From positions 62,001-126,000 of the forward strand of contig NZ_JAAILA010000015.1 of the NCBI RefSeq assembly GCF_010974825.1: DNA of 64,000 nucleotides, read 5' to 3'. The DNA comes from Aeromonas rivipollensis (GTDB lineage: Bacteria; Pseudomonadota; Gammaproteobacteria; Enterobacterales; Aeromonadaceae). Below the pieces are notes generated by a model that was given only the letters and a program-made list of their open reading frames with translations, was not told where the DNA came from and did no database searches. The translations under genes were made by a program, and so were the position numbers. Below, piece by piece: positions 1 to 64,000 of the stretch (positions are counted from its first letter, which is position 1; each line of letters begins with the position of its first letter).

Positions 1-141
1 TGGCTGGTGGAGAAGGAGGCCATAGAGCAGGCCATCGCCAGCTGTGACGGCAACATCCCCAAGGCTGCGGCGCTGCTGGAGATCAGCCCCTCGACCATTT
101 ATCGCAAGAAGCAGGGCTGGGAGGAGGCGAGCCTGGCTTAG
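1..141 (+). CDS. Fis-type HTH C-terminus of a sigma-54-dependent (NtrC-like) regulator, partial
   Basis: Frame 1 is open from the window edge to TAG at 139-141 and gives 46 residues. They include [20 protein letters not shown], the helix-turn-helix typical of the Fis-like DNA-binding end of NtrC/LuxO-family enhancer-binding proteins. The receiver and AAA+ domains would lie upstream, outside the window. The recognition helix ([10 protein letters not shown]) is complete and the gene ends normally. The exact family member cannot be told from this fragment; LuxO-like is only a possibility. Decayed copies of this 3' end follow directly. Confidence 0.8.
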
Positions 142-168
142 GGCTTAGGGCTTAGGGCTTAGGGCTTA
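141..168. repeat. Four tandem GGGCTTA heptamers
   Basis: Four perfect head-to-tail heptamers start at the last base of the stop codon. A fifth, imperfect unit (TGGCTTA) is formed by the final codons of the gene, so the array seems to have grown from the gene's own end. It separates the gene from the first decayed copy of its 3' end. Confidence 0.9.
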
Positions 169-170
169 AG

Positions 171-249
171 GCCGCGAGGTTGGAGATCAACCCTTCACTC
201 CCTCATTTACCGCAAGAAGCAGGGTTGGGAAGAGGCGAGCCTGGCTTGA
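171..249 (+). pseudogene. Second, diverged copy of the Fis-HTH gene 3' end
   Basis: This stretch aligns with about 74-141 of the intact gene. It keeps GAGATC, then CGCAAGAAGCAGGG, TGGGA and GAGGCGAGCCTGGCTT. Most differences in the last 40 bases are synonymous (TAT/TAC, GGC/GGT, GAG/GAA, stop TAG/TGA). A 4-base gain near 194-203 breaks the frame. It has no start or upstream domains, so it is a fragment rather than a gene. Confidence 0.8.
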
Positions 250-260
250 GGCCTAAGTAG

Positions 261-327
261 GGCTGGGCTCAGCCCTTCCTTTATCTATCGCAATAGACAG
301 AGTCGTGAAGGGGTCTGGCCTGAGTGA
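261..327 (+). pseudogene. Third, more decayed copy of the Fis-HTH gene 3' end
   Basis: From 268 the sequence reads LSPSFIYRNRQSR in frame, against [13 protein letters not shown] in the intact gene, and ends in TGA at 325-327. The similarity is clearer at protein than at base level, which suggests an older or more distant copy. It ends about 40 bp before the convergent TPR gene. Confidence 0.6.
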
Positions 328-366
328 CGGGCGGCGTGAGCCACCCGCTCTTTTTGTGGCGCGCCG

Positions 367-1236
367 TCAGAGCTTGGCGAGGCGCTTGAGCCTGGCCAGC
401 CGCTCCGCCTCGTTGGCCTGCAGCCAGCCATCCCGCGAGAGCAGGAACCAGGCGCGGGCGAAGTATTCGGGGGCGGCCGGATCGTCCAGCATAAGGCCGT
501 TCTCCCCCAGCTCCTCGAACAGGTAGCCATCTTCCGGCGCGCTGGCCTCGGCCATGTCGGCCTTCAGCTGGCTCAGCTCGGCCATCGCCTGTTCGTGCAA
601 TCCCTGCGCCCGGCTCAGCCGTGCCAGGCTCCAGCGGGCGATAAAGGCCTTGTTCTGATTGCTGTGTTGCTGGTGCCAGGCCAGGCACTTCTGCTGGCAG
701 GCCCTGGCCTCCTCAAAGCGACCCAGCTCAAACAGGGTCCAGCCCTGATTGTTGTAGAGGCTGGGCAGCCAGCCGCGCACCTTATCGTCGGCACTGCGCT
801 CGGCCAGGGTCATCGCCAGTTGATGCCAGCGGCTCTGCTCCTCCAGCGGGGCGGCGATGGCCACCATGTGGGCCGCGTCTATGGCGAGCCCTGTCTCCCC
901 CAGCTTGAGCCCGAGTTGCCACCCCTGCTCGAACAGCGTCCTGGCGCTTGCCTTGTCGCCGGCCGAGTTGAACGTCCGCCCCCGTTCCAGCAAGGTGCGC
1001 AGCCGTGCTCGCGGGGTGGCGTCGGTGAGGCGGGGCTCTATCTCGTCGAGCAGTTGGTGCGCCTGTGCAAACTGGCGCTGCAGGGAGTGGGTGCGGGCCA
1101 GTTGGGTCAGCAGCTCAAGCTCGAGTTGCAGGTCGGCGGCGGCGCGCGCCGCAGGAAGAAGCGCGTGAAAACGCAGGGCAGTGGCGGCGGGATCCTGATA
1201 ATCCCACTGCGCCATGAAATCGGGCGGATTGTCCAT
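367..1236 (-). CDS. TPR-repeat protein of unknown function
   Basis: The product is 289 residues, helical throughout, with Ala/Leu-rich pairs of helices characteristic of tetratricopeptide repeats (for example the stretch with NNQGWTLFELGRFEEARAC near residues 162-180). There is no signal peptide or membrane segment, so it is probably a cytoplasmic scaffold. It converges on the regulator fragment at 1-141 and is separated from the next minus-strand gene by a strong hairpin. The binding partner cannot be predicted. Confidence 0.75.
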   Translation of the reverse strand: MDNPPDFMAQWDYQDPAATALRFHALLPAARAAADLQLELELLTQLARTHSLQRQFAQAHQLLDEIEPRLTDATPRARLRTLLERGRTFNSAGDKASARTLFEQGWQLGLKLGETGLAIDAAHMVAIAAPLEEQSRWHQLAMTLAERSADDKVRGWLPSLYNNQGWTLFELGRFEEARACQQKCLAWHQQHSNQNKAFIARWSLARLSRAQGLHEQAMAELSQLKADMAEASAPEDGYLFEELGENGLMLDDPAAPEYFARAWFLLSRDGWLQANEAERLARLKRLAKL

Positions 1237-1294
1237 CTGGCCTCCTGGCTGGTTACCCTCTCACCAAGATGCCTATCGCCCATTGTTTGTACAA

Positions 1295-1318
1295 GGGGCG
1301 CCCGTCACAGGGCGCCCC
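1295..1318. terminator. GC-rich hairpin, weak or bidirectional terminator
   Basis: The 9-bp arms GGGGCGCCC and GGGCGCCCC enclose a 6-nt loop, between the 111-residue membrane protein gene and the TPR gene (both minus strand). No long T-run follows on either strand, so termination would be weak. Confidence 0.5.
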
Positions 1319-1349
1319 TCAGGTCATGAAAAAGCCCGTGCAATCGAAA

Positions 1350-1685
1350 TCAATAGACCATGGCCAGGCTCATCAGCATCAGGCCCAGGGCGGCGAAGGC
1401 TCCTTCCTTGATGGCCAGGCGCGGCACCAGCGCCTTGGGCAGCGCCGGGAACAGGCAGAGCGCGAAGCCAAGCCCCGGCATCAGCCAGTGAAAGCCGGGA
1501 CTGCGCAGGCTAGGGTCTGCCGCCCCGTTGATGATGATCAGCAGGATGAAGAGGGTGAAGGCGGGCAGGATAAACCAGCGGGCGTTGCCGGCGGCGACCG
1601 CTCGCAGGGGCGAGATGCGATAGAGCACCAGGGTCACGATAAAGAGGACAAGGGGGGCCAGCAGATAGAGGGGGGCCGGATTCAT
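1350..1685 (-). CDS. Small multi-pass membrane protein, unknown function
   Basis: The 111-residue product has about four hydrophobic segments: near residues 5-21, 37-51, 65-82 and 93-110. It starts MNPAPLYLLAPLVLF. I do not recognise the family. It sits between the DUF2956 gene and the TPR gene on the same strand, with more than 100 bp on either side, so it is probably transcribed on its own. Confidence 0.65.
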   Translation of the reverse strand: MNPAPLYLLAPLVLFIVTLVLYRISPLRAVAAGNARWFILPAFTLFILLIIINGAADPSLRSPGFHWLMPGLGFALCLFPALPKALVPRLAIKEGAFAALGLMLMSLAMVY

Positions 1686-1802
1686 GATGGGGGTCTCCAG
1701 ACAACGGGGGGAAGAGTGTAAGCAGCCGGGGCTAGGGATGACCAGCGCACCGGCCCCGGGCTGTGAGGCCGATCCCAGGGCAAAGGTTTGCCAGGCAAGG
1801 GA

Positions 1803-2144
1803 TCAGCGCAGCCAGATCCAGGCACAGCCAAATGCCAGCCAGCTCAGCACCAGCAATACCCATGGCAACGGGTGCTGGCGGCTGATCTCGACAAGCTCTA
1901 TCTCCTGGGCCTCTTCCTCCTGCTCGCCCTGCTGTGGCTGCTTCGTCCTGGCTTGCTGCTTCTTCTGGCGGCTCGCCTCCCGGGCCCGCGCCTTCATCTG
2001 TTTCTTGTATTCGTCTATGCCCTTCTGGATCCCCTGGGCGATCAGCTGGGTCTGCTCCTTGGTCTGCCCCGGTTTCTGGTTGGCGCGGGCTACCTTCATC
2101 GCCTCCTGCTGGGTCTCGGGGGAAATCTTGTCGTACTTTGCCAT
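1803..2144 (-). CDS. DUF2956 family protein
   Basis: The 113-residue protein starts MAKYDKISPETQQEAMKVA and has the KPGQTKEQTQLIAQGIQKGI block that I associate with DUF2956, a family of Vibrio, Shewanella and Aeromonas. It has a highly charged Lys/Arg/Gln helix (about residues 45-85) and one C-terminal membrane segment (about 93-111) ending in Arg. This is the layout of a tail-anchored inner-membrane protein with a cytoplasmic coiled coil. Function unknown. Confidence 0.8.
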   Translation of the reverse strand: MAKYDKISPETQQEAMKVARANQKPGQTKEQTQLIAQGIQKGIDEYKKQMKARAREASRQKKQQARTKQPQQGEQEEEAQEIELVEISRQHPLPWVLLVLSWLAFGCAWIWLR

Positions 2145-2398
2145 TCACGGCTCTCCTTGGCATCGATTGGCGGGAAGTATGCCATAACTGTTTCCGGCAG
2201 GCTGCCATCCCTGCGGGGGAAATCAGGCGGCAGGAGATTGGCTAGTGATGGAAATATGAGGAGACAGGTTGCGCTGGTGATCACATTTGGCGGAATTTGT
2301 GAGTCACCGATGAAAAAGCGTCACATGTTGTTTGTTATATTAGCGCCCGACCTAATGGCTTGGGTCGTCCAATAACAAAATAACAAGGTGATATGGAA

Positions 2399-4069
2399 AT
2401 GAATTATAAATTTGTCAAAGGAACTGTCGCGCTGGCCGTGCTCGCCGCGCTGAGTGGCTGTAATACCTCACAAAATGAAAGTGTCGCTCCCTGTACCGAA
2501 AATGTCTGCAAGCTGACCATTTTGCACACCAATGATACCCACGGTCGTTTCTGGCACAACGACAAGGGTGAATATGGCATGGCAGCCCAGAAGACCCTGG
2601 TCGAACGCCTGCGTGGGGAGGCCAAGGCGGCGGGCAGCGAGGTGCTGGTGCTCTCCGGTGGCGACGTGAACACAGGGGTGCCGGAGTCGGATCTGCAGGA
2701 TGCGGAGCCGGACTTCATGGCCATGAACAGCATCCGCTACGATGCCATGGCGGTGGGCAACCACGAGTTCGACAACCCCCTGAGCATCCTCGAGAAACAG
2801 CGTGAGTGGGCCAAGTTCCCCATGATCTCCGCCAACATCTACGACAAGGCCAGCGGCAAGCGCTACTTCGACCCCTACAAGGTGTTCAAGCTGGAGAACG
2901 GCCTCAAGGTCGCCGTGCTGGGCCTGACCACGGAAGACACCGCCCAGCTGGTGGATCCCAACAACGTCCAGACCCTGGAGTTCCGCGATCCGACCACGGA
3001 AGCGGCCAAGCTCGGCAAGCAGATCCGCGATAGCAAAGAGGCGAACCTGGTCCTGGCCATCACCCACATGGGTCACTACGAGAATGGCCAGCACGGCAGC
3101 AATGCCCCGGGGGATGTGGAGATGGCGCGCGCGCTGCCGGCCGGCACCCTGGACGCCATCATAGGTGGTCACTCCCAGAACCCGGTCTGCATGGAGCCGG
3201 GCACGGCGGACAAGTACGCCGACTTCAAGCCGGGTGACGATTGCTTGCCGGATCAGCAGAATGGCACCTGGATCATGCAGGCCCACGAGTGGGGCAAGTA
3301 TGTGGGCCGCGCCCAGTTTGACTACCAGAATGGCAAGCTGACCCTGACCCAGTACGATCTCATCCCGGTCAATCTGAAAGACGCTGGCGGTGCCTTCATT
3401 CAGGAAGAGATCACCAAGGATCCAGATCTCTACAACACCCTGCTCACCTATCAGGAGAAGGGTCAGCAGGAGCTGGGCGTAGTGATAGGTTCCACCGACG
3501 GCGTGCTGGACGGCGAGCGTGCCAACGTGCGCAACAAGCAGACCAACCTGGGTCGCCTCATCACCACGGCCACCGCCGAGAAGCTGAGCACCGACTTTGG
3601 CATCGTCAACTCAGGCGGCGTGCGTGCCTCCATCGCGGCTGGCGACATCAGCTATCGCGACGTGCTGACAGTGCATCCGTTCGGCAACACGGTCAACAAG
3701 GCGACCATGAGCGGCGGCGAGCTGGCAACCTATCTGGGCCTGGTGGCGACCAAGACAGTCAACACCGGCGGCTATGCCCAGTTTGGTGGCATCAACATGG
3801 CGGTGGACTGCCAGGCCAAGAGCGTGACCATCACCAGCGTGGGCGGCAAGGCCTTCGATCCTGCGGCCAGCTACAGCTTCTCCATCCCGAGCTTCAGCGC
3901 GGCCGGTGGCGACGGCTATCCGAAGATCAACACCATCAACGCCGGTCTGGTGGATGCCGGGGTGTTGAAGGATTATATCGCGGCGAAGAAGACCATACAG
4001 GTGGCCGATTATCAGCCGGCCGGCGAGGTCAGCTATGTTAATTCCGCCTCGACTGATGGCTGCAAATAA
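2399..4069 (+). CDS. nutA: 5'-nucleotidase/UDP-sugar hydrolase family lipoprotein (UshA/NutA type)
   Basis: This surface or periplasmic metallophosphoesterase hydrolyses extracellular nucleotides for purine and phosphate salvage. The N-terminus is a lipoprotein signal with lipobox LSGC. Metal-binding motifs appear in order: NDTHGR, SGGDV, GNHEFD, THMGH and GGHSQNP. The C-terminal nucleotide-binding domain carries NSGGVRASIAAGDISYRDV. About 556 residues, close to E. coli UshA (550). ATG 2399 is preferred over ATG 2393 because AAGGTG at 2385-2390 is 8 nt from the former and only 2 nt from the latter. The gene stands alone and ends in a strong terminator. Confidence 0.9.
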   Translation: MNYKFVKGTVALAVLAALSGCNTSQNESVAPCTENVCKLTILHTNDTHGRFWHNDKGEYGMAAQKTLVERLRGEAKAAGSEVLVLSGGDVNTGVPESDLQDAEPDFMAMNSIRYDAMAVGNHEFDNPLSILEKQREWAKFPMISANIYDKASGKRYFDPYKVFKLENGLKVAVLGLTTEDTAQLVDPNNVQTLEFRDPTTEAAKLGKQIRDSKEANLVLAITHMGHYENGQHGSNAPGDVEMARALPAGTLDAIIGGHSQNPVCMEPGTADKYADFKPGDDCLPDQQNGTWIMQAHEWGKYVGRAQFDYQNGKLTLTQYDLIPVNLKDAGGAFIQEEITKDPDLYNTLLTYQEKGQQELGVVIGSTDGVLDGERANVRNKQTNLGRLITTATAEKLSTDFGIVNSGGVRASIAAGDISYRDVLTVHPFGNTVNKATMSGGELATYLGLVATKTVNTGGYAQFGGINMAVDCQAKSVTITSVGGKAFDPAASYSFSIPSFSAAGGDGYPKINTINAGLVDAGVLKDYIAAKKTIQVADYQPAGEVSYVNSASTDGCK

Positions 4070-4096
4070 TAGAGCGGCCTTGGGCCAATAACAAAA

Positions 4097-4126
4097 GAGA
4101 GGCAGCCATGGCTGCCTCTCTTTTTT
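4097..4126 (+). terminator. Rho-independent terminator of nutA
   Basis: A perfect palindrome (arms GAGAGGCAGCCA and its complement, 4097-4120) is followed by six T residues. Confidence 0.95.
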
Positions 4127-4222
4127 ATTTTCAAGGTCATCAGCATGGGCTGAAGGCGATTATTCTCGGCCCCTCACAGGGAGGGGGGAATATTCAATGG
4201 CCAGCTGTAATGAGTGTGATGG

Positions 4223-4250
4223 CAATAAAAAGGCGACCCTGAGGTCGCCT
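4223..4250 (-). terminator. Rho-independent terminator of the Tim44-like gene
   Basis: On the minus strand the arms AGGCGACC and GGTCGCCT flank a short loop and are followed by TTTTTATT. It lies 27 bp past the stop of the minus-strand gene. Confidence 0.9.
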
Positions 4251-4276
4251 TTATCATGCTTGCCGGACGGGCGTGC

Positions 4277-5128
4277 TTAGAGCTGCTCGATACCGACGAT
4301 GTGCCAAGGGGCATTGTCCTTGGCCAGGTTGCGCTCGAGGTGCCACACCTCCTTGATGTCCTCCTCGACCTGCTCCTGACGGTCCATGTAGCGACCGCTG
4401 AAGCGCACGCTGACCTGGGCCCAGTCGCTGCCGTAGTCGGCACGCACCAGCTGGGTGTCCACATACATCACTTCGGTATGCTGCTCGCCGGTCAGTTCGG
4501 CGCGCTCGGCCTGGAGGTGCTGGAACAGCTCCGGGCTCACGTACTCGCGTACCTTCTCCAGATCGTTCTTGTTCCAGGCCTCTTGCAGGGTGCGATAGTG
4601 ATCGCGGGCACCGGACAGGAAACCGTTCATGTCAAAGCCTGGCGGCAGGCGGAAGGGGACGTCGCTGTCGGCAAAGCCGGTCGCCTGCGGGGCGCCGTTG
4701 CTCTGCTCGAACTGCTGCGGCGCCGACGGTGGCTGATAGCCCGCATAGGCCGCCTGTGGTGGGGTCGCAGCCGCCTTGTTCTTGCGCAGGGCGCGGATTA
4801 GGAACACGGCACCGAGCGCCAGCAGGGCGATCAGCAGGAAGTCCATGCCCTGCAGGCCTTCGAAGGCGCCGCTGCCCAGCAGGTAGGCGAACAGGCCACC
4901 GGCCAGCAGGCCGCCCAGCAGGCCACCCATCATGCCGCTCTTCTTGGGCGCCGCAGCCAGGGTCGGGTTCTTGCCATTCACGGGAGCTGCAGCCGGAGCC
5001 GGTTGGGCCGGTGCCGTCTTGTAGCTCTTGCCAAAGGATTTGCCGCCACCAAATTTCTTGGCCTCGGCTATGGGTGCCCCAAGGCCAATGGCCAGGATCA
5101 CGGCAAACAGGGTCAGCATCTTTTTCAT
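4277..5128 (-). CDS. Tim44-like domain membrane protein
   Basis: The product is 283 residues. A signal peptide (MKKMLTLFAVILAIGLGAPIAEA) is followed by a Gly/Lys/Pro/Ala-rich linker and a Gly-rich hydrophobic segment (about 66-88, GGLLGGLLAGGLFAYLLG). A second membrane segment (about 95-112) precedes a C-terminal Tim44-like domain of about 140 residues. This layout is common for bacterial Tim44-domain proteins of unknown role, anchored in the inner membrane. It is flanked by its own terminator and lies convergent to nutA. No partner is suggested by context. Confidence 0.8.
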   Translation of the reverse strand: MKKMLTLFAVILAIGLGAPIAEAKKFGGGKSFGKSYKTAPAQPAPAAAPVNGKNPTLAAAPKKSGMMGGLLGGLLAGGLFAYLLGSGAFEGLQGMDFLLIALLALGAVFLIRALRKNKAAATPPQAAYAGYQPPSAPQQFEQSNGAPQATGFADSDVPFRLPPGFDMNGFLSGARDHYRTLQEAWNKNDLEKVREYVSPELFQHLQAERAELTGEQHTEVMYVDTQLVRADYGSDWAQVSVRFSGRYMDRQEQVEEDIKEVWHLERNLAKDNAPWHIVGIEQL

Positions 5129-5304
5129 TTTGACTCTTTCACTCTCATGTAGGTGGGGGCATGCTCTGCTTGTGCAAGCTCAGCGAGGCGCATGGCAGGC
5201 TGCCGGTCCCTTTTTGTGTTGCAGCTTGCGGGTATGATTAACATGTCTGGCATGAATTATTCATGAACAGATTGCCCCTCCCGGGGGCGCCAAGGAGGAT
5301 GCCC

Positions 5305-5406
5305 ATGAGAAACAGACGACCGAGTCGTTCGGTGCGCAGACTGCGCAACAAGCTCAAATCCAAGGCGAAGGATCAGACCCTGGTCTGGCCCTTCCTCGTG
5401 CTGTGA
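5305..5406 (+). CDS. Very small basic protein ahead of dnaB (33 aa)
   Basis: ATG at 5305 follows a perfect AAGGAGG (5292-5298) at 6 nt. The 33-codon frame reads MRNRRPSRSVRRLRNKLKSK and onward to QTLVWPFLVL, then stops with TGA. The N-terminal two thirds are strongly basic (Arg/Lys) and the end is hydrophobic. The ribosome site is much better than that of dnaB itself. It could be a real small protein, or a leader peptide in the dnaB 5' region. I do not recognise a family. Confidence 0.5.
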   Translation: MRNRRPSRSVRRLRNKLKSKAKDQTLVWPFLVL

Positions 5407-5548
5407 GGGGCAAGGAGGTCCCCAAGACCCGATGAGCCGGCCACCTGGGAGGAGGCTGGCCAACGGATGAGGTGAATAGCGCGCATTAGCGCTCGCGATG
5501 GCGGGGTTTCTTTTGTAAAATTCCCGTCCCCTTCCCGCTGCGGTTTTT

Positions 5549-6949
5549 ATGTGTATGGCAGAGCAAGTGACGGCGAAAAAAGACGCCAAGACACAACAGC
5601 TGAAAGTTCCCCCCCACTCTTTTGAGGCCGAGCAGTCCGTACTGGGCGGCCTGATGCTGGATAACGAGGCCTGGGATCGGGTGGCCGAGCGGGTAATCGA
5701 CAAGGATTTCTACAGCCGTCCCCACCGCCTGATCTTCCAGGCCATGACCCGCCTCTCCAACGCGGGCAACCCCATCGATCTCATCACCTTGCAGGAGGAG
5801 CTGGAACGCTCCGAGCAGTTGGAAGAGTCCGGTGGCTTCGCCTATCTGGTGGAGATCGCCAAGAACACCCCGAGCGCCGCCAACATCAATGCCTACGCCG
5901 AGATAGTGCGTGAGCGGGCCGTGGTTCGGGAGATGATCTCGGTCGCCAACGAGATAGTCGAAGCGGGTTACGAGCCCCAGGGCCGTACCTCAGGCGATCT
6001 GCTGGATCTTGCCGAGAGCAAGGTGTTCCAGATTGCCGAGCAGCGCTCCAGCGCCAACGAGGGCCCGCAGCCCCTGAAGCTCATTCTGGAGCAGACGGTC
6101 GACAAGATTGAGGAGCTGTTCAAGACCCCTCACAACGGGGTGACCGGCGTCTCCAGCGGTTATGGCGATCTCGACAAGATGACCGCCGGTCTGCAACGCT
6201 CGGACCTCATCATAGTCGCCGCCCGTCCCTCCATGGGCAAGACCACCTTTGCCATGAACCTGTGCGAGCACGCGGCCCTCACCGCCGACAAGCCGGTGCT
6301 CATCTTCTCTCTGGAGATGCCCTCCGAGCAGATCATCATGCGTATGCTCGCCTCGGTCGGGCGCATCGACCAGACCAAGGTGCGGACCGGCCAGCTCGAC
6401 GACGAAGATTGGGCGCGCCTCTCCTCCACCATGGGGCTGCTGCTCGAGAAGGGCAAGATGTACATAGATGACGCCTCCGGCCTGACCCCGACCGACGTGC
6501 GCTCCCGTGCCCGTCGCATCGCCCGCGAGCATGGTGGTCTCTCCATGATCATGATCGACTACCTGCAGCTGATGCGGGTGCCGGCGCTGTCCGACAACCG
6601 AACCCTGGAGATCGGTGAAATCTCCCGCTCCCTCAAGGCCTTGGCGAAGGAGCTGCAATGCCCTGTGGTGGCGCTCTCCCAGCTGAACCGAAGCCTGGAG
6701 CAGCGGGCCGACAAGCGGCCGGTCAACTCGGACCTTCGTGAATCAGGCTCCATCGAGCAGGACGCGGATTTGATCATGTTCATCTACCGCGACGAGGTGT
6801 ATCACGACGACAGTCCCGACAAGGGGATTGCCGAGATCATCATCGGCAAACAGCGTAACGGCCCCATAGGCCGGGTGCGGCTCACCTTCCAGGGTCAGTT
6901 CTCCCGGTTCGACAACTATGCCGGCCCGGCGTTTGATGATGACTATTGA
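5549..6949 (+). CDS. dnaB: Replicative DNA helicase DnaB
   Basis: Hexameric 5'-3' helicase of the replication fork; it binds DnaG primase through its N-terminal domain. The 466-residue product has the N-terminal domain (HSFEAEQSVLGGLM), a linker, and a RecA-like motor with Walker A ARPSMGKT, Walker B MIMIDYLQL, and the DnaB signatures LSQLNRSLEQR and SDLRESGSIEQDAD. The start may be ATG 5549 or ATG 5555; neither has a good ribosome site. A diverged copy of the last 60 bases lies 139 bp downstream. alr follows on the same strand, as in many gammaproteobacteria. Confidence 0.97.
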   Translation: MCMAEQVTAKKDAKTQQLKVPPHSFEAEQSVLGGLMLDNEAWDRVAERVIDKDFYSRPHRLIFQAMTRLSNAGNPIDLITLQEELERSEQLEESGGFAYLVEIAKNTPSAANINAYAEIVRERAVVREMISVANEIVEAGYEPQGRTSGDLLDLAESKVFQIAEQRSSANEGPQPLKLILEQTVDKIEELFKTPHNGVTGVSSGYGDLDKMTAGLQRSDLIIVAARPSMGKTTFAMNLCEHAALTADKPVLIFSLEMPSEQIIMRMLASVGRIDQTKVRTGQLDDEDWARLSSTMGLLLEKGKMYIDDASGLTPTDVRSRARRIAREHGGLSMIMIDYLQLMRVPALSDNRTLEIGEISRSLKALAKELQCPVVALSQLNRSLEQRADKRPVNSDLRESGSIEQDADLIMFIYRDEVYHDDSPDKGIAEIIIGKQRNGPIGRVRLTFQGQFSRFDNYAGPAFDDDY

Positions 6950-6990
6950 TGTAAACCCAAGGTGAGGGCTGCGTAGCCATCACTACAACT

Positions 6991-7040
6991 GCCCTGACCG
7001 ATAGCCAACTCAGATAGTGGCCGACCGTCAGGGCTTGTTT
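6991..7040 (+). terminator. Imperfect hairpin after dnaB, possible terminator
   Basis: The arms GCCCTGAC (6991-6998) and GTCAGGGC (7027-7034) are followed by TTGTTTT. The T-run is already part of the duplicated dnaB end, so the hairpin spans the junction of the duplication. Confidence 0.45.
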
Positions 7041-7089
7041 TCCCGGTTCGACAATTCTGCCGGTCCGGCCTTAGACGATGACTATCAAG
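7029..7089 (+). pseudogene. Diverged copy of the dnaB 3' end
   Basis: Aligned with 6890-6950 at a constant offset of 139 with no gaps, about 80% of bases match. Read in the dnaB frame it gives FSRFDNSAGPALDDDY against FSRFDNYAGPAFDDDY. The changes are mainly third-position (AAC/AAT, GGC/GGT, GCG/GCC, GAT/GAC). The stop codon is lost (CAA for TGA). This is a fragment with no start or upstream domain. Confidence 0.9.
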
Positions 7090-7149
7090 GGATGACACCA
7101 CTCGGTGCCTGGCGCGCGTGCGCCATCATGCCCTCGTAAGGGAAAACAG

Positions 7150-8223
7150 ATGAAAGCGGCTATTGCCCAAATCGATACCTCGGCCCTGCGCCACAACCTC
7201 GCCGTGGTCAAGCGCCACGCCCCTTCCTGCAAGATTATCGCCGTGGTCAAGGCCAACGCCTATGGCCATGGCCTGCTGCCGGTGGCCCGCACCCTGGTGG
7301 ATGCGGACGCCTATGCGGTGGCCCGCATCGAGGAGGCGCTGATGCTGCGCTCCTGCGCCGTGGTCAAACCCATAGTACTGCTGGAAGGCTTCTTCTCGAG
7401 CGCCGATCTGCCGGTGCTGGCGGCCAACAACCTGCAGACCGCGGTGCACACCTGGGAGCAGCTCGAGGCCTTGGAGCAGGCCGAGCTGCCGGCTCCCGTG
7501 GTGGCCTGGCTCAAGCTCGACACCGGCATGCACCGGCTCGGGGTGCGGGCCGAGGAGATGCCCGCCTTTATCGAGCGGCTGGCCCGCTGCAAGAACGTGG
7601 TACAGCCGTTCAACATCATGACCCACTTCAGCCGCTCCGATGAGCTGGAGCAATCCACCACCCGCGAGCAGATCGATCTCTTCAGCCGCCTGACCGCACC
7701 GCTCAAAGGCGAGCGCGCCATGGCGAACTCGGCGGGCATCCTGGCCTGGCCGGACTCCCACTGCGACTGGGTGCGCCCCGGCGTCATCCTCTACGGCGTC
7801 TCCCCCTTCCCGAACACTGTGGCGGCGGATTACGACCTCAAGCCGGTGATGACCCTCAAGACCCAGCTCATCGCGGTGCGGGATCACAAGGCGGGGGAGC
7901 CTGTGGGTTACGGCGCCAACTGGGTGTCGACCCGGGATACCCGGCTCGGCGTCATCGCCATCGGTTACGGCGATGGCTATCCCCGCATGGCGCCCAACGG
8001 CACCTCTGTGCTGGTCAATGGCCGCATAGTGCCGCTGGTGGGCCGGGTCTCCATGGACATGACGACTGTGGATCTGGGCCCTGGTGCCACCGACAAGGCC
8101 GGCGACGAGGCCGTGCTCTGGGGCGAGGGCCTGCCGGTGGAGCGGGTCGCCGAGGAGATAGGCACCATTCCTTATGAGCTGATCACCAAGCTCACTTCTC
8201 GGGTGTTTATGGAGTACGTTTAA
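7150..8223 (+). CDS. alr: Alanine racemase
   Basis: PLP enzyme interconverting L- and D-alanine for peptidoglycan synthesis. The 357-residue product has the PLP-lysine motif [11 protein letters not shown] near the N-terminus. The second active-site region is [20 protein letters not shown], and [11 protein letters not shown] lies near the end of the C-terminal beta domain. ATG 7150 is chosen because AAGGG sits 7-8 nt upstream and the protein then begins like other Alr proteins ([17 protein letters not shown]). The dnaB-alr order is conserved in relatives. Confidence 0.95.
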
Positions 8224-8225
8224 CC

Positions 8226-8266
8226 CCCCTCATCCCCAACCCTTCTCCCGCGAGGGGAGAAGGGAG
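8226..8266. repeat. REP-like dispersed palindrome, copy 1
   Basis: A 41-bp unit built around the hairpin CTTCTCCC-gcga-GGGGAGAAG and preceded by CCCCTCATCCCCAACC. The reverse complement of 42626-42666 matches it with a single difference. It lies between alr and its terminator. Confidence 0.85.
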
Positions 8267-8311
8267 TGACGACCACAGTTTTCTCTCTGCTGGGAGAGGG
8301 ATTAATCAATG

Positions 8312-8347
8312 AAAAGGCCGCTCGCGTGATATCGCGAGCGGCCTTTT
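8312..8347 (+). terminator. Terminator of alr
   Basis: The arms AAAAGGCCGCTCGCG and CGCGAGCGGCCTTTTT enclose a short TGATAT loop. Flanking A- and T-runs make it potentially active in both directions. Confidence 0.9.
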
Positions 8348-8365
8348 TGATCGGCGAAGGATCAT

Positions 8366-8388
8366 AAAAAGCCCCGCGTCTGCGGGGC
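8366..8388 (-). terminator. Terminator of putA
   Basis: On the minus strand GCCCCGCAGACGCGGGGC is followed by TTTTTATG. It starts 26 bp past the putA stop. Confidence 0.9.
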
Positions 8389-8413
8389 CTGGGTCTCTGT
8401 CACTATGTGGCGC

Positions 8414-11400
8414 TTAGCCTATGGTCATGAGGCTGGCGTTGCCACCGGCGGCGGCGGTGTTGACCGAGAGGGCGTGCTCGATCAGCAGGCGCTCCAGGGG
8501 GATGTCGGTCTCGCCACGGTGCAGGCCGTGCACGCCGACGATGGCGCCAGCACGGGCGGCGGCCAGCTTGGCCACTTCCCGCAGCTGATCCGAGTCGCCG
8601 TGGTGCAGCAGTGCATCGAAGCCAACCTCGCTGTTGGCCCAGTCCGCCACCAGCTGGATACGCGCCTGTACCTCGCTGGGCAGGCTGGCCAGCAGGGTGC
8701 GGTTCTGGGCATTGTCCTGCCACAGCACTTGCGTCCCGACCGCCAGACAGGCCGCCAGCTGGGCCAGCAGATCCGCCCTGGCTTCTTGATCGTCGGCGGC
8801 CAGACAGAGCACCCGCTCCCGGGGTAGCAGGCTGTAGCTGTTGCGCTCGCCGGTGGGGCCGACCAGCAGTTGGGTCAGGCCGCTCAGCGCCAGCTCGCCG
8901 TAGCGATCGCACAGGGCCACCAGTGCCGGGGCCTGCTTGGCTGCCCAGCTACGCAATGCCTGCAGTGCCGGTTTGGCGGCCTCGGCTTGCGGGGTTGCCC
9001 CCTGCTCCTGGCGAAGCTGGCTGGTCACCGCCTCCTGAGGGCGCGCCCCAAGCAGACGGTACATGTAGAGCGGGCCGCCCGCCTTGGGACCTGTGCCGGA
9101 GAGGCCTTCGCCGCCGAACGGCTGCACCCCGACCACGGCGCCCACTATGTTGCGGTTGACGTAGAGGTTGCCGACTTTGGCGGTGTTGACCACCTGGGCT
9201 ATGGTCTCGTCGATGCGGGTATGGACCCCCAGGGTCAGGCCGTAGCCGCTGTCATTGATCTGCGCGAGCAGCTCGCCGAGCTTGGCGCGGGGGTAGCGCA
9301 CCAGGTGCAGCACGGGGCCGAACACCTCTGGGCCCAGCTCATCCAGGCTGTCGAGTTCGATCAGGGTCGGCAGCACGAAGGTGCCGCGGTTGCAGGCGCC
9401 CTCTTGGGTGCGGGCAATCTGGTGCACCCGGCGACCCTTGTCCCCCATGGCCTTGATGTGGCGCTCTATGTTGGCCTTGGCCTCGGCGTCGATGACAGGG
9501 CCTATGTCGGTGGAGAGGTGCTCGGGGCTGCCGACCTTGTACTCGGCCATGGCGCCCTTGAGCATGCGGATCACCCGCTCGGCCACATCGTCCTGCACGC
9601 ACAGCACCCGCAGGGCGGAGCAGCGCTGGCCGGCGCTGTCGAATGCCGAGGAGATGACGTCCATCACCACCTGTTCGGTGAGGGCGGAGGAGTCGACGAT
9701 CATGGCGTTCTGGCCGCCGGTCTCGGCGATGAGCGGTATGGTGCGGCCCTGGGCGTCGAGGCGACCGGCCAGGTTGCGGGAGATGATGCCCGCCACTTCG
9801 GTGGAGCCGGTGAACATGACGCCACGGACCCGCTCGTCCGCGATAAGGGCTGCGCCCACGGTTTCACCGCGGCCCGGCAGCAGTTGCACCGCACCGGCGG
9901 GGACGCCCGCCTCACGCAGGATGCGCACCGCCTGGGCGGCGATGAGGGGGGTCTGCTCCGCCGGTTTCGCCAGCACCGTATTGCCGGCGGCGAGCGCCGC
10001 GCAGACCTGGCCGCTGAAGATGGCCAGCGGGAAGTTCCAGGGGCTGATGCAGACCACGGGGCCGAGCGGTCTGTGGCTCTCGTTGGCGAAGTGGTTGCGC
10101 GCCTGGGCGGCGTAGTAGCGCAGGAAGTCCACCGCCTCGCGCACCTCGGCGATGGCGTTGGCGAAGGTCTTGCCGGATTCGCGCACCAGCAGGCCCATCA
10201 GGGGTTGCAGCTCGGATTCCATCAGATCGGCGGCGCGCTCCAGCACGGCGGCACGTTCGGCCGGCGGGGTCGATTGCCAGATCTGGCCGCTGGAGAGAGC
10301 ACAGGCGAGGGCCTGGTCCACCAGCTCTACCGTGGCTTCGCTCACCTGACCGACGACGTCGCGGTGATCCGCCGGGTTGACGACGTGCTGGAACTGGGTC
10401 GGTGCCTCGGTGTCGCAGCCCGGCTGTTCATTACCCAACATGGGCAGGGCCTGATAGACGGTGTTGGTGCTGGCGAGCAGGGCGGCGGACAGCGACCCAA
10501 GTCTGTGCTCGTTGGCGAGATCCAGCCCGGCGGAGTTCGGGCGGGCTTCACCGTACAGCTCACGGGGCAGGGGAATGCGCGGGTGGGGCAGACCCAGGCT
10601 GCCTTCACGGGCGGCCATCTGCTCGATCTGCTGTACCGGATCCTGCACCAGATCCTGCAGGGAGATGCTGTTGTCCGCGATGCGGTTGACGAAGGAGGTG
10701 TTGGCCCCGTTCTCCAGCAGGCGGCGCACCAGGTAGGCGAGCAGGGTCTCGTGGCTGCCGACCGGCGCATAGATGCGGCAGGGGCGACCGAGCTTGCCGT
10801 CGGCGACCTTGCCGACCACCTGTTCGTAGAGCGGCTCACCCATGCCGTGCAGGCACTGGAACTCGTACTGGCCCGGGTAGTAGTTCTGCCCCGCCAGCTG
10901 GTAGATGGCCGACAGGGAATGGGCGTTGTGGGTGGCGAACTGGGGATAGATGGACTCGGGCACCGCCAGCAGCTTGCGGGCGCAGGCGAGATAGGAGACA
11001 TCGGTGTAGGGCTTGCGGGTATAGACGGGGTAACCCTCCAGGCCATCCTGCTGGGCGCGCTTGATCTCGCTGTCCCAGTAGGCGCCCTTCACCAGCCGGA
11101 TCATCAGGCGGTGACGGCTGCGCTTGGCGAGGTCGATCACATAGTCGATCACATAGGGGCAGCGCTTCTGATAGGCCTGGATGACGAAGCCGATGCCGTT
11201 CCAGTCCGCAAGGGACGGGTCGAAGCAGAGCTTCTCCAGCAGGTCGAGGGAGATCTCCAGCCGATCGGCCTCCTCGGCGTCTATGTTGATGCCGATGTCG
11301 TACTGCCTGGCGAGCTGGGTCAGGCCCAGCAGGGTGGGGTAGAGCTCTTCCATGACGCGATCGTACTGGGCGCGGCTGTAGCGCGGGTGCAGGGCGGAGA

Positions 11401-12382
11401 GCTTGATGGAGATGCCCGGGCCCTCATAGATGCCGCGGCCGTGGGAGGCCTTGCCGATGGCGTGGATGGCCTGCTCGTAGGAGGCGAGATAGCGCTTGGC
11501 ATCCTCCTCGGTCAGGGCCGCTTCCCCCAGCATGTCGTAGGAGTAGCGGAAGCCCCTGTTTTCCATGTTGCCCGCGTTCGCCAGCGCCTCGGCTATGGTC
11601 TCGCCGGTGACGAACTGCTCCCCCATCAGGCGCATCGCCATGTCCACACCCTTGCGGATCAGCGGCTCGCCGCCCTTGCCGATCAGCCCCTTGAGGGAGC
11701 TGTTGAGGCCAGCCTCGTTGTGGGTGGCCACCAGCTTGCCGGTGATGAGCAGGCCCCAGGAGGCGGCGTTGACGAACAGGGAGGCACTCTGGCCCAGATG
11801 CTGGCTCCAGTTGCCACCGCTTATCTTGTCGCGGATCAGGGCATCGCGGGTCGCTTTGTCGGGGATGCGCAGCAGCGCCTCCGCCAGACACATCAGGGCT
11901 ACCCCTTCCTGGGAGGAGAGGGAGAACTCCTGCAGCAGACCCTGCACCAGGCCCTGACGGCCGCTGGCGCTCTTCTGGTTGCGCAGCTTCTCGGCGATGC
12001 CGAGGGCCAGCTTCTGGGTGGCCTCGGCCTTCTCCTTGGGCAGGCGTGCCTGCTCCAGCAGCATGGGCACGGCCTCGGTCTCGGGGCGGCGATAGGCGGA
12101 GGTGATGGCGGCGCGCAGCACCGACTGCGGCAAGATGCTCTCGGCAAACTCGAGGAAGACCTGGATCCCCTGCTCGGTCAGGGTCTCGATAGCCTCTTCC
12201 CCGGCGGCAGCGGCCAGACCGGACTGCTCGGGCGGGGTCAGGCCACGCTCCAGCTGCTCCAGATAGGTGAAGATCGCCTGCTTGATCAGCCAGTGGGGGG
12301 TGCGATCCAGGGTCTGGGCGGCCTGCTTGAGACGGTCGCGGGTCGCTTCATCGAGTTTAACGCCGAGGGTGGTAGTGGCCAT
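8414..12382 (-). CDS. putA: Trifunctional PutA: put repressor, proline dehydrogenase, P5C dehydrogenase
   Basis: Oxidises L-proline to glutamate in two steps, using FAD then NAD, and represses its own regulon when not membrane-bound. The 1322-residue chain starts with a ribbon-helix-helix DNA-binding domain (TTLGVKLDEATRDRLKQAA, residues 3-45). A proline dehydrogenase barrel follows, with RLVKGAYWDSEIKRAQ and YPVYTRKPYTDVSYL. The aldehyde dehydrogenase has active-site residues in ETGGQNAM and in SAGQRCSALR (Cys). A C-terminal domain ends the chain. Length and order match E. coli PutA (1320). The gene is monocistronic and putP is not adjacent. AGGAAG precedes ATG by 5 nt. Confidence 0.97.
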   Translation of the reverse strand: MATTTLGVKLDEATRDRLKQAAQTLDRTPHWLIKQAIFTYLEQLERGLTPPEQSGLAAAAGEEAIETLTEQGIQVFLEFAESILPQSVLRAAITSAYRRPETEAVPMLLEQARLPKEKAEATQKLALGIAEKLRNQKSASGRQGLVQGLLQEFSLSSQEGVALMCLAEALLRIPDKATRDALIRDKISGGNWSQHLGQSASLFVNAASWGLLITGKLVATHNEAGLNSSLKGLIGKGGEPLIRKGVDMAMRLMGEQFVTGETIAEALANAGNMENRGFRYSYDMLGEAALTEEDAKRYLASYEQAIHAIGKASHGRGIYEGPGISIKLSALHPRYSRAQYDRVMEELYPTLLGLTQLARQYDIGINIDAEEADRLEISLDLLEKLCFDPSLADWNGIGFVIQAYQKRCPYVIDYVIDLAKRSRHRLMIRLVKGAYWDSEIKRAQQDGLEGYPVYTRKPYTDVSYLACARKLLAVPESIYPQFATHNAHSLSAIYQLAGQNYYPGQYEFQCLHGMGEPLYEQVVGKVADGKLGRPCRIYAPVGSHETLLAYLVRRLLENGANTSFVNRIADNSISLQDLVQDPVQQIEQMAAREGSLGLPHPRIPLPRELYGEARPNSAGLDLANEHRLGSLSAALLASTNTVYQALPMLGNEQPGCDTEAPTQFQHVVNPADHRDVVGQVSEATVELVDQALACALSSGQIWQSTPPAERAAVLERAADLMESELQPLMGLLVRESGKTFANAIAEVREAVDFLRYYAAQARNHFANESHRPLGPVVCISPWNFPLAIFSGQVCAALAAGNTVLAKPAEQTPLIAAQAVRILREAGVPAGAVQLLPGRGETVGAALIADERVRGVMFTGSTEVAGIISRNLAGRLDAQGRTIPLIAETGGQNAMIVDSSALTEQVVMDVISSAFDSAGQRCSALRVLCVQDDVAERVIRMLKGAMAEYKVGSPEHLSTDIGPVIDAEAKANIERHIKAMGDKGRRVHQIARTQEGACNRGTFVLPTLIELDSLDELGPEVFGPVLHLVRYPRAKLGELLAQINDSGYGLTLGVHTRIDETIAQVVNTAKVGNLYVNRNIVGAVVGVQPFGGEGLSGTGPKAGGPLYMYRLLGARPQEAVTSQLRQEQGATPQAEAAKPALQALRSWAAKQAPALVALCDRYGELALSGLTQLLVGPTGERNSYSLLPRERVLCLAADDQEARADLLAQLAACLAVGTQVLWQDNAQNRTLLASLPSEVQARIQLVADWANSEVGFDALLHHGDSDQLREVAKLAAARAGAIVGVHGLHRGETDIPLERLLIEHALSVNTAAAGGNASLMTIG

Positions 12383-12790
12383 GGGACTTCCTGTGTCTAG
12401 AAGGTAACAATATTACCGGACGGTTAAATTTTGCCGAGAATGGCGCAACCAGGTGCAACCTTCAAGCAAGAAATTTTAATGTCCTGGCTACATTGTTGAA
12501 TTTTCCTATGGCAAATGACTCGGTGGATTGAGCCTATGAATAGGACTCGATACAGGTTTTCACCGAAATATTAATGGGTTGTATACATGTTTTCGGGATG
12601 GGTAATGAGGTGCAACCCTCGGCGGGGTCGGGTTGCTCTTTTTTCATGAAATATCAGCCAGGTACTCATGGGGAAACGAGGGAAACCACCACTTAGGACT
12701 CACTGGTGTAGTGAACGACAGGGGTGGCGTTGGCTCTTCTATGCTGATAGCTGGCCTCGAAATCCGCTATCAATGACCAAGGAGCTAATC
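12383..12790. promoter_or_regulatory. putA upstream region with GTTGCA operator-like motifs
   Basis: This 408-bp gap between divergent putA and the VOC gene contains two near-identical 12-mers, AGGTGCAACCTT (12451-12462) and AGGTGCAACCCT (12609-12620). A related GCGCAACC lies at 12443-12450. GTTGCA, the reverse complement of TGCAAC, is the reported E. coli PutA operator consensus. The presence of an RHH domain in this PutA makes autogenous control likely. The 12470-12600 part is AT-rich with no gene I can support. Confidence 0.5.
12612..12644 (+). terminator. Orphan Rho-independent terminator upstream of the VOC gene
   Basis: The arms GCAACCC and GGGTTGC (11-nt loop) are followed by TCTTTTTT. 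No plus-strand gene lies upstream because putA runs the other way. It could end a short unannotated RNA or act as an attenuator. The left arm overlaps a GTTGCA-type operator motif. Confidence 0.5.
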
Positions 12791-13228
12791 ATGGCGCGTG
12801 TCAGTACCTATCTCAATTTTGCCCGGGAGACGGAGGCGGCCTTCCTCTTCTACCGCGAGGTGTTCGGCGGCGAGTTCAACGGCCCCATCCACAGATTCAA
12901 GGAGTCCCCCGGCTGCCCGGGTCAGCCGCCCCTGTCACAGGAAGATGGCGATCTGGTGATGCATGTGGAGCTGGCCATCCTCGGCGGCCATGTGCTGATG
13001 GGCACGGACGCCCCCGCCAGCATGGGATTCACCCTGGTGCAGGGCAACAACAGCTACCTCAACCTGGAGCCGGACAGCCGGGCCGAGACCGACCGGCTGT
13101 TTGCGGCCCTGGGGGAGGGCGGCCAGGTGGAGATGGCGCTGCAGGAGATGTTCTGGGGCGACTATTTCGGTTCTCTGGTCGACAAGTTCGGCACCCGCTG
13201 GATGTTCAACTGCCAGAGCAAGAGCTGA
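12791..13228 (+). CDS. VOC (glyoxalase/PhnB-like) fold protein
   Basis: The 145-residue product starts MARVSTYLNFARETEAAFLF and has the PhnB/YjdN-type layout. Paired beta-alpha-beta modules contain FYREVFGG, DLVMHVELAILGGHVLMGTD and MFWGDYFGSLVDKFG. Proteins of this group bind small molecules or metals and the substrate is usually unknown. ATG 12791 has AAGGAG 6 nt upstream; a longer frame from 12668 lacks such a site. The gene is monocistronic with its own terminator. Confidence 0.85.
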   Translation: MARVSTYLNFARETEAAFLFYREVFGGEFNGPIHRFKESPGCPGQPPLSQEDGDLVMHVELAILGGHVLMGTDAPASMGFTLVQGNNSYLNLEPDSRAETDRLFAALGEGGQVEMALQEMFWGDYFGSLVDKFGTRWMFNCQSKS

Positions 13229-13245
13229 GACGGCTTTGCTAATGA

Positions 13246-13276
13246 AAAGGGCGCCATGGCGCCCTTTCTGTTTTTA
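13246..13276 (+). terminator. Terminator of the VOC gene
   Basis: The palindrome AAAGGGCGCCATGGCGCCCTTT is followed by CTGTTTTT. Confidence 0.85.
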
Positions 13277-13346
13277 ACCGCCTCCATTTACCTGGTCCCA
13301 CCATCTGGGTAGGCACCGGCATCTGACTCCCGGGGACTGAGTTGGC

Positions 13347-14738
<1,392 letters not shown>

Positions 14739-14802
14739 GATGTTTCTCCTGCCGTTGAGGTGGTGGTCCCCAGCATGAACCCAAACGGCGGCCGGGGCCA
14801 GT

Positions 14803-14842
14803 TTGCATATGTCGGTTCATGGCTTATAATAAGCAAAGCTTA
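14803..14842 (+). promoter_or_regulatory. marR-emrAB promoter with overlapping palindromic operator
   Basis: TTGCAT (14803-14808) and TATAAT (14825-14830) are 16 bp apart. A perfect inverted repeat TAAGC-AAA-GCTTA (14830-14842) begins at the -10 box and would cover the start site. This is the arrangement expected for autorepression by the MarR protein encoded next. The operator assignment is inferred. Confidence 0.65.
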
Positions 14843-14860
14843 CTATATAGGTTGCATGCT

Positions 14861-15289
14861 ATGAACAAACAACCCGACTCCCTCGGATTCCTGATCGGCG
14901 ACGTACAGCGTCTGATGCGCCGTCAGTTCCAGCAGCAGCTGGAAGGCAGCTGTCTGACCCTGGCCCAGGCCCGCGCCCTGGTGCACATAGCGCGCCGCGA
15001 GGGGATCCGTCAGGTGGAGCTGGCCGACGGCCTGGATATCCAGCCCATCACCCTGGCCCGCCAGCTGGATCAGCTGGCCGAGAACGGCCTGGTGGAGCGG
15101 CGCAGCGATCCCGGCGACCGCCGGGCCTATCAGCTCTACCTGACCGAGGCCGCAACCCCCTATCTGGCGATGATCAAGCAGGCGTCCGATCTGGTGCATC
15201 AGCGTGCCATCGGCGAGCTGGGGGAGGAGGCGACGGATGCGCTCTGTCACTCCCTCAAGATACTGCGCGCCAACCTCTCTCATCCCTGA
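14861..15289 (+). CDS. MarR-family repressor of the emrAB efflux genes
   Basis: The 142-residue winged-helix protein has MarR features: the recognition region GIRQVELADGLDIQPITLAR, then QLAENGLVERRSDPGDRRAY (the DxR wing motif). These repressors release DNA on binding phenolic or lipophilic drugs. ATG 14861 (MNKQPDSLGF) fits the family better than ATG 14819, which lies before the predicted transcript start. It is followed after 37 bp by emrA and emrB, the mprA-emrAB arrangement. Confidence 0.9.
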   Translation: MNKQPDSLGFLIGDVQRLMRRQFQQQLEGSCLTLAQARALVHIARREGIRQVELADGLDIQPITLARQLDQLAENGLVERRSDPGDRRAYQLYLTEAATPYLAMIKQASDLVHQRAIGELGEEATDALCHSLKILRANLSHP

Positions 15290-15326
15290 TTTCTCACTTT
15301 GACGCAACACACAGCGGAGCGATTTT

Positions 15327-16394
15327 ATGACCACTGACTCACCCTCCTCCCCCCGTCCCAAGATGAACCGGCGCCGTACCCGCCTGCTGCTGCTGGTGGT
15401 GGTACCGGCACTGGTCCTGGTCGGGGCGGGCGCCATTTACCTCCACGGCGGACGCTATGTGGAGACCGACAATGCCTATGTGAAGGCGGACAAGGTGCCC
15501 ATCAGTACCGAGGTGCTGGGCCGGGTGGCCAAGGTGTTCGTCGCCGAAAACCAGCAGGTCAAGGCCGGTCAGCCGCTGTTCGAGCTGGACCCCGAGTCCT
15601 TCCGGGTCGCCGTGACCAAGGCCGAGGCCGAACTCGCCAAGGTGCGCACCGATCTGGTGGCGCTGCAGACCAGCTATCGCGGTCAGCAGGCGGAGATAGA
15701 TGTGGCCCGTACGCGCCATGCCTATGCCCTGAAGGAGGAGCGTCGCCAGGCGGATCTGGTGGCCAAGCACTTCACCTCCACCGCCAACTACGATGACGCC
15801 CGCCAGCTCACCATACAGACAGCCCAGCAGCAGGTGGCGCTGGAGGAGGGGCTCAAGAAGATCGAAGCCTCCCTGAACGGTGACGTGAACCTGCCGGTGG
15901 AGCAGCAGCCCGCCTATCAGGAAGCCGCCGCCGGTCTGGCCAAGGCCAAGCTGGATCTGGCCCGCACCACCATCTATGCCCCCGCCAACGGCATCGCCAG
16001 CCAGCTGCCCAAGCCCGGCCAGTACAGCCTGGTGGGCATGACAGCCATGATGCTGGTGGAAACGGACAACCCCTGGGTGGAGGCGAACTTCACCGAGACA
16101 GAGCTGACCCATGTGCAGCCGGGCCAGCAGGTCGACATCAGCGTGGACACCTACCCGGACGCCCGCTGGCACGGTGTGGTGGAGAGCCTGAGCCCGGCCA
16201 CCGGCTCCGAGTTCTCGGTGATCCCGGCCCAGAACGCCACCGGCAACTGGGTCAAGATAGCCCAGCGCGTCGCGGTGCGGATCAAGCTGGAGGACGGGGC
16301 GGATCTGCCCACCCTGCGCGCCGGCCTGAGTGCCACCGCCGAAATCGATACCGGCCACCAGCGCACTCTGCCCGGCTTGTCAGGTCGAGGTTGA
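15327..16394 (+). CDS. emrA: EmrA-type membrane-fusion protein (HlyD family)
   Basis: Periplasmic adaptor linking an inner-membrane MFS pump to an outer-membrane TolC-type channel. The 355 residues have a basic N-terminus, one membrane helix (about 12-33, LLLLVVVPALVLVGAGAIYL), and the lipoyl half-motif YVETDNAYVKADKVPIS. A coiled-coil hairpin (about 90-190) and the second lipoyl half ARTTIYAPANGIASQL follow. It is coupled to emrB by a 1-bp gap. Drug range cannot be predicted. Confidence 0.92.
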   Translation: MTTDSPSSPRPKMNRRRTRLLLLVVVPALVLVGAGAIYLHGGRYVETDNAYVKADKVPISTEVLGRVAKVFVAENQQVKAGQPLFELDPESFRVAVTKAEAELAKVRTDLVALQTSYRGQQAEIDVARTRHAYALKEERRQADLVAKHFTSTANYDDARQLTIQTAQQQVALEEGLKKIEASLNGDVNLPVEQQPAYQEAAAGLAKAKLDLARTTIYAPANGIASQLPKPGQYSLVGMTAMMLVETDNPWVEANFTETELTHVQPGQQVDISVDTYPDARWHGVVESLSPATGSEFSVIPAQNATGNWVKIAQRVAVRIKLEDGADLPTLRAGLSATAEIDTGHQRTLPGLSGRG

Positions 16395-16395
16395 T

Positions 16396-17934
16396 ATGAC
16401 GACAACAGATACGGGGGGCACAGACCAGGTCTCCCGCCGCACCTTCATCACACTGTCGGTGATGCTGGCCACCATAATGCAGGCGCTGGACACCACCATA
16501 GCCAACGTGGCCCTGCCCCATATGCAGGGGGCCATGGGTGCGACCCAGGATCAGATCTCCTGGGTGCTCACCTCCTACATAGTGGCGGCCGCCATCTTCA
16601 TGCCGCTGACCGGCTTTATCTCGGCAAGAATTGGTCGGAAAAGACTGTTTATGTGGTCGGTGGCGGGCTTTACCGTCGCCTCCATGCTGTGCGGCGCGGC
16701 CCAGAGCCTGGATCAGATAGTGCTGTTCCGGCTGCTGCAGGGGATCTTCGGCGCCAGCCTGGTGCCCCTCTCCCAGGCGGTGCTGCTCGATACCTATCCT
16801 CCCGAGAAGCACGGCTCCGCCATGGCGATGTGGGGCATAGGTGTCATGGTGGGCCCCATCCTCGGGCCGTCGCTGGGGGGCTGGCTCACCGAGTACTACA
16901 ACTGGCGCTGGGTGTTCTACATCAACCTGCCGTTCGGCCTGCTGGCCTGGTTCGGGCTCGCCGCCTTCATCGAAGAGACCAAGCTCGATGCCAGCCGCCG
17001 CTTCGATCTGCTGGGCTTTGCCCTGCTGAGCCTGGGGATAGGGGCGCTGCAGATGGCGCTGGACAGGGGGGAATCCCAGAACTGGTTCGCCAGCCGGGAG
17101 ATAGTGATCGAGACCGTCATGATGGTGATGGCCTTCTATCTCTTCGTGGTGCACATCTTCACCCACCCCCATCCCTACATAGAGCCGGCCCTGTTCAAGG
17201 ATCGCAACTTCAGCGTCGGTCTGGTGTTCATCTTCATCGTCGGCATCATCTTGCTGGCGACCATGACGCTCTTGCCCCCCTTCATGCAGGGACTGATGGG
17301 CTACCCGGTGATCGACGTCGGCTATCTGCTGGCACCGCGCGGGGTCGGCACCATGTTCGCCATGATGCTGGTGGGCAGGCTGTCGGGCCGGGTGGACGTG
17401 CGCATCCTGATCCTGCTGGGGTTGCTGCTTACCAGCTTCTCCATGTGGGAGATGACGCTGTTCAACACCGACATCAGCAGCTGGGACATAGTGCGCACCG
17501 GCATAGTCCAGGGGTTGGGGCTTGGCTTCATCTTCGTGCCGCTCTCCACCATCACCTTCGCGACCCTGGCGCCGCGCTATCGCAACGAGGGCACGGCGCT
17601 GTTTAGCCTGGTGCGCAACATCGGCAGCAGCATCGGCATCTCTGTGGTCATCACCTACCTGGCCCAGCGCACCCAGATGAACCACGAGGTGTTCGCCTCC
17701 TACATCACTCCCTTCAATGCCGGTCTGCAGCAGGGGATGGGGACGGCGGCGCTGGTCACCCCCAAGGGGCTCGCCATGCTCAACGGCGAGGTGACTCGCC
17801 AGGCCAGCCTGCTCGCCTATCTGCAGGACTTCCGCCTGATGATGTGGGTCAGCCTGTGCGCCATTCCGCTGGTGTTGCTGCTAAAGGCCCCCAAGCGTGG
17901 CGGCGGCAAGGAGGCGCTGGCGATCCTGGAGTGA
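16396..17934 (+). CDS. emrB: EmrB-type MFS multidrug transporter (DHA2, 14 TM)
   Basis: Proton-driven inner-membrane exporter. The 512-residue chain has about 14 hydrophobic segments. It shows the DHA2 motifs LDTTIANVALPHMQG (TM1), GRKRLF (motif A loop) and MGPILGPSLGGW-like motif C (here MVGPILGPSLGGWL). ATG 16396 is chosen because the upstream extension overlaps emrA and lacks similarity to transporters. It works with EmrA and ends at a strong hairpin. Confidence 0.93.
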   Translation: MTTTDTGGTDQVSRRTFITLSVMLATIMQALDTTIANVALPHMQGAMGATQDQISWVLTSYIVAAAIFMPLTGFISARIGRKRLFMWSVAGFTVASMLCGAAQSLDQIVLFRLLQGIFGASLVPLSQAVLLDTYPPEKHGSAMAMWGIGVMVGPILGPSLGGWLTEYYNWRWVFYINLPFGLLAWFGLAAFIEETKLDASRRFDLLGFALLSLGIGALQMALDRGESQNWFASREIVIETVMMVMAFYLFVVHIFTHPHPYIEPALFKDRNFSVGLVFIFIVGIILLATMTLLPPFMQGLMGYPVIDVGYLLAPRGVGTMFAMMLVGRLSGRVDVRILILLGLLLTSFSMWEMTLFNTDISSWDIVRTGIVQGLGLGFIFVPLSTITFATLAPRYRNEGTALFSLVRNIGSSIGISVVITYLAQRTQMNHEVFASYITPFNAGLQQGMGTAALVTPKGLAMLNGEVTRQASLLAYLQDFRLMMWVSLCAIPLVLLLKAPKRGGGKEALAILE

Positions 17935-17970
17935 GGGCCCTTGCGGGACCTCAACCCGGCGCGAGCGGGC

Positions 17971-18010
17971 AAACGAAAGAGGGATGGCCTTGGCCATCCC
18001 TCTTTCGTTT
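17971..18010. terminator. Bidirectional terminator between emrB and pepE
   Basis: A perfect inverted repeat with 19-bp arms (starting AAACGAAAGAGGGATGG) has only two bases at the centre. It serves the convergent genes on either side. Confidence 0.9.
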
Positions 18011-18024
18011 GCTGCGCCCCTGAC

Positions 18025-18765
18025 TCAGATCTTGGGGATGAAGGGGGTGAGGGCGGCCAGGGGAGCGGCGTCCTCATACTCCTGGGTCGTCTCGCCGTGC
18101 TTGAAGATCTTGAAGCCTTCGCCGCGCACGCTCCAGTACTCGACGGTCTCGCCGTTGCTCTCACCGCTGATCTGCAACAGGCTGGCCTCGCGCAGGGCCA
18201 CCACGGATTCGCTCGGGTTGATGGCGCAGAACTCGGCGAGCCGCTCGTCCCGGGTCTCCCCCATGTGGCCGCTGATGCTGGCGTCCAGATAGTGGGGATT
18301 GATCTGCAGCGGGAACAGTCCCAGCGCCGGCAGCACGGCTGCGCTGCACACCGGCATGTCGTTGGTGGTGCGGATGCTCGGGGTCGCCACGTTGCAACCT
18401 GCGCTCCAGCCCACATAGGGCACGCCCCGTTCGCGCACGGCGCGCTGTATGGGCACCACCAGACCGTATTCGTGCAGCAGCTGGTTCAGGCGCCAGGTGT
18501 TGCCGCCGCTGATAAAGATGGCGTCTGCCTGGTTGATGGCCGCCACGGGATCGTCGAACTGGTGGATGCTGATGGTCTCCACTCCCAGGCTCTCGGCGAG
18601 ATCCTGGGCGCGGGCATCCCAGTCGCTGCGGATCACCGCATAGGGGATGAGCAGGATGCGCTTGACCTGTTTGCGGGCGAGCAGGGTCTGCACCCGGTCG
18701 CGGGCCCAGCCGAGCAGGCCCGGGTGTTCGGTGGTTTTGCCATTGCTAAGCAGAAGCAGTTCCAT
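18025..18765 (-). CDS. pepE: Peptidase E (alpha-aspartyl dipeptidase)
   Basis: Cytoplasmic serine dipeptidase of family S51, cleaving Asp-X dipeptides. The 246 residues carry the nucleophile elbow VGWSAGCNVA (Ser), the FISGGNTWRLNQLL motif and the INPHYLDA region, as in Salmonella PepE (229). ATG 18765 is chosen over 18864 because GAGGAG lies upstream at proper spacing and MELLLLSNG matches the family's first strand. Confidence 0.92.
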   Translation of the reverse strand: MELLLLSNGKTTEHPGLLGWARDRVQTLLARKQVKRILLIPYAVIRSDWDARAQDLAESLGVETISIHQFDDPVAAINQADAIFISGGNTWRLNQLLHEYGLVVPIQRAVRERGVPYVGWSAGCNVATPSIRTTNDMPVCSAAVLPALGLFPLQINPHYLDASISGHMGETRDERLAEFCAINPSESVVALREASLLQISGESNGETVEYWSVRGEGFKIFKHGETTQEYEDAAPLAALTPFIPKI

Positions 18766-18907
18766 GATGTCTCCTCGAAATAATGCGCAGGACCTAGGTC
18801 GGCCCTGATAAAGGGAAGGGGCTACTCTACCCCCAAGGCGGCGCCAAGTGTGTGATCTCGCCACGTTTTATGCCCCGGGGCTGGGGTTTGCCCATGGCGT
18901 GAGCGAT

Positions 18908-19516
18908 TCAGGGCCGCCCATTGACCGCCGCATAGCGCAGCATCAGCTCGGCCAGGGAATCGACCTCGAGCCGCCTCATCAGGCTGGCGCGGCACACCTC
19001 TACGGTGCGCACCGAGATGCAGAGCGTGCTCGCTATCTGCTGGTTCTTGTGGCCCTGGGCGATGAGCTGCAACAGCTGGTGCTCGCGGGGGGTGAGCCGC
19101 TCGAAGGCGTGCTGATGGGCAAGGCGCGCCGTCGCGGCCAGGGTTGCCTGCTCGGCCCGCGCTATGGCGGCGAGCAGAGGGGCCAGCTGCACCGGCTTTT
19201 GCAAGAAATCCACCGCCCCCTGCTTGAGGGACTCCACCGCCAGGGGCACCTCCCCGTGGCCGGTGAGAAACAGTATGGCGATGGGGCTCTGGGCCGCCTT
19301 CAGCCGCTGCTGCACCTCGGGGCCCGACAGCCCCGGCATGCGGCAATCCAGGATCAGGCAGGCGGGTTGGTGGAGCGCCACCTCGGCGAGGAAGCGTTCG
19401 CCATCGTCAAAGCAGGTGAGCGCCAGATCGCAGCTCTCCAGCATGAAGCGCAGGGAGTCGAGCACGGCCTGATCGTCATCGACCAGATAGAGGGGAGGGC
19501 GGTCAACGGACTGCAT
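18908..19516 (-). CDS. ttrR: Response regulator TtrR (FixJ type)
   Basis: The 202-residue product has a receiver domain (DDD near residue 13, phospho-Asp in LILDCRMPGLSG, Lys in FLQKPVQ) and a LuxR-type HTH (LTPREHQLLQLIAQGHKN). Divergence from ttrBCA and the preceding sensor gene identify it as TtrR, which activates tetrathionate reductase. ATG 19516 lies 1 bp past the stop of ttrS, so the two are probably translationally coupled. An upstream ATG (19552) would overlap ttrS by 35 bp and is less likely. Confidence 0.9.
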   Translation of the reverse strand: MQSVDRPPLYLVDDDQAVLDSLRFMLESCDLALTCFDDGERFLAEVALHQPACLILDCRMPGLSGPEVQQRLKAAQSPIAILFLTGHGEVPLAVESLKQGAVDFLQKPVQLAPLLAAIARAEQATLAATARLAHQHAFERLTPREHQLLQLIAQGHKNQQIASTLCISVRTVEVCRASLMRRLEVDSLAELMLRYAAVNGRP

Positions 19517-19517
19517 G

Positions 19518-21404
19518 TCAGTTCCTTGGGTTGGGATGGGGAGCGGCCTCAAGCCGCTGCTGAGGGGCGGGCAGGATCACCCGGGCCAGGCAGCCATGGG
19601 GGCTCAGGTTGATCAAGGCGAGCTGGCCGCGATGACACTCGACCACGTCCCGGCAGATGGCGAGCCCCAGCCCCATGCCGTCGTCCTTGTCGCTGTGAAA
19701 CGCCTGCTGCAGCCAGGCCTCTGGCATCCTCAGGCCGGGGCCGTTGTCGCGGATCTCCAGGATCAAGAGCGCCGCCTCGAAGCAGACAAGCAGCTCGACC
19801 CGGCCCGGCTCAGCCCTTTGCGCCGCTGGGCCGTCCGTTCGGGCCGCGCTCTCGGCGCCATTCTTGATGAGGTTCATCAGCAACTGCTCCACCCCTATGC
19901 CATCCAGGGGGAGCAGGCGCGGCTGCCCCTGCCAGCGCAGGGTGAAGGTGATGCCGAGGGGGGCCAGCATCTGACCGAGCAGGGGTTGCAGGCCTTCCAC
20001 CAGGGCGACCAGGTCCGTGGGCTCGGCTTGGCGCGGGCGCTTTTGCAGCCGGGCTCTCAGCCGGTTGACTGTCTGGGTGATGCGCTGGACCTGCAGGCCA
20101 ATCTGCTCCAGGGCCTGGCGCAGGGGCTCCTGTGATGCGGTCGTGGCCGGATCCTGCCCCTGCCTCGCGAGGCGCAGCAGGGCACCCTGGCTGTAGTTGG
20201 CGATGGCGGAGAGGGGCTGGTTGATCTCGTGGGCCATGTTGGCGCCGAGTTCGCCGAGTTCGGCGAGGCGCCTGGCCTGCTCGAGCTGGCGCCCCTTCTC
20301 CTCGAGTTGCTGGCGGGTGGCGAGCAGTCGGCGCTGGCTGCGGTTGAACAGGTATTGCAGCAGCAGGTGGTGACCGCCGAGCAGCAGCACCAGCGCCAGG
20401 GCGCCCCAGCCCCACTGCTGATGCTGGCGCAGCCAGTGCCAGGCCGATTGCCACCAGGGGCCCTGCAGGGGGTGGCGATCCAGCGCCTTGAGCAGGCGGT
20501 CGATGCCAAGCTGGCTGGTGGGCACTGTCCAGCCCGCCGAATCGGCGGCCATGGCCGCCTCGCTGTCTGCTGGCAGGTCGAACAGGGCTCGCGTCACCGC
20601 CAGAGCAAGCGCAGGGGAGGTCTGATCCGTCTGGGCGAAGGCCCAGTTCGGGTAGAGCCGGGTCGAGCTCTGGCAGCCAAAGCCCGCCGGCGCCTGGTTG
20701 TCCAGCACCCGAAAATCCGAGTCGGCGACCTTGCCCTCCCGCACCATGCGCTCCAGCTGGCACACGGGCACTATGGCGGCGGCGACGTCCCCTGCCGCCA
20801 GCTGCTCGATGAGCCGATCGAGGGGGAAGCCGGTGAAGCGCACGGCGGAGAAGAAGCGCTCCAGCCTGACCCCCTGCTCGTCCGCCTCGAAGCGGTAGGC
20901 GAGGTAGCCACCGAAGGCGTTTTCCGACACGGCGGCGACCGGCCGCCCCTCGAGATCCTGCCAGTGCCGGTAGGGGGCATGGGCGCGCACCACCAGGGCG
21001 GCGCCTATGGCGAGGTTGTCACCCCCCGCCGGGCTCTTGAGGGTGGCGAGCCAGGCCAGCGGATACTGGCGCGCCAGGCTGACCGACTGGCCCGGATTGG
21101 TGATGACAAAGTCGAGCCTGCTTTGCGCGACGGCCTCGGCCAGGGCATCGAGCTCCAGGGGCACCAGCGCGAAGCGCCGCTCTGGCACGCGCTCATCCAG
21201 CCAGCCCATCAGCGGCTGCCACTGGGCCTGCGCAAGCGCCGGGCCACGGGTCGCCAGCACCCCTATTCGGACCGGCTCGGCCAAGGCCCGCACCGGCTCG
21301 CTCGGTGGGGGCACAGGCCCGGCCAGGGCAGGGGCGACCCAGATCCAGAGCAACAGGGCCAGCAGGGGCTGGCGGGCGAGCGATGAGGGGGTGTGACGGA
21401 ACAG
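19518..21404 (-). CDS. ttrS: Tetrathionate sensor histidine kinase TtrS, probable CTG start
   Basis: Membrane sensor with a periplasmic phosphate/phosphonate-binding-like domain (about residues 45-290), one membrane helix (about 330-350, GALALVLLLGGHHLLLQY), an H-box in MAHEINQPLSAIANYSQG and ATPase motifs LIKNGAES, DNGPGL and GMGLGLAIC. No ATG, GTG or TTG before 21353 fits. TTG 21353 would delete most of the signal peptide. CTG at 21402-21404 is preceded by AAGGAG at 6 nt and gives a complete signal sequence (FRHTPSSLARQPLLALLLWI). The protein would then be 628 residues. Confidence 0.85.
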   Translation of the reverse strand: MFRHTPSSLARQPLLALLLWIWVAPALAGPVPPPSEPVRALAEPVRIGVLATRGPALAQAQWQPLMGWLDERVPERRFALVPLELDALAEAVAQSRLDFVITNPGQSVSLARQYPLAWLATLKSPAGGDNLAIGAALVVRAHAPYRHWQDLEGRPVAAVSENAFGGYLAYRFEADEQGVRLERFFSAVRFTGFPLDRLIEQLAAGDVAAAIVPVCQLERMVREGKVADSDFRVLDNQAPAGFGCQSSTRLYPNWAFAQTDQTSPALALAVTRALFDLPADSEAAMAADSAGWTVPTSQLGIDRLLKALDRHPLQGPWWQSAWHWLRQHQQWGWGALALVLLLGGHHLLLQYLFNRSQRRLLATRQQLEEKGRQLEQARRLAELGELGANMAHEINQPLSAIANYSQGALLRLARQGQDPATTASQEPLRQALEQIGLQVQRITQTVNRLRARLQKRPRQAEPTDLVALVEGLQPLLGQMLAPLGITFTLRWQGQPRLLPLDGIGVEQLLMNLIKNGAESAARTDGPAAQRAEPGRVELLVCFEAALLILEIRDNGPGLRMPEAWLQQAFHSDKDDGMGLGLAICRDVVECHRGQLALINLSPHGCLARVILPAPQQRLEAAPHPNPRN

Positions 21405-21538
21405 GGCGCTCTCCTTGGGCGGCTGATGGGGGGGGAAGCCAGTCTATCACCGGGACGGTGCGCTGGGCCGCCCTGGCGCCGTGATGGGGCGGCGAATGGG
21501 GCTTTGGTCACAGTTTGGCGGTTATGGGGCCGGTTTTA

Positions 21539-21582
21539 TTGCGCTGGATCAACCCGGCTCCCGGTATGTGGAAAACCACAAT
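21539..21582 (+). promoter_or_regulatory. FNR-like site and promoter of ttrBCA
   Basis: TTGCG-CTGG-ATCAA (21539-21552) matches the FNR consensus TTGAT-N4-ATCAA at 8 of 10 positions. A possible -10 box CACAAT (21577-21582) would put the start about 42 bp from the site centre, the usual class II position. A separate palindrome TGTGG-AAAA-CCACA (21567-21580) overlaps the -10 region. Salmonella ttr is known to need FNR and TtrR; the assignment here is inferred. Confidence 0.55.
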
Positions 21583-21661
21583 AGAGGCGACTTGCTGCGT
21601 TGCGGACAATCAGCCCAACCCCCCTCTTGGGGGAAGCCAGCTCAGCAGAAGGAAAGACGCC

Positions 21662-22444
21662 ATGGAGCTCAGCAAGCGCCGATTGTTATCCGGGATCGCC
21701 GCCCTCACCGCAGGGGCGGCCCTGATCCCCGTGACTCAGGCCCAATCCGTCCCCGTGCCCCGCAATGGGCGGGCGGCCATCAGCCGGGGGGATGGCCGCA
21801 AGCGCTACGGCATGCTGATCGACTTGCGCCGCTGCGTCGGTTGTCAGGCCTGCACAGTGGCCTGCACCATAGAGAACCAGCCCCCTCTCGGCCAGTTTCG
21901 CACCACTGTCAGCCAGTACGAGGTGAGCGACCTGGCGGCACTCGATGCCCCCGCCTCCCTCTTGATGTTGCCCAGGCTCTGCAACCACTGCGCCGAGCCC
22001 GCCTGCCTCGACGTCTGCCCCACGGGCGCCACCTTCCAGCGCGATGACGGCATAGTGGTGGTCAACAACGACTGGTGCGTCGCCTGCGGCTACTGCGTGC
22101 AGGCCTGCCCCTATGACGCCCGCTTCATCAACCATGAGACCAACACCGCCGACAAGTGCACCTTCTGCGCCCACCGGCTGGAGGCGGGGCTCTTGCCCGC
22201 CTGCGTGGAGAGCTGCGTCGGCGAGGCGCGCATCATAGGGGACTTGAACGATCCCAAGAGCCAGATCAGCCGGTTGCTGCGGGAATATGAGTCCGCCCTC
22301 AAGGTGCTCAAGCCAGAGGCCCATACCCAGCCGCGGGTCTTCTATCTGGGCATGGATGAGGCCTTCGTCAGCAAGATCGACGGCCATCCGGCGCAGCGCA
22401 CCCTGCTTGGCGACGACGGCAAGGAGATAGCCCATGACCATTAA
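21662..22444 (+). CDS. ttrB: Tetrathionate reductase iron-sulfur subunit
   Basis: Electron-transfer subunit carrying four [4Fe-4S] clusters between TtrC and TtrA. The 260-residue protein has a twin-arginine-like N-terminus (KRRLLSG) and four Cys groups: CVGCQACTVAC, CNHCAEPACLDVCP, CVACGYCVQACP and CTFCAHRLEAGLLPAC. ATG 21662 follows AAGGAAAG. It overlaps ttrC by 11 bp, so it is translationally coupled. The order ttrB-ttrC-ttrA matches Salmonella. Confidence 0.93.
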   Translation: MELSKRRLLSGIAALTAGAALIPVTQAQSVPVPRNGRAAISRGDGRKRYGMLIDLRRCVGCQACTVACTIENQPPLGQFRTTVSQYEVSDLAALDAPASLLMLPRLCNHCAEPACLDVCPTGATFQRDDGIVVVNNDWCVACGYCVQACPYDARFINHETNTADKCTFCAHRLEAGLLPACVESCVGEARIIGDLNDPKSQISRLLREYESALKVLKPEAHTQPRVFYLGMDEAFVSKIDGHPAQRTLLGDDGKEIAHDH

Positions 22445-23558
22445 CGAACTGCTGGCCCCGGATCAACCCATCACCTGGCTGCCCTGGGCGGTGCAATATT
22501 TCTTCCTCATCGGCCTCGCCTATGGGGCCCTCTGGCTGGGCGCGGCCGATCTGTGGCGCAAGGCGTCGGATCGGCGGCTGCAGACCCTGGCCGCCGTGCT
22601 GATGATGGGGGCAGGGGTGGTGGCGCCCATCGCCCTGACCGCGGATCTGCACCAGCCGGCCCGGGCCTGGCACTTCTACGCCCAGACCCGCTTCACCTCC
22701 ATCATGTGGTATGGCGCCTACCTGCTGCCGCTGTTCAGCCTGCTATCCATGCTGCTGGGCTGGCTGCTGATAAGGCCCAACCTGGCCAGACGTGGGGAGG
22801 AGCGGGACAGGGTCGCCGCCCTGGCGCGGCTGCTCTGCCTGGGGAGCTGGTCCGGCGAGCGTTGGCTCAAGCCGTTGGCTTTGATGGCGGCTTTGAGCGG
22901 GCTCAGCATAGCCCTCTACACCGGGCTCGAGACCATGGTGGTAGCGGCGCGGCCGCTCTGGCATACCCCCTGGTTGCCCTGGCTGCTGGCGTTGAGCGCC
23001 CTGCTGGCGGCCCAGAGCGCCCTGCTGCTGCTCAACCGCCTGCTGACCGGCTGGCAGCAGGGCACGGAGGCTGGGCTGCTGCGCCAGATCCGCCCGACCC
23101 TGGCGCTGCTCGCCTTCTCCCTGCTGGGCTGGGCCCTGTTTGGCGGTGCCTCGGCGGCTGAGGCGAGTGCCCTCTATCGGCTGGATCCGAGCTGGCGGCT
23201 GGCGGCCCACTGGCTGCTGCTGACCCTGGGCCTGCTCGGCCTGCTGCTGGCGGGGCACCGATTCTCCCCCCGCCTGCAAACCTGGGGCCTGGGGCTGCTG
23301 GCACTGCACCTGGTGTGGGGCCTGCGCTGGCTGGTGCTCATTCAGGGGCAGTTGGCGCCGAAATACGGGGCCGGCGTCTATGTCTACCAGATAGCCTGGG
23401 GGCCGGCCGGGATGCTCGGCATCCTCGGCACCTTCGGCCTGCTGCTGGCCCTGCTGGTGGCGCTCTCCGAGCTGGTGCGCGCCCCTGCTCTGCCATCCGC
23501 CACAACGTCATCTGCCACCCAGGCATCCACCACCCATTGCGCTCGCGAGGCAATCTGA
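22434..23558 (+). CDS. ttrC: Tetrathionate reductase membrane subunit (NrfD/PsrC family)
   Basis: Integral membrane quinol dehydrogenase that anchors TtrAB and feeds electrons from the quinone pool. The 374 residues form about nine hydrophobic helices, starting TWLPWAVQYFFLIGLAYGAL. Its start overlaps ttrB and its stop TGA overlaps the ttrA start (TGATG). The C-terminal 25 residues are polar and Ala/Thr/Ser-rich. Confidence 0.9.
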   Translation: MTINELLAPDQPITWLPWAVQYFFLIGLAYGALWLGAADLWRKASDRRLQTLAAVLMMGAGVVAPIALTADLHQPARAWHFYAQTRFTSIMWYGAYLLPLFSLLSMLLGWLLIRPNLARRGEERDRVAALARLLCLGSWSGERWLKPLALMAALSGLSIALYTGLETMVVAARPLWHTPWLPWLLALSALLAAQSALLLLNRLLTGWQQGTEAGLLRQIRPTLALLAFSLLGWALFGGASAAEASALYRLDPSWRLAAHWLLLTLGLLGLLLAGHRFSPRLQTWGLGLLALHLVWGLRWLVLIQGQLAPKYGAGVYVYQIAWGPAGMLGILGTFGLLLALLVALSELVRAPALPSATTSSATQASTTHCAREAI

Positions 23559-26500
23559 TGGATCACAGCAAACGCAAGTTTCTCAAAGGGGCCGCCATCG
23601 CCGGGGGCACGGGGCTGTTCGTGGCCGGTTACAGCGATACCCTCAAACAGGTGGTGAGCGGGGTGGCCACCGGCAGCTCGGGCAAGCCGACCCGGGATCC
23701 CATCCACGGCAACTCCCTGGCGGTGGAGTACAGGGTCGATGAGGGAGGGGAACTTCACCCCAACCCGGACCAGCGCCTCGCCAACACCATGTGCCTCGGC
23801 TGCTGGACCCTGTGCGGGGTGCGGGCCCGCATCGACAACGAGAGCGACAAGATAGTGCGTATCCTGGGTAACCCCTATCACCCGCTCTCCGCCCTGCACC
23901 ACATCGACTTCAAGACGCCGGTCAAGCAGGCGCTGATCGCTACCAGCGGTTATCAGGAGGGGGGCCTGGATGGCCGCTCCACCGCCTGCGCCAGGGGCAA
24001 CGCCATGCTGGAGCAGCTCGACAGCCCGCACAGGGTCACCCGCTGCCTCAAGCGGGTCGGCCCGCGCGGCAGCGGCCGCTGGCAGAGCATCCCCTTCGAA
24101 CAGCTGATCGAGGAGGTGGTGGAGGGGGGCGATCTGTTCGGGGAGGGCCAGGTTGAAGGGCTCAGAGCCATCCGCAACCTGGCCGAGCCGCTCGATCCCG
24201 TGAACCCGGAATATGGCCCCAGGGCGAACCAGCTGCTGGTGAGCAACGCTTCGGACGAGGGGCGCGATGCCTTCATCAAGCGTTTCACCTTCAACGGCTT
24301 CGGCACCCGCAACTTCGCCAACCACGGCGCCTACTGCGGCCTGTCGTTCCGGGTCGGGGCCGGCGCCCTGCTGGACGATCTGGAGAAGAATGCCCACCTC
24401 AAGCCCGACTGGGACGAGAGCGACTTCCTGCTGTTTATGGGTACCTCCCCCCAGCAGTCCGGCAACCCCTTCAAACGCCAGTCCCGCCAGCTGGCGGCGG
24501 GGCGGGCACGGCAGGGTAAGCCCTTCTCCTATGTGGTGGTGGCCCCGAGCCTGCCGAACACGGTGAACCTGCCGTCTGCCCCCGCCAACCGCTGGCTGCC
24601 CATCAGGCCCGCCACCGACTCGGCCCTGGCCATGGCCATGCTGCGCTGGATCATCGACAACGAGCGCTACGCCGAACCCTTCCTGGCGGCCCCCAATGCC
24701 GAGGCCGCCGAGCGGGCCGGCTATCGCGGTTTCAGCAACGCCAGCCATCTGGTGGTCTGCGACGAGTCGCACCCCCGCTTCGGCCAGATGTTGCACGCCA
24801 GCGATCTGGGGCTGCCCTTTGAGGGCGAGGCCTATGGCGAGGGGGATGCCATGCTGGTGGTCGAAGAGGGGAGTGACGAGCCGACACCGGCCGGCCGTTG
24901 CGAGCGGGCCCGACTCTGGGTGGCGCGCAGCATTTCGACCCCGGGTGGGGAGCTGGCGGTCAAGAGCAGCTTCCAGCTGCTGGCCGAGGCGAGCCGGGAG
25001 CACTCCCTCGAGCAATACAGTGCCGAGTGCGCCGTGCCGGTGGCCGACATCGAGGCCCTTGCCCGGGAGTTCACCAGCCACGGCACCCGGGCGGCGGTGA
25101 TCACCCACGGCGGCACCATGAGCGCCAACGGCTTCTACACGGCCTGGGCCATCATGATGCTCAACGCCATGATAGGAAACCTCAACGCCAAGGGCGGCGC
25201 CGTGGCGAGCGGCGGCAAGTTTGACCCCTTCGGCGCAGGGCCGCGCTACGATCTGGCGAGTTTCCCCGGCATGGTGAAACCCGCCGGCGTCTTCCTGTCC
25301 CGCTCCAAGTTCCCCTACGAGAAGACCTCCGAATATCGCCGCAAGAAAGAGGCGGGGCAGAACCCCTATCCGGCTCACGAGCCCTGGTTCCCCATCTCGG
25401 GCCCCCTGCTCGGCGAGCACCTGACCGCGGCGGTGAGCGGTTATCCCTACCGTGCCAAGGCCTGGATCAACCACATGGGCAACCCCCTCTACGGTCAGGC
25501 GGGGCTGCACCAGGCCATAGGTGAACAGCTCAAGGACCCCAAGGTGCTGCCGCTCTTTGTCAGCATCGACAGCTTCATCAACGAATCCTCGGCGCTGTCG
25601 GACTACATAGTGCCTGACACCCTGACCTACGAGTCCTGGGGCTGGGCCACCGCCTGGCACGGGGTCATGACCAAGGTCTCCACCGGCCGCTGGCCCGTGG
25701 TGGAGCCTCGCGTCGCCAAGACGGTCTCGGGGGATCCCGTCTGCATGGAGTCCTTCCTCATCGCGGTGGCGAAACGTCTGGGGTTGCCGGGCTTTGGCGA
25801 GGGGGCCCTGAAAGGGGCGGATGGCAAGCTGTACGGTCTTCACAAGGCGGCGGACTTCTCCCTCTATGGTGCGGCCAACGTCGCCTATCTGGGTGAGCCC
25901 GTACCCGCCATTGGGCCAGAAGATCTCGCCTGGTCCGGGGTGGAGCGCATTATGCCGACCCTCAACGCCACACTGAGCGCCGAGGAGGCGAGCCGCGCCG
26001 CCTACCTCTTTGCCCGGGGCGGGCGCTTCGAACCGGTGGCCAAGGGGCGCGATGAGTCGGGGCAGCCGAGCAAGCGCTGGCCCAAGCCGCTGATGCTGTG
26101 GAACCCGGCGGTGGGCAGCCGCCGTCACAGCCAGAGCGGCCAGTTCCTGAGCGGCACCCCGCGCTTCTTCCGGGCCCAGCTCGCCGACGGCACGCCGCTG
26201 AGCGAGGCGTTCAAGCCCGCCCAGTGGCCCCTGCTGCTCACCAGCTACAAGTCCCACACCATGAGCTCCATGAGCATAAGCTCGGATCGTCTGCGCCAGG
26301 TGCACCCCAGCAACGGGGTGCGGCTCAACGCCCAGACGGCGGCCCGCCTTGGCATAGTGAGCGGGGACAGGGTGCGGGTCAGCACCCCCAATGGCAGCGT
26401 GATCGGGCTTGCCGAGTGCGTGGCCGGGGTGCAGGCGGATGCCATCGCCATCGAGCACGGCTTCGGTCACAAGGAGCTGGGGGCGCGGGAGCACTGGATA

Positions 26501-26665
26501 GACGGCCAGCGGGTGGCGGCCAGCGCCCTGCGCGGCGCAGGGGTGAACCTCAACGATCTGGCGGTGCTGGATCCCAGCCGCCACGGCCGTTATCCCCTGG
26601 TGGACTGGGCCATCGGCTCCTCGGCGCGCCAGGGGCTGCCGGCCCGGGTAGAGAAGCTGGTGTAG
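23558..26665 (+). CDS. ttrA: Tetrathionate reductase catalytic subunit (molybdopterin)
   Basis: Periplasmic Mo-bisMGD enzyme reducing tetrathionate to thiosulfate as an anaerobic respiration terminus. The 1035-residue chain begins MDHSKRKFLKGAAIAGG, a Tat signal, and has the [4Fe-4S] motif MCLGCWTLCGVRARID. Molybdopterin domains follow (ANHGAYCGLSFRVG, THGGTMSANGFY, INHMGNPLYGQAG) with a C-terminal dinucleotide-binding domain (NAQTAARLGIVSGDRV). ATG 23558 overlaps the ttrC stop; longer in-frame starts lie inside ttrC. The Salmonella enzyme is of similar size. Confidence 0.93.
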   Translation: MDHSKRKFLKGAAIAGGTGLFVAGYSDTLKQVVSGVATGSSGKPTRDPIHGNSLAVEYRVDEGGELHPNPDQRLANTMCLGCWTLCGVRARIDNESDKIVRILGNPYHPLSALHHIDFKTPVKQALIATSGYQEGGLDGRSTACARGNAMLEQLDSPHRVTRCLKRVGPRGSGRWQSIPFEQLIEEVVEGGDLFGEGQVEGLRAIRNLAEPLDPVNPEYGPRANQLLVSNASDEGRDAFIKRFTFNGFGTRNFANHGAYCGLSFRVGAGALLDDLEKNAHLKPDWDESDFLLFMGTSPQQSGNPFKRQSRQLAAGRARQGKPFSYVVVAPSLPNTVNLPSAPANRWLPIRPATDSALAMAMLRWIIDNERYAEPFLAAPNAEAAERAGYRGFSNASHLVVCDESHPRFGQMLHASDLGLPFEGEAYGEGDAMLVVEEGSDEPTPAGRCERARLWVARSISTPGGELAVKSSFQLLAEASREHSLEQYSAECAVPVADIEALAREFTSHGTRAAVITHGGTMSANGFYTAWAIMMLNAMIGNLNAKGGAVASGGKFDPFGAGPRYDLASFPGMVKPAGVFLSRSKFPYEKTSEYRRKKEAGQNPYPAHEPWFPISGPLLGEHLTAAVSGYPYRAKAWINHMGNPLYGQAGLHQAIGEQLKDPKVLPLFVSIDSFINESSALSDYIVPDTLTYESWGWATAWHGVMTKVSTGRWPVVEPRVAKTVSGDPVCMESFLIAVAKRLGLPGFGEGALKGADGKLYGLHKAADFSLYGAANVAYLGEPVPAIGPEDLAWSGVERIMPTLNATLSAEEASRAAYLFARGGRFEPVAKGRDESGQPSKRWPKPLMLWNPAVGSRRHSQSGQFLSGTPRFFRAQLADGTPLSEAFKPAQWPLLLTSYKSHTMSSMSISSDRLRQVHPSNGVRLNAQTAARLGIVSGDRVRVSTPNGSVIGLAECVAGVQADAIAIEHGFGHKELGAREHWIDGQRVAASALRGAGVNLNDLAVLDPSRHGRYPLVDWAIGSSARQGLPARVEKLV

Positions 26666-26677
26666 CGCCAGCTGCAA

Positions 26678-26707
26678 AAAAAGCGGGGCCATCATGGCCC
26701 CGCTTTT
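26678..26707. terminator. Bidirectional terminator between ttrA and the EEP lipoprotein gene
   Basis: The arms AAAAGCGGGGCCAT and its complement around TC give a near-perfect palindrome, with A- and T-runs on both sides. Confidence 0.9.
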
Positions 26708-26727
26708 CATTGAGTGGATCCCTTGGA

Positions 26728-28101
26728 TCACTGGTCCAGTTCGAAGTCCACCCACACCAGGCGGTGATCCGAGCTCACTCCCTTGGCGATGCCGAGCTTG
26801 GCGTCATACACCAGGTGGTAGCCGGGCTCGAAGCTGGCGGGCCAGAACACCCCCGAGGCCACCGCATTGAGGTTGGCGGAGGGGATCAGGTGATCGAGCT
26901 GCAGGCCGCTGCTGCTGGTGATGCGCTCCGGGGTCGGCCTGTTGTTGTTGCGCTTGCACTGATCCGGCTGGCTGGCGAGGCACTCGGGGCCCCCCTGGCT
27001 GACCGGGATCAGGGCGCCATTGGTGACCGCCTGGTTGACCAGCACATGGTTGTGCAGGTTCTGGATGGCACTGAGATCCCCGTCACCCGCTTGCGGATCG
27101 GCGTTGAGATCCCCGGCGATGACGAAGCGGGCACCCGCCGGCAGACCGCCGGCCTTGCCCCCATCGTCCACCATGTAGCTGGCGGCCTCCACATAGTCCT
27201 GCCAGAAGGCGACCTCGGCCCTGTTGTGCTTGACGTTGTGGCGCGCCGCATTGCCGAAGATGGGGGGCGTCGGGTGGGAGATGAGGAAGTGGATCACCTG
27301 CTCCTTGTTGCCCTGCTTGATGCGCACCGGCACGTCCGCGTGGTTCTTGGAGGAGAGCGGGAACTGCGCCCAGGCCGCGGCGTCATACCAGGGCTCGCCG
27401 CACTGGCGGCCGGCCGGGATCGGGGCCCTGGGGTTGTTGCAGTCGTCGATGACGGGGTTGGTTTCGCCCGGCATATCCTTCCACTTGAAGTGCTGGAAGG
27501 TGCGGATCTGTTTGGTGTCGATGGGATATTTCGACATCACCGCGAAGGCGTACTGGCCGTGGTAGTTGCCAAAGCCCCAGGCGTCGTCCGGCCCGCGGCT
27601 CACTTTGCCGTCCAGGTTGAGGTCATGACCGCTCATCAGCCCTGTGTTGGTGGCAAAATTCTGCAGCACCGGGTAGCTGATGGCCTGCACCTCGTCGTGC
27701 TGGGCATGGGCCAGGTAGTTGTTGTTGAACGCCTTGAGATCCGTTGTGCTCTCGCCCTTGCCGTCGTTGTCGAATTCGTTCAGCAGGAACACATCCGGCC
27801 GGGTGCGCTGCACTATCTCGGCGATATTGCGGATCTGCTGCACGTTTTTGGCCTGGGTTATCTCGGCCTTGCCGAGGCTGGTGTCGCCCTCCTGGTAGCG
27901 TGCCAGCAGGGCGTCCTGGGCGGCGCGGTCCAGGGCCAGTTCGCCGGAGAGCATGCCGGGGGCGGTGCGATCGAAGGAGAGGTTGAAGGTAGCGAAGCGA
28001 ACCATGGGATCTGGGGCCTTGGAGTCATTGTTGCTGTGACAGCCTGCCATCAATCCGAGGGAAATGGCAGCGGCGAGCAGGGTCTTGTGGCTATTTTTCA
28101 T
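26728..28101 (-). CDS. Endonuclease/exonuclease/phosphatase-family lipoprotein
   Basis: The 457-residue product starts MKNSHKTLLAAAISLGLMAG and then Cys, a lipoprotein signal. EEP-fold catalytic motifs follow in order: VRFATFNLS (Asn), FLLNEFDNDG (Glu), IAGDLNADP (Asp/Asn) and SSDHRLVW (Asp-His). It is therefore likely an exported metal-dependent phosphoesterase acting on nucleic acids or phospho-compounds, possibly for phosphate or nucleotide scavenging. ATG 28101 is preferred to 28296 because only it gives a signal peptide. The substrate is unknown. Confidence 0.85.
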   Translation of the reverse strand: MKNSHKTLLAAAISLGLMAGCHSNNDSKAPDPMVRFATFNLSFDRTAPGMLSGELALDRAAQDALLARYQEGDTSLGKAEITQAKNVQQIRNIAEIVQRTRPDVFLLNEFDNDGKGESTTDLKAFNNNYLAHAQHDEVQAISYPVLQNFATNTGLMSGHDLNLDGKVSRGPDDAWGFGNYHGQYAFAVMSKYPIDTKQIRTFQHFKWKDMPGETNPVIDDCNNPRAPIPAGRQCGEPWYDAAAWAQFPLSSKNHADVPVRIKQGNKEQVIHFLISHPTPPIFGNAARHNVKHNRAEVAFWQDYVEAASYMVDDGGKAGGLPAGARFVIAGDLNADPQAGDGDLSAIQNLHNHVLVNQAVTNGALIPVSQGGPECLASQPDQCKRNNNRPTPERITSSSGLQLDHLIPSANLNAVASGVFWPASFEPGYHLVYDAKLGIAKGVSSDHRLVWVDFELDQ

Positions 28102-28245
28102 TGTAATATTCCGTAGCATCAACAGGTTATGCCAGGACACCGAAGAGGCCCAGGCGGGCCCATTATAGAGATGCTGATCTGAAACGGGCTCTGAATGAGC
28201 CAAAGTGTGAGTCCATTCACAGCCTGAAGAAGAGGAAGGTGCAGC

Positions 28246-28270
28246 CAGGCCCTGTGGTGGTAGGGGCCTG
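28246..28270. terminator. Hairpin downstream of the EAL gene
   Basis: The arms CAGGCCC and GGGCCTG enclose an 11-nt loop in the 229-bp gap between the EAL gene and the EEP gene (both minus). There is no clear T-run, so it is a weak candidate terminator. I see nothing else in this gap. Confidence 0.35.
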
Positions 28271-28330
28271 GCCGTTCTGAATAAGCGCGAGGGCAAGAGG
28301 AGCCCCGGCTGACCCTCTGGTCCCGGGTGC

Positions 28331-29068
28331 CTAGGACCAGCGGGAGAGGGGGGAGGGCATGGCGTAGGCGTAGCCCTGCTGATAGTCGCAGCCGAGGCGG
28401 TTCGCTATCTCGACATGGAGCTGGGTCTCCACCCCCTCGCACACCACGGCCATGCCGAGGCGCTGCAGGTAGGCCACCAGGCCCACCAGCATCTTGAAGG
28501 CGTGTGAGGTGCGTGCCGCCTGCAGCAGCAGGGAGCGGTCCAGCTTGACTACCTCGTAGGGCAGGGCCATCAGGCGCTGAAAGTTGCACTCCCGGGAGCC
28601 GAAGTCATCGCAGGCGATGTGGGCGCCATGGGCGCGCAGCACCTCTATCAGTTCCCTGTATTGGCTCTCCAGCCGGGCGTATTCCAGCACCTCGAACCAG
28701 ATGTCGATCCCCACCTTGCGTGCCTGCACCAGCACCCGCAGCAACAGGTTCTGATAGGTCGGGCTGGAGAGCGCCGGGTTGAGGTTGATGGAGAGCGTAT
28801 AGGGCCCCCCCTTCGCCAGGACAGGCAGATCCCTCATGATGGCCCTGAGCATGACGATATCCAGATGCAGGGATTCGTCCTGGCTGAGGGAGGCAAAATC
28901 GATGCCTTTGTAACACTGGGCCACCGGATCCCAGCGCCTGGCCAGCGCCTCATAGCCCTTGACCTGACGGTCCCGACCTATGATCGGCTGGTAAAAGGGA
29001 ACGGCGACATCCGCCATGGCCATCGTGGCCATGGCACTCATCGGATACTCTTCTTTGAACGCAAACAT
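28331..29068 (-). CDS. EAL-domain c-di-GMP phosphodiesterase
   Basis: A stand-alone EAL domain of 245 residues that should hydrolyse cyclic di-GMP to pGpG and so favour motility over sessile life. The catalytic residues are present: YEALARR (the EAL motif), LNPALS (Asn), WFEVLE (Glu), CDDFGS (Asp-Asp), VKLDRSLL (Lys), CEGVET (Glu) and YQQGYAY. There is no sensory domain. ATG 29068 has AGGTGA upstream; ATG 29041 is an alternative. It is divergent from the fimbrial operon, which suggests coordinated control of adhesion. Confidence 0.88.
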   Translation of the reverse strand: MFAFKEEYPMSAMATMAMADVAVPFYQPIIGRDRQVKGYEALARRWDPVAQCYKGIDFASLSQDESLHLDIVMLRAIMRDLPVLAKGGPYTLSINLNPALSSPTYQNLLLRVLVQARKVGIDIWFEVLEYARLESQYRELIEVLRAHGAHIACDDFGSRECNFQRLMALPYEVVKLDRSLLLQAARTSHAFKMLVGLVAYLQRLGMAVVCEGVETQLHVEIANRLGCDYQQGYAYAMPSPLSRWS

Positions 29069-29281
29069 GGCTCTCACCTGATGGCGATGGATGGCTGCGC
29101 ATAATACAGGGTGCCGCCACCCGGCAGCTGTAGGAATTATCTGATAATGAGCCTGCCGCCTGAAATTCAATATAGGATTATTCCGATTAACATCCCCCGG
29201 CATGCTGCATAAACTGGCCCCAGTGATATTCGAACGGCTCATTAATAGCTTGTTTAAGAATAAATTCAGTCTGGAATAAAT
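29069..29281. promoter_or_regulatory. Intergenic control region of EAL and fimbrial genes, with palindrome
   Basis: This AT-rich 213-bp gap between divergent genes contains the perfect inverted repeat ATTATC-T-GATAAT (29136-29148), a candidate binding site for a fimbrial regulator. Promoter boxes cannot be assigned with confidence. Confidence 0.4.
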
Positions 29282-30001
29282 ATGAGAAACATATTTTTTA
29301 TTTTGTTGCTGATGCTCAGCGGCAACGTATCGGCATCGGCCGAAATCAGCATAGGCACCCTTTTTGACTATATGGCAGGTCAGCAGGGAACTTATTTGAA
29401 GCGGATCCGAAATCAGGGCGATACCACCGCCTTCGTCAAGGTAGCCATTCACGAAATAACCTATGACGGCGCCGGCCAGCCCCGTGAGTCGGCGGAGCTG
29501 ACCGAAGGCAACCGGGCCCTGATCGCCAGCCCGTCGCGCCTGATCATCCCGGCCAAAGGGGTGCAGGCTACCCGCTTGCTCTATATGGGGGCGCGGGACA
29601 AGGAGCGCTATTTCAGGGTTCGCTTTATTCCCGTGCTGCCCAGGAAAGAGGATGGATTCGATATGGATGACCAGAGTATTGATGCTCAGCAACAAGTCTC
29701 TGCCGGCGTAAATATATTGACCGGATTCGGCGCCATTATTTTCGTCATGCCAAAAGAGACCCGCTTTGATACGAAATTGATAGAGACCGACACCATGACC
29801 ACAGTCGTTAATAACGGCAATGCCACCATAGTGCTGGACTTTTTCGAGGAGTGTGATGGACGTGCAAAAAACTGTTCAACACCAGGAAAAATTCATCTGT
29901 TGCCGAGCATGAAGAAGCAACTTGTGAAACAGAAAGATCACCTCTATCGCTTTGCGCTGATTGAGGGTGACCAGAGTAGAAACATGGTGATTGGACACTG
30001 A
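29282..30001 (+). CDS. CS1-type (alpha) fimbrial chaperone
   Basis: First gene of a four-gene fimbrial operon. The 239-residue product has a signal peptide (MRNIFFILLLMLSGNVSASA), then a PapD-like beta-sandwich: an N-terminal strand (ISIGTLFDYMAG), then LIASPSRLIIPAKGVQATRLLY, which resembles the subunit-binding Arg/Lys region, and RYFRVRFIPVLP. It should bind pilin subunits in the periplasm. Order chaperone-major pilin-usher-tip is the same as in CS1 cooBACD. GC content is lower than in neighbouring genes. Confidence 0.82.
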   Translation: MRNIFFILLLMLSGNVSASAEISIGTLFDYMAGQQGTYLKRIRNQGDTTAFVKVAIHEITYDGAGQPRESAELTEGNRALIASPSRLIIPAKGVQATRLLYMGARDKERYFRVRFIPVLPRKEDGFDMDDQSIDAQQQVSAGVNILTGFGAIIFVMPKETRFDTKLIETDTMTTVVNNGNATIVLDFFEECDGRAKNCSTPGKIHLLPSMKKQLVKQKDHLYRFALIEGDQSRNMVIGH

Positions 30002-30031
30002 TGTTTCTTGTTTATGACCGAGGAGAGAGTA

Positions 30032-30520
30032 ATGAAAGTATGGATTGTTGCGCCCCTGGCGATGCTGGTATCGGCCCATCTGATGGCGGCAGAACGCATT
30101 GAACATCAGGTCACAGTGACCGCCCAGATCCCGAGCGAGGCCTTCTATGTGCAGCCGACCGGTGGCGATAACTGGATGAGCACGCCGCAGAAGCTGGCCT
30201 ACAACCCCTACACCAAGAAGCTGGACACGCTGAGCAAGCAGCTGGATGCCAAGAGCACCATAGGCGCCATCACCGGCTACCTGACCAACCCGGCCGTGAT
30301 GGCCAGCGGCAACGACAACATTCCCCTGACCATCAAGGTGGGTGGTGTCGCCCTGTCGACCACCTCAGTCGAGGTGATGAAGGCAGAGGATGCCAAGACC
30401 GGCAAGTTGCTGGGACTGGAAGTGATCCCCGCCGACGCCCCTGTGGCCGGCTATCAGCCCGGCAACTATCAGGGCGTGGTGAACATGATGTTTGAATCGG
30501 AAGCGCCCAAAAAGCCCTAA
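30032..30520 (+). CDS. CS1-type major fimbrial subunit
   Basis: Pilin of 162 residues with signal peptide MKVWIVAPLAMLVSAHLMAA and mature start ERIEHQVTVTAQIPSEAFYV. The HQVTVTA and IPSEAFYVQP pattern is characteristic of the CS1/CblA alpha-fimbrial family. The C-terminus GNYQGVVNMMFE is the beta-strand motif of assembled subunits. ATG 30032 has GGAGAG upstream. It is followed by a terminator within the operon, which should make the pilin mRNA most abundant. Confidence 0.88.
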   Translation: MKVWIVAPLAMLVSAHLMAAERIEHQVTVTAQIPSEAFYVQPTGGDNWMSTPQKLAYNPYTKKLDTLSKQLDAKSTIGAITGYLTNPAVMASGNDNIPLTIKVGGVALSTTSVEVMKAEDAKTGKLLGLEVIPADAPVAGYQPGNYQGVVNMMFESEAPKKP

Positions 30521-30542
30521 GCAAATGACGGCGATTAAGTTC

Positions 30543-30570
30543 GGCTCCCTGTATCGGGGGAGCCTTTTTT
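30543..30570 (+). terminator. Intra-operon terminator after the major pilin
   Basis: The arms GGCTCCC and GGGAGCC with an 8-nt loop are followed by six T residues. It lies between pilin and usher, so only read-through transcripts would express usher and tip genes. Confidence 0.85.
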
Positions 30571-30601
30571 GTTTGCGCTGATGCCAAGAGTGAGATGACC
30601 C

Positions 30602-33040
30602 GTGCCCTATTTCTCTTTCCTGCTGGCGCTGGCCCTGCTGGGCCAGCCTGTCTGGGCGACTGAGGGTCGTGCCACCCAGCCCCTCGATGTGTTGCAACAA
30701 GCCCAAGACTTGCCTGATGGCTTTGCCGATCACTTCTTCGACGTCCCGCTGGCGGTGCGCATCCTGGTGGATGGGCAACTGCTGGGGGAGGGCGAGATAG
30801 TGCTGGGCAAAGACACCAGCGTACAACTGCTGACCCTGACCGACGGCCACGAGAGTGAGCTGGACGAGCGCACACGCCAGCGCTGGGTCGAGGTGCTGGC
30901 CGTGCCTCACCGTCTGGGCCCGTGCCAGGGCGAGTGCGCCAATGGCGTGCTGGCCCTGGAGTACAGCCTGGAGAATTCCCAGCTCTCGGTGCTGACCACC
31001 CGGGTGGAGAGCGGATCACAGCAGGCCCGCTACCACCAGTTGCCTGCCGCGGGCAGCTATGGCGCCCTGATGCGCCATCAACTGAACCTGACCCTGGGGG
31101 AGGAAGAGCAGCGCAGCGGCCGCTACAACCTGACGGCCCAGGGCAGCCTCGGCCAGTGGACCCCCTTGCTGGAAGGGGAGCTGAGCCAGTTTTCCGGCCA
31201 GCCTGCCCAGCACCATGTGCAGCAGCTCTATGCCGAGCATGAGGGAGAGGGGCGCTTCTACCGGCTGGGCTATTTCTCCCCCTATGCCCAGGGGCTGGTG
31301 CGCCAGCCTGCCCAGTTTGGCGGCGGCACGCCGACCGTGCTCGGGGTCATGCTGGGGGATTCGGACACCCTGCTGGTGGAGCAGGGCAAGGCCAGCACTG
31401 TCCCGCTCTATGTCACCCCGAGTCGGCCCGGCATGGTCGAGATCTACAAGGATGGCTTGCTCATCAACTCCCAGCAGGTGGGCTCTGGGCTGCAGGCCCT
31501 GGATACCCGGGTGCTGCCCACCGGCATCTACGAGGTGGAGCTGCGGGTGCTGGAAGATGGCCAGGTGACCGAGCGGCGGCGGGAGATGATCTACAAGCCG
31601 GGCAACTGGCAAAACCCGGAGGAGGCCTGGCGCTTCAACCTGTTTCTGGGCCAGCAAACCCGGCTGCTCAGCGACCGGGAAGAGAAGCGCCCCGAGAGCA
31701 CGAGCGGCGGCGTCATGCTCAACCACCTGCTCACCCCCTCGGTGATCCTGGGGGCGTCCAGCCAGTACATTGACCAGCGCTGGCAGCATGGTCTCTCGGC
31801 GGACTGGAGCCCGGGCAACCAGTGGCGGCTGTTTGGCAACCTGATGGCGACCCAGGGGGTGGGCACCGGCTTCGATCTGCAGGCGCTGCATCACTATGGG
31901 GATGGCAGCCTGGTGCTCAGTCATCAGCAGCAGCGCTATCAGGAGCTGCGGGAGGGGGAGGCGCGTGACCTTGCCCAGAGCAACCTGTCGTTGCAGCAGC
32001 GACTCGATGAGCATCACTCCGCCAACCTCTATCTGGCGCACCGGGAGGGGCAGGGGCTGGGGGCCGACCTGGGCTGGCGTTACAACGGCGAGCTGCTCGG
32101 CCAGGGGGTGAGCTGGAACCTGACGGTGTTCGACCGCCCGGGCAGTATCAGCACCGACAATGCGCGGGACAGGGGAAGCATGCTCTCCCTGAGCATGAAC
32201 CTGGGGGGAGAGCGCAGCCAGCTTGCCATCGGCATTGGCAGCCGGACCTCCCGCTCCGGCGGGCAGGAACGCAACGCCTCCCTCGGTTACCAGCAGTGGC
32301 TGGAGTGGGGCGCCTTGCAGAGCGTCGGGGCCAACCTGACCACAGACAGCTATGGGGTCGGGATGGCGGGCCATGCCCGCTTTCAGGGGGCACTCGCCAG
32401 TGGCGACGCCCACCTGCTCTCTTCTTCCTACAACCGGGCCTTGAGTGGCGGACTCAACCTCGACAGCACCCTGGCCTTTGGCGATGAGGGCAGTCTGACC
32501 CTGACCGGTCAACCCCAGGGGTATGAGGCGGGCATGATAGTGGATCTGGAGTCCGACCTTCCCGAGCTGGCCCTGCGCGCCTATGACGATCAGGGAGGGA
32601 ATGTGGTGCTGCGCCCCGGCCGCAACCTGGTGCCCGTCACCGCCTATCGCGGCGGTGCAGTACAGCTGGACATGGCGGGCGCCGAGTCGCCGTCGGTGAC
32701 CATTCGCCCCAACCTGCTGCCCTATCACCTCAACAAGGGGGGGGTGGCCTATCACAGGGTGCGGGTGATGAAGACAGTGACAGTGATAGGTCGCCTGCTC
32801 AATGGGCAGGGGACACCGCTCAAGGGGGCCATGGTGGTCAACCACGCGGGACGTACCGTCAGCGAGGCCGATGGCTTCTTTGCGGTGGAGATGAGCGAGC
32901 GAAACCCCAGCTTGCAGGTGGAATTCCATGGTGCACAGCAGTGCGATCTGGCGCTGGATACGGCCCGTACCGAGCGTCAGCAGGATCTGTTGTTGCTGGG
33001 TGATCTAGTGTGCAGCCCCGAAATTTGGGCCAGCCAATAG
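30602..33040 (+). CDS. CS1-type outer-membrane usher
   Basis: Outer-membrane assembly pore for the fimbria, 812 residues. GTG 30602 gives a signal peptide (MPYFSFLLALALLGQPVWA). An N-terminal domain, a large beta-barrel rich in alternating Gln/Gly/Leu strands, and a C-terminal carboxypeptidase-like domain (VIGRLLNGQGTPLKGAMVV) follow. The size and TcfC-like features (SRPGMVEIYKDGLLI, RRREMIYKPGNW) fit the alpha-usher family rather than the FimD type. An out-of-frame ATG at 30594 is a decoy. Confidence 0.88.
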   Translation: MPYFSFLLALALLGQPVWATEGRATQPLDVLQQAQDLPDGFADHFFDVPLAVRILVDGQLLGEGEIVLGKDTSVQLLTLTDGHESELDERTRQRWVEVLAVPHRLGPCQGECANGVLALEYSLENSQLSVLTTRVESGSQQARYHQLPAAGSYGALMRHQLNLTLGEEEQRSGRYNLTAQGSLGQWTPLLEGELSQFSGQPAQHHVQQLYAEHEGEGRFYRLGYFSPYAQGLVRQPAQFGGGTPTVLGVMLGDSDTLLVEQGKASTVPLYVTPSRPGMVEIYKDGLLINSQQVGSGLQALDTRVLPTGIYEVELRVLEDGQVTERRREMIYKPGNWQNPEEAWRFNLFLGQQTRLLSDREEKRPESTSGGVMLNHLLTPSVILGASSQYIDQRWQHGLSADWSPGNQWRLFGNLMATQGVGTGFDLQALHHYGDGSLVLSHQQQRYQELREGEARDLAQSNLSLQQRLDEHHSANLYLAHREGQGLGADLGWRYNGELLGQGVSWNLTVFDRPGSISTDNARDRGSMLSLSMNLGGERSQLAIGIGSRTSRSGGQERNASLGYQQWLEWGALQSVGANLTTDSYGVGMAGHARFQGALASGDAHLLSSSYNRALSGGLNLDSTLAFGDEGSLTLTGQPQGYEAGMIVDLESDLPELALRAYDDQGGNVVLRPGRNLVPVTAYRGGAVQLDMAGAESPSVTIRPNLLPYHLNKGGVAYHRVRVMKTVTVIGRLLNGQGTPLKGAMVVNHAGRTVSEADGFFAVEMSERNPSLQVEFHGAQQCDLALDTARTERQQDLLLLGDLVCSPEIWASQ

Positions 33041-33061
33041 GCCCTCGAACAGGAGTCGAAG

Positions 33062-34228
33062 ATGAGAATGGAGATGAGGCGTTGTGGTTGGTGGCTGGCC
33101 CTGTTGATCGGGGGGGCCGCCCAGGGCGCCACCCTGAATGTGACGGCGGAATATAACCCGGCGACCTATGAGGCGGGGGGAGCCAAGTTCATCAACACCA
33201 CCCCCTGCACCCAGTTTCCGGACGCGACCGGCTTCTGGTGCAGCACCACGGCCACAGTGGAGACGCCCCAGGCCGTTCGGTTCGATGCCAATATCAAGCG
33301 AAAGGTGAAGGAGAGCAGCGACAGCCGGGAGGGAGTGCACTATCTCGGTTTTCCGGGCGCCCGTGACGTGACCCTGGTCAAGCAGGGCGGGGGAGCCTCC
33401 TACACCCTCAAATTTATCGTGACGTCGGTCGGCTCCGAGATGAATGTGGGCTCGGTGCCCGCAGACACCACTATCTCGGAAAAAGGGGATTGTGCTTACG
33501 CCAGTGCATGGAAGAACAGCTCGTCTCTGTTCGTCTATCGCAACGTCAAAGAGTCCGCCAGCGCATCCGGTGGCCGCTGCCATGGACAAAACATGGGCTC
33601 GGTGGGCAAGGATCTCAATATCAGTTCGATTTACCTGGGGTATAAATTGAAAGCCCCCAATCCACTGGCGATGGAAAATGGCACCTATACCGGCAAGCTG
33701 ACATTATCCATGGGGCATAACCTGGACTTCGATTTCGGCGCTGGCACTTATACGGACACTCAGCTGACCGTGAATTTCACCATCAAGGTTCGCCATCAAA
33801 TCAAGATTGATTTTCCGGCCGGCGGGAATCGCGTCGTCTTGCAGCCCCCGGGGGGATGGCTTCACTGGATTTATCGTACCCCGGATTATCTGGATGCGGT
33901 GTTGCCGGCGCGCTTCTGGGTCGCAGTGCCTTATCATGCCAGCCTGAGCTGCCAATATCTGAATGCACAGGGGGATGGTTGTCAGATAAAGAACGACAAG
34001 AATGGCCATAAAGTACCAGTCAAGGTATATGGCACCGGCATCCGAAATCAGGAATGGCCTATCTATGCAGGAAAGAAAGACCTGTATGCATATCATAAAA
34101 TATTGGCTGATAGTAATAGGCCATTCAGATTCGTCGTGGAAAAGAAATCCGTGCAAGAGATGATGAAATATTTTGGCAGCACTTATAAAGGTGATATCAC
34201 CATCATCATCGATGTGGCCATCAATTAA
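33062..34228 (+). CDS. CS1-type fimbrial tip protein / minor pilin
   Basis: The last gene of the operon encodes 388 residues with a signal peptide (RRCGWWLALLIGGAAQGA). It has a Cys-containing N-terminal region (TTPCTQFPDATGFWCSTTA), a long central part, and a C-terminus with alternating beta-strand pattern. Position and length (about 360 residues in CooD) point to the tip adhesin. Similarity at the sequence level is not obvious, so receptor specificity is unknown. The second half (from about 33600) is lower in GC. AGGAG precedes ATG by about 7 nt. Confidence 0.75.
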   Translation: MRMEMRRCGWWLALLIGGAAQGATLNVTAEYNPATYEAGGAKFINTTPCTQFPDATGFWCSTTATVETPQAVRFDANIKRKVKESSDSREGVHYLGFPGARDVTLVKQGGGASYTLKFIVTSVGSEMNVGSVPADTTISEKGDCAYASAWKNSSSLFVYRNVKESASASGGRCHGQNMGSVGKDLNISSIYLGYKLKAPNPLAMENGTYTGKLTLSMGHNLDFDFGAGTYTDTQLTVNFTIKVRHQIKIDFPAGGNRVVLQPPGGWLHWIYRTPDYLDAVLPARFWVAVPYHASLSCQYLNAQGDGCQIKNDKNGHKVPVKVYGTGIRNQEWPIYAGKKDLYAYHKILADSNRPFRFVVEKKSVQEMMKYFGSTYKGDITIIIDVAIN

Positions 34229-34234
34229 CCCTTA

Positions 34235-34870
34235 TTACAGTCCCATCTCTTTTGCATAGTGAAACAGGGCGCTGTCGCTTTGCAGGCCGAGCCGCAGCAT
34301 GGCGCTCTTTTTCTGGGTGCTGATGGTCTTGACGCTGCGATTGAGGTACTCCGCCACCTGGGTGACCGACATGCCGCTGGCCAGCAGGCGTACTACCTCG
34401 TTCTCCCTGGGGGTGAGCTGCACCGCGGGGGGCTGGTGCAGCAACCCGGCCTCTGCCAGCACGGCGTTAACCGAGTTGCCTATATAGTGCTGGCCTGTCT
34501 TTATCTGGCGAATGGCCTCCGTCAATTCATTGAGCACGGCCTTCTTGAGAATGATGCCGCGCACCCCCGACTGGGCAAGTGATTGCAAGATACCGGCGTT
34601 GTGTATCTGGGTCAGCACTATGATGGGCAGCTCGGGATATTCCCGTCGCAATTGCTGGATCATGGCCAGACCATCGCAGCGTTCATCCCCCGGCATGCTG
34701 AAATCGGTGATCAGCAGGTCGCAGCTATGTTGCTGCAATGTTTTCAATAATTCAGAAACCTGATGGGCCTCGGCAACAATATCGCAACCGATGTGACTCT
34801 GGGTAATGAGGCTGCGGATCCCGGCCAGTATCAACGGATGATCATCGGCGAGAATGATTTTGAAAGACAT
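34235..34870 (-). CDS. BvgA/EvgA-like response regulator
   Basis: The 211-residue product has a receiver (ILADDHPLILAGI, phospho-Asp in LLITDFSMPGDE, Lys in GIILKKAV) and a NarL/LuxR-type HTH (LTPRENEVVRLLASGMSVTQ). It is convergent with the tip gene (6-bp gap) and divergent from a BvgS-like phosphorelay kinase. I infer that the pair controls the fimbriae. It lacks any membrane or signal sequence. Confidence 0.88.
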   Translation of the reverse strand: MSFKIILADDHPLILAGIRSLITQSHIGCDIVAEAHQVSELLKTLQQHSCDLLITDFSMPGDERCDGLAMIQQLRREYPELPIIVLTQIHNAGILQSLAQSGVRGIILKKAVLNELTEAIRQIKTGQHYIGNSVNAVLAEAGLLHQPPAVQLTPRENEVVRLLASGMSVTQVAEYLNRSVKTISTQKKSAMLRLGLQSDSALFHYAKEMGL

Positions 34871-34937
34871 GATTGAGCCTCATATAAATCAATGAATAAT
34901 ATTCATGGTGTTAAACATGTGGATTATATAATACTTT
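34871..34937. promoter_or_regulatory. Divergent promoter region of the BvgAS-like pair
   Basis: A 67-bp AT-rich gap. TATAAT at 34927-34932 faces the kinase gene, placing its transcript start at about the first ATG (34938). The mRNA would be leaderless, or translation would begin at ATG 34965. Confidence 0.5.
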
Positions 34938-37900
34938 ATGCGCCGATTTTTTCCGAGCAATAAAATGAAACATGTTCCCCAGCTTGCTGACAGGGTGAGG
35001 TGTTACCCATCGATATTATTTAGACTTGCCACCTTAGTACTGCTATTTAATTTAGTCCTATATTGCCACTCTGCTATCGCCGCCAGCAAGCCCCCTTTGC
35101 AAGTGATAAAAGTGGGTGTGCTGAAAGGTGGCTGGGGGCCATTTCAGCAATGGGATGGAAATAATGGCAGCGGCTTCAGTGTGGAGCTGATGGCCTTATT
35201 GGCCAAGAATCTTGACTATCGCATCGAATGGAAAGCCTATACGGACTGGCGTCATCTATATAAGGCGAGCTGTCGCGGTGACGTCGATATTTTGCTGGAT
35301 GCCTTTCGCGCCGACGAGCGCAAGTGTATCTCCTACAGCCGACCCTATTATTCATCCCCGACCGTGGTGGTGGTGCGCCACGACAGCCCCCTGTTTCGGG
35401 ATGTCAGCGGCCTGAGTCAGGCCAGGATCGCCGTCGAGATCGGGTTTCTGACGGACAAGCTGATCCGGCTGCACTATCCGTCGGTCTCCCGCATCCTGTT
35501 TTCCGATTCGAGCTCGGCCCTGCGCGCCGTGCTGGAGGGGAAGGCCGATGCCTACATTGGCAACCTGCATGTCACCAACGAGTTCATCGGGCAGCACCCT
35601 GAGCTGGCCGTGGTGGCCCAGTCCCCCCTCTTGATGGAGAGCCTCCATCTGGGAGTCAGCAGGCATAAACCCAGTCTGGGGGTGCGGCTCGACACCGCCA
35701 TCCAGGCCCTGACGGTGGAGGAGCGCACCGAGCTTGAACGGCGCTGGCTGGGGGATAGCCGCCTGAGCTTTCAAGGCCATAGCGGCTTCTTGCTGCGACC
35801 GGATGAGCGGGAGTGGCTCGCTCAGCTGCCCCCGCTCAGAGTCGGCCTGCTCGAGGGCTGGGCACCTTTCTCATTTTTGGACAGTCAGGGGCGGGTGAGC
35901 GGGCTCATCGACGACTACCTCGGCCTGTTCAAGGAGAAGCTGGGTCTGGCCTATCGCCATCGAACGGACCCAAGCCGCTCGGCCCTGTTGCAGGCGCAGA
36001 TCCATCAGGAGGTGGATCTGATAGTGCTGCCCCTTCGCGTCAGCCAGCGGCTCGCCGGTTGGCAGGTGAGCCGGCCTATTGCGTCCTTCCCCGTGGTCAT
36101 CGCCACTGCCCGTGGCAGCAACAGCATAGGGGGCTTTGCCGAACTGGCGGGCAAGCAGCTGATCGTGACCGATCGCATGCTGGTGAGCGAGCTGAAGGCA
36201 CGTATCCCCCATGTCATCGTCACCGTGGTGTCCGGCCCTGAGGAGGGGTTGGCCATGGTGGCCGCCGGTCGTGGGGATGCCTATGTGGGCAACCTGGCCG
36301 TGCTCTCCCGGGTGATTGATGAGCGCTTCGGCGACAACCTGCACATAGTCGCACCCACCCCGTTTCGGGACGAGCTGGTGGTGGCGGTGCGGGAGTCCTA
36401 TGCCCCCCTGCTGCCGCTGATCAACCGGGTGCTGGTGAGCATGAGCGACAAGGAGAAACAGCAGATCCGCAATACCTGGCTGGCCTTGAACTACAGCGAA
36501 GGTATCCCGTGGCAGAAGCTGCTGCGCACCCTGATCCCCCTAGGGGCCGGAGTCCTGCTCTTCATCCTCATCCTCAGCATCGCCTACTGGCGCCTGCACC
36601 GGGAGATAAGGCGCCGCCGCGAGGTGGAGGCGGCACTCGCCCATGCCAAGGAGCTGGCGGAGCGGGCCGCCAGCAAGAAGGCCGAGTTTCTGGCGACCAT
36701 GAGCCACGAGATCCGCACCCCCATGAACGGCATCCTCGGCATGGCGGAGCAGTTGAGTTTTACCCCGCTGGATCTCGAGCAGCGCCAGATGGTCGCCATC
36801 ATCAACCAGGGGGCTGAGGGGCTGCTGCAGCTCATCGGCAATGTGCTGGATTACGCCAAGCTGGATGCAGGCAAGATGCAGCTGGCGCCCACCTCCTTCC
36901 TGCTGCGGGAGCTGGCCGACAATGTGCTCACCATGATCAGCAGCGAGGTGGAGCGCAAGGGGTTGCAGATCTATCTGCGGGTGGACGATGAGGTGGGAGC
37001 GCGCTTCAACGGGGATGTTCTCAGGCTCAAGCAAGTCTTGTTCAATCTGGTGAGCAATGCGGTCAAGTTCACCGAGCGTGGTTTTATCGAGCTGTCGATA
37101 AGCCAGGAGTGGCAGAGTGCCGGTGAACAGCGGCTGCTGTTCGGGGTGCAGGACACCGGCATCGGCATGAGCGCCGAGGTGCAGGCCCGTATCTTCAATG
37201 CGTTTGAACAGGCCGACGGCGCCACCACCCGCAACCATGGCGGCACCGGGCTTGGGCTCAGCATCAGCCACACCCTGGCGGAGTTGATGGAAGGGACGCT
37301 CAGGCTGGAGAGTGCCCCCGGGGTGGGGACCTTCATCGGCCTCTCCGTCACTCTGGGGCTCGAGCGGCAGAAGGAGTGTGATCCTCTCCTGGCCGGATTG
37401 CGGGCCTTCCTGGCCGTGGACGATGACAGGTTGCGTCATACCCTGCGCCAGCACCTGTTGTCACTGGGGGTGCAGACGTGGAATGAACTGGGAGGGGCCG
37501 ATCTCATCTTCGGCGAGGCGCGTGATCTGCCACACAACGGCATCTGCATCGCCCCCCTTGGCAATGTGCTGGGCTATCAGCGGCGAGACGGAGTCTACTG
37601 GCTCAACAGCAATCCCCTGACCTGGCAGGCGGTGCGGGAGGTCTGTCATCGTCAGCTCGGCCTGGGCGAGGTGGCACCCTTGCCTGCGGCTTCGCCCCTG
37701 ACAGAGGCCTCCCTGCCGCTGCCGGCTCGGGTGCTGGTGGTGGAAGACAATCCCCTCAACCAGACCCTGATCCGGCGTCAGCTCAGGCAGCTGGATCTGG
37801 GGTGCGATCTGGCTGAGCATGGCGGGCAGGCGCTCCTCATGCTGGAGCAGCGGCCATATGAGCTCATCCTGTGCGACTGCCAGATGCCGGTGATGGACGG

Positions 37901-38414
37901 CTACGACTTTACCCGCAGGGTGCGCGCTACCCGGGACCTGGCCTCCCTTCCCATCATCGCCATGACCGCCAATGTGATGCCGGAGCAGGGGCAACGCTGT
38001 CTGGCCGCCGGGATGAACGATGTGCTGGGCAAGCCGGTGCTGCTGGAGGGGCTGCGCGGCATGCTGATGAAATGGCACCTGCTGCCGTCCCCAGGCCTGC
38101 TTGATGTGGCCGCGTTGCAGCGCCTGTTCGGGACGGGTGAGCCCTTAGCGCAGATGCTGGGCCAGTTTTGCGAGGAGCTGGCGCAATCCCTGGCACAGGT
38201 GCAGGAGAACGACAAGGCGCTGGCAGACTGGGTGCATCGCCAGGCGGGCACCATCTCCATGATGATGGTCGAGGATCTGGCGCAGCAGGCCTGGCATCTG
38301 GAGGAGAAGATCCGCCAGCAGGGGGCGAGGGCGTGCGAAGCCGAATTGAGGGAATTCAGGGCACTGCTTGGACGTATAGTCGAGGAGCTGAGGGGGCTTC
38401 TCCCTCGTGCCTGA
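34938..38414 (+). CDS. BvgS/EvgS-like hybrid sensor kinase (phosphorelay)
   Basis: The product is up to 1158 residues. A long N-terminal region with a hydrophobic signal (about 25-50) precedes two periplasmic SBP_bac_3 Venus-flytrap domains (about 55-275 and 295-520). A membrane helix (about 533-553) leads to an H-box (MSHEIRTPMNGILGM, His about 590) and ATPase (NLVSNAVKFTE, DTGIGM, GGTGLGLSIS). A degenerate receiver-like segment (about 815-920) precedes a full receiver (VLVVEDNPLNQ, Asp in LILCDCQMPVMDGYD) and an Hpt domain with His in WVHRQAGTISMM. It should relay phosphate to the divergent regulator. Start could be 34938 or 34965. Confidence 0.9.
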   Translation: MRRFFPSNKMKHVPQLADRVRCYPSILFRLATLVLLFNLVLYCHSAIAASKPPLQVIKVGVLKGGWGPFQQWDGNNGSGFSVELMALLAKNLDYRIEWKAYTDWRHLYKASCRGDVDILLDAFRADERKCISYSRPYYSSPTVVVVRHDSPLFRDVSGLSQARIAVEIGFLTDKLIRLHYPSVSRILFSDSSSALRAVLEGKADAYIGNLHVTNEFIGQHPELAVVAQSPLLMESLHLGVSRHKPSLGVRLDTAIQALTVEERTELERRWLGDSRLSFQGHSGFLLRPDEREWLAQLPPLRVGLLEGWAPFSFLDSQGRVSGLIDDYLGLFKEKLGLAYRHRTDPSRSALLQAQIHQEVDLIVLPLRVSQRLAGWQVSRPIASFPVVIATARGSNSIGGFAELAGKQLIVTDRMLVSELKARIPHVIVTVVSGPEEGLAMVAAGRGDAYVGNLAVLSRVIDERFGDNLHIVAPTPFRDELVVAVRESYAPLLPLINRVLVSMSDKEKQQIRNTWLALNYSEGIPWQKLLRTLIPLGAGVLLFILILSIAYWRLHREIRRRREVEAALAHAKELAERAASKKAEFLATMSHEIRTPMNGILGMAEQLSFTPLDLEQRQMVAIINQGAEGLLQLIGNVLDYAKLDAGKMQLAPTSFLLRELADNVLTMISSEVERKGLQIYLRVDDEVGARFNGDVLRLKQVLFNLVSNAVKFTERGFIELSISQEWQSAGEQRLLFGVQDTGIGMSAEVQARIFNAFEQADGATTRNHGGTGLGLSISHTLAELMEGTLRLESAPGVGTFIGLSVTLGLERQKECDPLLAGLRAFLAVDDDRLRHTLRQHLLSLGVQTWNELGGADLIFGEARDLPHNGICIAPLGNVLGYQRRDGVYWLNSNPLTWQAVREVCHRQLGLGEVAPLPAASPLTEASLPLPARVLVVEDNPLNQTLIRRQLRQLDLGCDLAEHGGQALLMLEQRPYELILCDCQMPVMDGYDFTRRVRATRDLASLPIIAMTANVMPEQGQRCLAAGMNDVLGKPVLLEGLRGMLMKWHLLPSPGLLDVAALQRLFGTGEPLAQMLGQFCEELAQSLAQVQENDKALADWVHRQAGTISMMMVEDLAQQAWHLEEKIRQQGARACEAELREFRALLGRIVEELRGLLPRA

Positions 38415-38421
38415 GGCTGCC

Positions 38422-38688
38422 TCAGCGGGCCGCCATGGCCTGCTGGGTGTGCTGGCTCGGAACGGCGTGCATGGCCTGGGCCAGCCACTCCCAGTCCAGT
38501 GGCGGTGTGCCCGCCTTGAAGCGCTGGTAGGCCTGGCCCTGATGGATGGTCAGGAACAGGGTCGTCGGCAGGCCGAGGCGGTTGAGATAGCGCACCATGA
38601 CGTCACCCTGATAATGGCGCAGCCGTTGTTGCAGCTCGGGCAGCGTCAACCCTTGCTCCCGGCCCCTTTCATCCCAGATTTCAAACAT
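38422..38688 (-). CDS. Hypothetical protein (88 aa)
   Basis: Starts MFEIWDERGREQGLTLPELQ, is mixed charged and hydrophobic, and has no membrane segment. I do not recognise the family. ATG 38688 is preferred to 38748 because AAGGAG lies about 9 nt upstream. It converges with the kinase gene. Confidence 0.55.
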   Translation of the reverse strand: MFEIWDERGREQGLTLPELQQRLRHYQGDVMVRYLNRLGLPTTLFLTIHQGQAYQRFKAGTPPLDWEWLAQAMHAVPSQHTQQAMAAR

Positions 38689-38792
38689 GTGAGGGCGCTC
38701 CTTGCGATTCGAGGCATTCACTGTTTCGAAAAAGCGGGGGCAGGGCAATTGTCAGATCTGACAGTGTCAAATGACCACTGGCCATAAATGCG

Positions 38793-38817
38793 AAAACCCG
38801 GCGCCAGGCCGGGTTTT
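38793..38817 (-). terminator. Terminator of the tRNA-Tyr operon
   Basis: On the minus strand AAAACCCGGCC and CCGGGTTTT arms lie just 3' of the last tRNA gene. Confidence 0.85.
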
Positions 38818-38825
38818 CTGAATGA

Positions 38826-38910
38826 TGGTGGAGGGAGAAGGATTCGAACCTTCGAAGGCAGAGCCGTCAGATTTACAGTCTGATCCCTTTGGCCGCTCGG
38901 GAACCCCTCC
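38826..38910 (-). tRNA. tRNA-Tyr (GTA), copy 3 of the operon
   Basis: An 85-nt class II tRNA on the minus strand. The 5' end GGAGGGGTTCCCGAGCGG pairs with the 3' end CCCTCC. The anticodon loop CTGTAAA places GTA at 38874-38876. It has a long variable arm, the T-loop GTTCGAATC and an encoded CCA. It is identical in the mature region to the two upstream copies. Confidence 0.97.
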
Positions 38911-38955
38911 ACAGGGGTACTACTTTTTACAGGCCTTTCACGCAATGCAGGAAGA

Positions 38956-39040
38956 TGGTGGAGGGAGAAGGATTCGAACCTTCGAAGGCAGAGCCGTCAG
39001 ATTTACAGTCTGATCCCTTTGGCCGCTCGGGAACCCCTCC
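38956..39040 (-). tRNA. tRNA-Tyr (GTA), copy 2 of the operon
   Basis: Same 85-nt sequence as its neighbours, including encoded CCA. It is separated by a 45-bp spacer from the distal copy and a 32-bp spacer from the proximal copy. Confidence 0.97.
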
Positions 39041-39072
39041 ACGGGGTATTTTCCTGATTGTTCGCACTTGAA

Positions 39073-39157
39073 TGGTGGAGGGAGAAGGATTCGAACCTTC
39101 GAAGGCAGAGCCGTCAGATTTACAGTCTGATCCCTTTGGCCGCTCGGGAACCCCTCC
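39073..39157 (-). tRNA. tRNA-Tyr (GTA), copy 1 (promoter-proximal)
   Basis: First of three identical tRNA-Tyr genes, with anticodon GTA, long variable arm and encoded CCA. It lies about 10 bp from the predicted transcript start. Confidence 0.97.
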
Positions 39158-39173
39158 CCAAGTGCGAGGCCGC

Positions 39174-39201
39174 ATACTACCAGATCCGGCAAGGTTGTGA
39201 A
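39174..39201 (-). promoter_or_regulatory. Promoter of the tRNA-Tyr operon
   Basis: On the minus strand TTCACA and TAGTAT are 16 bp apart, followed by a GC-rich discriminator (GCGGCC), as expected for a stringently controlled stable-RNA promoter. Confidence 0.65.
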
Positions 39202-39330
39202 CCCCTTGGCCGCATTCTGACGACAAAAAAGTGTCAACTGGTTATTTTTTGATATGTTTCGCTCAAAATTCACGCTTTTCAATGACTTTTATGTCGATGT
39301 CCTGGAGGGCCGGCAGGGAGGGCATGGACA

Positions 39331-39358
39331 GAGGAGCCACGATGGGCTCCTCTTTTTT
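39331..39358 (+). terminator. Orphan plus-strand terminator
   Basis: GAGGAGCC and GGCTCCTC arms are followed by six T residues on the plus strand. Both flanking genes (tRNA-Tyr and the FabH-like gene) are on the minus strand, so nothing annotated needs it. It may end a small RNA made from within 39200-39330. Confidence 0.6.
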
Positions 39359-39386
39359 ATGCGGGAAAGGGTGGCAGTGGCGAGGC

Positions 39387-40475
39387 TCAGGCGTCTGAGG
39401 TGCGTGCCTGCTGGCAGCCCTGAACCGCGTGGGCGATGAGCTCGAGGGCGCTCTGCTCGCAGGGGGGCAACTCCTCGTCGCATTGGCCGAGCGGGGTGAC
39501 GCGAGGGCCCCATTTGATGAGGGCGGCGCCCCAGGTCAGACCGGCCCCGAAGGCGGCGGTCAGCAGATAGCTGCCCGGCTTGACCCGGCCCTGCTCCAGC
39601 GCCTCGCACAGGGCGATGGGCACAGTCGCAGCCGAGGTGTTGCCGTACTGCTCTATGTTGACCATCACCTTCTCCATGGGGGCGTTCATGCGCTTGGCCA
39701 GGGTCTCTATGATGCGCACATTGGCCTGGTGGGGGACTATGAGGTCGACTTGCTCGGGGGCTATGCCGGCCTGGGCCAGTACGGCACCTGTGGCCTCGCC
39801 CATGCCGCGCACGGCGCGCTTGAAGATCTCCTGCCCCTCGAAGTTGAAGGTGAAGAGGCCGTCGATGTCGGCGAAACGCACCCTATCCGTCCCGAAGTTC
39901 GGCACGTGCAGTATCTCCCGTGCCTCGCTGTCACAGCCGAGCTTGCTGGCAATCAGGCCGCTCTTCTGCTCGCTCGCCTCTATCACCACGGCGCCCGCGC
40001 CGTCGCCAAACAGCACAGCAGTGTCGCGCTTGGCCCAGTCCAGCAGCTGGATGAGACGCTCGGCGCCTATCACCAGCACCTTCTGCATCATGCCGGTCTG
40101 CACCAGGGAGGTGGCGACCGAGAGCGCATAGACGAAGCCGGTACAGGCGGCATTGAGGTCGAACACCGCCGCCTTGTGGGCGCCCAGGGCCTGCTGCACG
40201 GCAGAGGCTCCATTGGGAACTAGCGTGCCCGGGGTGGCGGTGGCCAGTATGATGCCATCGAGTTCACCGGCCTCCAGACCGGCGCAGGCCAGGGCGCGGC
40301 GGGCGGCCAGGGTGGCGAGCGCCTGGGTGCTGACGTGGGAGACCCGACGGGCCTTGATGCCGGTACGCGGATAGATCCACTCATCCGAGGTATCCATGAT
40401 GGTGCTGAGGTCATCGTTGGTCAGCACTGCGGGGGGGAGGCATTTGCCCCAGCCGGTGATATTGGCGTATTTCAT
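39387..40475 (-). CDS. FabH-like 3-oxoacyl-ACP synthase III
   Basis: The 362-residue thiolase-fold enzyme condenses an acyl-CoA starter with malonyl-ACP. The catalytic triad is visible: Cys in [12 protein letters not shown], His in [10 protein letters not shown] and Asn in [15 protein letters not shown]-terminal tail of about 35 residues after GAALIKWG exceeds E. coli FabH (317). It stands alone, away from any fab cluster, so it may be a second KASIII with a special starter. ATG 40475 ([10 protein letters not shown]) is chosen because the longer frame has no family resemblance. Confidence 0.85.
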
Positions 40476-40677
40476 CTTGTTATCGCTTCTTGTTGTAGAT
40501 CGCCCGCGGGCGGAAAAGTGCGCAATTATGTCGTACAGGCTTTCCAGTGTCATCCCGCGGGGAGGGGAGCGCAAGGGGGCGCAGGGAGAACAAGGTGGTG
40601 ATTTTGCTTAAATTCCCGCTTCTCCATGTCTTAAGATGAGAGCCCGACCCAGGCTCTCCCTTCCCGAGGTGTTGTCA

Positions 40678-41637
40678 GTGCACAAAGCGAATCTCAACCT
40701 GTTGCCCACCCTCAAGGTGTTGCTGGAGACCCGCAACATCAGCCGGGCGGCGGAGCTGCTGCACCTGAGCCAGCCCTCCATCAGCAAGCAGCTCGGCCAG
40801 CTTCGCAGCGAGTTTGGTGACGAGCTGCTGGTGCGGGAGGGGCAGCGCTGGCTGCTGACCCCGCGGGCCGAGAGCCTGGCGGCGGCGCTTGCCGACTCCC
40901 TCGGTGCCCTGGAGCGGCTCTATGCGGCGCCCGAGTTTGCCCCAGAGCGCTGCGAGCGGGTGTTCCGGCTCGCCTCCTCCGACTACGTGGCCCAGCACAT
41001 ACTGCCCGACATCTGTGCGGCCCTGGCCAGAGCCGCCCCTCTGGCGGCGCTGGAGTACAGCCTGTGGGACAAGCGCCAGCTGCCGCAGCTGTGGCAGTCC
41101 GAGCTGGATCTGGTCTCAACCATCACGGATCTGGTGCCGGATCAGATCCGGGGGCTGCACCAGGGGGAGGACAGGCTGGTGATGCTGATGGGGCGCCACC
41201 ACCCGCTTTCGGGCACGGTGCCCAGCCTGGATGACTATCTCGCCTGGCCCCATCTGCAGGTGAGCGGTGGCGGCGACAAGGACAGCCCGGTGGAGCAGGT
41301 GCTGGCCCCTCGGGGGCTCTCCCGCCGCTGGTTTGCCCGGGTGCCCTTCTTCCAGGCGGCGGTGGAGGTGCTGCTGCGCACCGACTGCCTGATGACCACC
41401 CCGGCCCACATCGCCTGGCAGCTCTCCCGGGAGCACGCCCTGAGTTTTTGCGATCTGCCCTTCGCCACCCGGGTGCAGCAGTATCATCTGCTGTGGCACC
41501 AGCGCCACCACCTGGATCCGGCCCACCGCTGGTTTCGTGAGCTGGCCTACCCCTTCCTGCGGGATCACCTGCAGCGCACCCTGGGGGAGAGCCGCAAACA
41601 GCTGGATCTGAAGGCGGATCACCTCAGCCAGGGGTAG
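40678..41637 (+). CDS. LysR-family transcriptional regulator
   Basis: The 319-residue protein has the N-terminal winged helix (LLETRNISRAAELLHLSQPSISKQLGQLR) and a periplasmic-binding-like effector domain from about residue 95. The GTG at 40678 has GAGGTG about 7 nt upstream, and the first residues HKANLNLLPTLKVLLE fit the family. The LysE-type exporter gene follows on the same strand. Regulation of that exporter is plausible but not shown. Confidence 0.88.
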   Translation: MHKANLNLLPTLKVLLETRNISRAAELLHLSQPSISKQLGQLRSEFGDELLVREGQRWLLTPRAESLAAALADSLGALERLYAAPEFAPERCERVFRLASSDYVAQHILPDICAALARAAPLAALEYSLWDKRQLPQLWQSELDLVSTITDLVPDQIRGLHQGEDRLVMLMGRHHPLSGTVPSLDDYLAWPHLQVSGGGDKDSPVEQVLAPRGLSRRWFARVPFFQAAVEVLLRTDCLMTTPAHIAWQLSREHALSFCDLPFATRVQQYHLLWHQRHHLDPAHRWFRELAYPFLRDHLQRTLGESRKQLDLKADHLSQG

Positions 41638-41642
41638 TCGGT

Positions 41643-41700
41643 TATGCCAGCCTATAGCCGTTGGCTATGGGCTCTATTCATAACTTTCATTTCTGGCATA
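41643..41700. repeat. Nested inverted repeats between LysR and LysE genes
   Basis: An outer pair TATGCCAG / CTGGCATA (41643-41650, 41693-41700) encloses an inner hairpin CCTATAGCC-gtt-GGCTATGG (41651-41670). It could be a terminator of the LysR gene without a T-run, or a regulatory structure for the exporter. Confidence 0.5.
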
Positions 41701-41760
41701 GCTGGCCACCTCCTACCCTGATCACAGTGAGATACATTCGGCTTGGGAGAAGGAAAGGGT

Positions 41761-42372
41761 ATGGAAATGACGAGTTGGCTGGCGCTCGCCGCCATTTGCG
41801 TGATGGGGGCCATCAGTCCGGGGCCCAGCCTGGCGCTGATCATCCGCAATACGGTGCAGGGGGGGCAGGGCCACGGGGTGGCCACGGCGCTCGGCCACGG
41901 CCTGGGGGTGGGGATCTACGCCCTCATCACGGCGCTGGGTCTCTCTGTGCTGATCACCCAGACCCCGCTGCTGTTTGATCTGATCCGCTACGGCGGTGCC
42001 GCCTTCCTCGCCTGGCTCGGGATCAAGGCGCTCTTGGCCAAGCCCGCCAGTGGCGACTCTGCCGACGAGACGGTGCACGGCGCCCGTGGCCGTCAGGGGG
42101 CGTTCGAGGGCTTCATGGTGGCCTTCTTGAACCCCCAGCTCGCCATCTTCTTCATCGCCCTGTTCAGCCAGTTCGTGCACGCCGATACCGGCTGGCGCGA
42201 GGGGAGCATCATGATGCTGACCGCCGGCGGCATAGACGCGCTCTGGTACGTGCTGGTGGCCCTGGTGCTCTCCCGCGGGCCCGTGCTGGCCTGGCTCAAG
42301 GCCAAGTCCTTCGTGATCGACAAGATAAGCGGCCTGGTGTTGCTGGGATTGGCGCTCAAGGTGGTGATCTGA
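41761..42372 (+). CDS. LysE/RhtB-family amino-acid exporter
   Basis: Inner-membrane exporter with about six hydrophobic helices in 203 residues. Family motifs include the N-terminal GAISPGPSLALIIRNTVQGG and central FLNPQLAIFFIALF. ATG 41761 has AAGGA at 6 nt; TTG 41743 is less likely. The substrate (threonine, homoserine, lysine or another) cannot be told. Its last 100 bases are repeated twice more directly downstream. Confidence 0.88.
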   Translation: MEMTSWLALAAICVMGAISPGPSLALIIRNTVQGGQGHGVATALGHGLGVGIYALITALGLSVLITQTPLLFDLIRYGGAAFLAWLGIKALLAKPASGDSADETVHGARGRQGAFEGFMVAFLNPQLAIFFIALFSQFVHADTGWREGSIMMLTAGGIDALWYVLVALVLSRGPVLAWLKAKSFVIDKISGLVLLGLALKVVI

Positions 42373-42592
42373 GCTCTCCCGCGGTCTGTCCATGGCTCGC
42401 CTGGCTCAAGGCCAAGTCCTTCGTGATCGACAAGATAAGCGGCCTGGTGTTGCTGGGATTGGCGCTCAAGGTGGTGATCTGAGCTCTCCCGCGGTCTGTT
42501 CATGGCTGGCCTGGCTCAAGGCCAAGTCCTTCGTGATCGACAAGATAAGCGGCCTGGTGCTGCTGGGATTGGCGCTCAAAGTGGTGATCTAG
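42373..42592 (+). repeat. Two further tandem copies of the LysE-type gene 3' end
   Basis: Two 110-bp units (42373-42482 and 42483-42592) repeat the gene's final segment. About 84 bases from GCCTGGCTCAAGG to the stop are identical or nearly so. The first part of each unit (GGTCTGT-CATGGCT) differs from the gene (GGGCCCGTGCTG) and is 4-5 nt longer, so the copies change frame. Copy 3 has CTGCTG for TTGCTG, AAA for AAG and TAG for TGA. No start codon with a ribosome site is present. Confidence 0.95.
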
Positions 42593-42625
42593 ACCAGCGT
42601 CTGGTGCCAGTGTCGCCAGCGCAAT

Positions 42626-42666
42626 CTCCCTTCTCCCCTTGCGGGAGAAGGGTTGGGGATGAGGGG
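42626..42666. repeat. REP-like dispersed palindrome, copy 2 (inverted)
   Basis: The reverse complement of 8226-8266 with one mismatch in 41 bases. It includes the hairpin of CTTCTCCC and GGGAGAAG arms. It lies between the LysE repeats and rlhA; the rest of 42667-42831 shows nothing recognisable. Confidence 0.85.
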
Positions 42667-42831
42667 CGACCACATAGGCTTGTCTCGGCCCGGCGAAAGC
42701 CGCATCTCCTGCTTAGGAATGTCGGCCTATCCAATCCTGCATTCTGCGGTGATCTTAAGCGGGATCAAGGCGGCGGGCGCCTGGTCTCGCTAGAGTGACG
42801 GGCATTTCTCGTCCGCCTTCAGACCAGACCC

Positions 42832-44679
42832 ATGCAGGATCACACCCAGACTAACCGCCTCGAGCTGCTGGCTCCGGCCAAGAACCTCGCCTACGGCATC
42901 GAAGCCATCAACCACGGTGCCGATGCCGTCTACATGGGCGGCCCCGCCTTCGGTGCCCGCAGTGCGGCAGGCAACTCCCTCGAAGATATCGAAGCGCTGG
43001 CGCGCCACGCCCACCGCTTCGGCGCCCAGGTGTTCGTCGCCTTCAACACCCTGCTGCACGACCAGGAGCTGGAGCAGGCCCGGCGCCTGACCCACCAGAT
43101 CTACGAGGCCGGGGCCGATGCGCTGATCGTGCAGGATATGGGGCTGCTGGCGCTCGACCTCCCCCCCATCGCGTTGCACGCCAGCACCCAGACCGACAAC
43201 CGCACGCCGGAAAAGGTGAAGTTTCTGCAGGACGTGGGTTTCTCCCAGGTGGTGCTGGCCCGGGAATTGTCCCTTGAGCAGATCCGTGCCATCAGCGCCC
43301 AGACCCAGGTGCAGCTGGAATTCTTTATCCACGGTGCCCTGTGCGTCTCCTACAGCGGCCAGTGCAACATCAGCCACGCCCGCACCGGGCGCAGCGCGAA
43401 CCGTGGCGAGTGTGCCCAGCTCTGCCGGCTGCCCTGCTCCCTACAGACCCCAGGGGGTGAGGTGCTGGTGGAGAACAGCCACCTGTTGTCCCTCAAGGAC
43501 ATGGATCAGAGCACGAACCTGGAGGCGCTGATCGCCGCGGGCATCCGCTCCTTCAAGATTGAGGGGCGCCTCAAGGGGGTGGACTACGTCAAGAATGTCA
43601 CCGCCTGGTATCGCCAGAAGCTGGACGCCATCCTGGAGCGCCGCCCCGATCTGGTGGCGGCGTCGGCCGGTCGCTGCAGCTACGGTTTCACACCGGATCC
43701 CAAAAAGAGCTTCAACCGGGGAAGCACCGACTACTTCCTCCATGGCCGCCAGCCGGGGATAGACTCCACCAGGAGCCCGAAATATGTGGGTGAACCCCTG
43801 GGCCGCGTCAGCAAGGTGACCCGCGATGGCATAGAGATAGACGGCAAACCCGTGAGCCTCAACAACGGCGATGGCCTCGGCTTCTTCAAGCCGGGGGGCG
43901 AACTGGTGGGGATGCGCCTCAACAAGGTGGAAGGTAAGCAGTTACTGCTGTCGGAGCGCATGCCTGGCCTCAAGGTGGGCACCGAGATCTTCCGCAACCA
44001 CGATCAGGCATTCAGCAAGTTGCTGGAGAAGCCGAGCGCGGAGCGCCGCATCCGGGTCGATATGCGGCTCTCTGAATGCGACCAAGGCGTCCGGCTCGTG
44101 CTCACCGACGAGCAGGGCATCGGCGCCTCCGTCACGCTCCCCTGCGACAAGCAGCCGGCCGACAACCCGGCGCGGGCGCTGCAACAGGCGCGGGACCAGC
44201 TTGGCAAACTGGGTAACACCCTGTTTGTGGCACGCCAGATTGAGTTGGTATTCACTTCTCCCCTGTTCATTGCCGCATCCATGCTCAACGGCCTGCGCCG
44301 GGACGGCATAGCCGCCCTGGAGGCGGCCCGTCTGGCCGCCTACCGGCGACCCGAGCGGCGCATCCCTCTGCGTGACGCCACCTATCCCCAGCACCGGCTC
44401 TCCTACCTCGGCAACGTGCTGAACAGTGCGGCCGAGCAGTTCTTCCGCGAGCACGGGGTGGGGCGCATAGCCCCCGCCTATGAGGCGAACAAGGAGCAGG
44501 GGGAGGTGGTGCTGATGATCACCAAACACTGTATTCGCTACAGCCAGCACCTCTGCCCGAAAGAGGTGCCCGGCCTCAAGGCCGAACCGCTGGAATTGAA
44601 GATGGGTAAAGACAGTTTCCGCCTGCGCTTTGACTGCAAGCGCTGCGAGATGCAGGTGATGGGGAGTTTGAAAAAGTAA
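42832..44679 (+). CDS. rlhA: Peptidase U32-family 23S rRNA C2501 hydroxylase RlhA
   Basis: Closely resembles E. coli RlhA (YdcP), which makes 5-hydroxycytidine at 23S rRNA position 2501. The 615-residue protein has the U32 core (ELLAPAKNLAYGIEAINHGA, GGPAFGARSA, HASTQTDNRTPEKVKFL, ARELSLEQIRAI). Four conserved Cys regions follow: GALCVSYSGQCNISH, CAQLCRLPC, KHCIRYSQHLCP and CKRCEM. It is about 40 residues shorter at the C-terminus than the E. coli protein. Monocistronic. Confidence 0.88.
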   Translation: MQDHTQTNRLELLAPAKNLAYGIEAINHGADAVYMGGPAFGARSAAGNSLEDIEALARHAHRFGAQVFVAFNTLLHDQELEQARRLTHQIYEAGADALIVQDMGLLALDLPPIALHASTQTDNRTPEKVKFLQDVGFSQVVLARELSLEQIRAISAQTQVQLEFFIHGALCVSYSGQCNISHARTGRSANRGECAQLCRLPCSLQTPGGEVLVENSHLLSLKDMDQSTNLEALIAAGIRSFKIEGRLKGVDYVKNVTAWYRQKLDAILERRPDLVAASAGRCSYGFTPDPKKSFNRGSTDYFLHGRQPGIDSTRSPKYVGEPLGRVSKVTRDGIEIDGKPVSLNNGDGLGFFKPGGELVGMRLNKVEGKQLLLSERMPGLKVGTEIFRNHDQAFSKLLEKPSAERRIRVDMRLSECDQGVRLVLTDEQGIGASVTLPCDKQPADNPARALQQARDQLGKLGNTLFVARQIELVFTSPLFIAASMLNGLRRDGIAALEAARLAAYRRPERRIPLRDATYPQHRLSYLGNVLNSAAEQFFREHGVGRIAPAYEANKEQGEVVLMITKHCIRYSQHLCPKEVPGLKAEPLELKMGKDSFRLRFDCKRCEMQVMGSLKK

Positions 44680-44689
44680 TCCGTTTGCG

Positions 44690-44822
44690 GCCTCTCACCC
44701 TAGCTCCCTTACTAGGGGAGAGGAGATCAATCTGTATAGTGCCATCCATTACCAGCGGTGGTATCTACTCCCTTTTCCCACTTACTTTTGAAAAATGGGG
44801 GAGGGGCTGGGGATGAGGGGGC
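44690..44822. repeat. Degenerate REP-like elements after rlhA
   Basis: Two partial relatives of the 41-bp REP-like unit: CTCCC-ttacta-GGGGAG near 44710, and GGGGGAGGGGCTGGGGATGA near 44799. They look like a split or decayed pair around about 60 bp of other DNA. The rest of 44823-44969 shows no gene. Confidence 0.5.
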
Positions 44823-44969
44823 GTAAATGTGCAGTGTTCCAGGGAAGAGTGTTTTCGACTGAACTGTCTGAAAATTCTCTTTCCGAACGTCTGATTACGC
44901 CTCGCTTATCAAACCAGCGGCTCTGAGTTTATGAAATCCAATATTTACCAAGCGAGATTAAATTTGTTA

Positions 44970-45021
44970 TTACATATCCAAATTGGCTTCAATGGTCCAG
45001 TCATTATCTATCCTGTGCGGT
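44970..45021 (-). pseudogene. Gene-end fragment A (left flank of low-GC ORF)
   Basis: Read on the minus strand it gives TPHRIDNDWTIEANLDM followed by TAATAA. There is no start or longer homologous frame upstream. It matches fragment B (45662-45720) at base and protein level, so the two are direct repeats of a lost gene's 3' end. The parent family is not recognised. Confidence 0.6.
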
Positions 45022-45148
45022 GTAGGACCTCGTGGCTGCATTCTCTGCGAGTGATCCTGTTTGGCGATAAAGTCAGATGAAAAATGTGGCCATTTCTATA
45101 TCCAAAGGGGGGGGTAGCCAGAATCCTTACCTGTAGCGGAGGTATGCA

Positions 45149-45604
45149 ATGATAGTACTGTTTATTCTTGTGTTGGCTATCGTCACTCCGGCCGTCATCC
45201 TGCTGGCTACCGTCAAGCTCACAGAGGCAGAGTACGCACCTCAAAGTCAGTCCATCACTTCATCGATTTTCACAACCGTAAGATACTGGGTTGCTATCGG
45301 TTATACGGGATTTCTGTTCACAGGGGCACTTGGAGGCATCTTGGTTGCGACGACGAGTGAATACGGAGGTTACAGTATCCCTGGTTGCAATTTCTACGAT
45401 GCGCTTCTCTACGGTGCTCGTTGCCAAGGTTTTAATGGTGCGTGGGTAGCTTCTGCTGTTCTTAACTTCGTGCTATTGATTGTGCAGTTGTCGGCAGCCT
45501 CGCTATCCTCCCCATTCTTTTTCCCTATAGCCCTCCTGCTTTGGACACCCCCCATCTACATCATCTATTTATGCGTTAGACGATTGAGGTGTCGGAGGGA
45601 GTAG
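45149..45604 (+). CDS. Hypothetical multi-pass membrane protein in a low-GC patch
   Basis: The 151 residues have hydrophobic segments at about 1-23, 45-68, 98-117 and 120-142, with a basic tail (VRRLRCRRE). It starts MIVLFILVLAIVTPAVILLA after GGAGG at 45138-45142. GC content and codon use differ from neighbouring genes. Related gene-end fragments lie on both sides, suggesting an acquired cassette. I do not recognise the family. Confidence 0.6.
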   Translation: MIVLFILVLAIVTPAVILLATVKLTEAEYAPQSQSITSSIFTTVRYWVAIGYTGFLFTGALGGILVATTSEYGGYSIPGCNFYDALLYGARCQGFNGAWVASAVLNFVLLIVQLSAASLSSPFFFPIALLLWTPPIYIIYLCVRRLRCRRE

Positions 45605-45661
45605 TTTCGTAGATTGTTTAAATTTATAAAGACTAAGGTTTACTAAACGATATCAACGTTT

Positions 45662-45720
45662 TTATTCCATATCAAAATTAATTTCGATGGCCCAGTCACT
45701 CTTTATCTATCTTGTGCGAT
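45662..45720 (-). pseudogene. Gene-end fragment B (right flank of low-GC ORF)
   Basis: On the minus strand SDWAIEINFDME then TAA, preceded (after a one-base gain) by HKIDK. It aligns with HRIDNDWTIEANLDM of fragment A. Differences include third-position changes (GAC/GAC kept, TTG/TTT, GCC/ATT). Confidence 0.6.
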
Positions 45721-45745
45721 GGATGCAGACATAACAGTGTTGGGA

Positions 45746-46051
45746 TTAAGGGGGAAGAGTAATTGCGCCAACGCCAATCGATGGATTGTAAAATATAGCC
45801 AGCAGTCTGTCGGTGCGGGTAATGCATTGAGGGCGGTGCATTTTCCATATTGCCTCTAGAACAAGGACTGTAGGGGCTACCGTTAACGGTAAGGTCAAAA
45901 GTTTTAGGTCTCCATCACCACTTACAAAATTCAAAGTTAGAATAGCGAAGCCTGTTCGGATGTTCGAAAACCTGCCCTGATTAATCGCAAGCCAGCACTT
46001 ATCTAATAACCAATTCCTTCCCGCCTTAGTAACACCAGCTTGATAGGTATG
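45746..46051 (-). pseudogene. Open frame without a clear start, possible gene remnant
   Basis: The minus-strand frame is open for about 101 codons from the upstream stop at 46052. It reads through GRNWLLDKCWLAINQGRFSN and later ILTLNFVSGDGDLKLLTLPL to ITLPP and a stop. The only ATG (45934) would remove a third of it. The composition looks protein-like with one hydrophobic stretch. It may be the remainder of a truncated gene in this acquired patch. Family unknown. Confidence 0.35.
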
Positions 46052-46205
46052 TTATGGCGCTTGGTTCGATGGCAGTATCAGGGAGGCACTATGGGGAGAC
46101 TAGCTTGTCCGGGCATCCCAGCCTACAGCCGGCATGGCGGGGGGGCGACGGATGCTGATTGCCCCTGCTGCGGTGATGCCTCTTGTTTTGACAAATGGAG
46201 TTACG

Positions 46206-46535
46206 ATGGAAATCAAGGACTTACCGTTTTGCACCACGAACTGGGCCGAGATAGCGCCCACCGAGCACAAGGGGGAACGCGGCGTCGCCCGCTGGCACAC
46301 CCAGCTGTTTGGGGATCTGCGGGTACGGATGGTGGAGTACTCCCCCGGCTATCTGGCGGATCACTGGTGCAGCAAGGGCCACGTGCTGCTCTGCCTCGAG
46401 GGGGAGCTGCACACCGAGTTGCAGGATGGCCGCGTCTTCACCCTGACCGCGGGCATGAGCTATCAGGTGGCGGACAACGCCGAGCCCCATAGATCCTACA
46501 CAGAACAGGGCGCCCGGCTCTTTATCGTCGACTGA
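46206..46535 (+). CDS. DHCW-motif cupin-fold protein
   Basis: A small cupin of 109 residues starting MEIKDLPFCTTNWAEIAPTE. It contains the family's DHWCSKGHVLLCLEGEL block and a second cupin motif (LTAGMSYQVADNAEPHRSYT). His and Glu residues could bind a metal. ATG 46206 is preferred to the longer frame from 46134. The DUF1272 gene follows after 44 bp, so the two may share a transcript. The role is unknown. Confidence 0.85.
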   Translation: MEIKDLPFCTTNWAEIAPTEHKGERGVARWHTQLFGDLRVRMVEYSPGYLADHWCSKGHVLLCLEGELHTELQDGRVFTLTAGMSYQVADNAEPHRSYTEQGARLFIVD

Positions 46536-46579
46536 GCCGCGCCCTTTCCTATTTCCCCTTATCTTCCAGGATCTTGCCC

Positions 46580-46837
46580 ATGCTTGAGCTCAGACCCAAC
46601 TGTGAATGTTGTGACCAGGATCTGCCCGCCGACACTGCGGTCGCCTATATCTGCTCCTTCGAGTGCACCTTCTGCGCCCAGTGCAACGATCAGTACCTGC
46701 ACCTGACCTGCCCCAACTGCGGTGGCGAGCTGGTCAGGCGCCCGCGCCGTCCGGCGGCCAAGCTGGCGGCCAATCCCGGCTCCATCAAGCGGGTCTTCAA
46801 TCCTGCCCTGAAAACGGCCCTGAGCAAGGGGCGCTAG
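46580..46837 (+). CDS. DUF1272 zinc-binding protein
   Basis: The 85-residue product starts MLELRPNCECCDQDLP and carries several paired cysteines (CECC, CSFECTFCAQC, CPNCGGEL) likely to bind zinc. The C-terminal part is basic and Pro/Ala-rich. ATG 46580 is better than TTG 46574 for spacing to CAGGA. It is probably co-transcribed with the DHCW cupin gene. Function unknown. Confidence 0.85.
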   Translation: MLELRPNCECCDQDLPADTAVAYICSFECTFCAQCNDQYLHLTCPNCGGELVRRPRRPAAKLAANPGSIKRVFNPALKTALSKGR

Positions 46838-46850
46838 GGCTGCCAGCCCC

Positions 46851-46919
46851 CTCTGGGGCCGCGTCTACCAACCGCGTCCCCTCTGGGGCCGCGTCTACCA
46901 ACCGCGTCCCCTCTGGCCC
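46851..46919. repeat. 30-bp tandem repeat, 2.3 copies
   Basis: Two perfect copies of a unit starting CTCTGGGGCCGCGTCTACCA (46851-46880 and 46881-46910) and a 9-base partial third. It lies between the DUF1272 gene and the convergent cupin gene. No coding role is evident. Confidence 0.9.
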
Positions 46920-47026
46920 TTGACCTTCTCCCGGCGGCCATGCTGGCCAGGGGGCCAGGTTTGAGCCGGCTGGGTCGTCCTTTCTCCTGAAGCGGGGCCA
47001 CGGGGCCCCGCCCGGGATCACACTGC

Positions 47027-47443
47027 TTATTTCTCCATCACCACATTCCAGGGGCCATCGGCCTGGATAAAGAAGACCGCCTCCTCGCTGCCTTCCACCT
47101 TGGCCACATGGGGCTGCTTGTCGGTCAGGGCGAAGTAATCGCCGGGGCCGAGGGGGTACTCCTTGCCTGCGACCGTCAGGGTGACGGCACCCGACACCAG
47201 GGTCACATAGTGATCCGCGTCGTGATGATGATTCGGCGTCACCAGCCCCGCCGGGTATTTCAGGAAGAACCTGCTCTCCCCCTTGGCCATGTCACCGGAG
47301 ACCGGTGCGGCGGCGATGCCGTTGCCCATGTCCTTCCACTTGAGATCGGCCTTGGTCATCACCAGGGTCGACTCGGCCCGGGCGGGGACGGTGACCAGCA
47401 GCAGAGCCGATAGCGAGAGGACGACGGCATACATGAATTTCAT
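47027..47443 (-). CDS. Exported cupin-domain protein
   Basis: The 138-residue product has a signal peptide (MKFMYAVVLSLSALLLVTVPARA) and one cupin domain with metal ligands in TPNHHHDADHYVTLVSG and in PLGPGDYFALTDKQPH. It is probably periplasmic. ATG 47443 has AAGGAGAG upstream. Substrate unknown. Confidence 0.85.
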   Translation of the reverse strand: MKFMYAVVLSLSALLLVTVPARAESTLVMTKADLKWKDMGNGIAAAPVSGDMAKGESRFFLKYPAGLVTPNHHHDADHYVTLVSGAVTLTVAGKEYPLGPGDYFALTDKQPHVAKVEGSEEAVFFIQADGPWNVVMEK

Positions 47444-47560
47444 CTGCTCTCTCCTTTGCGAGTTGAACAACCCGTTCAATGGGGCGAGGCCGTCAGGGTC
47501 TCGCCTCTCCAAGCATAGGGTGTGGGCAGCCTGCCCGCGGTGCCTGGCCGATGTGGCGCT

Positions 47561-48037
47561 TTAGGTGGTGACGCCCTCTAGGTGCAGCAATGCCTGCTTG
47601 ATGGGCAGGCCCCCCGCATAGCCGGTCAGGCTGCCGCTTTGGCCGATCACCCTATGGCAGGGCACTATGATCGACAGCGGGTTGCGGCCGTTCGCGGCCC
47701 CGACGGCGCGGCTCGCACTCGGCTTGCCGATGGCGCGGGCTATGTCACCGTAGCTGCGGGTCTCGCCATAGGGGATGTCGCACAGCGCCTGCCATACCGC
47801 TTGCTGAAACGCCGTGCCCCGCGCCGCGAGCGGCAGGGTGAATCGTTGCAACCGCCCCGCGAAATAGTCTCGAAACTCGGCGAGGAAGGGGGCGAGCGCC
47901 TCGCCGTCCTGCCGCCAGTCGCTCATGTCGGGCAGTGGCCGCAGCCCTGCCACAAAGTCCACGTGCACCAGACCGCGCTCATCGATGGCGACCAGCAGAT
48001 CGCCGCAGCGGGTGGGCATAATATCGTAGCGGATCAT
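47561..48037 (-). CDS. ogt: Methylated-DNA-[protein]-cysteine S-methyltransferase
   Basis: Suicide repair protein removing methyl groups from O6-methylguanine. The 158 residues contain the active-site motif IVPCHRVIG and the DNA-binding stretch TAFQQAVWQAL-like (here GTAFQQAVWQAL), followed by ARAIGKPSASRAVGAANGRN. The start ATG overlaps the stop of the upstream Ada/AlkA gene (ATGA), so the two are translationally coupled. It could equally be named ada C-terminal-like. Confidence 0.92.
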   Translation of the reverse strand: MIRYDIMPTRCGDLLVAIDERGLVHVDFVAGLRPLPDMSDWRQDGEALAPFLAEFRDYFAGRLQRFTLPLAARGTAFQQAVWQALCDIPYGETRSYGDIARAIGKPSASRAVGAANGRNPLSIIVPCHRVIGQSGSLTGYAGGLPIKQALLHLEGVTT

Positions 48038-49554
48038 GGGGTTGTCTCCTTGGGTTCGTTGTCTGGGTGCTCCCGGGCCGGGTCTGTCAGCAGCGCGGGC
48101 TGCTCGCTCATGGCGTGCCACAGCCAGCTCGCGGCGTAGGCGCGCCACGGCTGCCAGGAGGCGCTTCGCGCCTCCACCTCCTTCACCGGCAGCTTGGCGC
48201 CGCCCCCGAGCGCCTTTTGCAGCACGAGATCCGAGGCGGGAAAGGCGTCCGTGTCCAGCCCGCAGCGCAGCCGCCAGTACGCAACCGTCCAGGGGCCTAT
48301 GCCCGGCAGCGCGAGCAGTTGCTCGTCACTCGCGCTGCCCAGGGTGAGGGCGCCGCTCGCGAGCGCCGCGGCCAGCCCCTGCAGCGTGCGGATGCGGCTG
48401 CCCGGCATGCCGATGCCGTCCAGATCGAGCTCGCACAGCTGGGCAGGCGTGGGCAGCTGCGCTACCCCGAACTGCGCCAGGGTGCGCGACACCAGGCGCC
48501 CCATGATGGTGATGGCGCCCTTGACCGACACTTGCTGGCCGACGATGGCGCGCAACATCACCTCGTATTCGTCCCAGCCCCCAGGCAGCCGCACCCCGGG
48601 CCAGCGCCCCTGTATCCGCGCCAGCAGCGGATCCTGCCCGAGCAGCTCGCCGATGCGCCCCATGTCCGCGTCCAGATCCCACATGCGGCGCACGCGATAC
48701 AGTATGTCCGGCAGCGCACTCGGCGGCAGATCCTGCACCGTCAGCCTGAGCCTCTCCCCCTCGAGGGGCTCGATGCGAACTAGCCCCTCCTGCTCGCCTA
48801 CCCTGTGGCGGCGCTCGTAACCGTACTCATCCACCCGTTCCAGCCCAGGAATGGCGCGCAGCCGGTAGAACGCGAGCATGGCCTGGGCATCGAATGGCGG
48901 GCGATATTGCAGGTGCAATTGCAGGCTCGTCTGCGGCGTCTCGGCTGGCGCAGCGCCCTCCCGTTTGCGCAAGGCGCCCGGCGTCAGCCCGTAGGCCTGT
49001 TGCCAGGCGTCGTTGAAGCGGCGAATGCTCGCGAAGCCAGACGCGAACGCGACATCCGTGATGGGCAGATGCGTCTCCGTCAGCAGCCGCTTCGCAAGCA
49101 GCAGGCGGCGCGTCTGCTCCACCTGCTTTGGCGAGGCACCGAGGTGTTGCTCGAACTGGCGCCGCAACGTGCGCTCAGTGATCCCGGCCTGCGCCGCGAG
49201 CGCGCCCAGGGTGCTTTCCCCGAGTTCACCGCGCTCTATGCGCGCCAGCACCTGGGCGACCAGGGGCGGCAGATCCCCGCTCTGGGACGGCGCCAGCTCG
49301 GGGCGACAGCGCAGGCAGGGACGCAGCCCGTGCTGCTCCGCCGCCGCCGCGAAGCGAAAATATTGCACGTTGTGCTCGTGCGGCGCCCGCGCAGGGCAGA
49401 TGGGGCGGCAATAGATGCCGGTGGACAGCACGCCGGTGAAGAAGCGGCCGTCGAAACGCGCGTCTCGTGCGAGCCGGGCGGCATGGCATTGCTCGCGGGT
49501 GAGGCCGGGGATGATCTCGTCCTGGGGCGATGAGACGGGGGACGCTGTGTTCAT
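48034..49554 (-). CDS. Ada/AlkA fusion: methyl-phosphotriester sensor and 3-methyladenine glycosylase
   Basis: The 506 residues combine an Ada N-terminal zinc domain (Cys in STGIYCRPICPAR and in RPCLRCRPELAP) that takes methyl groups from phosphotriesters and an AraC-type HTH (ITERTLRRQFEQHLGASPKQ). A DNA-glycosylase half follows: AlkA N-domain, HhH LPGIGPWTVAYW and catalytic Asp in DAFPASDLVLQ. It should sense alkylation, activate transcription and excise alkylated bases. It is followed by the coupled MGMT gene, so all Ada/AlkA/Ogt functions sit in two genes. Confidence 0.92.
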   Translation of the reverse strand: MNTASPVSSPQDEIIPGLTREQCHAARLARDARFDGRFFTGVLSTGIYCRPICPARAPHEHNVQYFRFAAAAEQHGLRPCLRCRPELAPSQSGDLPPLVAQVLARIERGELGESTLGALAAQAGITERTLRRQFEQHLGASPKQVEQTRRLLLAKRLLTETHLPITDVAFASGFASIRRFNDAWQQAYGLTPGALRKREGAAPAETPQTSLQLHLQYRPPFDAQAMLAFYRLRAIPGLERVDEYGYERRHRVGEQEGLVRIEPLEGERLRLTVQDLPPSALPDILYRVRRMWDLDADMGRIGELLGQDPLLARIQGRWPGVRLPGGWDEYEVMLRAIVGQQVSVKGAITIMGRLVSRTLAQFGVAQLPTPAQLCELDLDGIGMPGSRIRTLQGLAAALASGALTLGSASDEQLLALPGIGPWTVAYWRLRCGLDTDAFPASDLVLQKALGGGAKLPVKEVEARSASWQPWRAYAASWLWHAMSEQPALLTDPAREHPDNEPKETTP

Positions 49555-49706
49555 GACATGACTCGGCTGAGGGTGTGCATGACCCAGAGACTAAGCGGGT
49601 GCGAGGGGAGTGACTAGCCAAAAACGGACAGGGATAGCAAAAAAAGTCGGGCGCTTGGGGAGGGGATGAGAGGGCGCAGCGCTGGGCCGCGCCCCGGGGA
49701 AGGCGC

Positions 49707-51185
49707 CTATTTCAGGTAGCGTTGTTCCAGGTGCTTGCGCAGCCACTGCGGATTGAGCGCCTCGCCGGTCGCGCGGCGAATGAGCTCGTCCGTGCCGTGC
49801 AGGCTGCCCTGGGACCAGATGTGGCGGCCGAGCCAGTCAAAGATCTCCGGCAAGCGGCCCGCTTCGATGAGCTGGCCCATGTCGCCGAGCTCTCGCTCGA
49901 GCGCGAAGCGCAGCTGCGCCGCGTACATGGCGCCGAGCGTGTAACTCGGGAAGTAGCCAAACGAGCCGTCCGTCCAGTGAATGTCCTGCATGCAGCCATT
50001 CTGGTAGTTGCCCTTGGTGGACAGCCCGAGCCACTGCTGCATCTTCGCGTCCCACTGCGCCGGTATGTCAGCGACCTCGATGCGCCCCTCGATGAGATCG
50101 CGCTCCAGCTCGTAGCGCAGTATGACGTGTGCCGGGTAGGTCACCTCGTCCGCATCGACGCGGATAAAGCCGGGCTCGACCCTGTTGTACAGCTTCTCGA
50201 GGTTCGCCGGTGCGAGTGCGGCCTGCTCGCCGAAGTGCGCGCGGATGCGCGGCGCTAGCAGCGAAAGGAACGCGGGTGCATGGCCTAGCTGCATCTCGCA
50301 GAACAGGCTCTGGCTCTCGTGAATGCCCATGGAGCGCGCCTCGGCGACCGGCTGACCGAGCAGATGGCGCGGCAAGCCCTGCTCGTAGCGTGCGTGGCCC
50401 GTCTCGTGGACTATGCCCATCAGGCTGGAGACGAATTCGTCCTCGTTGTAGCGCGTGGTGATGCGCACGTCCGTCGGCACGCCGCCGCAGAACGGGTGGC
50501 TGCTCACATCGAGCCGGCCGTGGGCAAAATCAAAGCCGAGCAGCCCCATCACCTCCTGGCCGAGCGCCTGCTGGGTCGCGACCGGGAAGGGACCCTGCGG
50601 GATCAAAATGGTGTCGCGTTTTTGCTGCTCGCTCACCTGCTGGATGAGGCCGGGCAGCCAGCTCGTCAGATCGCCGAAGATCTGATCCAGTTTCTCGCTC
50701 GTCATGCCGGGCTCGTACAGCGCCAGCATGGCGTCATAGGGGCGCACCCCGAGCGCCTCGGCGCGCAAGCTAGCCACCTCCCGCGAAAGGCGCACCACCT
50801 CCTCGAGGTTAGGGGCAAAGCCTGCCCAGTCGTTCTCCTTGCGCTGGCGGCGCCAGGCGTGCTCGCACTTGCTGCCGGCCAAGGAGAGCGCCTCCACCAG
50901 CTCGCTTGGCAGCAGGCTCGCATCCTGCCAGTGGCGCTTGATCTCCGCGAGGTTGGCGCGCTGGATCGCGTCCAGCGGTTCGCTCTCGGCCTTGGCAATC
51001 CAGTCGCCCAGCTCGGGGGCGGTGCGCTTGCCGTGGATCAGCACGCCGAGCTCCGCCATCGCCTCGGCGCGGGCCTTGTTGCCCCCCTCCGGCATCATGG
51101 CGGCCTGATCCCAGCCGCAGATGGCGGACAGGTGGGAGAGGCGGTGCAGTTGTTGCTGATGTTGTTCGAGTTTCTGGTATGACAT
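49707..51185 (-). CDS. M32-family metallocarboxypeptidase (Taq type)
   Basis: Zinc carboxypeptidase of 492 residues. The metal motif is HETGHARYEQGL (HExxH) with the later Glu in GIHESQSLFCE, and the family signature stretches GGVPTDVRITTRYNEDEF and VEPGFIRVDADEVTYPAHVILRYE. ATG 51185 (MSYQKLEQHQ) is chosen, as the upstream extension is Cys/Arg-rich and unlike the family. Cytoplasmic, monocistronic. Confidence 0.92.
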   Translation of the reverse strand: MSYQKLEQHQQQLHRLSHLSAICGWDQAAMMPEGGNKARAEAMAELGVLIHGKRTAPELGDWIAKAESEPLDAIQRANLAEIKRHWQDASLLPSELVEALSLAGSKCEHAWRRQRKENDWAGFAPNLEEVVRLSREVASLRAEALGVRPYDAMLALYEPGMTSEKLDQIFGDLTSWLPGLIQQVSEQQKRDTILIPQGPFPVATQQALGQEVMGLLGFDFAHGRLDVSSHPFCGGVPTDVRITTRYNEDEFVSSLMGIVHETGHARYEQGLPRHLLGQPVAEARSMGIHESQSLFCEMQLGHAPAFLSLLAPRIRAHFGEQAALAPANLEKLYNRVEPGFIRVDADEVTYPAHVILRYELERDLIEGRIEVADIPAQWDAKMQQWLGLSTKGNYQNGCMQDIHWTDGSFGYFPSYTLGAMYAAQLRFALERELGDMGQLIEAGRLPEIFDWLGRHIWSQGSLHGTDELIRRATGEALNPQWLRKHLEQRYLK

Positions 51186-51291
51186 GGGATTGTCCTTGTT
51201 ATCGTCCCTGATGGTATGCACCCCGTACCTGGCATGATCGGGGCAGCCCGATGCTAGCACTGTGCCGCGGGCTAGGGCCACCCTCAGGCGG

Positions 51292-51873
51292 TCAGCCGAG
51301 GCGCTTCTGGTGACGTTCGCGGTTCTCGGCCTTCTTGCGCTCGCTCTTTCGCAGCAGCACATAGAGGGCGCCGCTGCCGCCGTGGCGACGCTCGGCGCTG
51401 TGGATGGCCATCACCGCAGGCAGTTGCGGCAGCCAGGCGCTGACATGGCTCTTGAGCAGGGCGCGCGGGGTGCTGCGCTCCCCCTTGCCGTGCAGGATCA
51501 GCAGGCAGCGGATGTCCCGCACCTCGCACTCCCCAATGAACTGCACCAGGGCGGTTCGCGCCTCCTTGATGGTCTTGTGGTGCAGGTCGAGGGAGCCTTG
51601 CAGCTCGTACTTGCCGAGCCGCAGCTTCTTGTAGACCCCCTCCTGCACGCCGTCGCGCTTGAAGCCGACGATGTCGTGGGGATCCAGCATGGGGACAGCC
51701 TCCATGCTGAGGTGATCCAGGGTGAGCCGTTCGGCGGTGGCGGCCTCCCGGCGCGCGAGTTGCGCCTCGGTCGGCAGGCTGTTGCCCGCGCTAGGGGTTA
51801 TGTGGTCGCTGCGCAGCGGCCGCACGTCGGCCACTTCCTGCAGGAACAGTGAGAGTTCGTCGTTATGAGACAC
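51292..51873 (-). CDS. smrA: Smr-domain protein SmrA
   Basis: The 193-residue product has an N-terminal helical part and a C-terminal Smr domain with the LDLHHKTIKEAR motif, LLILHGKGERSTPR and HGGSGALYVLL. Smr domains are nicking endonucleases or RNA-binding modules; E. coli SmrA (YdaL) has the same length range. The tail is basic (RKSERKKAENRERHQKRLG). Confidence 0.85.
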   Translation of the reverse strand: MSHNDELSLFLQEVADVRPLRSDHITPSAGNSLPTEAQLARREAATAERLTLDHLSMEAVPMLDPHDIVGFKRDGVQEGVYKKLRLGKYELQGSLDLHHKTIKEARTALVQFIGECEVRDIRCLLILHGKGERSTPRALLKSHVSAWLPQLPAVMAIHSAERRHGGSGALYVLLRKSERKKAENRERHQKRLG

Positions 51874-51982
51874 GGCAGGCTCCCCGCATGAGAATGAGGG
51901 GGCATTATAGCGGGCCTGGCCTGTGCTTAGAATGGCGGGGGCGCGGCGGGCTCAGGGGCCCGCACCTGGTGTCGCCGTCGGG

Positions 51983-52132
51983 TTATTGACCCTCTTTCGG
52001 CGGCTCGGCGTGCATCACCTTGTAGATGAAATAGACCGCATAGGCGCTGATCAGCAGGAAGGTGCCGATAATCACCAGCATGGACATCAGCCCCACGCTG
52101 TTGCCGAACATCAGGTTCATCCAGAATTCCAT
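51983..52132 (-). CDS. DUF3149 small membrane protein
   Basis: A 49-residue protein starting MEFWMNLMFGNSVGLMSMLV, with one hydrophobic helix (about 12-38) and a short cytoplasmic tail (KVMHAEPPKEGQ). It matches the size and layout of DUF3149. The ribosome site (GGAGTG) lies upstream. It is transcribed as a single gene with unknown role. Confidence 0.75.
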   Translation of the reverse strand: MEFWMNLMFGNSVGLMSMLVIIGTFLLISAYAVYFIYKVMHAEPPKEGQ

Positions 52133-52298
52133 CTCGTTCACTCCTGTCATTGCGCGATGACAGGCATGATAGATACCTCTTTGGGTGGGATGAGATGATC
52201 TCGATCAAGTCCCTTCGTGGTTATTTAATCGGCAACCCATTCTGTGAGCGGCCTCGCACCCGGCGCCCCGCTTGGCGGCAGGGCACCGCTCTGCGGAC

Positions 52299-53180
52299 TT
52301 AGTCTGCCGCTGCGGGTTCGGTGAGCGACGTGATGCGCCAGCCCTGCTGCTCCAGCAGGGCGAGCAGGCCCTGTTCGCCGTAAAGGTGCAGAGCCCCTAC
52401 CACGATAAAGCTCTCGTTTGGCAGGCCGGGCCACTTCTTGACCCAGTTGCGGTTGCGTTCCGCCAGCAGGGTCTGCTCCAGCCAGGCTTGCAGCTTGGGC
52501 GGCGCCATCTCCTCTTTGAGCAGATTGATCAGGGTGGCCTGATCCCCGTTCTGCCAGGCCGCCATGACCTCGGCGAACCCCTTCTCGAGCTCAGGCAGCT
52601 CATCCAGGGTGCTCTCCAGCATCAGGGTCTGGTTGTCACCGACGCTCGCCAGATAGCCGAGCTGCTCCAGCAGGGTCTCCAGCCCGACTATGGGTTTGCC
52701 GCCGTCGTTTGCCCGCTTGGCGAAGTGCTGATCCACCCCGAATTCACCGCGATAGCCGGTACGCTCCAGCGCCGCCTGGGTCAGGGTGATGGCGGCAAAC
52801 CAGGGGCGCAGCGGCGCCAGCATGGCCTCGGTCAGGCCGTTCTGGCCGGCGGCGATCAGGGTGCGTCGGTAGAGATCCATGGGCAGGTGATCCTTGAGGG
52901 TCTTGCCATCCACCAGCCGGGTGATGGCCCCCATCTCCTGCCACTGCGCCTGGCTGATGTGGGTCATGTCGACCTCCATCACCAGGGCGCGACTCTGCTG
53001 CCAGGCGCGCTCGACGGGTTCGGGCAGGGGGTAGAGCGAGGGCTTGCCCGCATGGATGGACCCCAGCAACCAGTGCTGCTCATTGCCCTTGCTGATGCGA
53101 TAGAAGGCCGGATCGGCAAAGGCGTTCAGCGGCAGCAGCAGCCAAAGCAGTAAGGAAAGCAGCGTGCGATGGAATCTCAT
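52299..53180 (-). CDS. TraB/GumN family protein
   Basis: The 293-residue product has a signal peptide (MRFHRTLLSLLLWLLLPLNAFA) and the GumN/TraB motifs: WLLGSIHAGKPSLYPLP at the start and FIVVGALHLYGEQGLLALL near the end (the GALH motif). Such proteins are probably metal-dependent proteases or chaperone-like factors of the envelope. Monocistronic, divergent from the DUF1904 gene. Confidence 0.88.
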   Translation of the reverse strand: MRFHRTLLSLLLWLLLPLNAFADPAFYRISKGNEQHWLLGSIHAGKPSLYPLPEPVERAWQQSRALVMEVDMTHISQAQWQEMGAITRLVDGKTLKDHLPMDLYRRTLIAAGQNGLTEAMLAPLRPWFAAITLTQAALERTGYRGEFGVDQHFAKRANDGGKPIVGLETLLEQLGYLASVGDNQTLMLESTLDELPELEKGFAEVMAAWQNGDQATLINLLKEEMAPPKLQAWLEQTLLAERNRNWVKKWPGLPNESFIVVGALHLYGEQGLLALLEQQGWRITSLTEPAAAD

Positions 53181-53250
53181 GAGGCACCTTATGTGAGCGG
53201 GATGAGTGCTCTATGATAAGTCCTCATTTGTCACAGCCAAGAGGTTTCCC

Positions 53251-53583
53251 ATGCCCCACCTTCGCTTTCGGGCAGTTTCTGTCGACACCCTGCAGCAGAT
53301 AAGCACGCCCCTGCTGGCGGATCTCTGCGCCCTGACTGGCGGCAAGCCGGAGTTCGTCACCCTGGAGTGCGTCGACAGCATCCAGGTGAGGAACGGCGAG
53401 CGAGAGGCCGGTTTCCCCTTCGTGGAGCTGGTCTGGTTCGAGCGCCCGCAGGAGGTGCAGGATGCCGCCGCTGCCCTCATCACCCGCCACCTCAAGGCGG
53501 TGTTGGGGGAGCAGACCTATGTGGTGGTGCAGGTGTTGCCCATCGTCAAGAGCGCCTACTACAGCAACGGCCAGCACTATTGA
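53251..53583 (+). CDS. DUF1904 family (tautomerase/MIF-like fold) protein
   Basis: The 110-residue product starts MPHLRFRAVSVDTLQQIS with the N-terminal Pro typical of the tautomerase superfamily, and has FVTLECVDSI, GFPFVELVWFERPQEVQD and a C-terminus SAYYSNGQHY. ATG 53251 has AAGAGG 6 nt upstream and exposes Pro1; the longer frame from 53206 would bury it. Its 3' end is duplicated 81 bp downstream. Confidence 0.85.
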   Translation: MPHLRFRAVSVDTLQQISTPLLADLCALTGGKPEFVTLECVDSIQVRNGEREAGFPFVELVWFERPQEVQDAAAALITRHLKAVLGEQTYVVVQVLPIVKSAYYSNGQHY

Positions 53584-53616
53584 GCGTGAGTGGAGAGCCT
53601 TGCTGAAACAGTTGCT

Positions 53617-53664
53617 GTACAGACGGTCAATTCCAGGTACGACAGCAAGGGCCAGCACTATTGA
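53617..53664 (+). pseudogene. Diverged copy of the DUF1904 3' end
   Basis: Aligned with 53545-53583 at an offset of 81, 31 of 39 bases match. Read in frame it gives VNSRYDSKGQHY and stop, against VKSAYYSNGQHY in the gene. No upstream domain or start. It lies between the DUF1904 gene and the convergent SDR gene. Confidence 0.75.
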
Positions 53665-53706
53665 TCAGATGCTGGCGCTCGGGCGGGGATCAGTCACCGC
53701 CGTGGA

Positions 53707-54537
53707 TCACACCGACTTGCCGAGGATCCGGTCAAGCCAGCGGCTCGGCAACAGGCGGCGCAATATGCTGAACAGCCTGGTGGGCAGGGTGACTGGGTAG
53801 CGGTGCTTGGGACGCTTGCTCTGCAGCGCGTGCAGCAGCGGCGGTATGCAGGCCTCGCTCGGCAGGGTGAAGCCGCTGGTGGAGCCCTCTTTCTCCAGCC
53901 GGGTCAGGGTCTGGCGATAGGCTCCCTGATGGCGGCTCTGGGCCGGATCTATGTGGCGCACGAAGGCGTCACGGGCATTGGCGCGAAACCGGGTGTCGAT
54001 GGGGCCTGGCTCTATCAGGCTGATGTGCACACCGCTGCCCTCGAGCTCGAGGCGCAGGGTGTCGGTGTAGCCTTCCAGTGCGAACTTGCTGGCGTTGTAG
54101 GCGCCGCGATACTTCATGGCCACCAGGCCAAGCACAGAGCTGTTCTGCACTATCCGCCCCTCGCCCACGGCCAGCATGGCCGGCAGCACCTGACGAATGA
54201 GATGGTGCCAGCCAAACAGATTGGTGTTGAATTGCGCCTTGAGCGCCTCCGTCGGCAAGTCTTCCAGCGCGCCGGGTTGGCCGTAGGCGCCGTTGTTGAA
54301 GAGCCCGTACAGACGTCCCCCGGCCAGCGCCAGCGCCTCTGCCGCCCCCCGCTCTATGCTGGCGGTGTCCGCCAGATCCAGCTGCACCGCCAAGAGGCCC
54401 TGCTGTTGCAACTGGGCGACATCCTCGGTCTTGCGGGCGGAGGCGATCACGGTGAAACCGTGGGCACCGAGCGCCTTGGCGGCGGCGAGGCCGATGCCGC
54501 TGGAGCAGCCGGTGATAAGCACGAAGGGGTGGGGCAT
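53707..54537 (-). CDS. Short-chain dehydrogenase/reductase
   Basis: NAD(P)-dependent Rossmann enzyme, 276 residues. Motifs: cofactor loop TGCSSGIG, NNGAYGQ, catalytic Ser in NSSVLG and YNASK. The C-terminal 35 residues are basic with a hydrophobic patch (RLFSILRRLLPSRWLDRIL), which may contact the membrane. ATG 54537 gives MPHPFVLITG. Substrate unknown. Confidence 0.88.
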   Translation of the reverse strand: MPHPFVLITGCSSGIGLAAAKALGAHGFTVIASARKTEDVAQLQQQGLLAVQLDLADTASIERGAAEALALAGGRLYGLFNNGAYGQPGALEDLPTEALKAQFNTNLFGWHHLIRQVLPAMLAVGEGRIVQNSSVLGLVAMKYRGAYNASKFALEGYTDTLRLELEGSGVHISLIEPGPIDTRFRANARDAFVRHIDPAQSRHQGAYRQTLTRLEKEGSTSGFTLPSEACIPPLLHALQSKRPKHRYPVTLPTRLFSILRRLLPSRWLDRILGKSV

Positions 54538-54606
54538 GAAGATCATCCTGATTGGCGGCCAGCACAGGGCCGAAGTAGGCATGGTAGCCCGAGCGCCACC
54601 AAAAAC

Positions 54607-54632
54607 AAAACCGGGCCACGTGGCCCGGTTTT
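54607..54632. terminator. Terminator of chiP
   Basis: A perfect palindrome of AAAACCGGGCCAC and its complement. On the minus strand it ends in TTTTGTTTTT. Confidence 0.92.
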
Positions 54633-54652
54633 CGGTCAGAACAGATGCCTGA

Positions 54653-56053
54653 TTACATGATGGTGAACGGCATGATGATGTGGAACTTGACGTCATGCTC
54701 GGAGCTGAACATGTTCGGGTAGTACCAGCTGCCCTTGTCGTCCTGCTCGTTGTTGTAATCGGTGTAGTGCAGCTTGAACAGAGTGCCCTTCAGCTTGCCA
54801 TCCTGCACCGTGTACATGACGTCGAAGTTGACGGCCCACTCTTTGCCCGGCTCCAGGGTGCCGTCGCCATTGTTGGCATCCCAACCGTAGGCACCGGAGA
54901 CACCCGCGGCCCAGCCCGGAGCACCGACCAGATCATCCAGGGTACGAGTGGTACCGAAGAAGACGGCCTTCTCTTCGTTGTGGTTCCAGTCTGAGCGGGA
55001 ATCCCACCAGATCTCGTTCGCACCCTGGGAGTTGCCGTAGCCACGGGTCAGACGGGGCAGGTAGTTGCCCAGATCCCCTTCGGCCTTGGTGTACATACCT
55101 TCCAGGCGGAAGGAGTAGGGACCGGCTGCCCAGCTTGCGGTCAGGGCTTGTTGCCATGCCAGACCGTCATAGTCTTCGTTCTCGGTGTCGGAACCGTAGA
55201 ACTGGTAGCTGGTGTTCAGGCCACCCAGCACGTCAAACTTGTGAGCCAGCTTGAAGTGGTAGCTGTCCATGTAGCCTTCGGCCTGACCGAAGCCACCTGT
55301 GATGGCGGTGCCGTCCTCGAAGGTGTAACGGGCTGCCAGACCGTGGATGTAGTCGATCTTGTTCGCATCGGTGAAGGGATCGCTGGCATAGGGGCTGCTC
55401 TTGGAGAAGCCGGCGGTGTTCTTGAACCAGGGCGCCTTGTACTCATCGGCGATGGCGTAGGTCAGGTAGAGGCCACCGAAGTTGCCCTCGATCTGGCCAC
55501 CACGGTAGGTACCGGGTTGATAGGACCAGTTGACGCCTATGATGCCGGGTACATACAGCTGGGTGTAACCACCCTTGGCGGTGACAGAGTCACCGAACTT
55601 GAGCTTCAGGGCTGCGGTGGAGAGGCTGAAGCCATTCTCGGGAACACCGTCACCACCTGAACCCCACTGGTCGCCCCAGAAGGAGAATTCGTTCTCTTCG
55701 TTGACCCCATTGCTCTCGTCAACGGCCAGGTCATAGGCGCCAAAGCCGCCGACATCCAGCCCGACCATGCCCCAGGCATAACCGGAGTTGTAGTTCAGGG
55801 CTGCCTGGGTGGTGGCATGGCTCAGGTTGGAGTGGTATTTGCCATCCTGACCCGGACCGGCCTGGACGCGATCACGTTCACGCTGGAAGTAGAACAGGCC
55901 GCCTGTCAGCTTGCCTTCGTCGATGAAGGCTTCATAGGACTTGCCATATTCCGGGCTCATCATGTCTTGAGCCGCGGATGCCATGCCGGGGGCGAGCAGC
56001 GCCGCAACCACGGCGGCACTCAAAGAGGCGCGCTTGAAGATCACTTTTTCCAT
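54653..56053 (-). CDS. chiP: Chitoporin (OprD-family outer-membrane channel)
   Basis: Outer-membrane channel for chitooligosaccharides. The 466-residue precursor has a signal peptide ending GMASA. It aligns well by eye with E. coli ChiP: GGLFYFQRERDR, NLSHATTQAALNY, APWFKNT, FGQAEGYMDSYHFKLAHKFD, IWWDSRSDWNHNEEKAVFFG and C-terminal DVKFHIIMPFTIM. The last aromatic/hydrophobic strand fits a beta-barrel. AGGAG lies 9 nt before ATG. No chitinase genes are adjacent. Confidence 0.88.
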   Translation of the reverse strand: MEKVIFKRASLSAAVVAALLAPGMASAAQDMMSPEYGKSYEAFIDEGKLTGGLFYFQRERDRVQAGPGQDGKYHSNLSHATTQAALNYNSGYAWGMVGLDVGGFGAYDLAVDESNGVNEENEFSFWGDQWGSGGDGVPENGFSLSTAALKLKFGDSVTAKGGYTQLYVPGIIGVNWSYQPGTYRGGQIEGNFGGLYLTYAIADEYKAPWFKNTAGFSKSSPYASDPFTDANKIDYIHGLAARYTFEDGTAITGGFGQAEGYMDSYHFKLAHKFDVLGGLNTSYQFYGSDTENEDYDGLAWQQALTASWAAGPYSFRLEGMYTKAEGDLGNYLPRLTRGYGNSQGANEIWWDSRSDWNHNEEKAVFFGTTRTLDDLVGAPGWAAGVSGAYGWDANNGDGTLEPGKEWAVNFDVMYTVQDGKLKGTLFKLHYTDYNNEQDDKGSWYYPNMFSSEHDVKFHIIMPFTIM

Positions 56054-56500
56054 TTGTTATTGCTCCTGATTTTATGGACTTAGCTTTTTTTTCCGGCAGT
56101 CAGGCAGAGGCCCGCCGCTCGGTATTGGCATTGCAATCAACACCCCGCAGGGCAAAAAGAAACTGTTCTGTGTTGTGCCCGTCTGCCCGGACGCCTTGGC
56201 GCATCACTGAAGGGCAATCTGCATCTTTACAGTCATTATTTTTTAGGTCTCGATCCTTGGCGATCTGACACCACCAAGAGTACGTTCGCGGTGCGAAATA
56301 TCAACCGGAAGTTCCCGCCAAGTTTCAAAAATATGACCGAGTGCAAAGAATCATGATTCTTGGTGTGGGCACTCTCAGCCCGCTCATGTCGGTAATGAGA
56401 GCGTTTTCAGGTGGTTTTTTCCGTTTAGCTGGGGGGATCTTGGCGCGGAAGCAGAACTTTCTTTGTTAACCCGACGGCAACATATAATTTTGTGTCACAA
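56054..56500 (-). promoter_or_regulatory. Long upstream region of chiP
   Basis: This 447-bp region precedes chiP. It contains a perfect 16-bp palindrome AAGAATCATGATTCTT (56346-56361) and, near the distal end, TTTTGTGACACAAAA (about 56486-56500, minus strand), a short palindrome resembling CRP half-sites without the usual spacer. No ORF in it looks coding. The length suggests layered regulation, such as an sRNA target as in E. coli, but this is inferred. Confidence 0.4.
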
Positions 56501-56590
56501 AAAAAGATATCCGCCCTGCCGGGGCGGCGCCCTCTGGCCGAGCGGCGTCGAGCCGACTCCATGGCAGGGGGTCACCGCATCCGGCAGGGC
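56501..56590 (-). terminator. Large structured terminator downstream of the chemoreceptor gene
   Basis: On the minus strand GCCCTGCCGG and CCGGCAGGGC (56581-56590 and 56513-56522) close a 58-nt structured loop, followed after 7 nt by seven T residues. It lies about 85 bp past the chemoreceptor stop and before the chiP region. It is either that gene's terminator or a structured RNA of its own. Confidence 0.45.
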
Positions 56591-56675
56591 AGCGCGGGGG
56601 CGGACTTGAATGAGGGCATATGAAGGGGTTGGCCCGGCGTGTACAGGGCGCTGGGCCTGATGAGGGGCGGGTGAC

Positions 56676-58607
56676 TCAGGCCTGGCTCAGGATCCGGGGG
56701 ATCTGCTGGGCCTGGTGGTGGATGTGCTCCGACACTTGTACCGAGAGGCGGCTGCCCTGGCGGGCGTGCTGGCTGATGCGGCCGATGAGGGCGGCGAAGC
56801 TGGCCAGCCTGTGCTCCTGGCTCCTGGCGTTGTCGGCCCCCTGCAGGGCGATGACGGCGGTGCTGCGCGCCATCTCCCGCACCGTCTGGGTGGTCTGGCG
56901 CAACTGCTCGGCCTGCTGGCGCTGCCCGGCGGCTTCTGTCGTGATGCGGGTCAGCACTGTGGCGAGCTGATCCCCCGCCTGGGTGAGGCTGGCCAGGATC
57001 TCGGTGATCTGGCCGAGGGAGCGCTGGGTGTCGGCGGAGAGGTGGCGCACCTCGTCGGCCACGACTGCGAAGCCGCGTCCCTGCTCACCGGCGCGGGCCG
57101 CCTCGATGGCGGCGTTGAGCGCCAGCAGGTTGGTCTGCTGGGAGATGTGGCCGATGACATCGACGATGGCGGTCACATCCTCCACCGAGCGGGTCAGCTG
57201 GGCCAGGGCGCCGCTGCTCTCGTCGATGGCGAGGCCGGTCTGGGCGGTGGCCGCCAGCATGCCCCCCACCAGCAGCTCGCTCTGGCTCATGGAGTGCTCG
57301 TTGTGCTGGGCGTGCTCCGCTATCTCGGCGGCGACCTGGTGCACCTCGCTGGCGAGCTGATTGAGCTCCTGCATCATGGTGTCGCTCTCATCCACCGCCT
57401 GCTCTGTGGTGCGGGTGCTGTGATGGATCTCCTGCACCTGCTCCACCATCTCCTGCAGGCTGGAGGAGACGCTGGAGAGCTGGCCCGCCTTCTGCTGCTG
57501 ATCCTGCTGCAGGCGCTGGATCAGGCGGTTGTAGCTCGCGACTATGTCGGCCAGCTCGTTGCGCTCGCGCCCCGTTGCCAGCAACTGCGCCTGCCCTGTG
57601 GCATCGAGCTGCAGGAAGGCCGCCCGCAGTCGCAGCAGGGGCCTGACCAGCCAGCGCCGCTGCACCAGGGCAAACAGCAGGGCGACCACCACCAGGCAGA
57701 GCGCCAGGGAGCCGAGTATGGTGGCGAGCTCCCGGTTCATGGTCTGGCGAGCGGCGGCGAGCCGCTCCCCCAGCTGCTCACCGGCCTGCAGCAGTTGCGT
57801 GATGTCCTGCTGCACCATCTGGCGTGCCAACTGCTGCTGTTGCAGCGCCTTGCGGCTGCTCTCCAGCTCCTGGGGATAGCGTTTGAGCAGTGAGACCAGC
57901 TCGGCTTTGGGCTGCTCCCCCAGCTCCTTGCGCACCGGCTCTCCCAGGGTGAACTCATCGGCGGCGGCCTCCTCGAAGAGATTCAGGCTCGGCAGGGCCG
58001 CCAGCGCGTCCGCCTGTTTTTGCAGGGCGGCGAGCTCGAACTGCAATCCTTCGAGGCGCTTGGCGCTGGCCTGCTCCATGTAGTTCTGACGCTGGTGGGC
58101 GAGGGCGGGCAGGGTCGCCAGTATGTCGGCTGCCCCCTGGCGATAGGCTTCGGCGCTGGCCGGATCCTGATCTGCCCCCTGCTGGCCGTAACGCAGCAGC
58201 GCCCGGGCCTGGGTGGTCAGCTCGTTCTCGGCGTTTTGCAGCAGCCACTGGCTGTTGCCGGAGAGCTTGCCCGCCGCCAGGTAGTCCCCCTCGATGCGCG
58301 CTCCCATCTGCTCGAGCCGGGCGTGCAGCGGACCGGCTTGCTGCCCGTCCAGCTGCGCCAGCAGCGCGAGCGCCTGCTGACGCACACCCTGGGCCTCGGC
58401 CAGGCGCAGGGGATCGCCGCTGCCAAGGTAGTCGCGAAGGGCCCCCTGCAGGGGGCCGCTCAGTTGTTGTTGCAGGCGCTCCTGCTGGCGCTGGGCCTGT
58501 TCGGCTCGATTGAACTGCTGCCAGCCGTGAAACAGGGCGGCGGCCTGAACGCCGGCCACCAGCAGCAGTACCAGGGAGGAGAGGGAGGCATAATGGGCAA
58601 TTTTCAC
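56676..58607 (-). CDS. Methyl-accepting chemotaxis protein
   Basis: Transmembrane chemoreceptor, 643 residues. TM1 is at about 8-28, followed by a long Gln/Leu-rich helical periplasmic domain (about 30-300). TM2 is at about 302-322 ([20 protein letters not shown]). After a HAMP domain, the cytoplasmic coiled coil contains the signalling hairpin tip [26 protein letters not shown]. The start is GTG; an overlapping ATG runs straight into a stop. It has no C-terminal NWETF-like pentapeptide. The ligand is unknown; proximity to chiP is suggestive only. Confidence 0.92.
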
Positions 58608-58666
58608 ATCTGAGTCCTGCTTGAAGCACGCAATGGGCGTGAGCTTAAGCAGGGGAGATGGCGTTT

Positions 58667-59557
58667 TTATGACAGCGGTTGCGCCGCTTTGCGGCTCCCG
58701 GGCGTCTTCACCAGCAAACCGAGCAGGGCACCGCCCATGATGAGTGCTCCCGCCAGCAGGTGGCGCGGGGTGAGCTGCTCACCGTTGAGCCAGACCAGCA
58801 GCAGGGTGCTCAGCAAGGGGGTGAGGTAGGCCAGGGCCCCGATGCGGCGCGGATCCCCGTCCCGCAGCGCCAGATACCAGGTGACGAAGGCGGCCCCCAT
58901 GGGACCGAGGGCCAGCCCGGCGATGAGCAGCCAGTCCCCCTGGGGGATATGGGCGAGGGGCAGCGGCCCCTCCAGCCCCCAGGCGAGCAGCAGGGCCAGG
59001 AGCCCCGCGGGCAGGCAGGCGGCCGCCGTGACCACGGCGGGGGCGGGGGGCAGGCGGCGGGAGAGCACTGAATAGGCGCCCCAGACGATGGCGGCGCCGA
59101 GCGCCAGCAGGTAGCCCGGCAGATGGGCCTGCTGCAGTTGTAGCTTGCCGTCCACCATCACCAGCACTGAACCGGCGAGGCCCAGGGCCCCGGCCAGCAG
59201 ATGGTGCAGGCGCAAGGGGTGGCCCGGCAGCAGCAATGGGGTGAACAAGATGATGCACAGGGGCCAGAGGTAGTTGATGAGGTTCGCCTCCAGCACGGGG
59301 GCATGGCGAAAGCTCATGAACAGCAGCAGGTGATAGAGCAAGAGGGCTGTGATGGTCACCAGCCAGGTGACGGGCCTCGCCCGCCACTGGCGCCAGAACG
59401 GCAGTGTGCCCGCGCCGCAGAAGAAGAGCACCAGCCCTACCAGCACCAGGGGCGAGACGCTGGTGATCCGGGAGGTGAGGGCCGCGAGCGAGGCCCACAG
59501 CAAGATGGTGAGCAGCGCAAAACCGGTGGACTTGTCCCACCAGGAAGAAGCAGACAT
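58667..59557 (-). CDS. EamA/DMT-family permease
   Basis: An inner-membrane protein of 296 residues with ten hydrophobic helices in two EamA repeats ([21 protein letters not shown] in the first, [16 protein letters not shown] in the second). ATG 59557 has AAAGGAG 8 nt upstream, better than 59620. Probable metabolite exporter; the substrate cannot be told. It lies after the terminator of the sugar-acid operon. Confidence 0.88.
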
Positions 59558-59582
59558 CCAACACTCCTTTGCAAGATGAATA

Positions 59583-59613
59583 AAAAAAGAGGGCCAGTCT
59601 AGCAGACTGGCCC
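59583..59613 (-). terminator. Terminator of the four-carbon sugar-acid operon
   Basis: GGGCCAGTCT and AGACTGGCCC arms with a 3-nt loop, followed on the minus strand by TCTTTTTTTA. Confidence 0.93.
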
Positions 59614-59640
59614 TGGTCACACAGCGTTGCCGTGCCGCCG

Positions 59641-61146
59641 TTATGACTCCCTGCTCGGCACTACGCTGGCCGCCGGGGTCAGGGACTGGCCCCTGACGTA
59701 CCAGACGATGAGCGCCAGCACCAGCAGCGGCAGCACTGGGTCGAACCAGGTGCCGCCGGAGCCGAACACCAGGTTCAGCAGGGCGACACCGGTGCCGCCG
59801 ATGGCCCAGGCTATGGTGGTGGGGATGGACCAGACGATCATCTGCTGCTTGACGTCCGAGATCCCCATCATGCGGTTGACCACCCAGAACAGGCTGTCGT
59901 TGAAATAGCCGAAGAAGAGCGACCCCATGGTGGCAGCCTGGGCGGCCAGCAACATGTTGACCCCGGGGATCTGCGCCAGTATGGGGGCGGAGATGGAGGC
60001 CGCCGTCACCATGGCCACAGTGCCTGAGCCCTGGATGAGGCGCACCAGGGTCGCCACGATGAAGGGGATCAGTATGGGGGAGATGGGCAGCTGGGCTATC
60101 TGCTCGGCGAGCTGCTGGCCCGCGCCGCTGTCACGGAGCACTGCACCCAGAGCGCCGCCAGCCCCTGTCACCAGCAGTATGATGCCGGCCGATTGCAGCC
60201 CCTCTTCGAGGCGGGCGGCAGTGGCCTGTCTGTCCATGTGCGGCACTAGCGTATAGACCGCCAGCAGCACGCTGATGGCGAGCGCTATGATGGGGGTGCC
60301 GATGAAGTTGACGCCCTGCACCAGGGGGTTCTCCATCAGGCCGCCCATCCCCTCCAGGGTGGCGAGAGTGGTGAAAATGGCCTTGACGAAGATCAGCACT
60401 ATGGGCACCAGGATCGGCAGCAGCGACAGGGTCAGGCTCGGCAGGCTCTTGCCCTCCTTCTCCTTGATGTACTGCTCGTAGGTGGACTGCAGCTCATCCG
60501 GGGTCTGGGCTGCCTTGGCGCCGAACTCGGGGTACTTCTTGTCGAGCCACTGGGCGTAGAAGACGATGCCGAGCACGCAGGGGATGGCCAGGGCCATACC
60601 CATCAGCAGCATGGCGCCTATGTCCACGCCAAACAGACCGGCGACGCCGAGGGGCCCCGGGGTCGGCGGCACCGTGTGGTGGGTCACCACCAGGCCTCCC
60701 GCCAGGGCGACCCCCAGTGTCAGGATGGAGCGCTTGCCGCTTTTTGCCAGCGCCTTGGCCACCGGATAGAGGATGACGAAGGCGGAATCCACGAAGATGG
60801 GGATGCTGACGATGTAGCCGGTGATGGCCAGGGCCCACTCTTCACGGCGCTTGCCGAGCCACTTGATGAAGCTGTAGGCGATCTGCTCTGCGGCCCCCGA
60901 CACCTCCAGCAGGCGGCCCATCATGACCCCGAGGCCGATGACGATGCCGATGCTGCCGAGGGTGGAGCCAAAGCCCTGGGTGATGACGGTGAGGGTCTTG
61001 TCTATGGTCATGCCGCCAGTGATGCCGGCGATGCAGGCCGCCGCCAGCATGGCGATCAGGGCGTGCACCCGGGTGCGGACCACCAGGAATACCAGTACGA
61101 AGACGGCGATGACAAGGCCGATGATGGGGGTAGGGATGTCGCTCAT
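59641..61146 (-). CDS. GntP-family sugar-acid permease
   Basis: Proton symporter of the gluconate:H+ family, 501 residues with about 12-14 hydrophobic helices. Motifs include IPIFVDSAFVILYPVAKALA, THHTVPPTPGPLG and FFGYFNDSLFWVVNR. It overlaps denD by ATGA and closes the operon, so it probably imports the operon's substrate, a tetronate such as D-erythronate. Confidence 0.92.
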   Translation of the reverse strand: MSDIPTPIIGLVIAVFVLVFLVVRTRVHALIAMLAAACIAGITGGMTIDKTLTVITQGFGSTLGSIGIVIGLGVMMGRLLEVSGAAEQIAYSFIKWLGKRREEWALAITGYIVSIPIFVDSAFVILYPVAKALAKSGKRSILTLGVALAGGLVVTHHTVPPTPGPLGVAGLFGVDIGAMLLMGMALAIPCVLGIVFYAQWLDKKYPEFGAKAAQTPDELQSTYEQYIKEKEGKSLPSLTLSLLPILVPIVLIFVKAIFTTLATLEGMGGLMENPLVQGVNFIGTPIIALAISVLLAVYTLVPHMDRQATAARLEEGLQSAGIILLVTGAGGALGAVLRDSGAGQQLAEQIAQLPISPILIPFIVATLVRLIQGSGTVAMVTAASISAPILAQIPGVNMLLAAQAATMGSLFFGYFNDSLFWVVNRMMGISDVKQQMIVWSIPTTIAWAIGGTGVALLNLVFGSGGTWFDPVLPLLVLALIVWYVRGQSLTPAASVVPSRES

Positions 61147-62093
61147 GATGCCTCCTGCATGTCATGGGTGATGAAACTGTCGATGATGTCGGCAAACGTC
61201 CTGTCTGCCACGAAGCCGAGGGCGCTGGCGCGCTGGTTGTCGATGCGCCCCGGCCAGCTTGCGACTATGCGCTCGACGGCCGGATCGGCGGCAAACTGCA
61301 CCCGATCCCGGGCCTCCTGACCACCGACCTTGGCGAGGGTCTCCAGCATCTCGCCGACGGTGACGCTGATGCCGGGCAGGTTGACGCTGCGCCAGTCGCC
61401 GGTGGCGGGGAGCCTGGCGGCCAGCAGGAAGTTCGCTACTACTGTGGCGGGGCTCGAGAGCCAGAGGCGCAGATCCGGGCTCACCGGGCAGATGGCGTTC
61501 TCACCCTGCAGCGGCTCGCGGATGATACTGCTGACGAACGACGAGGCGGCGCGGTTCGGTTTGCCCGGCCGCACGCAGATGGTGGGCAGGCGCAGCACCA
61601 GACCATCCACATAGCCCTTGCGGCTGTAGTCGTTGACCAAGAGCTCCCCCATGGCCTTCTGGGCGCCATAGGAGGAGGTCGGGGTCAGCGCCGTGCCGTC
61701 GTCTACCAGGGCGGGCAGGGAGCCGCCGTAGACCGCCAGCGAGCTGGTGAAGATGAAACGGATGCCGGGTCTGGTGTGGCGGCAGGCCTCCAGCAGGGTG
61801 CGGGTGGTGTCCAGGTTGACCTTCCAGCCGAGATCGAAGTCCTGCTCCGCATGGCTGCTGACGATGGCCGCCAGGTGGTAGACCACGGCGGTCCGCTCTG
61901 TGATCAGGGACTCGGCGACCCCGGCCTCGGTGAGGTCGGCCTGGAGGCAACGTACCCTGGGGTCCGCCATGGGGGCCTGTGGCTGTTGTATGTCCACCAG
62001 CAGCAGCTCGGTGAAGGGTTGTGTGCTCTGCAGCAGGGCCCGGGCCAGTTTCTGGCCCAGGAAGCCACCGCCGCCGGTGATGATGATCTGCAT
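61143..62093 (-). CDS. denD: NAD-dependent epimerase/dehydrogenase, probable D-erythronate dehydrogenase
   Basis: Extended-SDR enzyme of about 316 residues. The NAD loop is TGGGGFLGQKLARALL and the catalytic motif YGAQK with upstream Ser/Thr (TSSLAVYGG). In the described Otn pathway DenD oxidises D-erythronate to 2-oxo-tetronate. ATG 62093 is preferred because TGAGGA lies 8 nt before it; ATG 62117 has no ribosome site. The identity rests mainly on the operon. Confidence 0.8.
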   Translation of the reverse strand: MQIIITGGGGFLGQKLARALLQSTQPFTELLLVDIQQPQAPMADPRVRCLQADLTEAGVAESLITERTAVVYHLAAIVSSHAEQDFDLGWKVNLDTTRTLLEACRHTRPGIRFIFTSSLAVYGGSLPALVDDGTALTPTSSYGAQKAMGELLVNDYSRKGYVDGLVLRLPTICVRPGKPNRAASSFVSSIIREPLQGENAICPVSPDLRLWLSSPATVVANFLLAARLPATGDWRSVNLPGISVTVGEMLETLAKVGGQEARDRVQFAADPAVERIVASWPGRIDNQRASALGFVADRTFADIIDSFITHDMQEAS

Positions 62094-62138
62094 CTCGTTA
62101 TCCTCAGACTCGTTCATGTGTGTAGGGTGTCGTCGTTG

Positions 62139-62912
62139 TTATTGTTGTGTGAGCCAGCCCAGCCCTTCCCGGGTGCCGGCTCTGGGGTTGTATTCGCAGC
62201 CTATCCAGTCGTGGTAGCCAGCCTGCGCCAGCACCTTGAACAGGTGGGGATAGGCAAGCTCCCCCTCGTCCGGCTCGTGGCGATCCGGCACCGAGGCTAT
62301 CTGGACGTGGCCTATGGACTGGCCCAGCTTGCCGATGAGGCGGGTGAGATCCCCGTCCATGATCTGGGCGTGGTAGAGGTCGAGCTGCACCCCCACGTTG
62401 GGCCTGTCTATCTCCTGTACCAGGGCCAGGGCGTCGAGCTGGTGGGCCAGGAAGTAGCCGGGCACATCTCTATCGTTGAGGGGCTCGAGCAATACCCGGA
62501 TGCCATCTGCGGCGAGAAAATCGGCGGCGAAGCGGATGTTGTCCACCAGGGTCTGGCGGTGGGTCGCCAGGCTATGAGCGGGGTCGACTATGCCGCTCAT
62601 GGCGTGCACCTTGGTGCAGCCGAGCGCCAGGGCGTAGTCACGCACGCTTGGCAAGTGGGCGCGAAACTCTGCTTCCCGCCCCGGGATGGCGGCCATGCCG
62701 CGCTCCCCCGTCCCCCAGTTGCCCGGCGGCATGTTGAACAGGGCCTGAGAGAGGCCGTGCTCGCGCAAGCGGCGGCCCAGCTCGGCGGCCGGCCACTCGT
62801 AGGGGAAGAGGAACTCCACCGCCTCGAAGCCTGCCTCGCGGGCGGCGGCGAAGCGCTCCAGGAACGGCAGCTCGGTAAACAGCATGGTGAGATTGGCGGC
62901 AAACTTGCTCAT
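62139..62912 (-). CDS. otnI: 2-oxo-tetronate isomerase (hydroxypyruvate isomerase family)
   Basis: TIM-barrel isomerase of 257 residues. N-terminal SKFAANLTMLFTELPFLERF, then EFLFPYEWP, LLEPLNDRDVPGYFL and VQLDLYHAQIMDGDL (metal ligands Glu/Asp/His), and IGCEYNP near the end. OtnI converts 2-oxo- to 3-oxo-tetronate. Start overlaps the otnC stop (ATGA), so it is coupled. Plain hydroxypyruvate isomerase (hyi) is the alternative, less likely in this operon. Confidence 0.88.
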   Translation of the reverse strand: MSKFAANLTMLFTELPFLERFAAAREAGFEAVEFLFPYEWPAAELGRRLREHGLSQALFNMPPGNWGTGERGMAAIPGREAEFRAHLPSVRDYALALGCTKVHAMSGIVDPAHSLATHRQTLVDNIRFAADFLAADGIRVLLEPLNDRDVPGYFLAHQLDALALVQEIDRPNVGVQLDLYHAQIMDGDLTRLIGKLGQSIGHVQIASVPDRHEPDEGELAYPHLFKVLAQAGYHDWIGCEYNPRAGTREGLGWLTQQ

Positions 62913-63541
62913 GGTTTCATCCTCCTCAATTCATCAATTTCGGGTTCGCTCAGGTAGCGGATGGACTGGCCATGGAGCATCAGCACCAGGCGCGCCGTCT
63001 CCTCCAGCTCCTCCATGTTGTTGACCGCATCCACCAGATCCTTGCCCGTCACCACGGGGCCGTGGTTGGCCAGCAGGAAGGCGTTGCCCTCGGGGGCGCG
63101 GCGCCCCAGCTCCTCGGCGATGCGGGCATCCCCCGGCTTGTAGTAGGGGATGAGCGGCAACTGGCCGACTCGCATCACGTAGTAGGGGGTGAAGGGGCGG
63201 ATGACGTTGGCCGGATCCAGCCCCTCCAGGCAGGAGAGGGCGGTCAGGTGGGTGCAGTGCAGGTGCACCACGGCCCGGCAGTTTGGATTGTTGTGGTAGA
63301 TGGCGAGGTGGAAGGCCACCTCCTTGGAGGGGCGATCACCCCCCAGGTGCTCCCCCTGCAGGTTGACATGAGAGAGCCTGTCGGCGCTCAGACGCCCCAG
63401 GCAGGAGCCGGTGGGGGTGGCGATCAGGGTGCCATCCGGCAGCAGGGCAGAGAGGTTGCCGGCGCCCCCGGTGGCATAGCCACGCTGGAAGAGGGAGGCC
63501 CCCAGCATCACCATGGTGTCGCGCAATGCCTGTTCAGTCAT
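62909..63541 (-). CDS. otnC: 3-oxo-tetronate 4-phosphate decarboxylase (class II aldolase family)
   Basis: The 210-residue product has class II aldolase/adducin motifs: GYATGGAGNLSALLPDG, TPTGSCLGRL, HLAIYHNNPNCRAVVHLHCTH (metal His pair) and LLANHGPVV (metal His). It decarboxylates 3-oxo-tetronate 4-phosphate to dihydroxyacetone phosphate. ATG 63541 lies within the last codons of otnK and has AGGAGT 6 nt upstream. Confidence 0.9.
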   Translation of the reverse strand: MTEQALRDTMVMLGASLFQRGYATGGAGNLSALLPDGTLIATPTGSCLGRLSADRLSHVNLQGEHLGGDRPSKEVAFHLAIYHNNPNCRAVVHLHCTHLTALSCLEGLDPANVIRPFTPYYVMRVGQLPLIPYYKPGDARIAEELGRRAPEGNAFLLANHGPVVTGKDLVDAVNNMEELEETARLVLMLHGQSIRYLSEPEIDELRRMKP

Positions 63542-64000
63542 GGAAGTACTCCTGAGCCTTGTCGAAGAAATCCTCATCCCCGAAGTTCCCCGACTTGAGC
63601 GCCAGGGAGAGGGGGGCGTCTATGGCCCGCACCCAGGGCACACCGGGGGCGATTTGCGGGCCTATGTGGAACGCCTTGACCCCGAGGGCCTGGGTGATCC
63701 GGCTGGAGGTCTCGCCGCCGGCGATGATGAAGCCGTCCACCCCGGCGCCCTGCAGCCGCTGGGCGAGGCGGGCAAAGCAGTGCTCCACGGCGTCGCTGGC
63801 CGCCTGCTGGCCGTGGCTCTCCTGAATGCGGGCCAGCTCCCCCGGGCTGGTGGTGGCGTACACCAGCGGCGCCGGGGTGAGGGGCTGGTCCAGTACCCAC
63901 TGGGCCAGCTCGGCCGGGTAGTCGGCATCCTCGAGGCAGCGTGCCACGTCCAGCGCAAGGGCAGGGGCATGCTGGCGATAGCGGGTCACCTGGCGGTTGG
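63534..64000 (-). CDS. otnK: 3-oxo-tetronate kinase, C-terminal part (runs off the window)
   Basis: The C-terminal 155 residues or so of a DUF1537-type kinase. It contains VDGFIIAGGETSSRITQALG, the nucleotide-binding motif of the four-carbon acid sugar kinase C-domain, and VPWVRAIDAPLSLALKSGNFGDEDFF, the family's characteristic end. It phosphorylates 3-oxo-tetronate. It is first in the visible part of the operon; the N-terminal domain lies past 64000. Confidence 0.9.
   Translation of the reverse strand, partial: NRQVTRYRQHAPALALDVARCLEDADYPAELAQWVLDQPLTPAPLVYATTSPGELARIQESHGQQAASDAVEHCFARLAQRLQGAGVDGFIIAGGETSSRITQALGVKAFHIGPQIAPGVPWVRAIDAPLSLALKSGNFGDEDFFDKAQEYFHD

Follow-up and report, generated by a model that had tools for sequence, protein, structure and literature searches.

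We found that the 3' ends of several intact genes in a 64,000-nucleotide stretch of Aeromonas rivipollensis DNA (contig NZ_JAAILA010000015.1, positions 62,001 to 126,000; hereafter, the window) are followed by shorter copies of themselves and that such copies recur in other Aeromonas genomes. We interpret these copies as relics of gene borders arising from two processes, allele displacement and short tandem duplication, with the relic behind dnaB retained for the next gene, alr; we give this account as a whole roughly even credence.

Gene-end copies in the window and across Aeromonas

The copies in the window were checked in two ways, by local alignment and by a gene-by-gene scan of gene ends. 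The features concerned are as follows.

1..141, + strand: end of a Fis-family HTH gene (Pfam match, HTH_8)
181..247, + strand: copy of the 3' end of the Fis-type gene (56/63 identical, with a 4-base insertion)
5555..6949, + strand: dnaB, intact replicative helicase gene (gene call, protein matches, E. coli naming)
6950..7028, + strand: type A spacer, from the dnaB stop to the relic (spacer comparison)
7029..7085, + strand: dnaB 3'-end relic (47/57 identical to the end of the intact gene)
7037..7070, + strand: 34-bp core of the dnaB relic (33/34 positions invariant, 35/37 genomes)
7150..8223, + strand: alr, alanine racemase (gene call; name from E. coli synteny)
41761..42372, + strand: LysE-type exporter gene (gene call, Pfam LysE)
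42373..42482, + strand: LysE 3'-end copy 2, tandem (103/106 identical)
42483..42592, + strand: LysE 3'-end copy 3, terminating in TAG (alignment)
44667..46205, no strand assigned: 1.5-kb segment with two repeats and an ORF (137 bp in a conspecific genome)
53251..53583, + strand: DUF1904 gene (gene call, Pfam)
53638..53664, + strand: repeat of the last 27 bp of DUF1904 (25/27, score 44)

Scores of at least 36 were reached in the scan by the 3' ends of 3/49 genes and the 5' ends of 0/48, and in swapped controls by 1/959 (3') and 2/939 (5'). Sitting at the edge of the window, the Fis-type gene was outside the 49 scanned genes. A first-pass annotation had listed extra 3'-end copies at four genes; those at dnaB, LysE and DUF1904 and the Fis copy at 181-247 were confirmed, whereas a third Fis copy was unsupported by the alignment, its score of 23 lying within the range of chance scores. 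The annotation had also read a fifth case as two fragments of the end of an absent gene. This reading was unsupported: the two ~80-bp repeats (44944-45022 and 45639-45721, score 66) sit in the strain-variable 1.5-kb segment, which in a conspecific genome is reduced to 137 bp. Within this segment, 141 bp recur at 100% identity in one other species and were not found in the other 35 genomes searched, and the ORF matched nothing in Pfam at E 0.01. The repeats have a peptide-like stretch in common, read in one + strand frame of each, suggesting that they are possibly a coding trace.

The survey counts were taken with masked N runs excluded. Across the stretches sampled from two Aeromonas species, 3' copies were present at 15/656 genes and 5' copies at 7/610, and control comparisons further downstream gave 4/2490. 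A third Aeromonas species (G034) showed no excess of 3' copies (2/348 vs. 7/1311 further downstream); for E. coli plus another genome from the order, the combined count was 2/664. The proposed recurrence above chance was thus borne out in two of the three Aeromonas species sampled, and it also exceeded the level in E. coli. Specificity for 3' ends was not supported. The excess of 3' over 5' copies in the two species was not significant. When the three species were pooled, 5' ends were also duplicated (8/938 vs. 17/1004 for 3' ends; Fisher p = 0.11, computed on counts close to these). A mid-gene control in these species gave 2/273 matches, both with lags divisible by three, as protein repeats give.

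Over the 17 3' copies from the three species, 74/137 mismatches fell at third codon positions (chi-square p = 1.6e-6), indicating that the copies differ mainly at synonymous sites on average, as had been noted, although the LysE copies in the window are nearly identical. The affected genes were intact and allelic between species. The first-pass annotation took a fragment closest to the adjacent gene as evidence against its reading. LysE copy 2 goes against that reading, being closest to its own gene (83/83, best of 37); for LysE copy 3 the adjacent gene ranked 2/37, for the Fis copy 4/36 and for the dnaB relic 6/37, with ties. In addition, the impression gained by eye that relics are decayed copies starting right behind the stop codon was dropped, since the likeness of spacers to genes was that of chance: only 1/13 sampled copies had a spacer closer to its own gene than to 867 other gene ends at p < 0.05, and none of 11 rows for the named loci (two of them repeats) showed such likeness.

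Origin of the relics

Under allele displacement, a related gene, bringing its own spacer, would recombine into the resident gene through shared coding sequence, and the far end of the incoming DNA would be joined without homology inside the resident gene. The last 30-150 bp of the resident gene and its flank would remain behind, with a mirror image at 5' ends. Natural transformation would be the route of entry, and ordinary recombination would later carry the relics from species to species. Since a working gene is left only where the joint adds sequence, only such joints would be seen. The second process would be short tandem duplication across the gene border, as with the near-identical LysE copies. 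Most relics from either process are probably neutral.

The layers at dnaB bear most directly on displacement. An extra inner dnaB end was present in 6 of the 35 relic-bearing genomes. The inner spacers of all six match the spacer directly behind dnaB in single-layer species (33/34, 33/35, 49/55, 51/56, 82/95 and 69/73), and they barely match their own outer spacers (scores of 10-16, except for 28 in G035, 20/24). G021 and G025 have an outer spacer that matches type A of G001 (45/57) and an inner spacer of the G004 type; i.e., the spacer types of two other species lie at one locus, so that donor and recipient were of different lineages at dnaB, firmly in one event. The joint in these two genomes is non-homologous: there, type-A spacer runs directly into the interior of a dnaB end that belongs to another type. 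The match of the G035 outer spacer was weak (21/27). Type A itself is not shared with the other genome of the same species as the window, which carries another type. Judged from these spacers, a newer gene with its own spacer lies ahead of an older gene end that keeps the spacer of another species; this arrangement is firm in one event (two genomes), suggested in a third genome and compatible with three more. In such cases, the fragment was already resident, and the intact gene arrived later.

Other loci showed native flanks behind the relics. The LysE copy in G030 and G004 and the sequence following it closely match the single gene end of other species (e.g., G016 and G025). An nrdR copy was present in 13/30 genomes read and, in those compared, was followed by the flank seen in single-copy genomes. 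At dapF, G023 and G000, among the genomes listed, have relics on both sides, a 5' one upstream and a 3' one downstream (the 3' reading covers about half of the genomes); the start of the dapF spacer, as in a tandem duplication, also resembles the flank (9/13 by eye). The idea that fragments were joined in from elsewhere was therefore not upheld where flanks were comparable: a fragment backed by the flank of single-copy relatives is itself resident with a newer intact gene, or else the locus is a tandem duplication. At most loci, no single-copy genome carrying the same spacer turned up. Tandem duplication would likewise put a native flank behind the relic, and only the dnaB layers separate the two processes, firmly in one event.

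The flank was also repeated at 3' copies in at least 6/17 cases (four in the main comparison and two between their copies) and at 5' copies in 4/8, indicating that these copies are tandem duplications. A single cause for all loci was therefore not supported. Homology-facilitated illegitimate recombination, which the first-pass annotation had put forward, agrees with the stacking of dnaB ends of different lineages via a non-homologous joint; given the tandem copies, it is not the sole cause. Conversely, all copies may be tandem duplications produced by slippage or unequal exchange at the gene border, with the differences added by later mutation and gene exchange between species. We consider this the less probable course, though a serious one, as the LysE copies in the window repeat the unit almost exactly, G015 carries a repeated dnaB unit, and the native flank would also lie behind any copy whose duplication ended at the stop codon. 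However, 11/17 3' copies had no visible flank repeat, two of them at 95% and 97% identity, and the spacers behind the gene and the inner copy in G021 and G025 are from different lineages.

Whatever made the relics, selection may as a rule have preserved them, with roles as terminators, leaders or coupled upstream ORFs. The invariance of the dnaB core favors this, as do the 5' relics, of which 6/8 have an ORF stop at -3 to +11 relative to the real start, compared with 113/706 control ATGs within -6 to +12, the range having been set once the sequences had been read. However, the majority of 3' relics have a patchy distribution among species (LysE 10/37, Fis 10/36 and DUF1904 5/36), and remnants of ~20 bp are present, which makes selection as a rule improbable. 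Site-specific integration and loss of mobile elements bearing a replacement gene end (attL/attR relics), also raised in the first-pass annotation, is very improbable: 35 genomes share the same left border at the dnaB relic, as such a scar would have it, but the dnaB spacers (31-353 bp) leave no room for an integrase gene, an exact match to the 25 specified core bases was found in 0 viral contigs, the exact core occurs once per genome, and many unrelated genes are affected.

The dnaB relic core and alr

In our preferred account, the dnaB relic stands apart from the probably neutral ones and would be kept because it holds a sequence needed by alr. The dnaB protein was matched in 58/59 genomes of the order, and the gene is called dnaB in E. 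coli, where it also adjoins alr. No dnaB-type copy behind dnaB was seen in any of the 28 genomes read outside the genus (57 searched) or in E. coli. The core of the relic was present in 35/37 genomes; 33/34 positions are invariant among these 35, and its distance to the alr start is 102-115 bp in all of them. Of all stretches in the final 450 bp of dnaB and the initial 200 bp of alr, none exceeded 29/34 columns. Third codon positions are 100% identical in the core vs. 71% in the dnaB gene, and the flanks of the core, compared ungapped, are 46% alike in the 20 bp before it and 58% in 20 bp shortly after it. The core is thus a conserved non-coding sequence at a fixed distance from the alr start, and we infer that it is a cis-regulatory element acting on alr. 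A promoter scan of 6850-7200 returned no sigma-70 hexamers, and Rfam gave no match across the dnaB-alr region.

Both relic-free genomes were placed within relic-bearing groups in a tree rooted only at its midpoint. G029 may therefore be a revertant rather than the ancestral state, which weakens its use as proof that the ancestor was free of the relic.

Tentatively, the element needed by alr may once have lain inside the coding end of dnaB. A new dnaB end stacked upstream would have left the old end as a non-coding relic, held nearly letter for letter through the genus, with the coding end then free to change. More widely, scars of overlapping alleles at gene ends would keep supplying new intergenic elements and coupled upstream ORFs and would form a readable, layered record of gene replacement. 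We think this extension possible, yet would sooner bet against it.

Related systems and implications

Homology-facilitated illegitimate recombination is known from Acinetobacter, Pseudomonas stutzeri and Streptococcus pneumoniae. There, as we propose here, one incoming end is joined through homology and the other without it, and resident sequence is left behind; the scars described here are natural ones at the ends of core genes, with an overlap of 30-150 bp and spacers mostly <100 bp. The orphan 3' regions of Rhs/CDI loci are likewise displaced 3' ends arrayed in series behind an intact gene, although they encode toxin tips under selection for variety and not core genes.

In Vibrio cholerae, T6SS effector-immunity modules are reported to be displaced sequentially, and homology-facilitated illegitimate recombination is proposed (PMC5361080). 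As in our case, the new module is inserted upstream, the older 3' end is pushed downstream, and layers stack; unlike our case, the loci are variable toxin-immunity loci rather than ordinary housekeeping genes of whose older versions only the ends remain. Short strain differences in bacterial genomes, termed small variable segments, have been ascribed to homology-assisted illegitimate recombination, and the available part of that report does not describe a duplicated gene end beside an intact gene (PMC2884548). Among titles and abstract openings in the open-access literature, we recognized no description of duplicated core-gene ends.

If our account is true, the intergenic DNA of recombining bacteria would be a layered record of replaced gene versions and their replacers, and displaced pieces would be reusable as regulatory DNA. 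The relics would also provide a natural tally of a type of recombination that, in the literature available to us in part, has been studied mainly in laboratory tests, and the dnaB-alr region would offer a concrete testable element.

Copies of gene ends in the window and in other genomes

We confirmed by local alignment and a gene-by-gene window scan that dnaB, the LysE exporter gene, the DUF1904 gene and the Fis-type gene have one or more spare copies of their own 3' end (relics). The third Fis copy proposed in the first-pass annotation scored 23, no higher than chance scores in the same kind of comparison. A fifth case, read there as two fragments of an absent gene's end, showed no link to any known gene end and sits in a variable segment:

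44667-46205, fifth-case segment, 1.5 kb (137 bp in a second genome of the same species)

This segment contains a 151-aa ORF that matched no Pfam family at E 0.01 and two internal 80-bp repeats. A second species (G002, stretch L373) shares 141 bp of it at 100% identity, and this piece was found in none of the remaining 35 genus genomes searched, so the segment looks recently transferred. Separately, a dispersed repeat some 41 bp long lies at 42626-42666 and has numerous near-identical matches across genus genomes.

The four loci were searched in all 37 Aeromonas genomes. The dnaB relic was found in 35 of 37 by an exact 19-base seed and in 32 by alignment threshold, the LysE copy in 10/37 and the Fis copy in 10/36 (score at least 36), and the DUF1904 copy in 5/36. 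Similar LysE spacers (the DNA between gene and relic) were combined with differing flanks among genomes; this and the patchy presence across groups suggest that copies spread through ordinary recombination, were lost repeatedly, or underwent both.

To survey genes generally, called with our own gene finder and counted without masked letters, we compared each gene's final 150 bp with the 400 bp that follow it, and its initial 150 bp with the 400 bp that precede it (threshold score at least 36 in both). In the distant control, the same 3' ends were compared with windows 400-2000 bp downstream.

Matches per comparisons in three sampled Aeromonas species (G023, G010, G034), E. coli MG1655 and another genus of the order (G057)
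Comparison: G023; G010; G034; MG1655; G057
3' end: 7/314; 8/342; 2/348; 1/350; 1/314
5' end: 4/296; 3/314; 1/328; 1/344; 0/301
Distant: 0/1188; 4/1302; 7/1311; 3/1376; 1/1187
Swapped 3': 2/6262; 1/6821; 1/6935; 1/6979; 0/6255
Swapped 5': 3/5903; 3/6262; 6/6538; 1/6859; 2/5997
Mid-gene: 1/82; 1/96; 0/95; 0/102; 0/100

G023 and G010 together showed a clear excess of 3'-end copies (15/656 vs 4/2490 distant comparisons, p = 9e-8) and a smaller one of 5'-end copies (7/610, p = 0.002); no excess was seen in G034 (3' 2/348 vs distant 7/1311). A restriction to 3' ends was not supported, as 5' ends are duplicated too (3' vs 5' in G023 and G010, p = 0.14). Stretches of five genomes chosen for matching the window gave 14/234 and 0/225 for 3' and 5' ends, counts neither independent nor unbiased. 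Both mid-gene matches had a lag divisible by three, and the single MG1655 3' match was in an annotated inactive transposase gene. The G057 3'-end copy (locus L370:15165-16463, minus strand) lies behind a gene with an enolase-like C-terminus.

Tandem duplication and proposed displacement

Tandem duplication should repeat the flank after each copy. Such repetition was found in 4 of 17 three-prime and 4 of 8 five-prime copies, and two further three-prime copies (L180:3904, L194) had the flank repeated between their copies. The rest did not visibly repeat it, even at 95-97% identity (L169, L180:6408). At the loci other than dnaB the data fit displacement, but a tandem duplication that stopped at the end of the gene or close to it may also explain them.

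Six genomes are layered at dnaB, with an inner dnaB end between the intact gene and the outer relic. In all six, the spacer of the inner end matches one that immediately follows dnaB in a different species (33/34 to G036, 33/35 to G007, 49/55 and 51/56 to G004, 82/95 to G011, 69/73 to G001). The outer spacer of G021 and G025 is of a further type (45/57 to G001): in these two genomes the intact dnaB arrived later than what stands behind it. The outer-spacer match was weak in G035 (21/27) and was not found in the other three. The joints are of the type known from homology-facilitated illegitimate recombination, and the layers resemble the stacked displaced 3' ends described for T6SS effectors. 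We consider a mixture of displacement and tandem duplication relics an evenly balanced proposition, given that firm evidence comes from a single dnaB event.

Five-prime relics include upstream ORFs stopping at the real start codon:

L177:16384
L179, L186 and L202, minus strand
L211:17173

Relative to the real start, the relic ORF stopped between -3 and +11 in 6 of 8 relics, a range chosen after reading the sequences (control: 113/706 ATGs with an ORF stop within -6 to +12). This looks like translational coupling that would allow expression of the real gene. In G023, relics stand on both sides of dapF (L183:15213-16043, minus strand), a 5' relic ahead of the gene and a 3' relic behind it; a 5' relic of dapF occurred in 10 of 30 genomes read, at the scan threshold, with ORF stops from -18 to +11.

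The dnaB-derived core upstream of alr

7037-7070, dnaB-derived 34-bp core upstream of alr, 33/34 positions invariant in 35 genomes

The sole variable column, 21, has two letters. Because 19 of the 34 columns served as the search seed, altered relics could escape detection; the seed was missing in two genomes only, and neither, when read, had a relic. A search tolerating three mismatches found the core exact in 36/37 genomes; the one beyond the 35 with a relic is G029, whose core forms the very end of dnaB. In four genomes the 3' end of the intact gene gave a further match, with three mismatches. The relic core exists in 2 versions (third-position identity 100%); the same 34 bp within intact dnaB exist in 22 (71%). 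Flanks were not conserved (46% before, 58% shortly after). Between dnaB and the core lie 31-95 bp where there is a single layer and 183-353 bp where there are more, but the core keeps a steady 102-115 bp from the alr start. It was found in 28 contig-database records, all titled Aeromonas, and no such copy stood behind dnaB in E. coli or the 28 genomes read outside the genus (57 searched).

We infer constraint on the nucleotides themselves, because drift would be expected in a neutral relic and a coding constraint would have tolerated synonymous change, as in the gene. A sigma-70 promoter scan of the dnaB-alr region gave no match. The position of the core suggests that it may control alr. As far as these searches show, two things are new: end copies recur at core genes, and one relic has become an invariant element.
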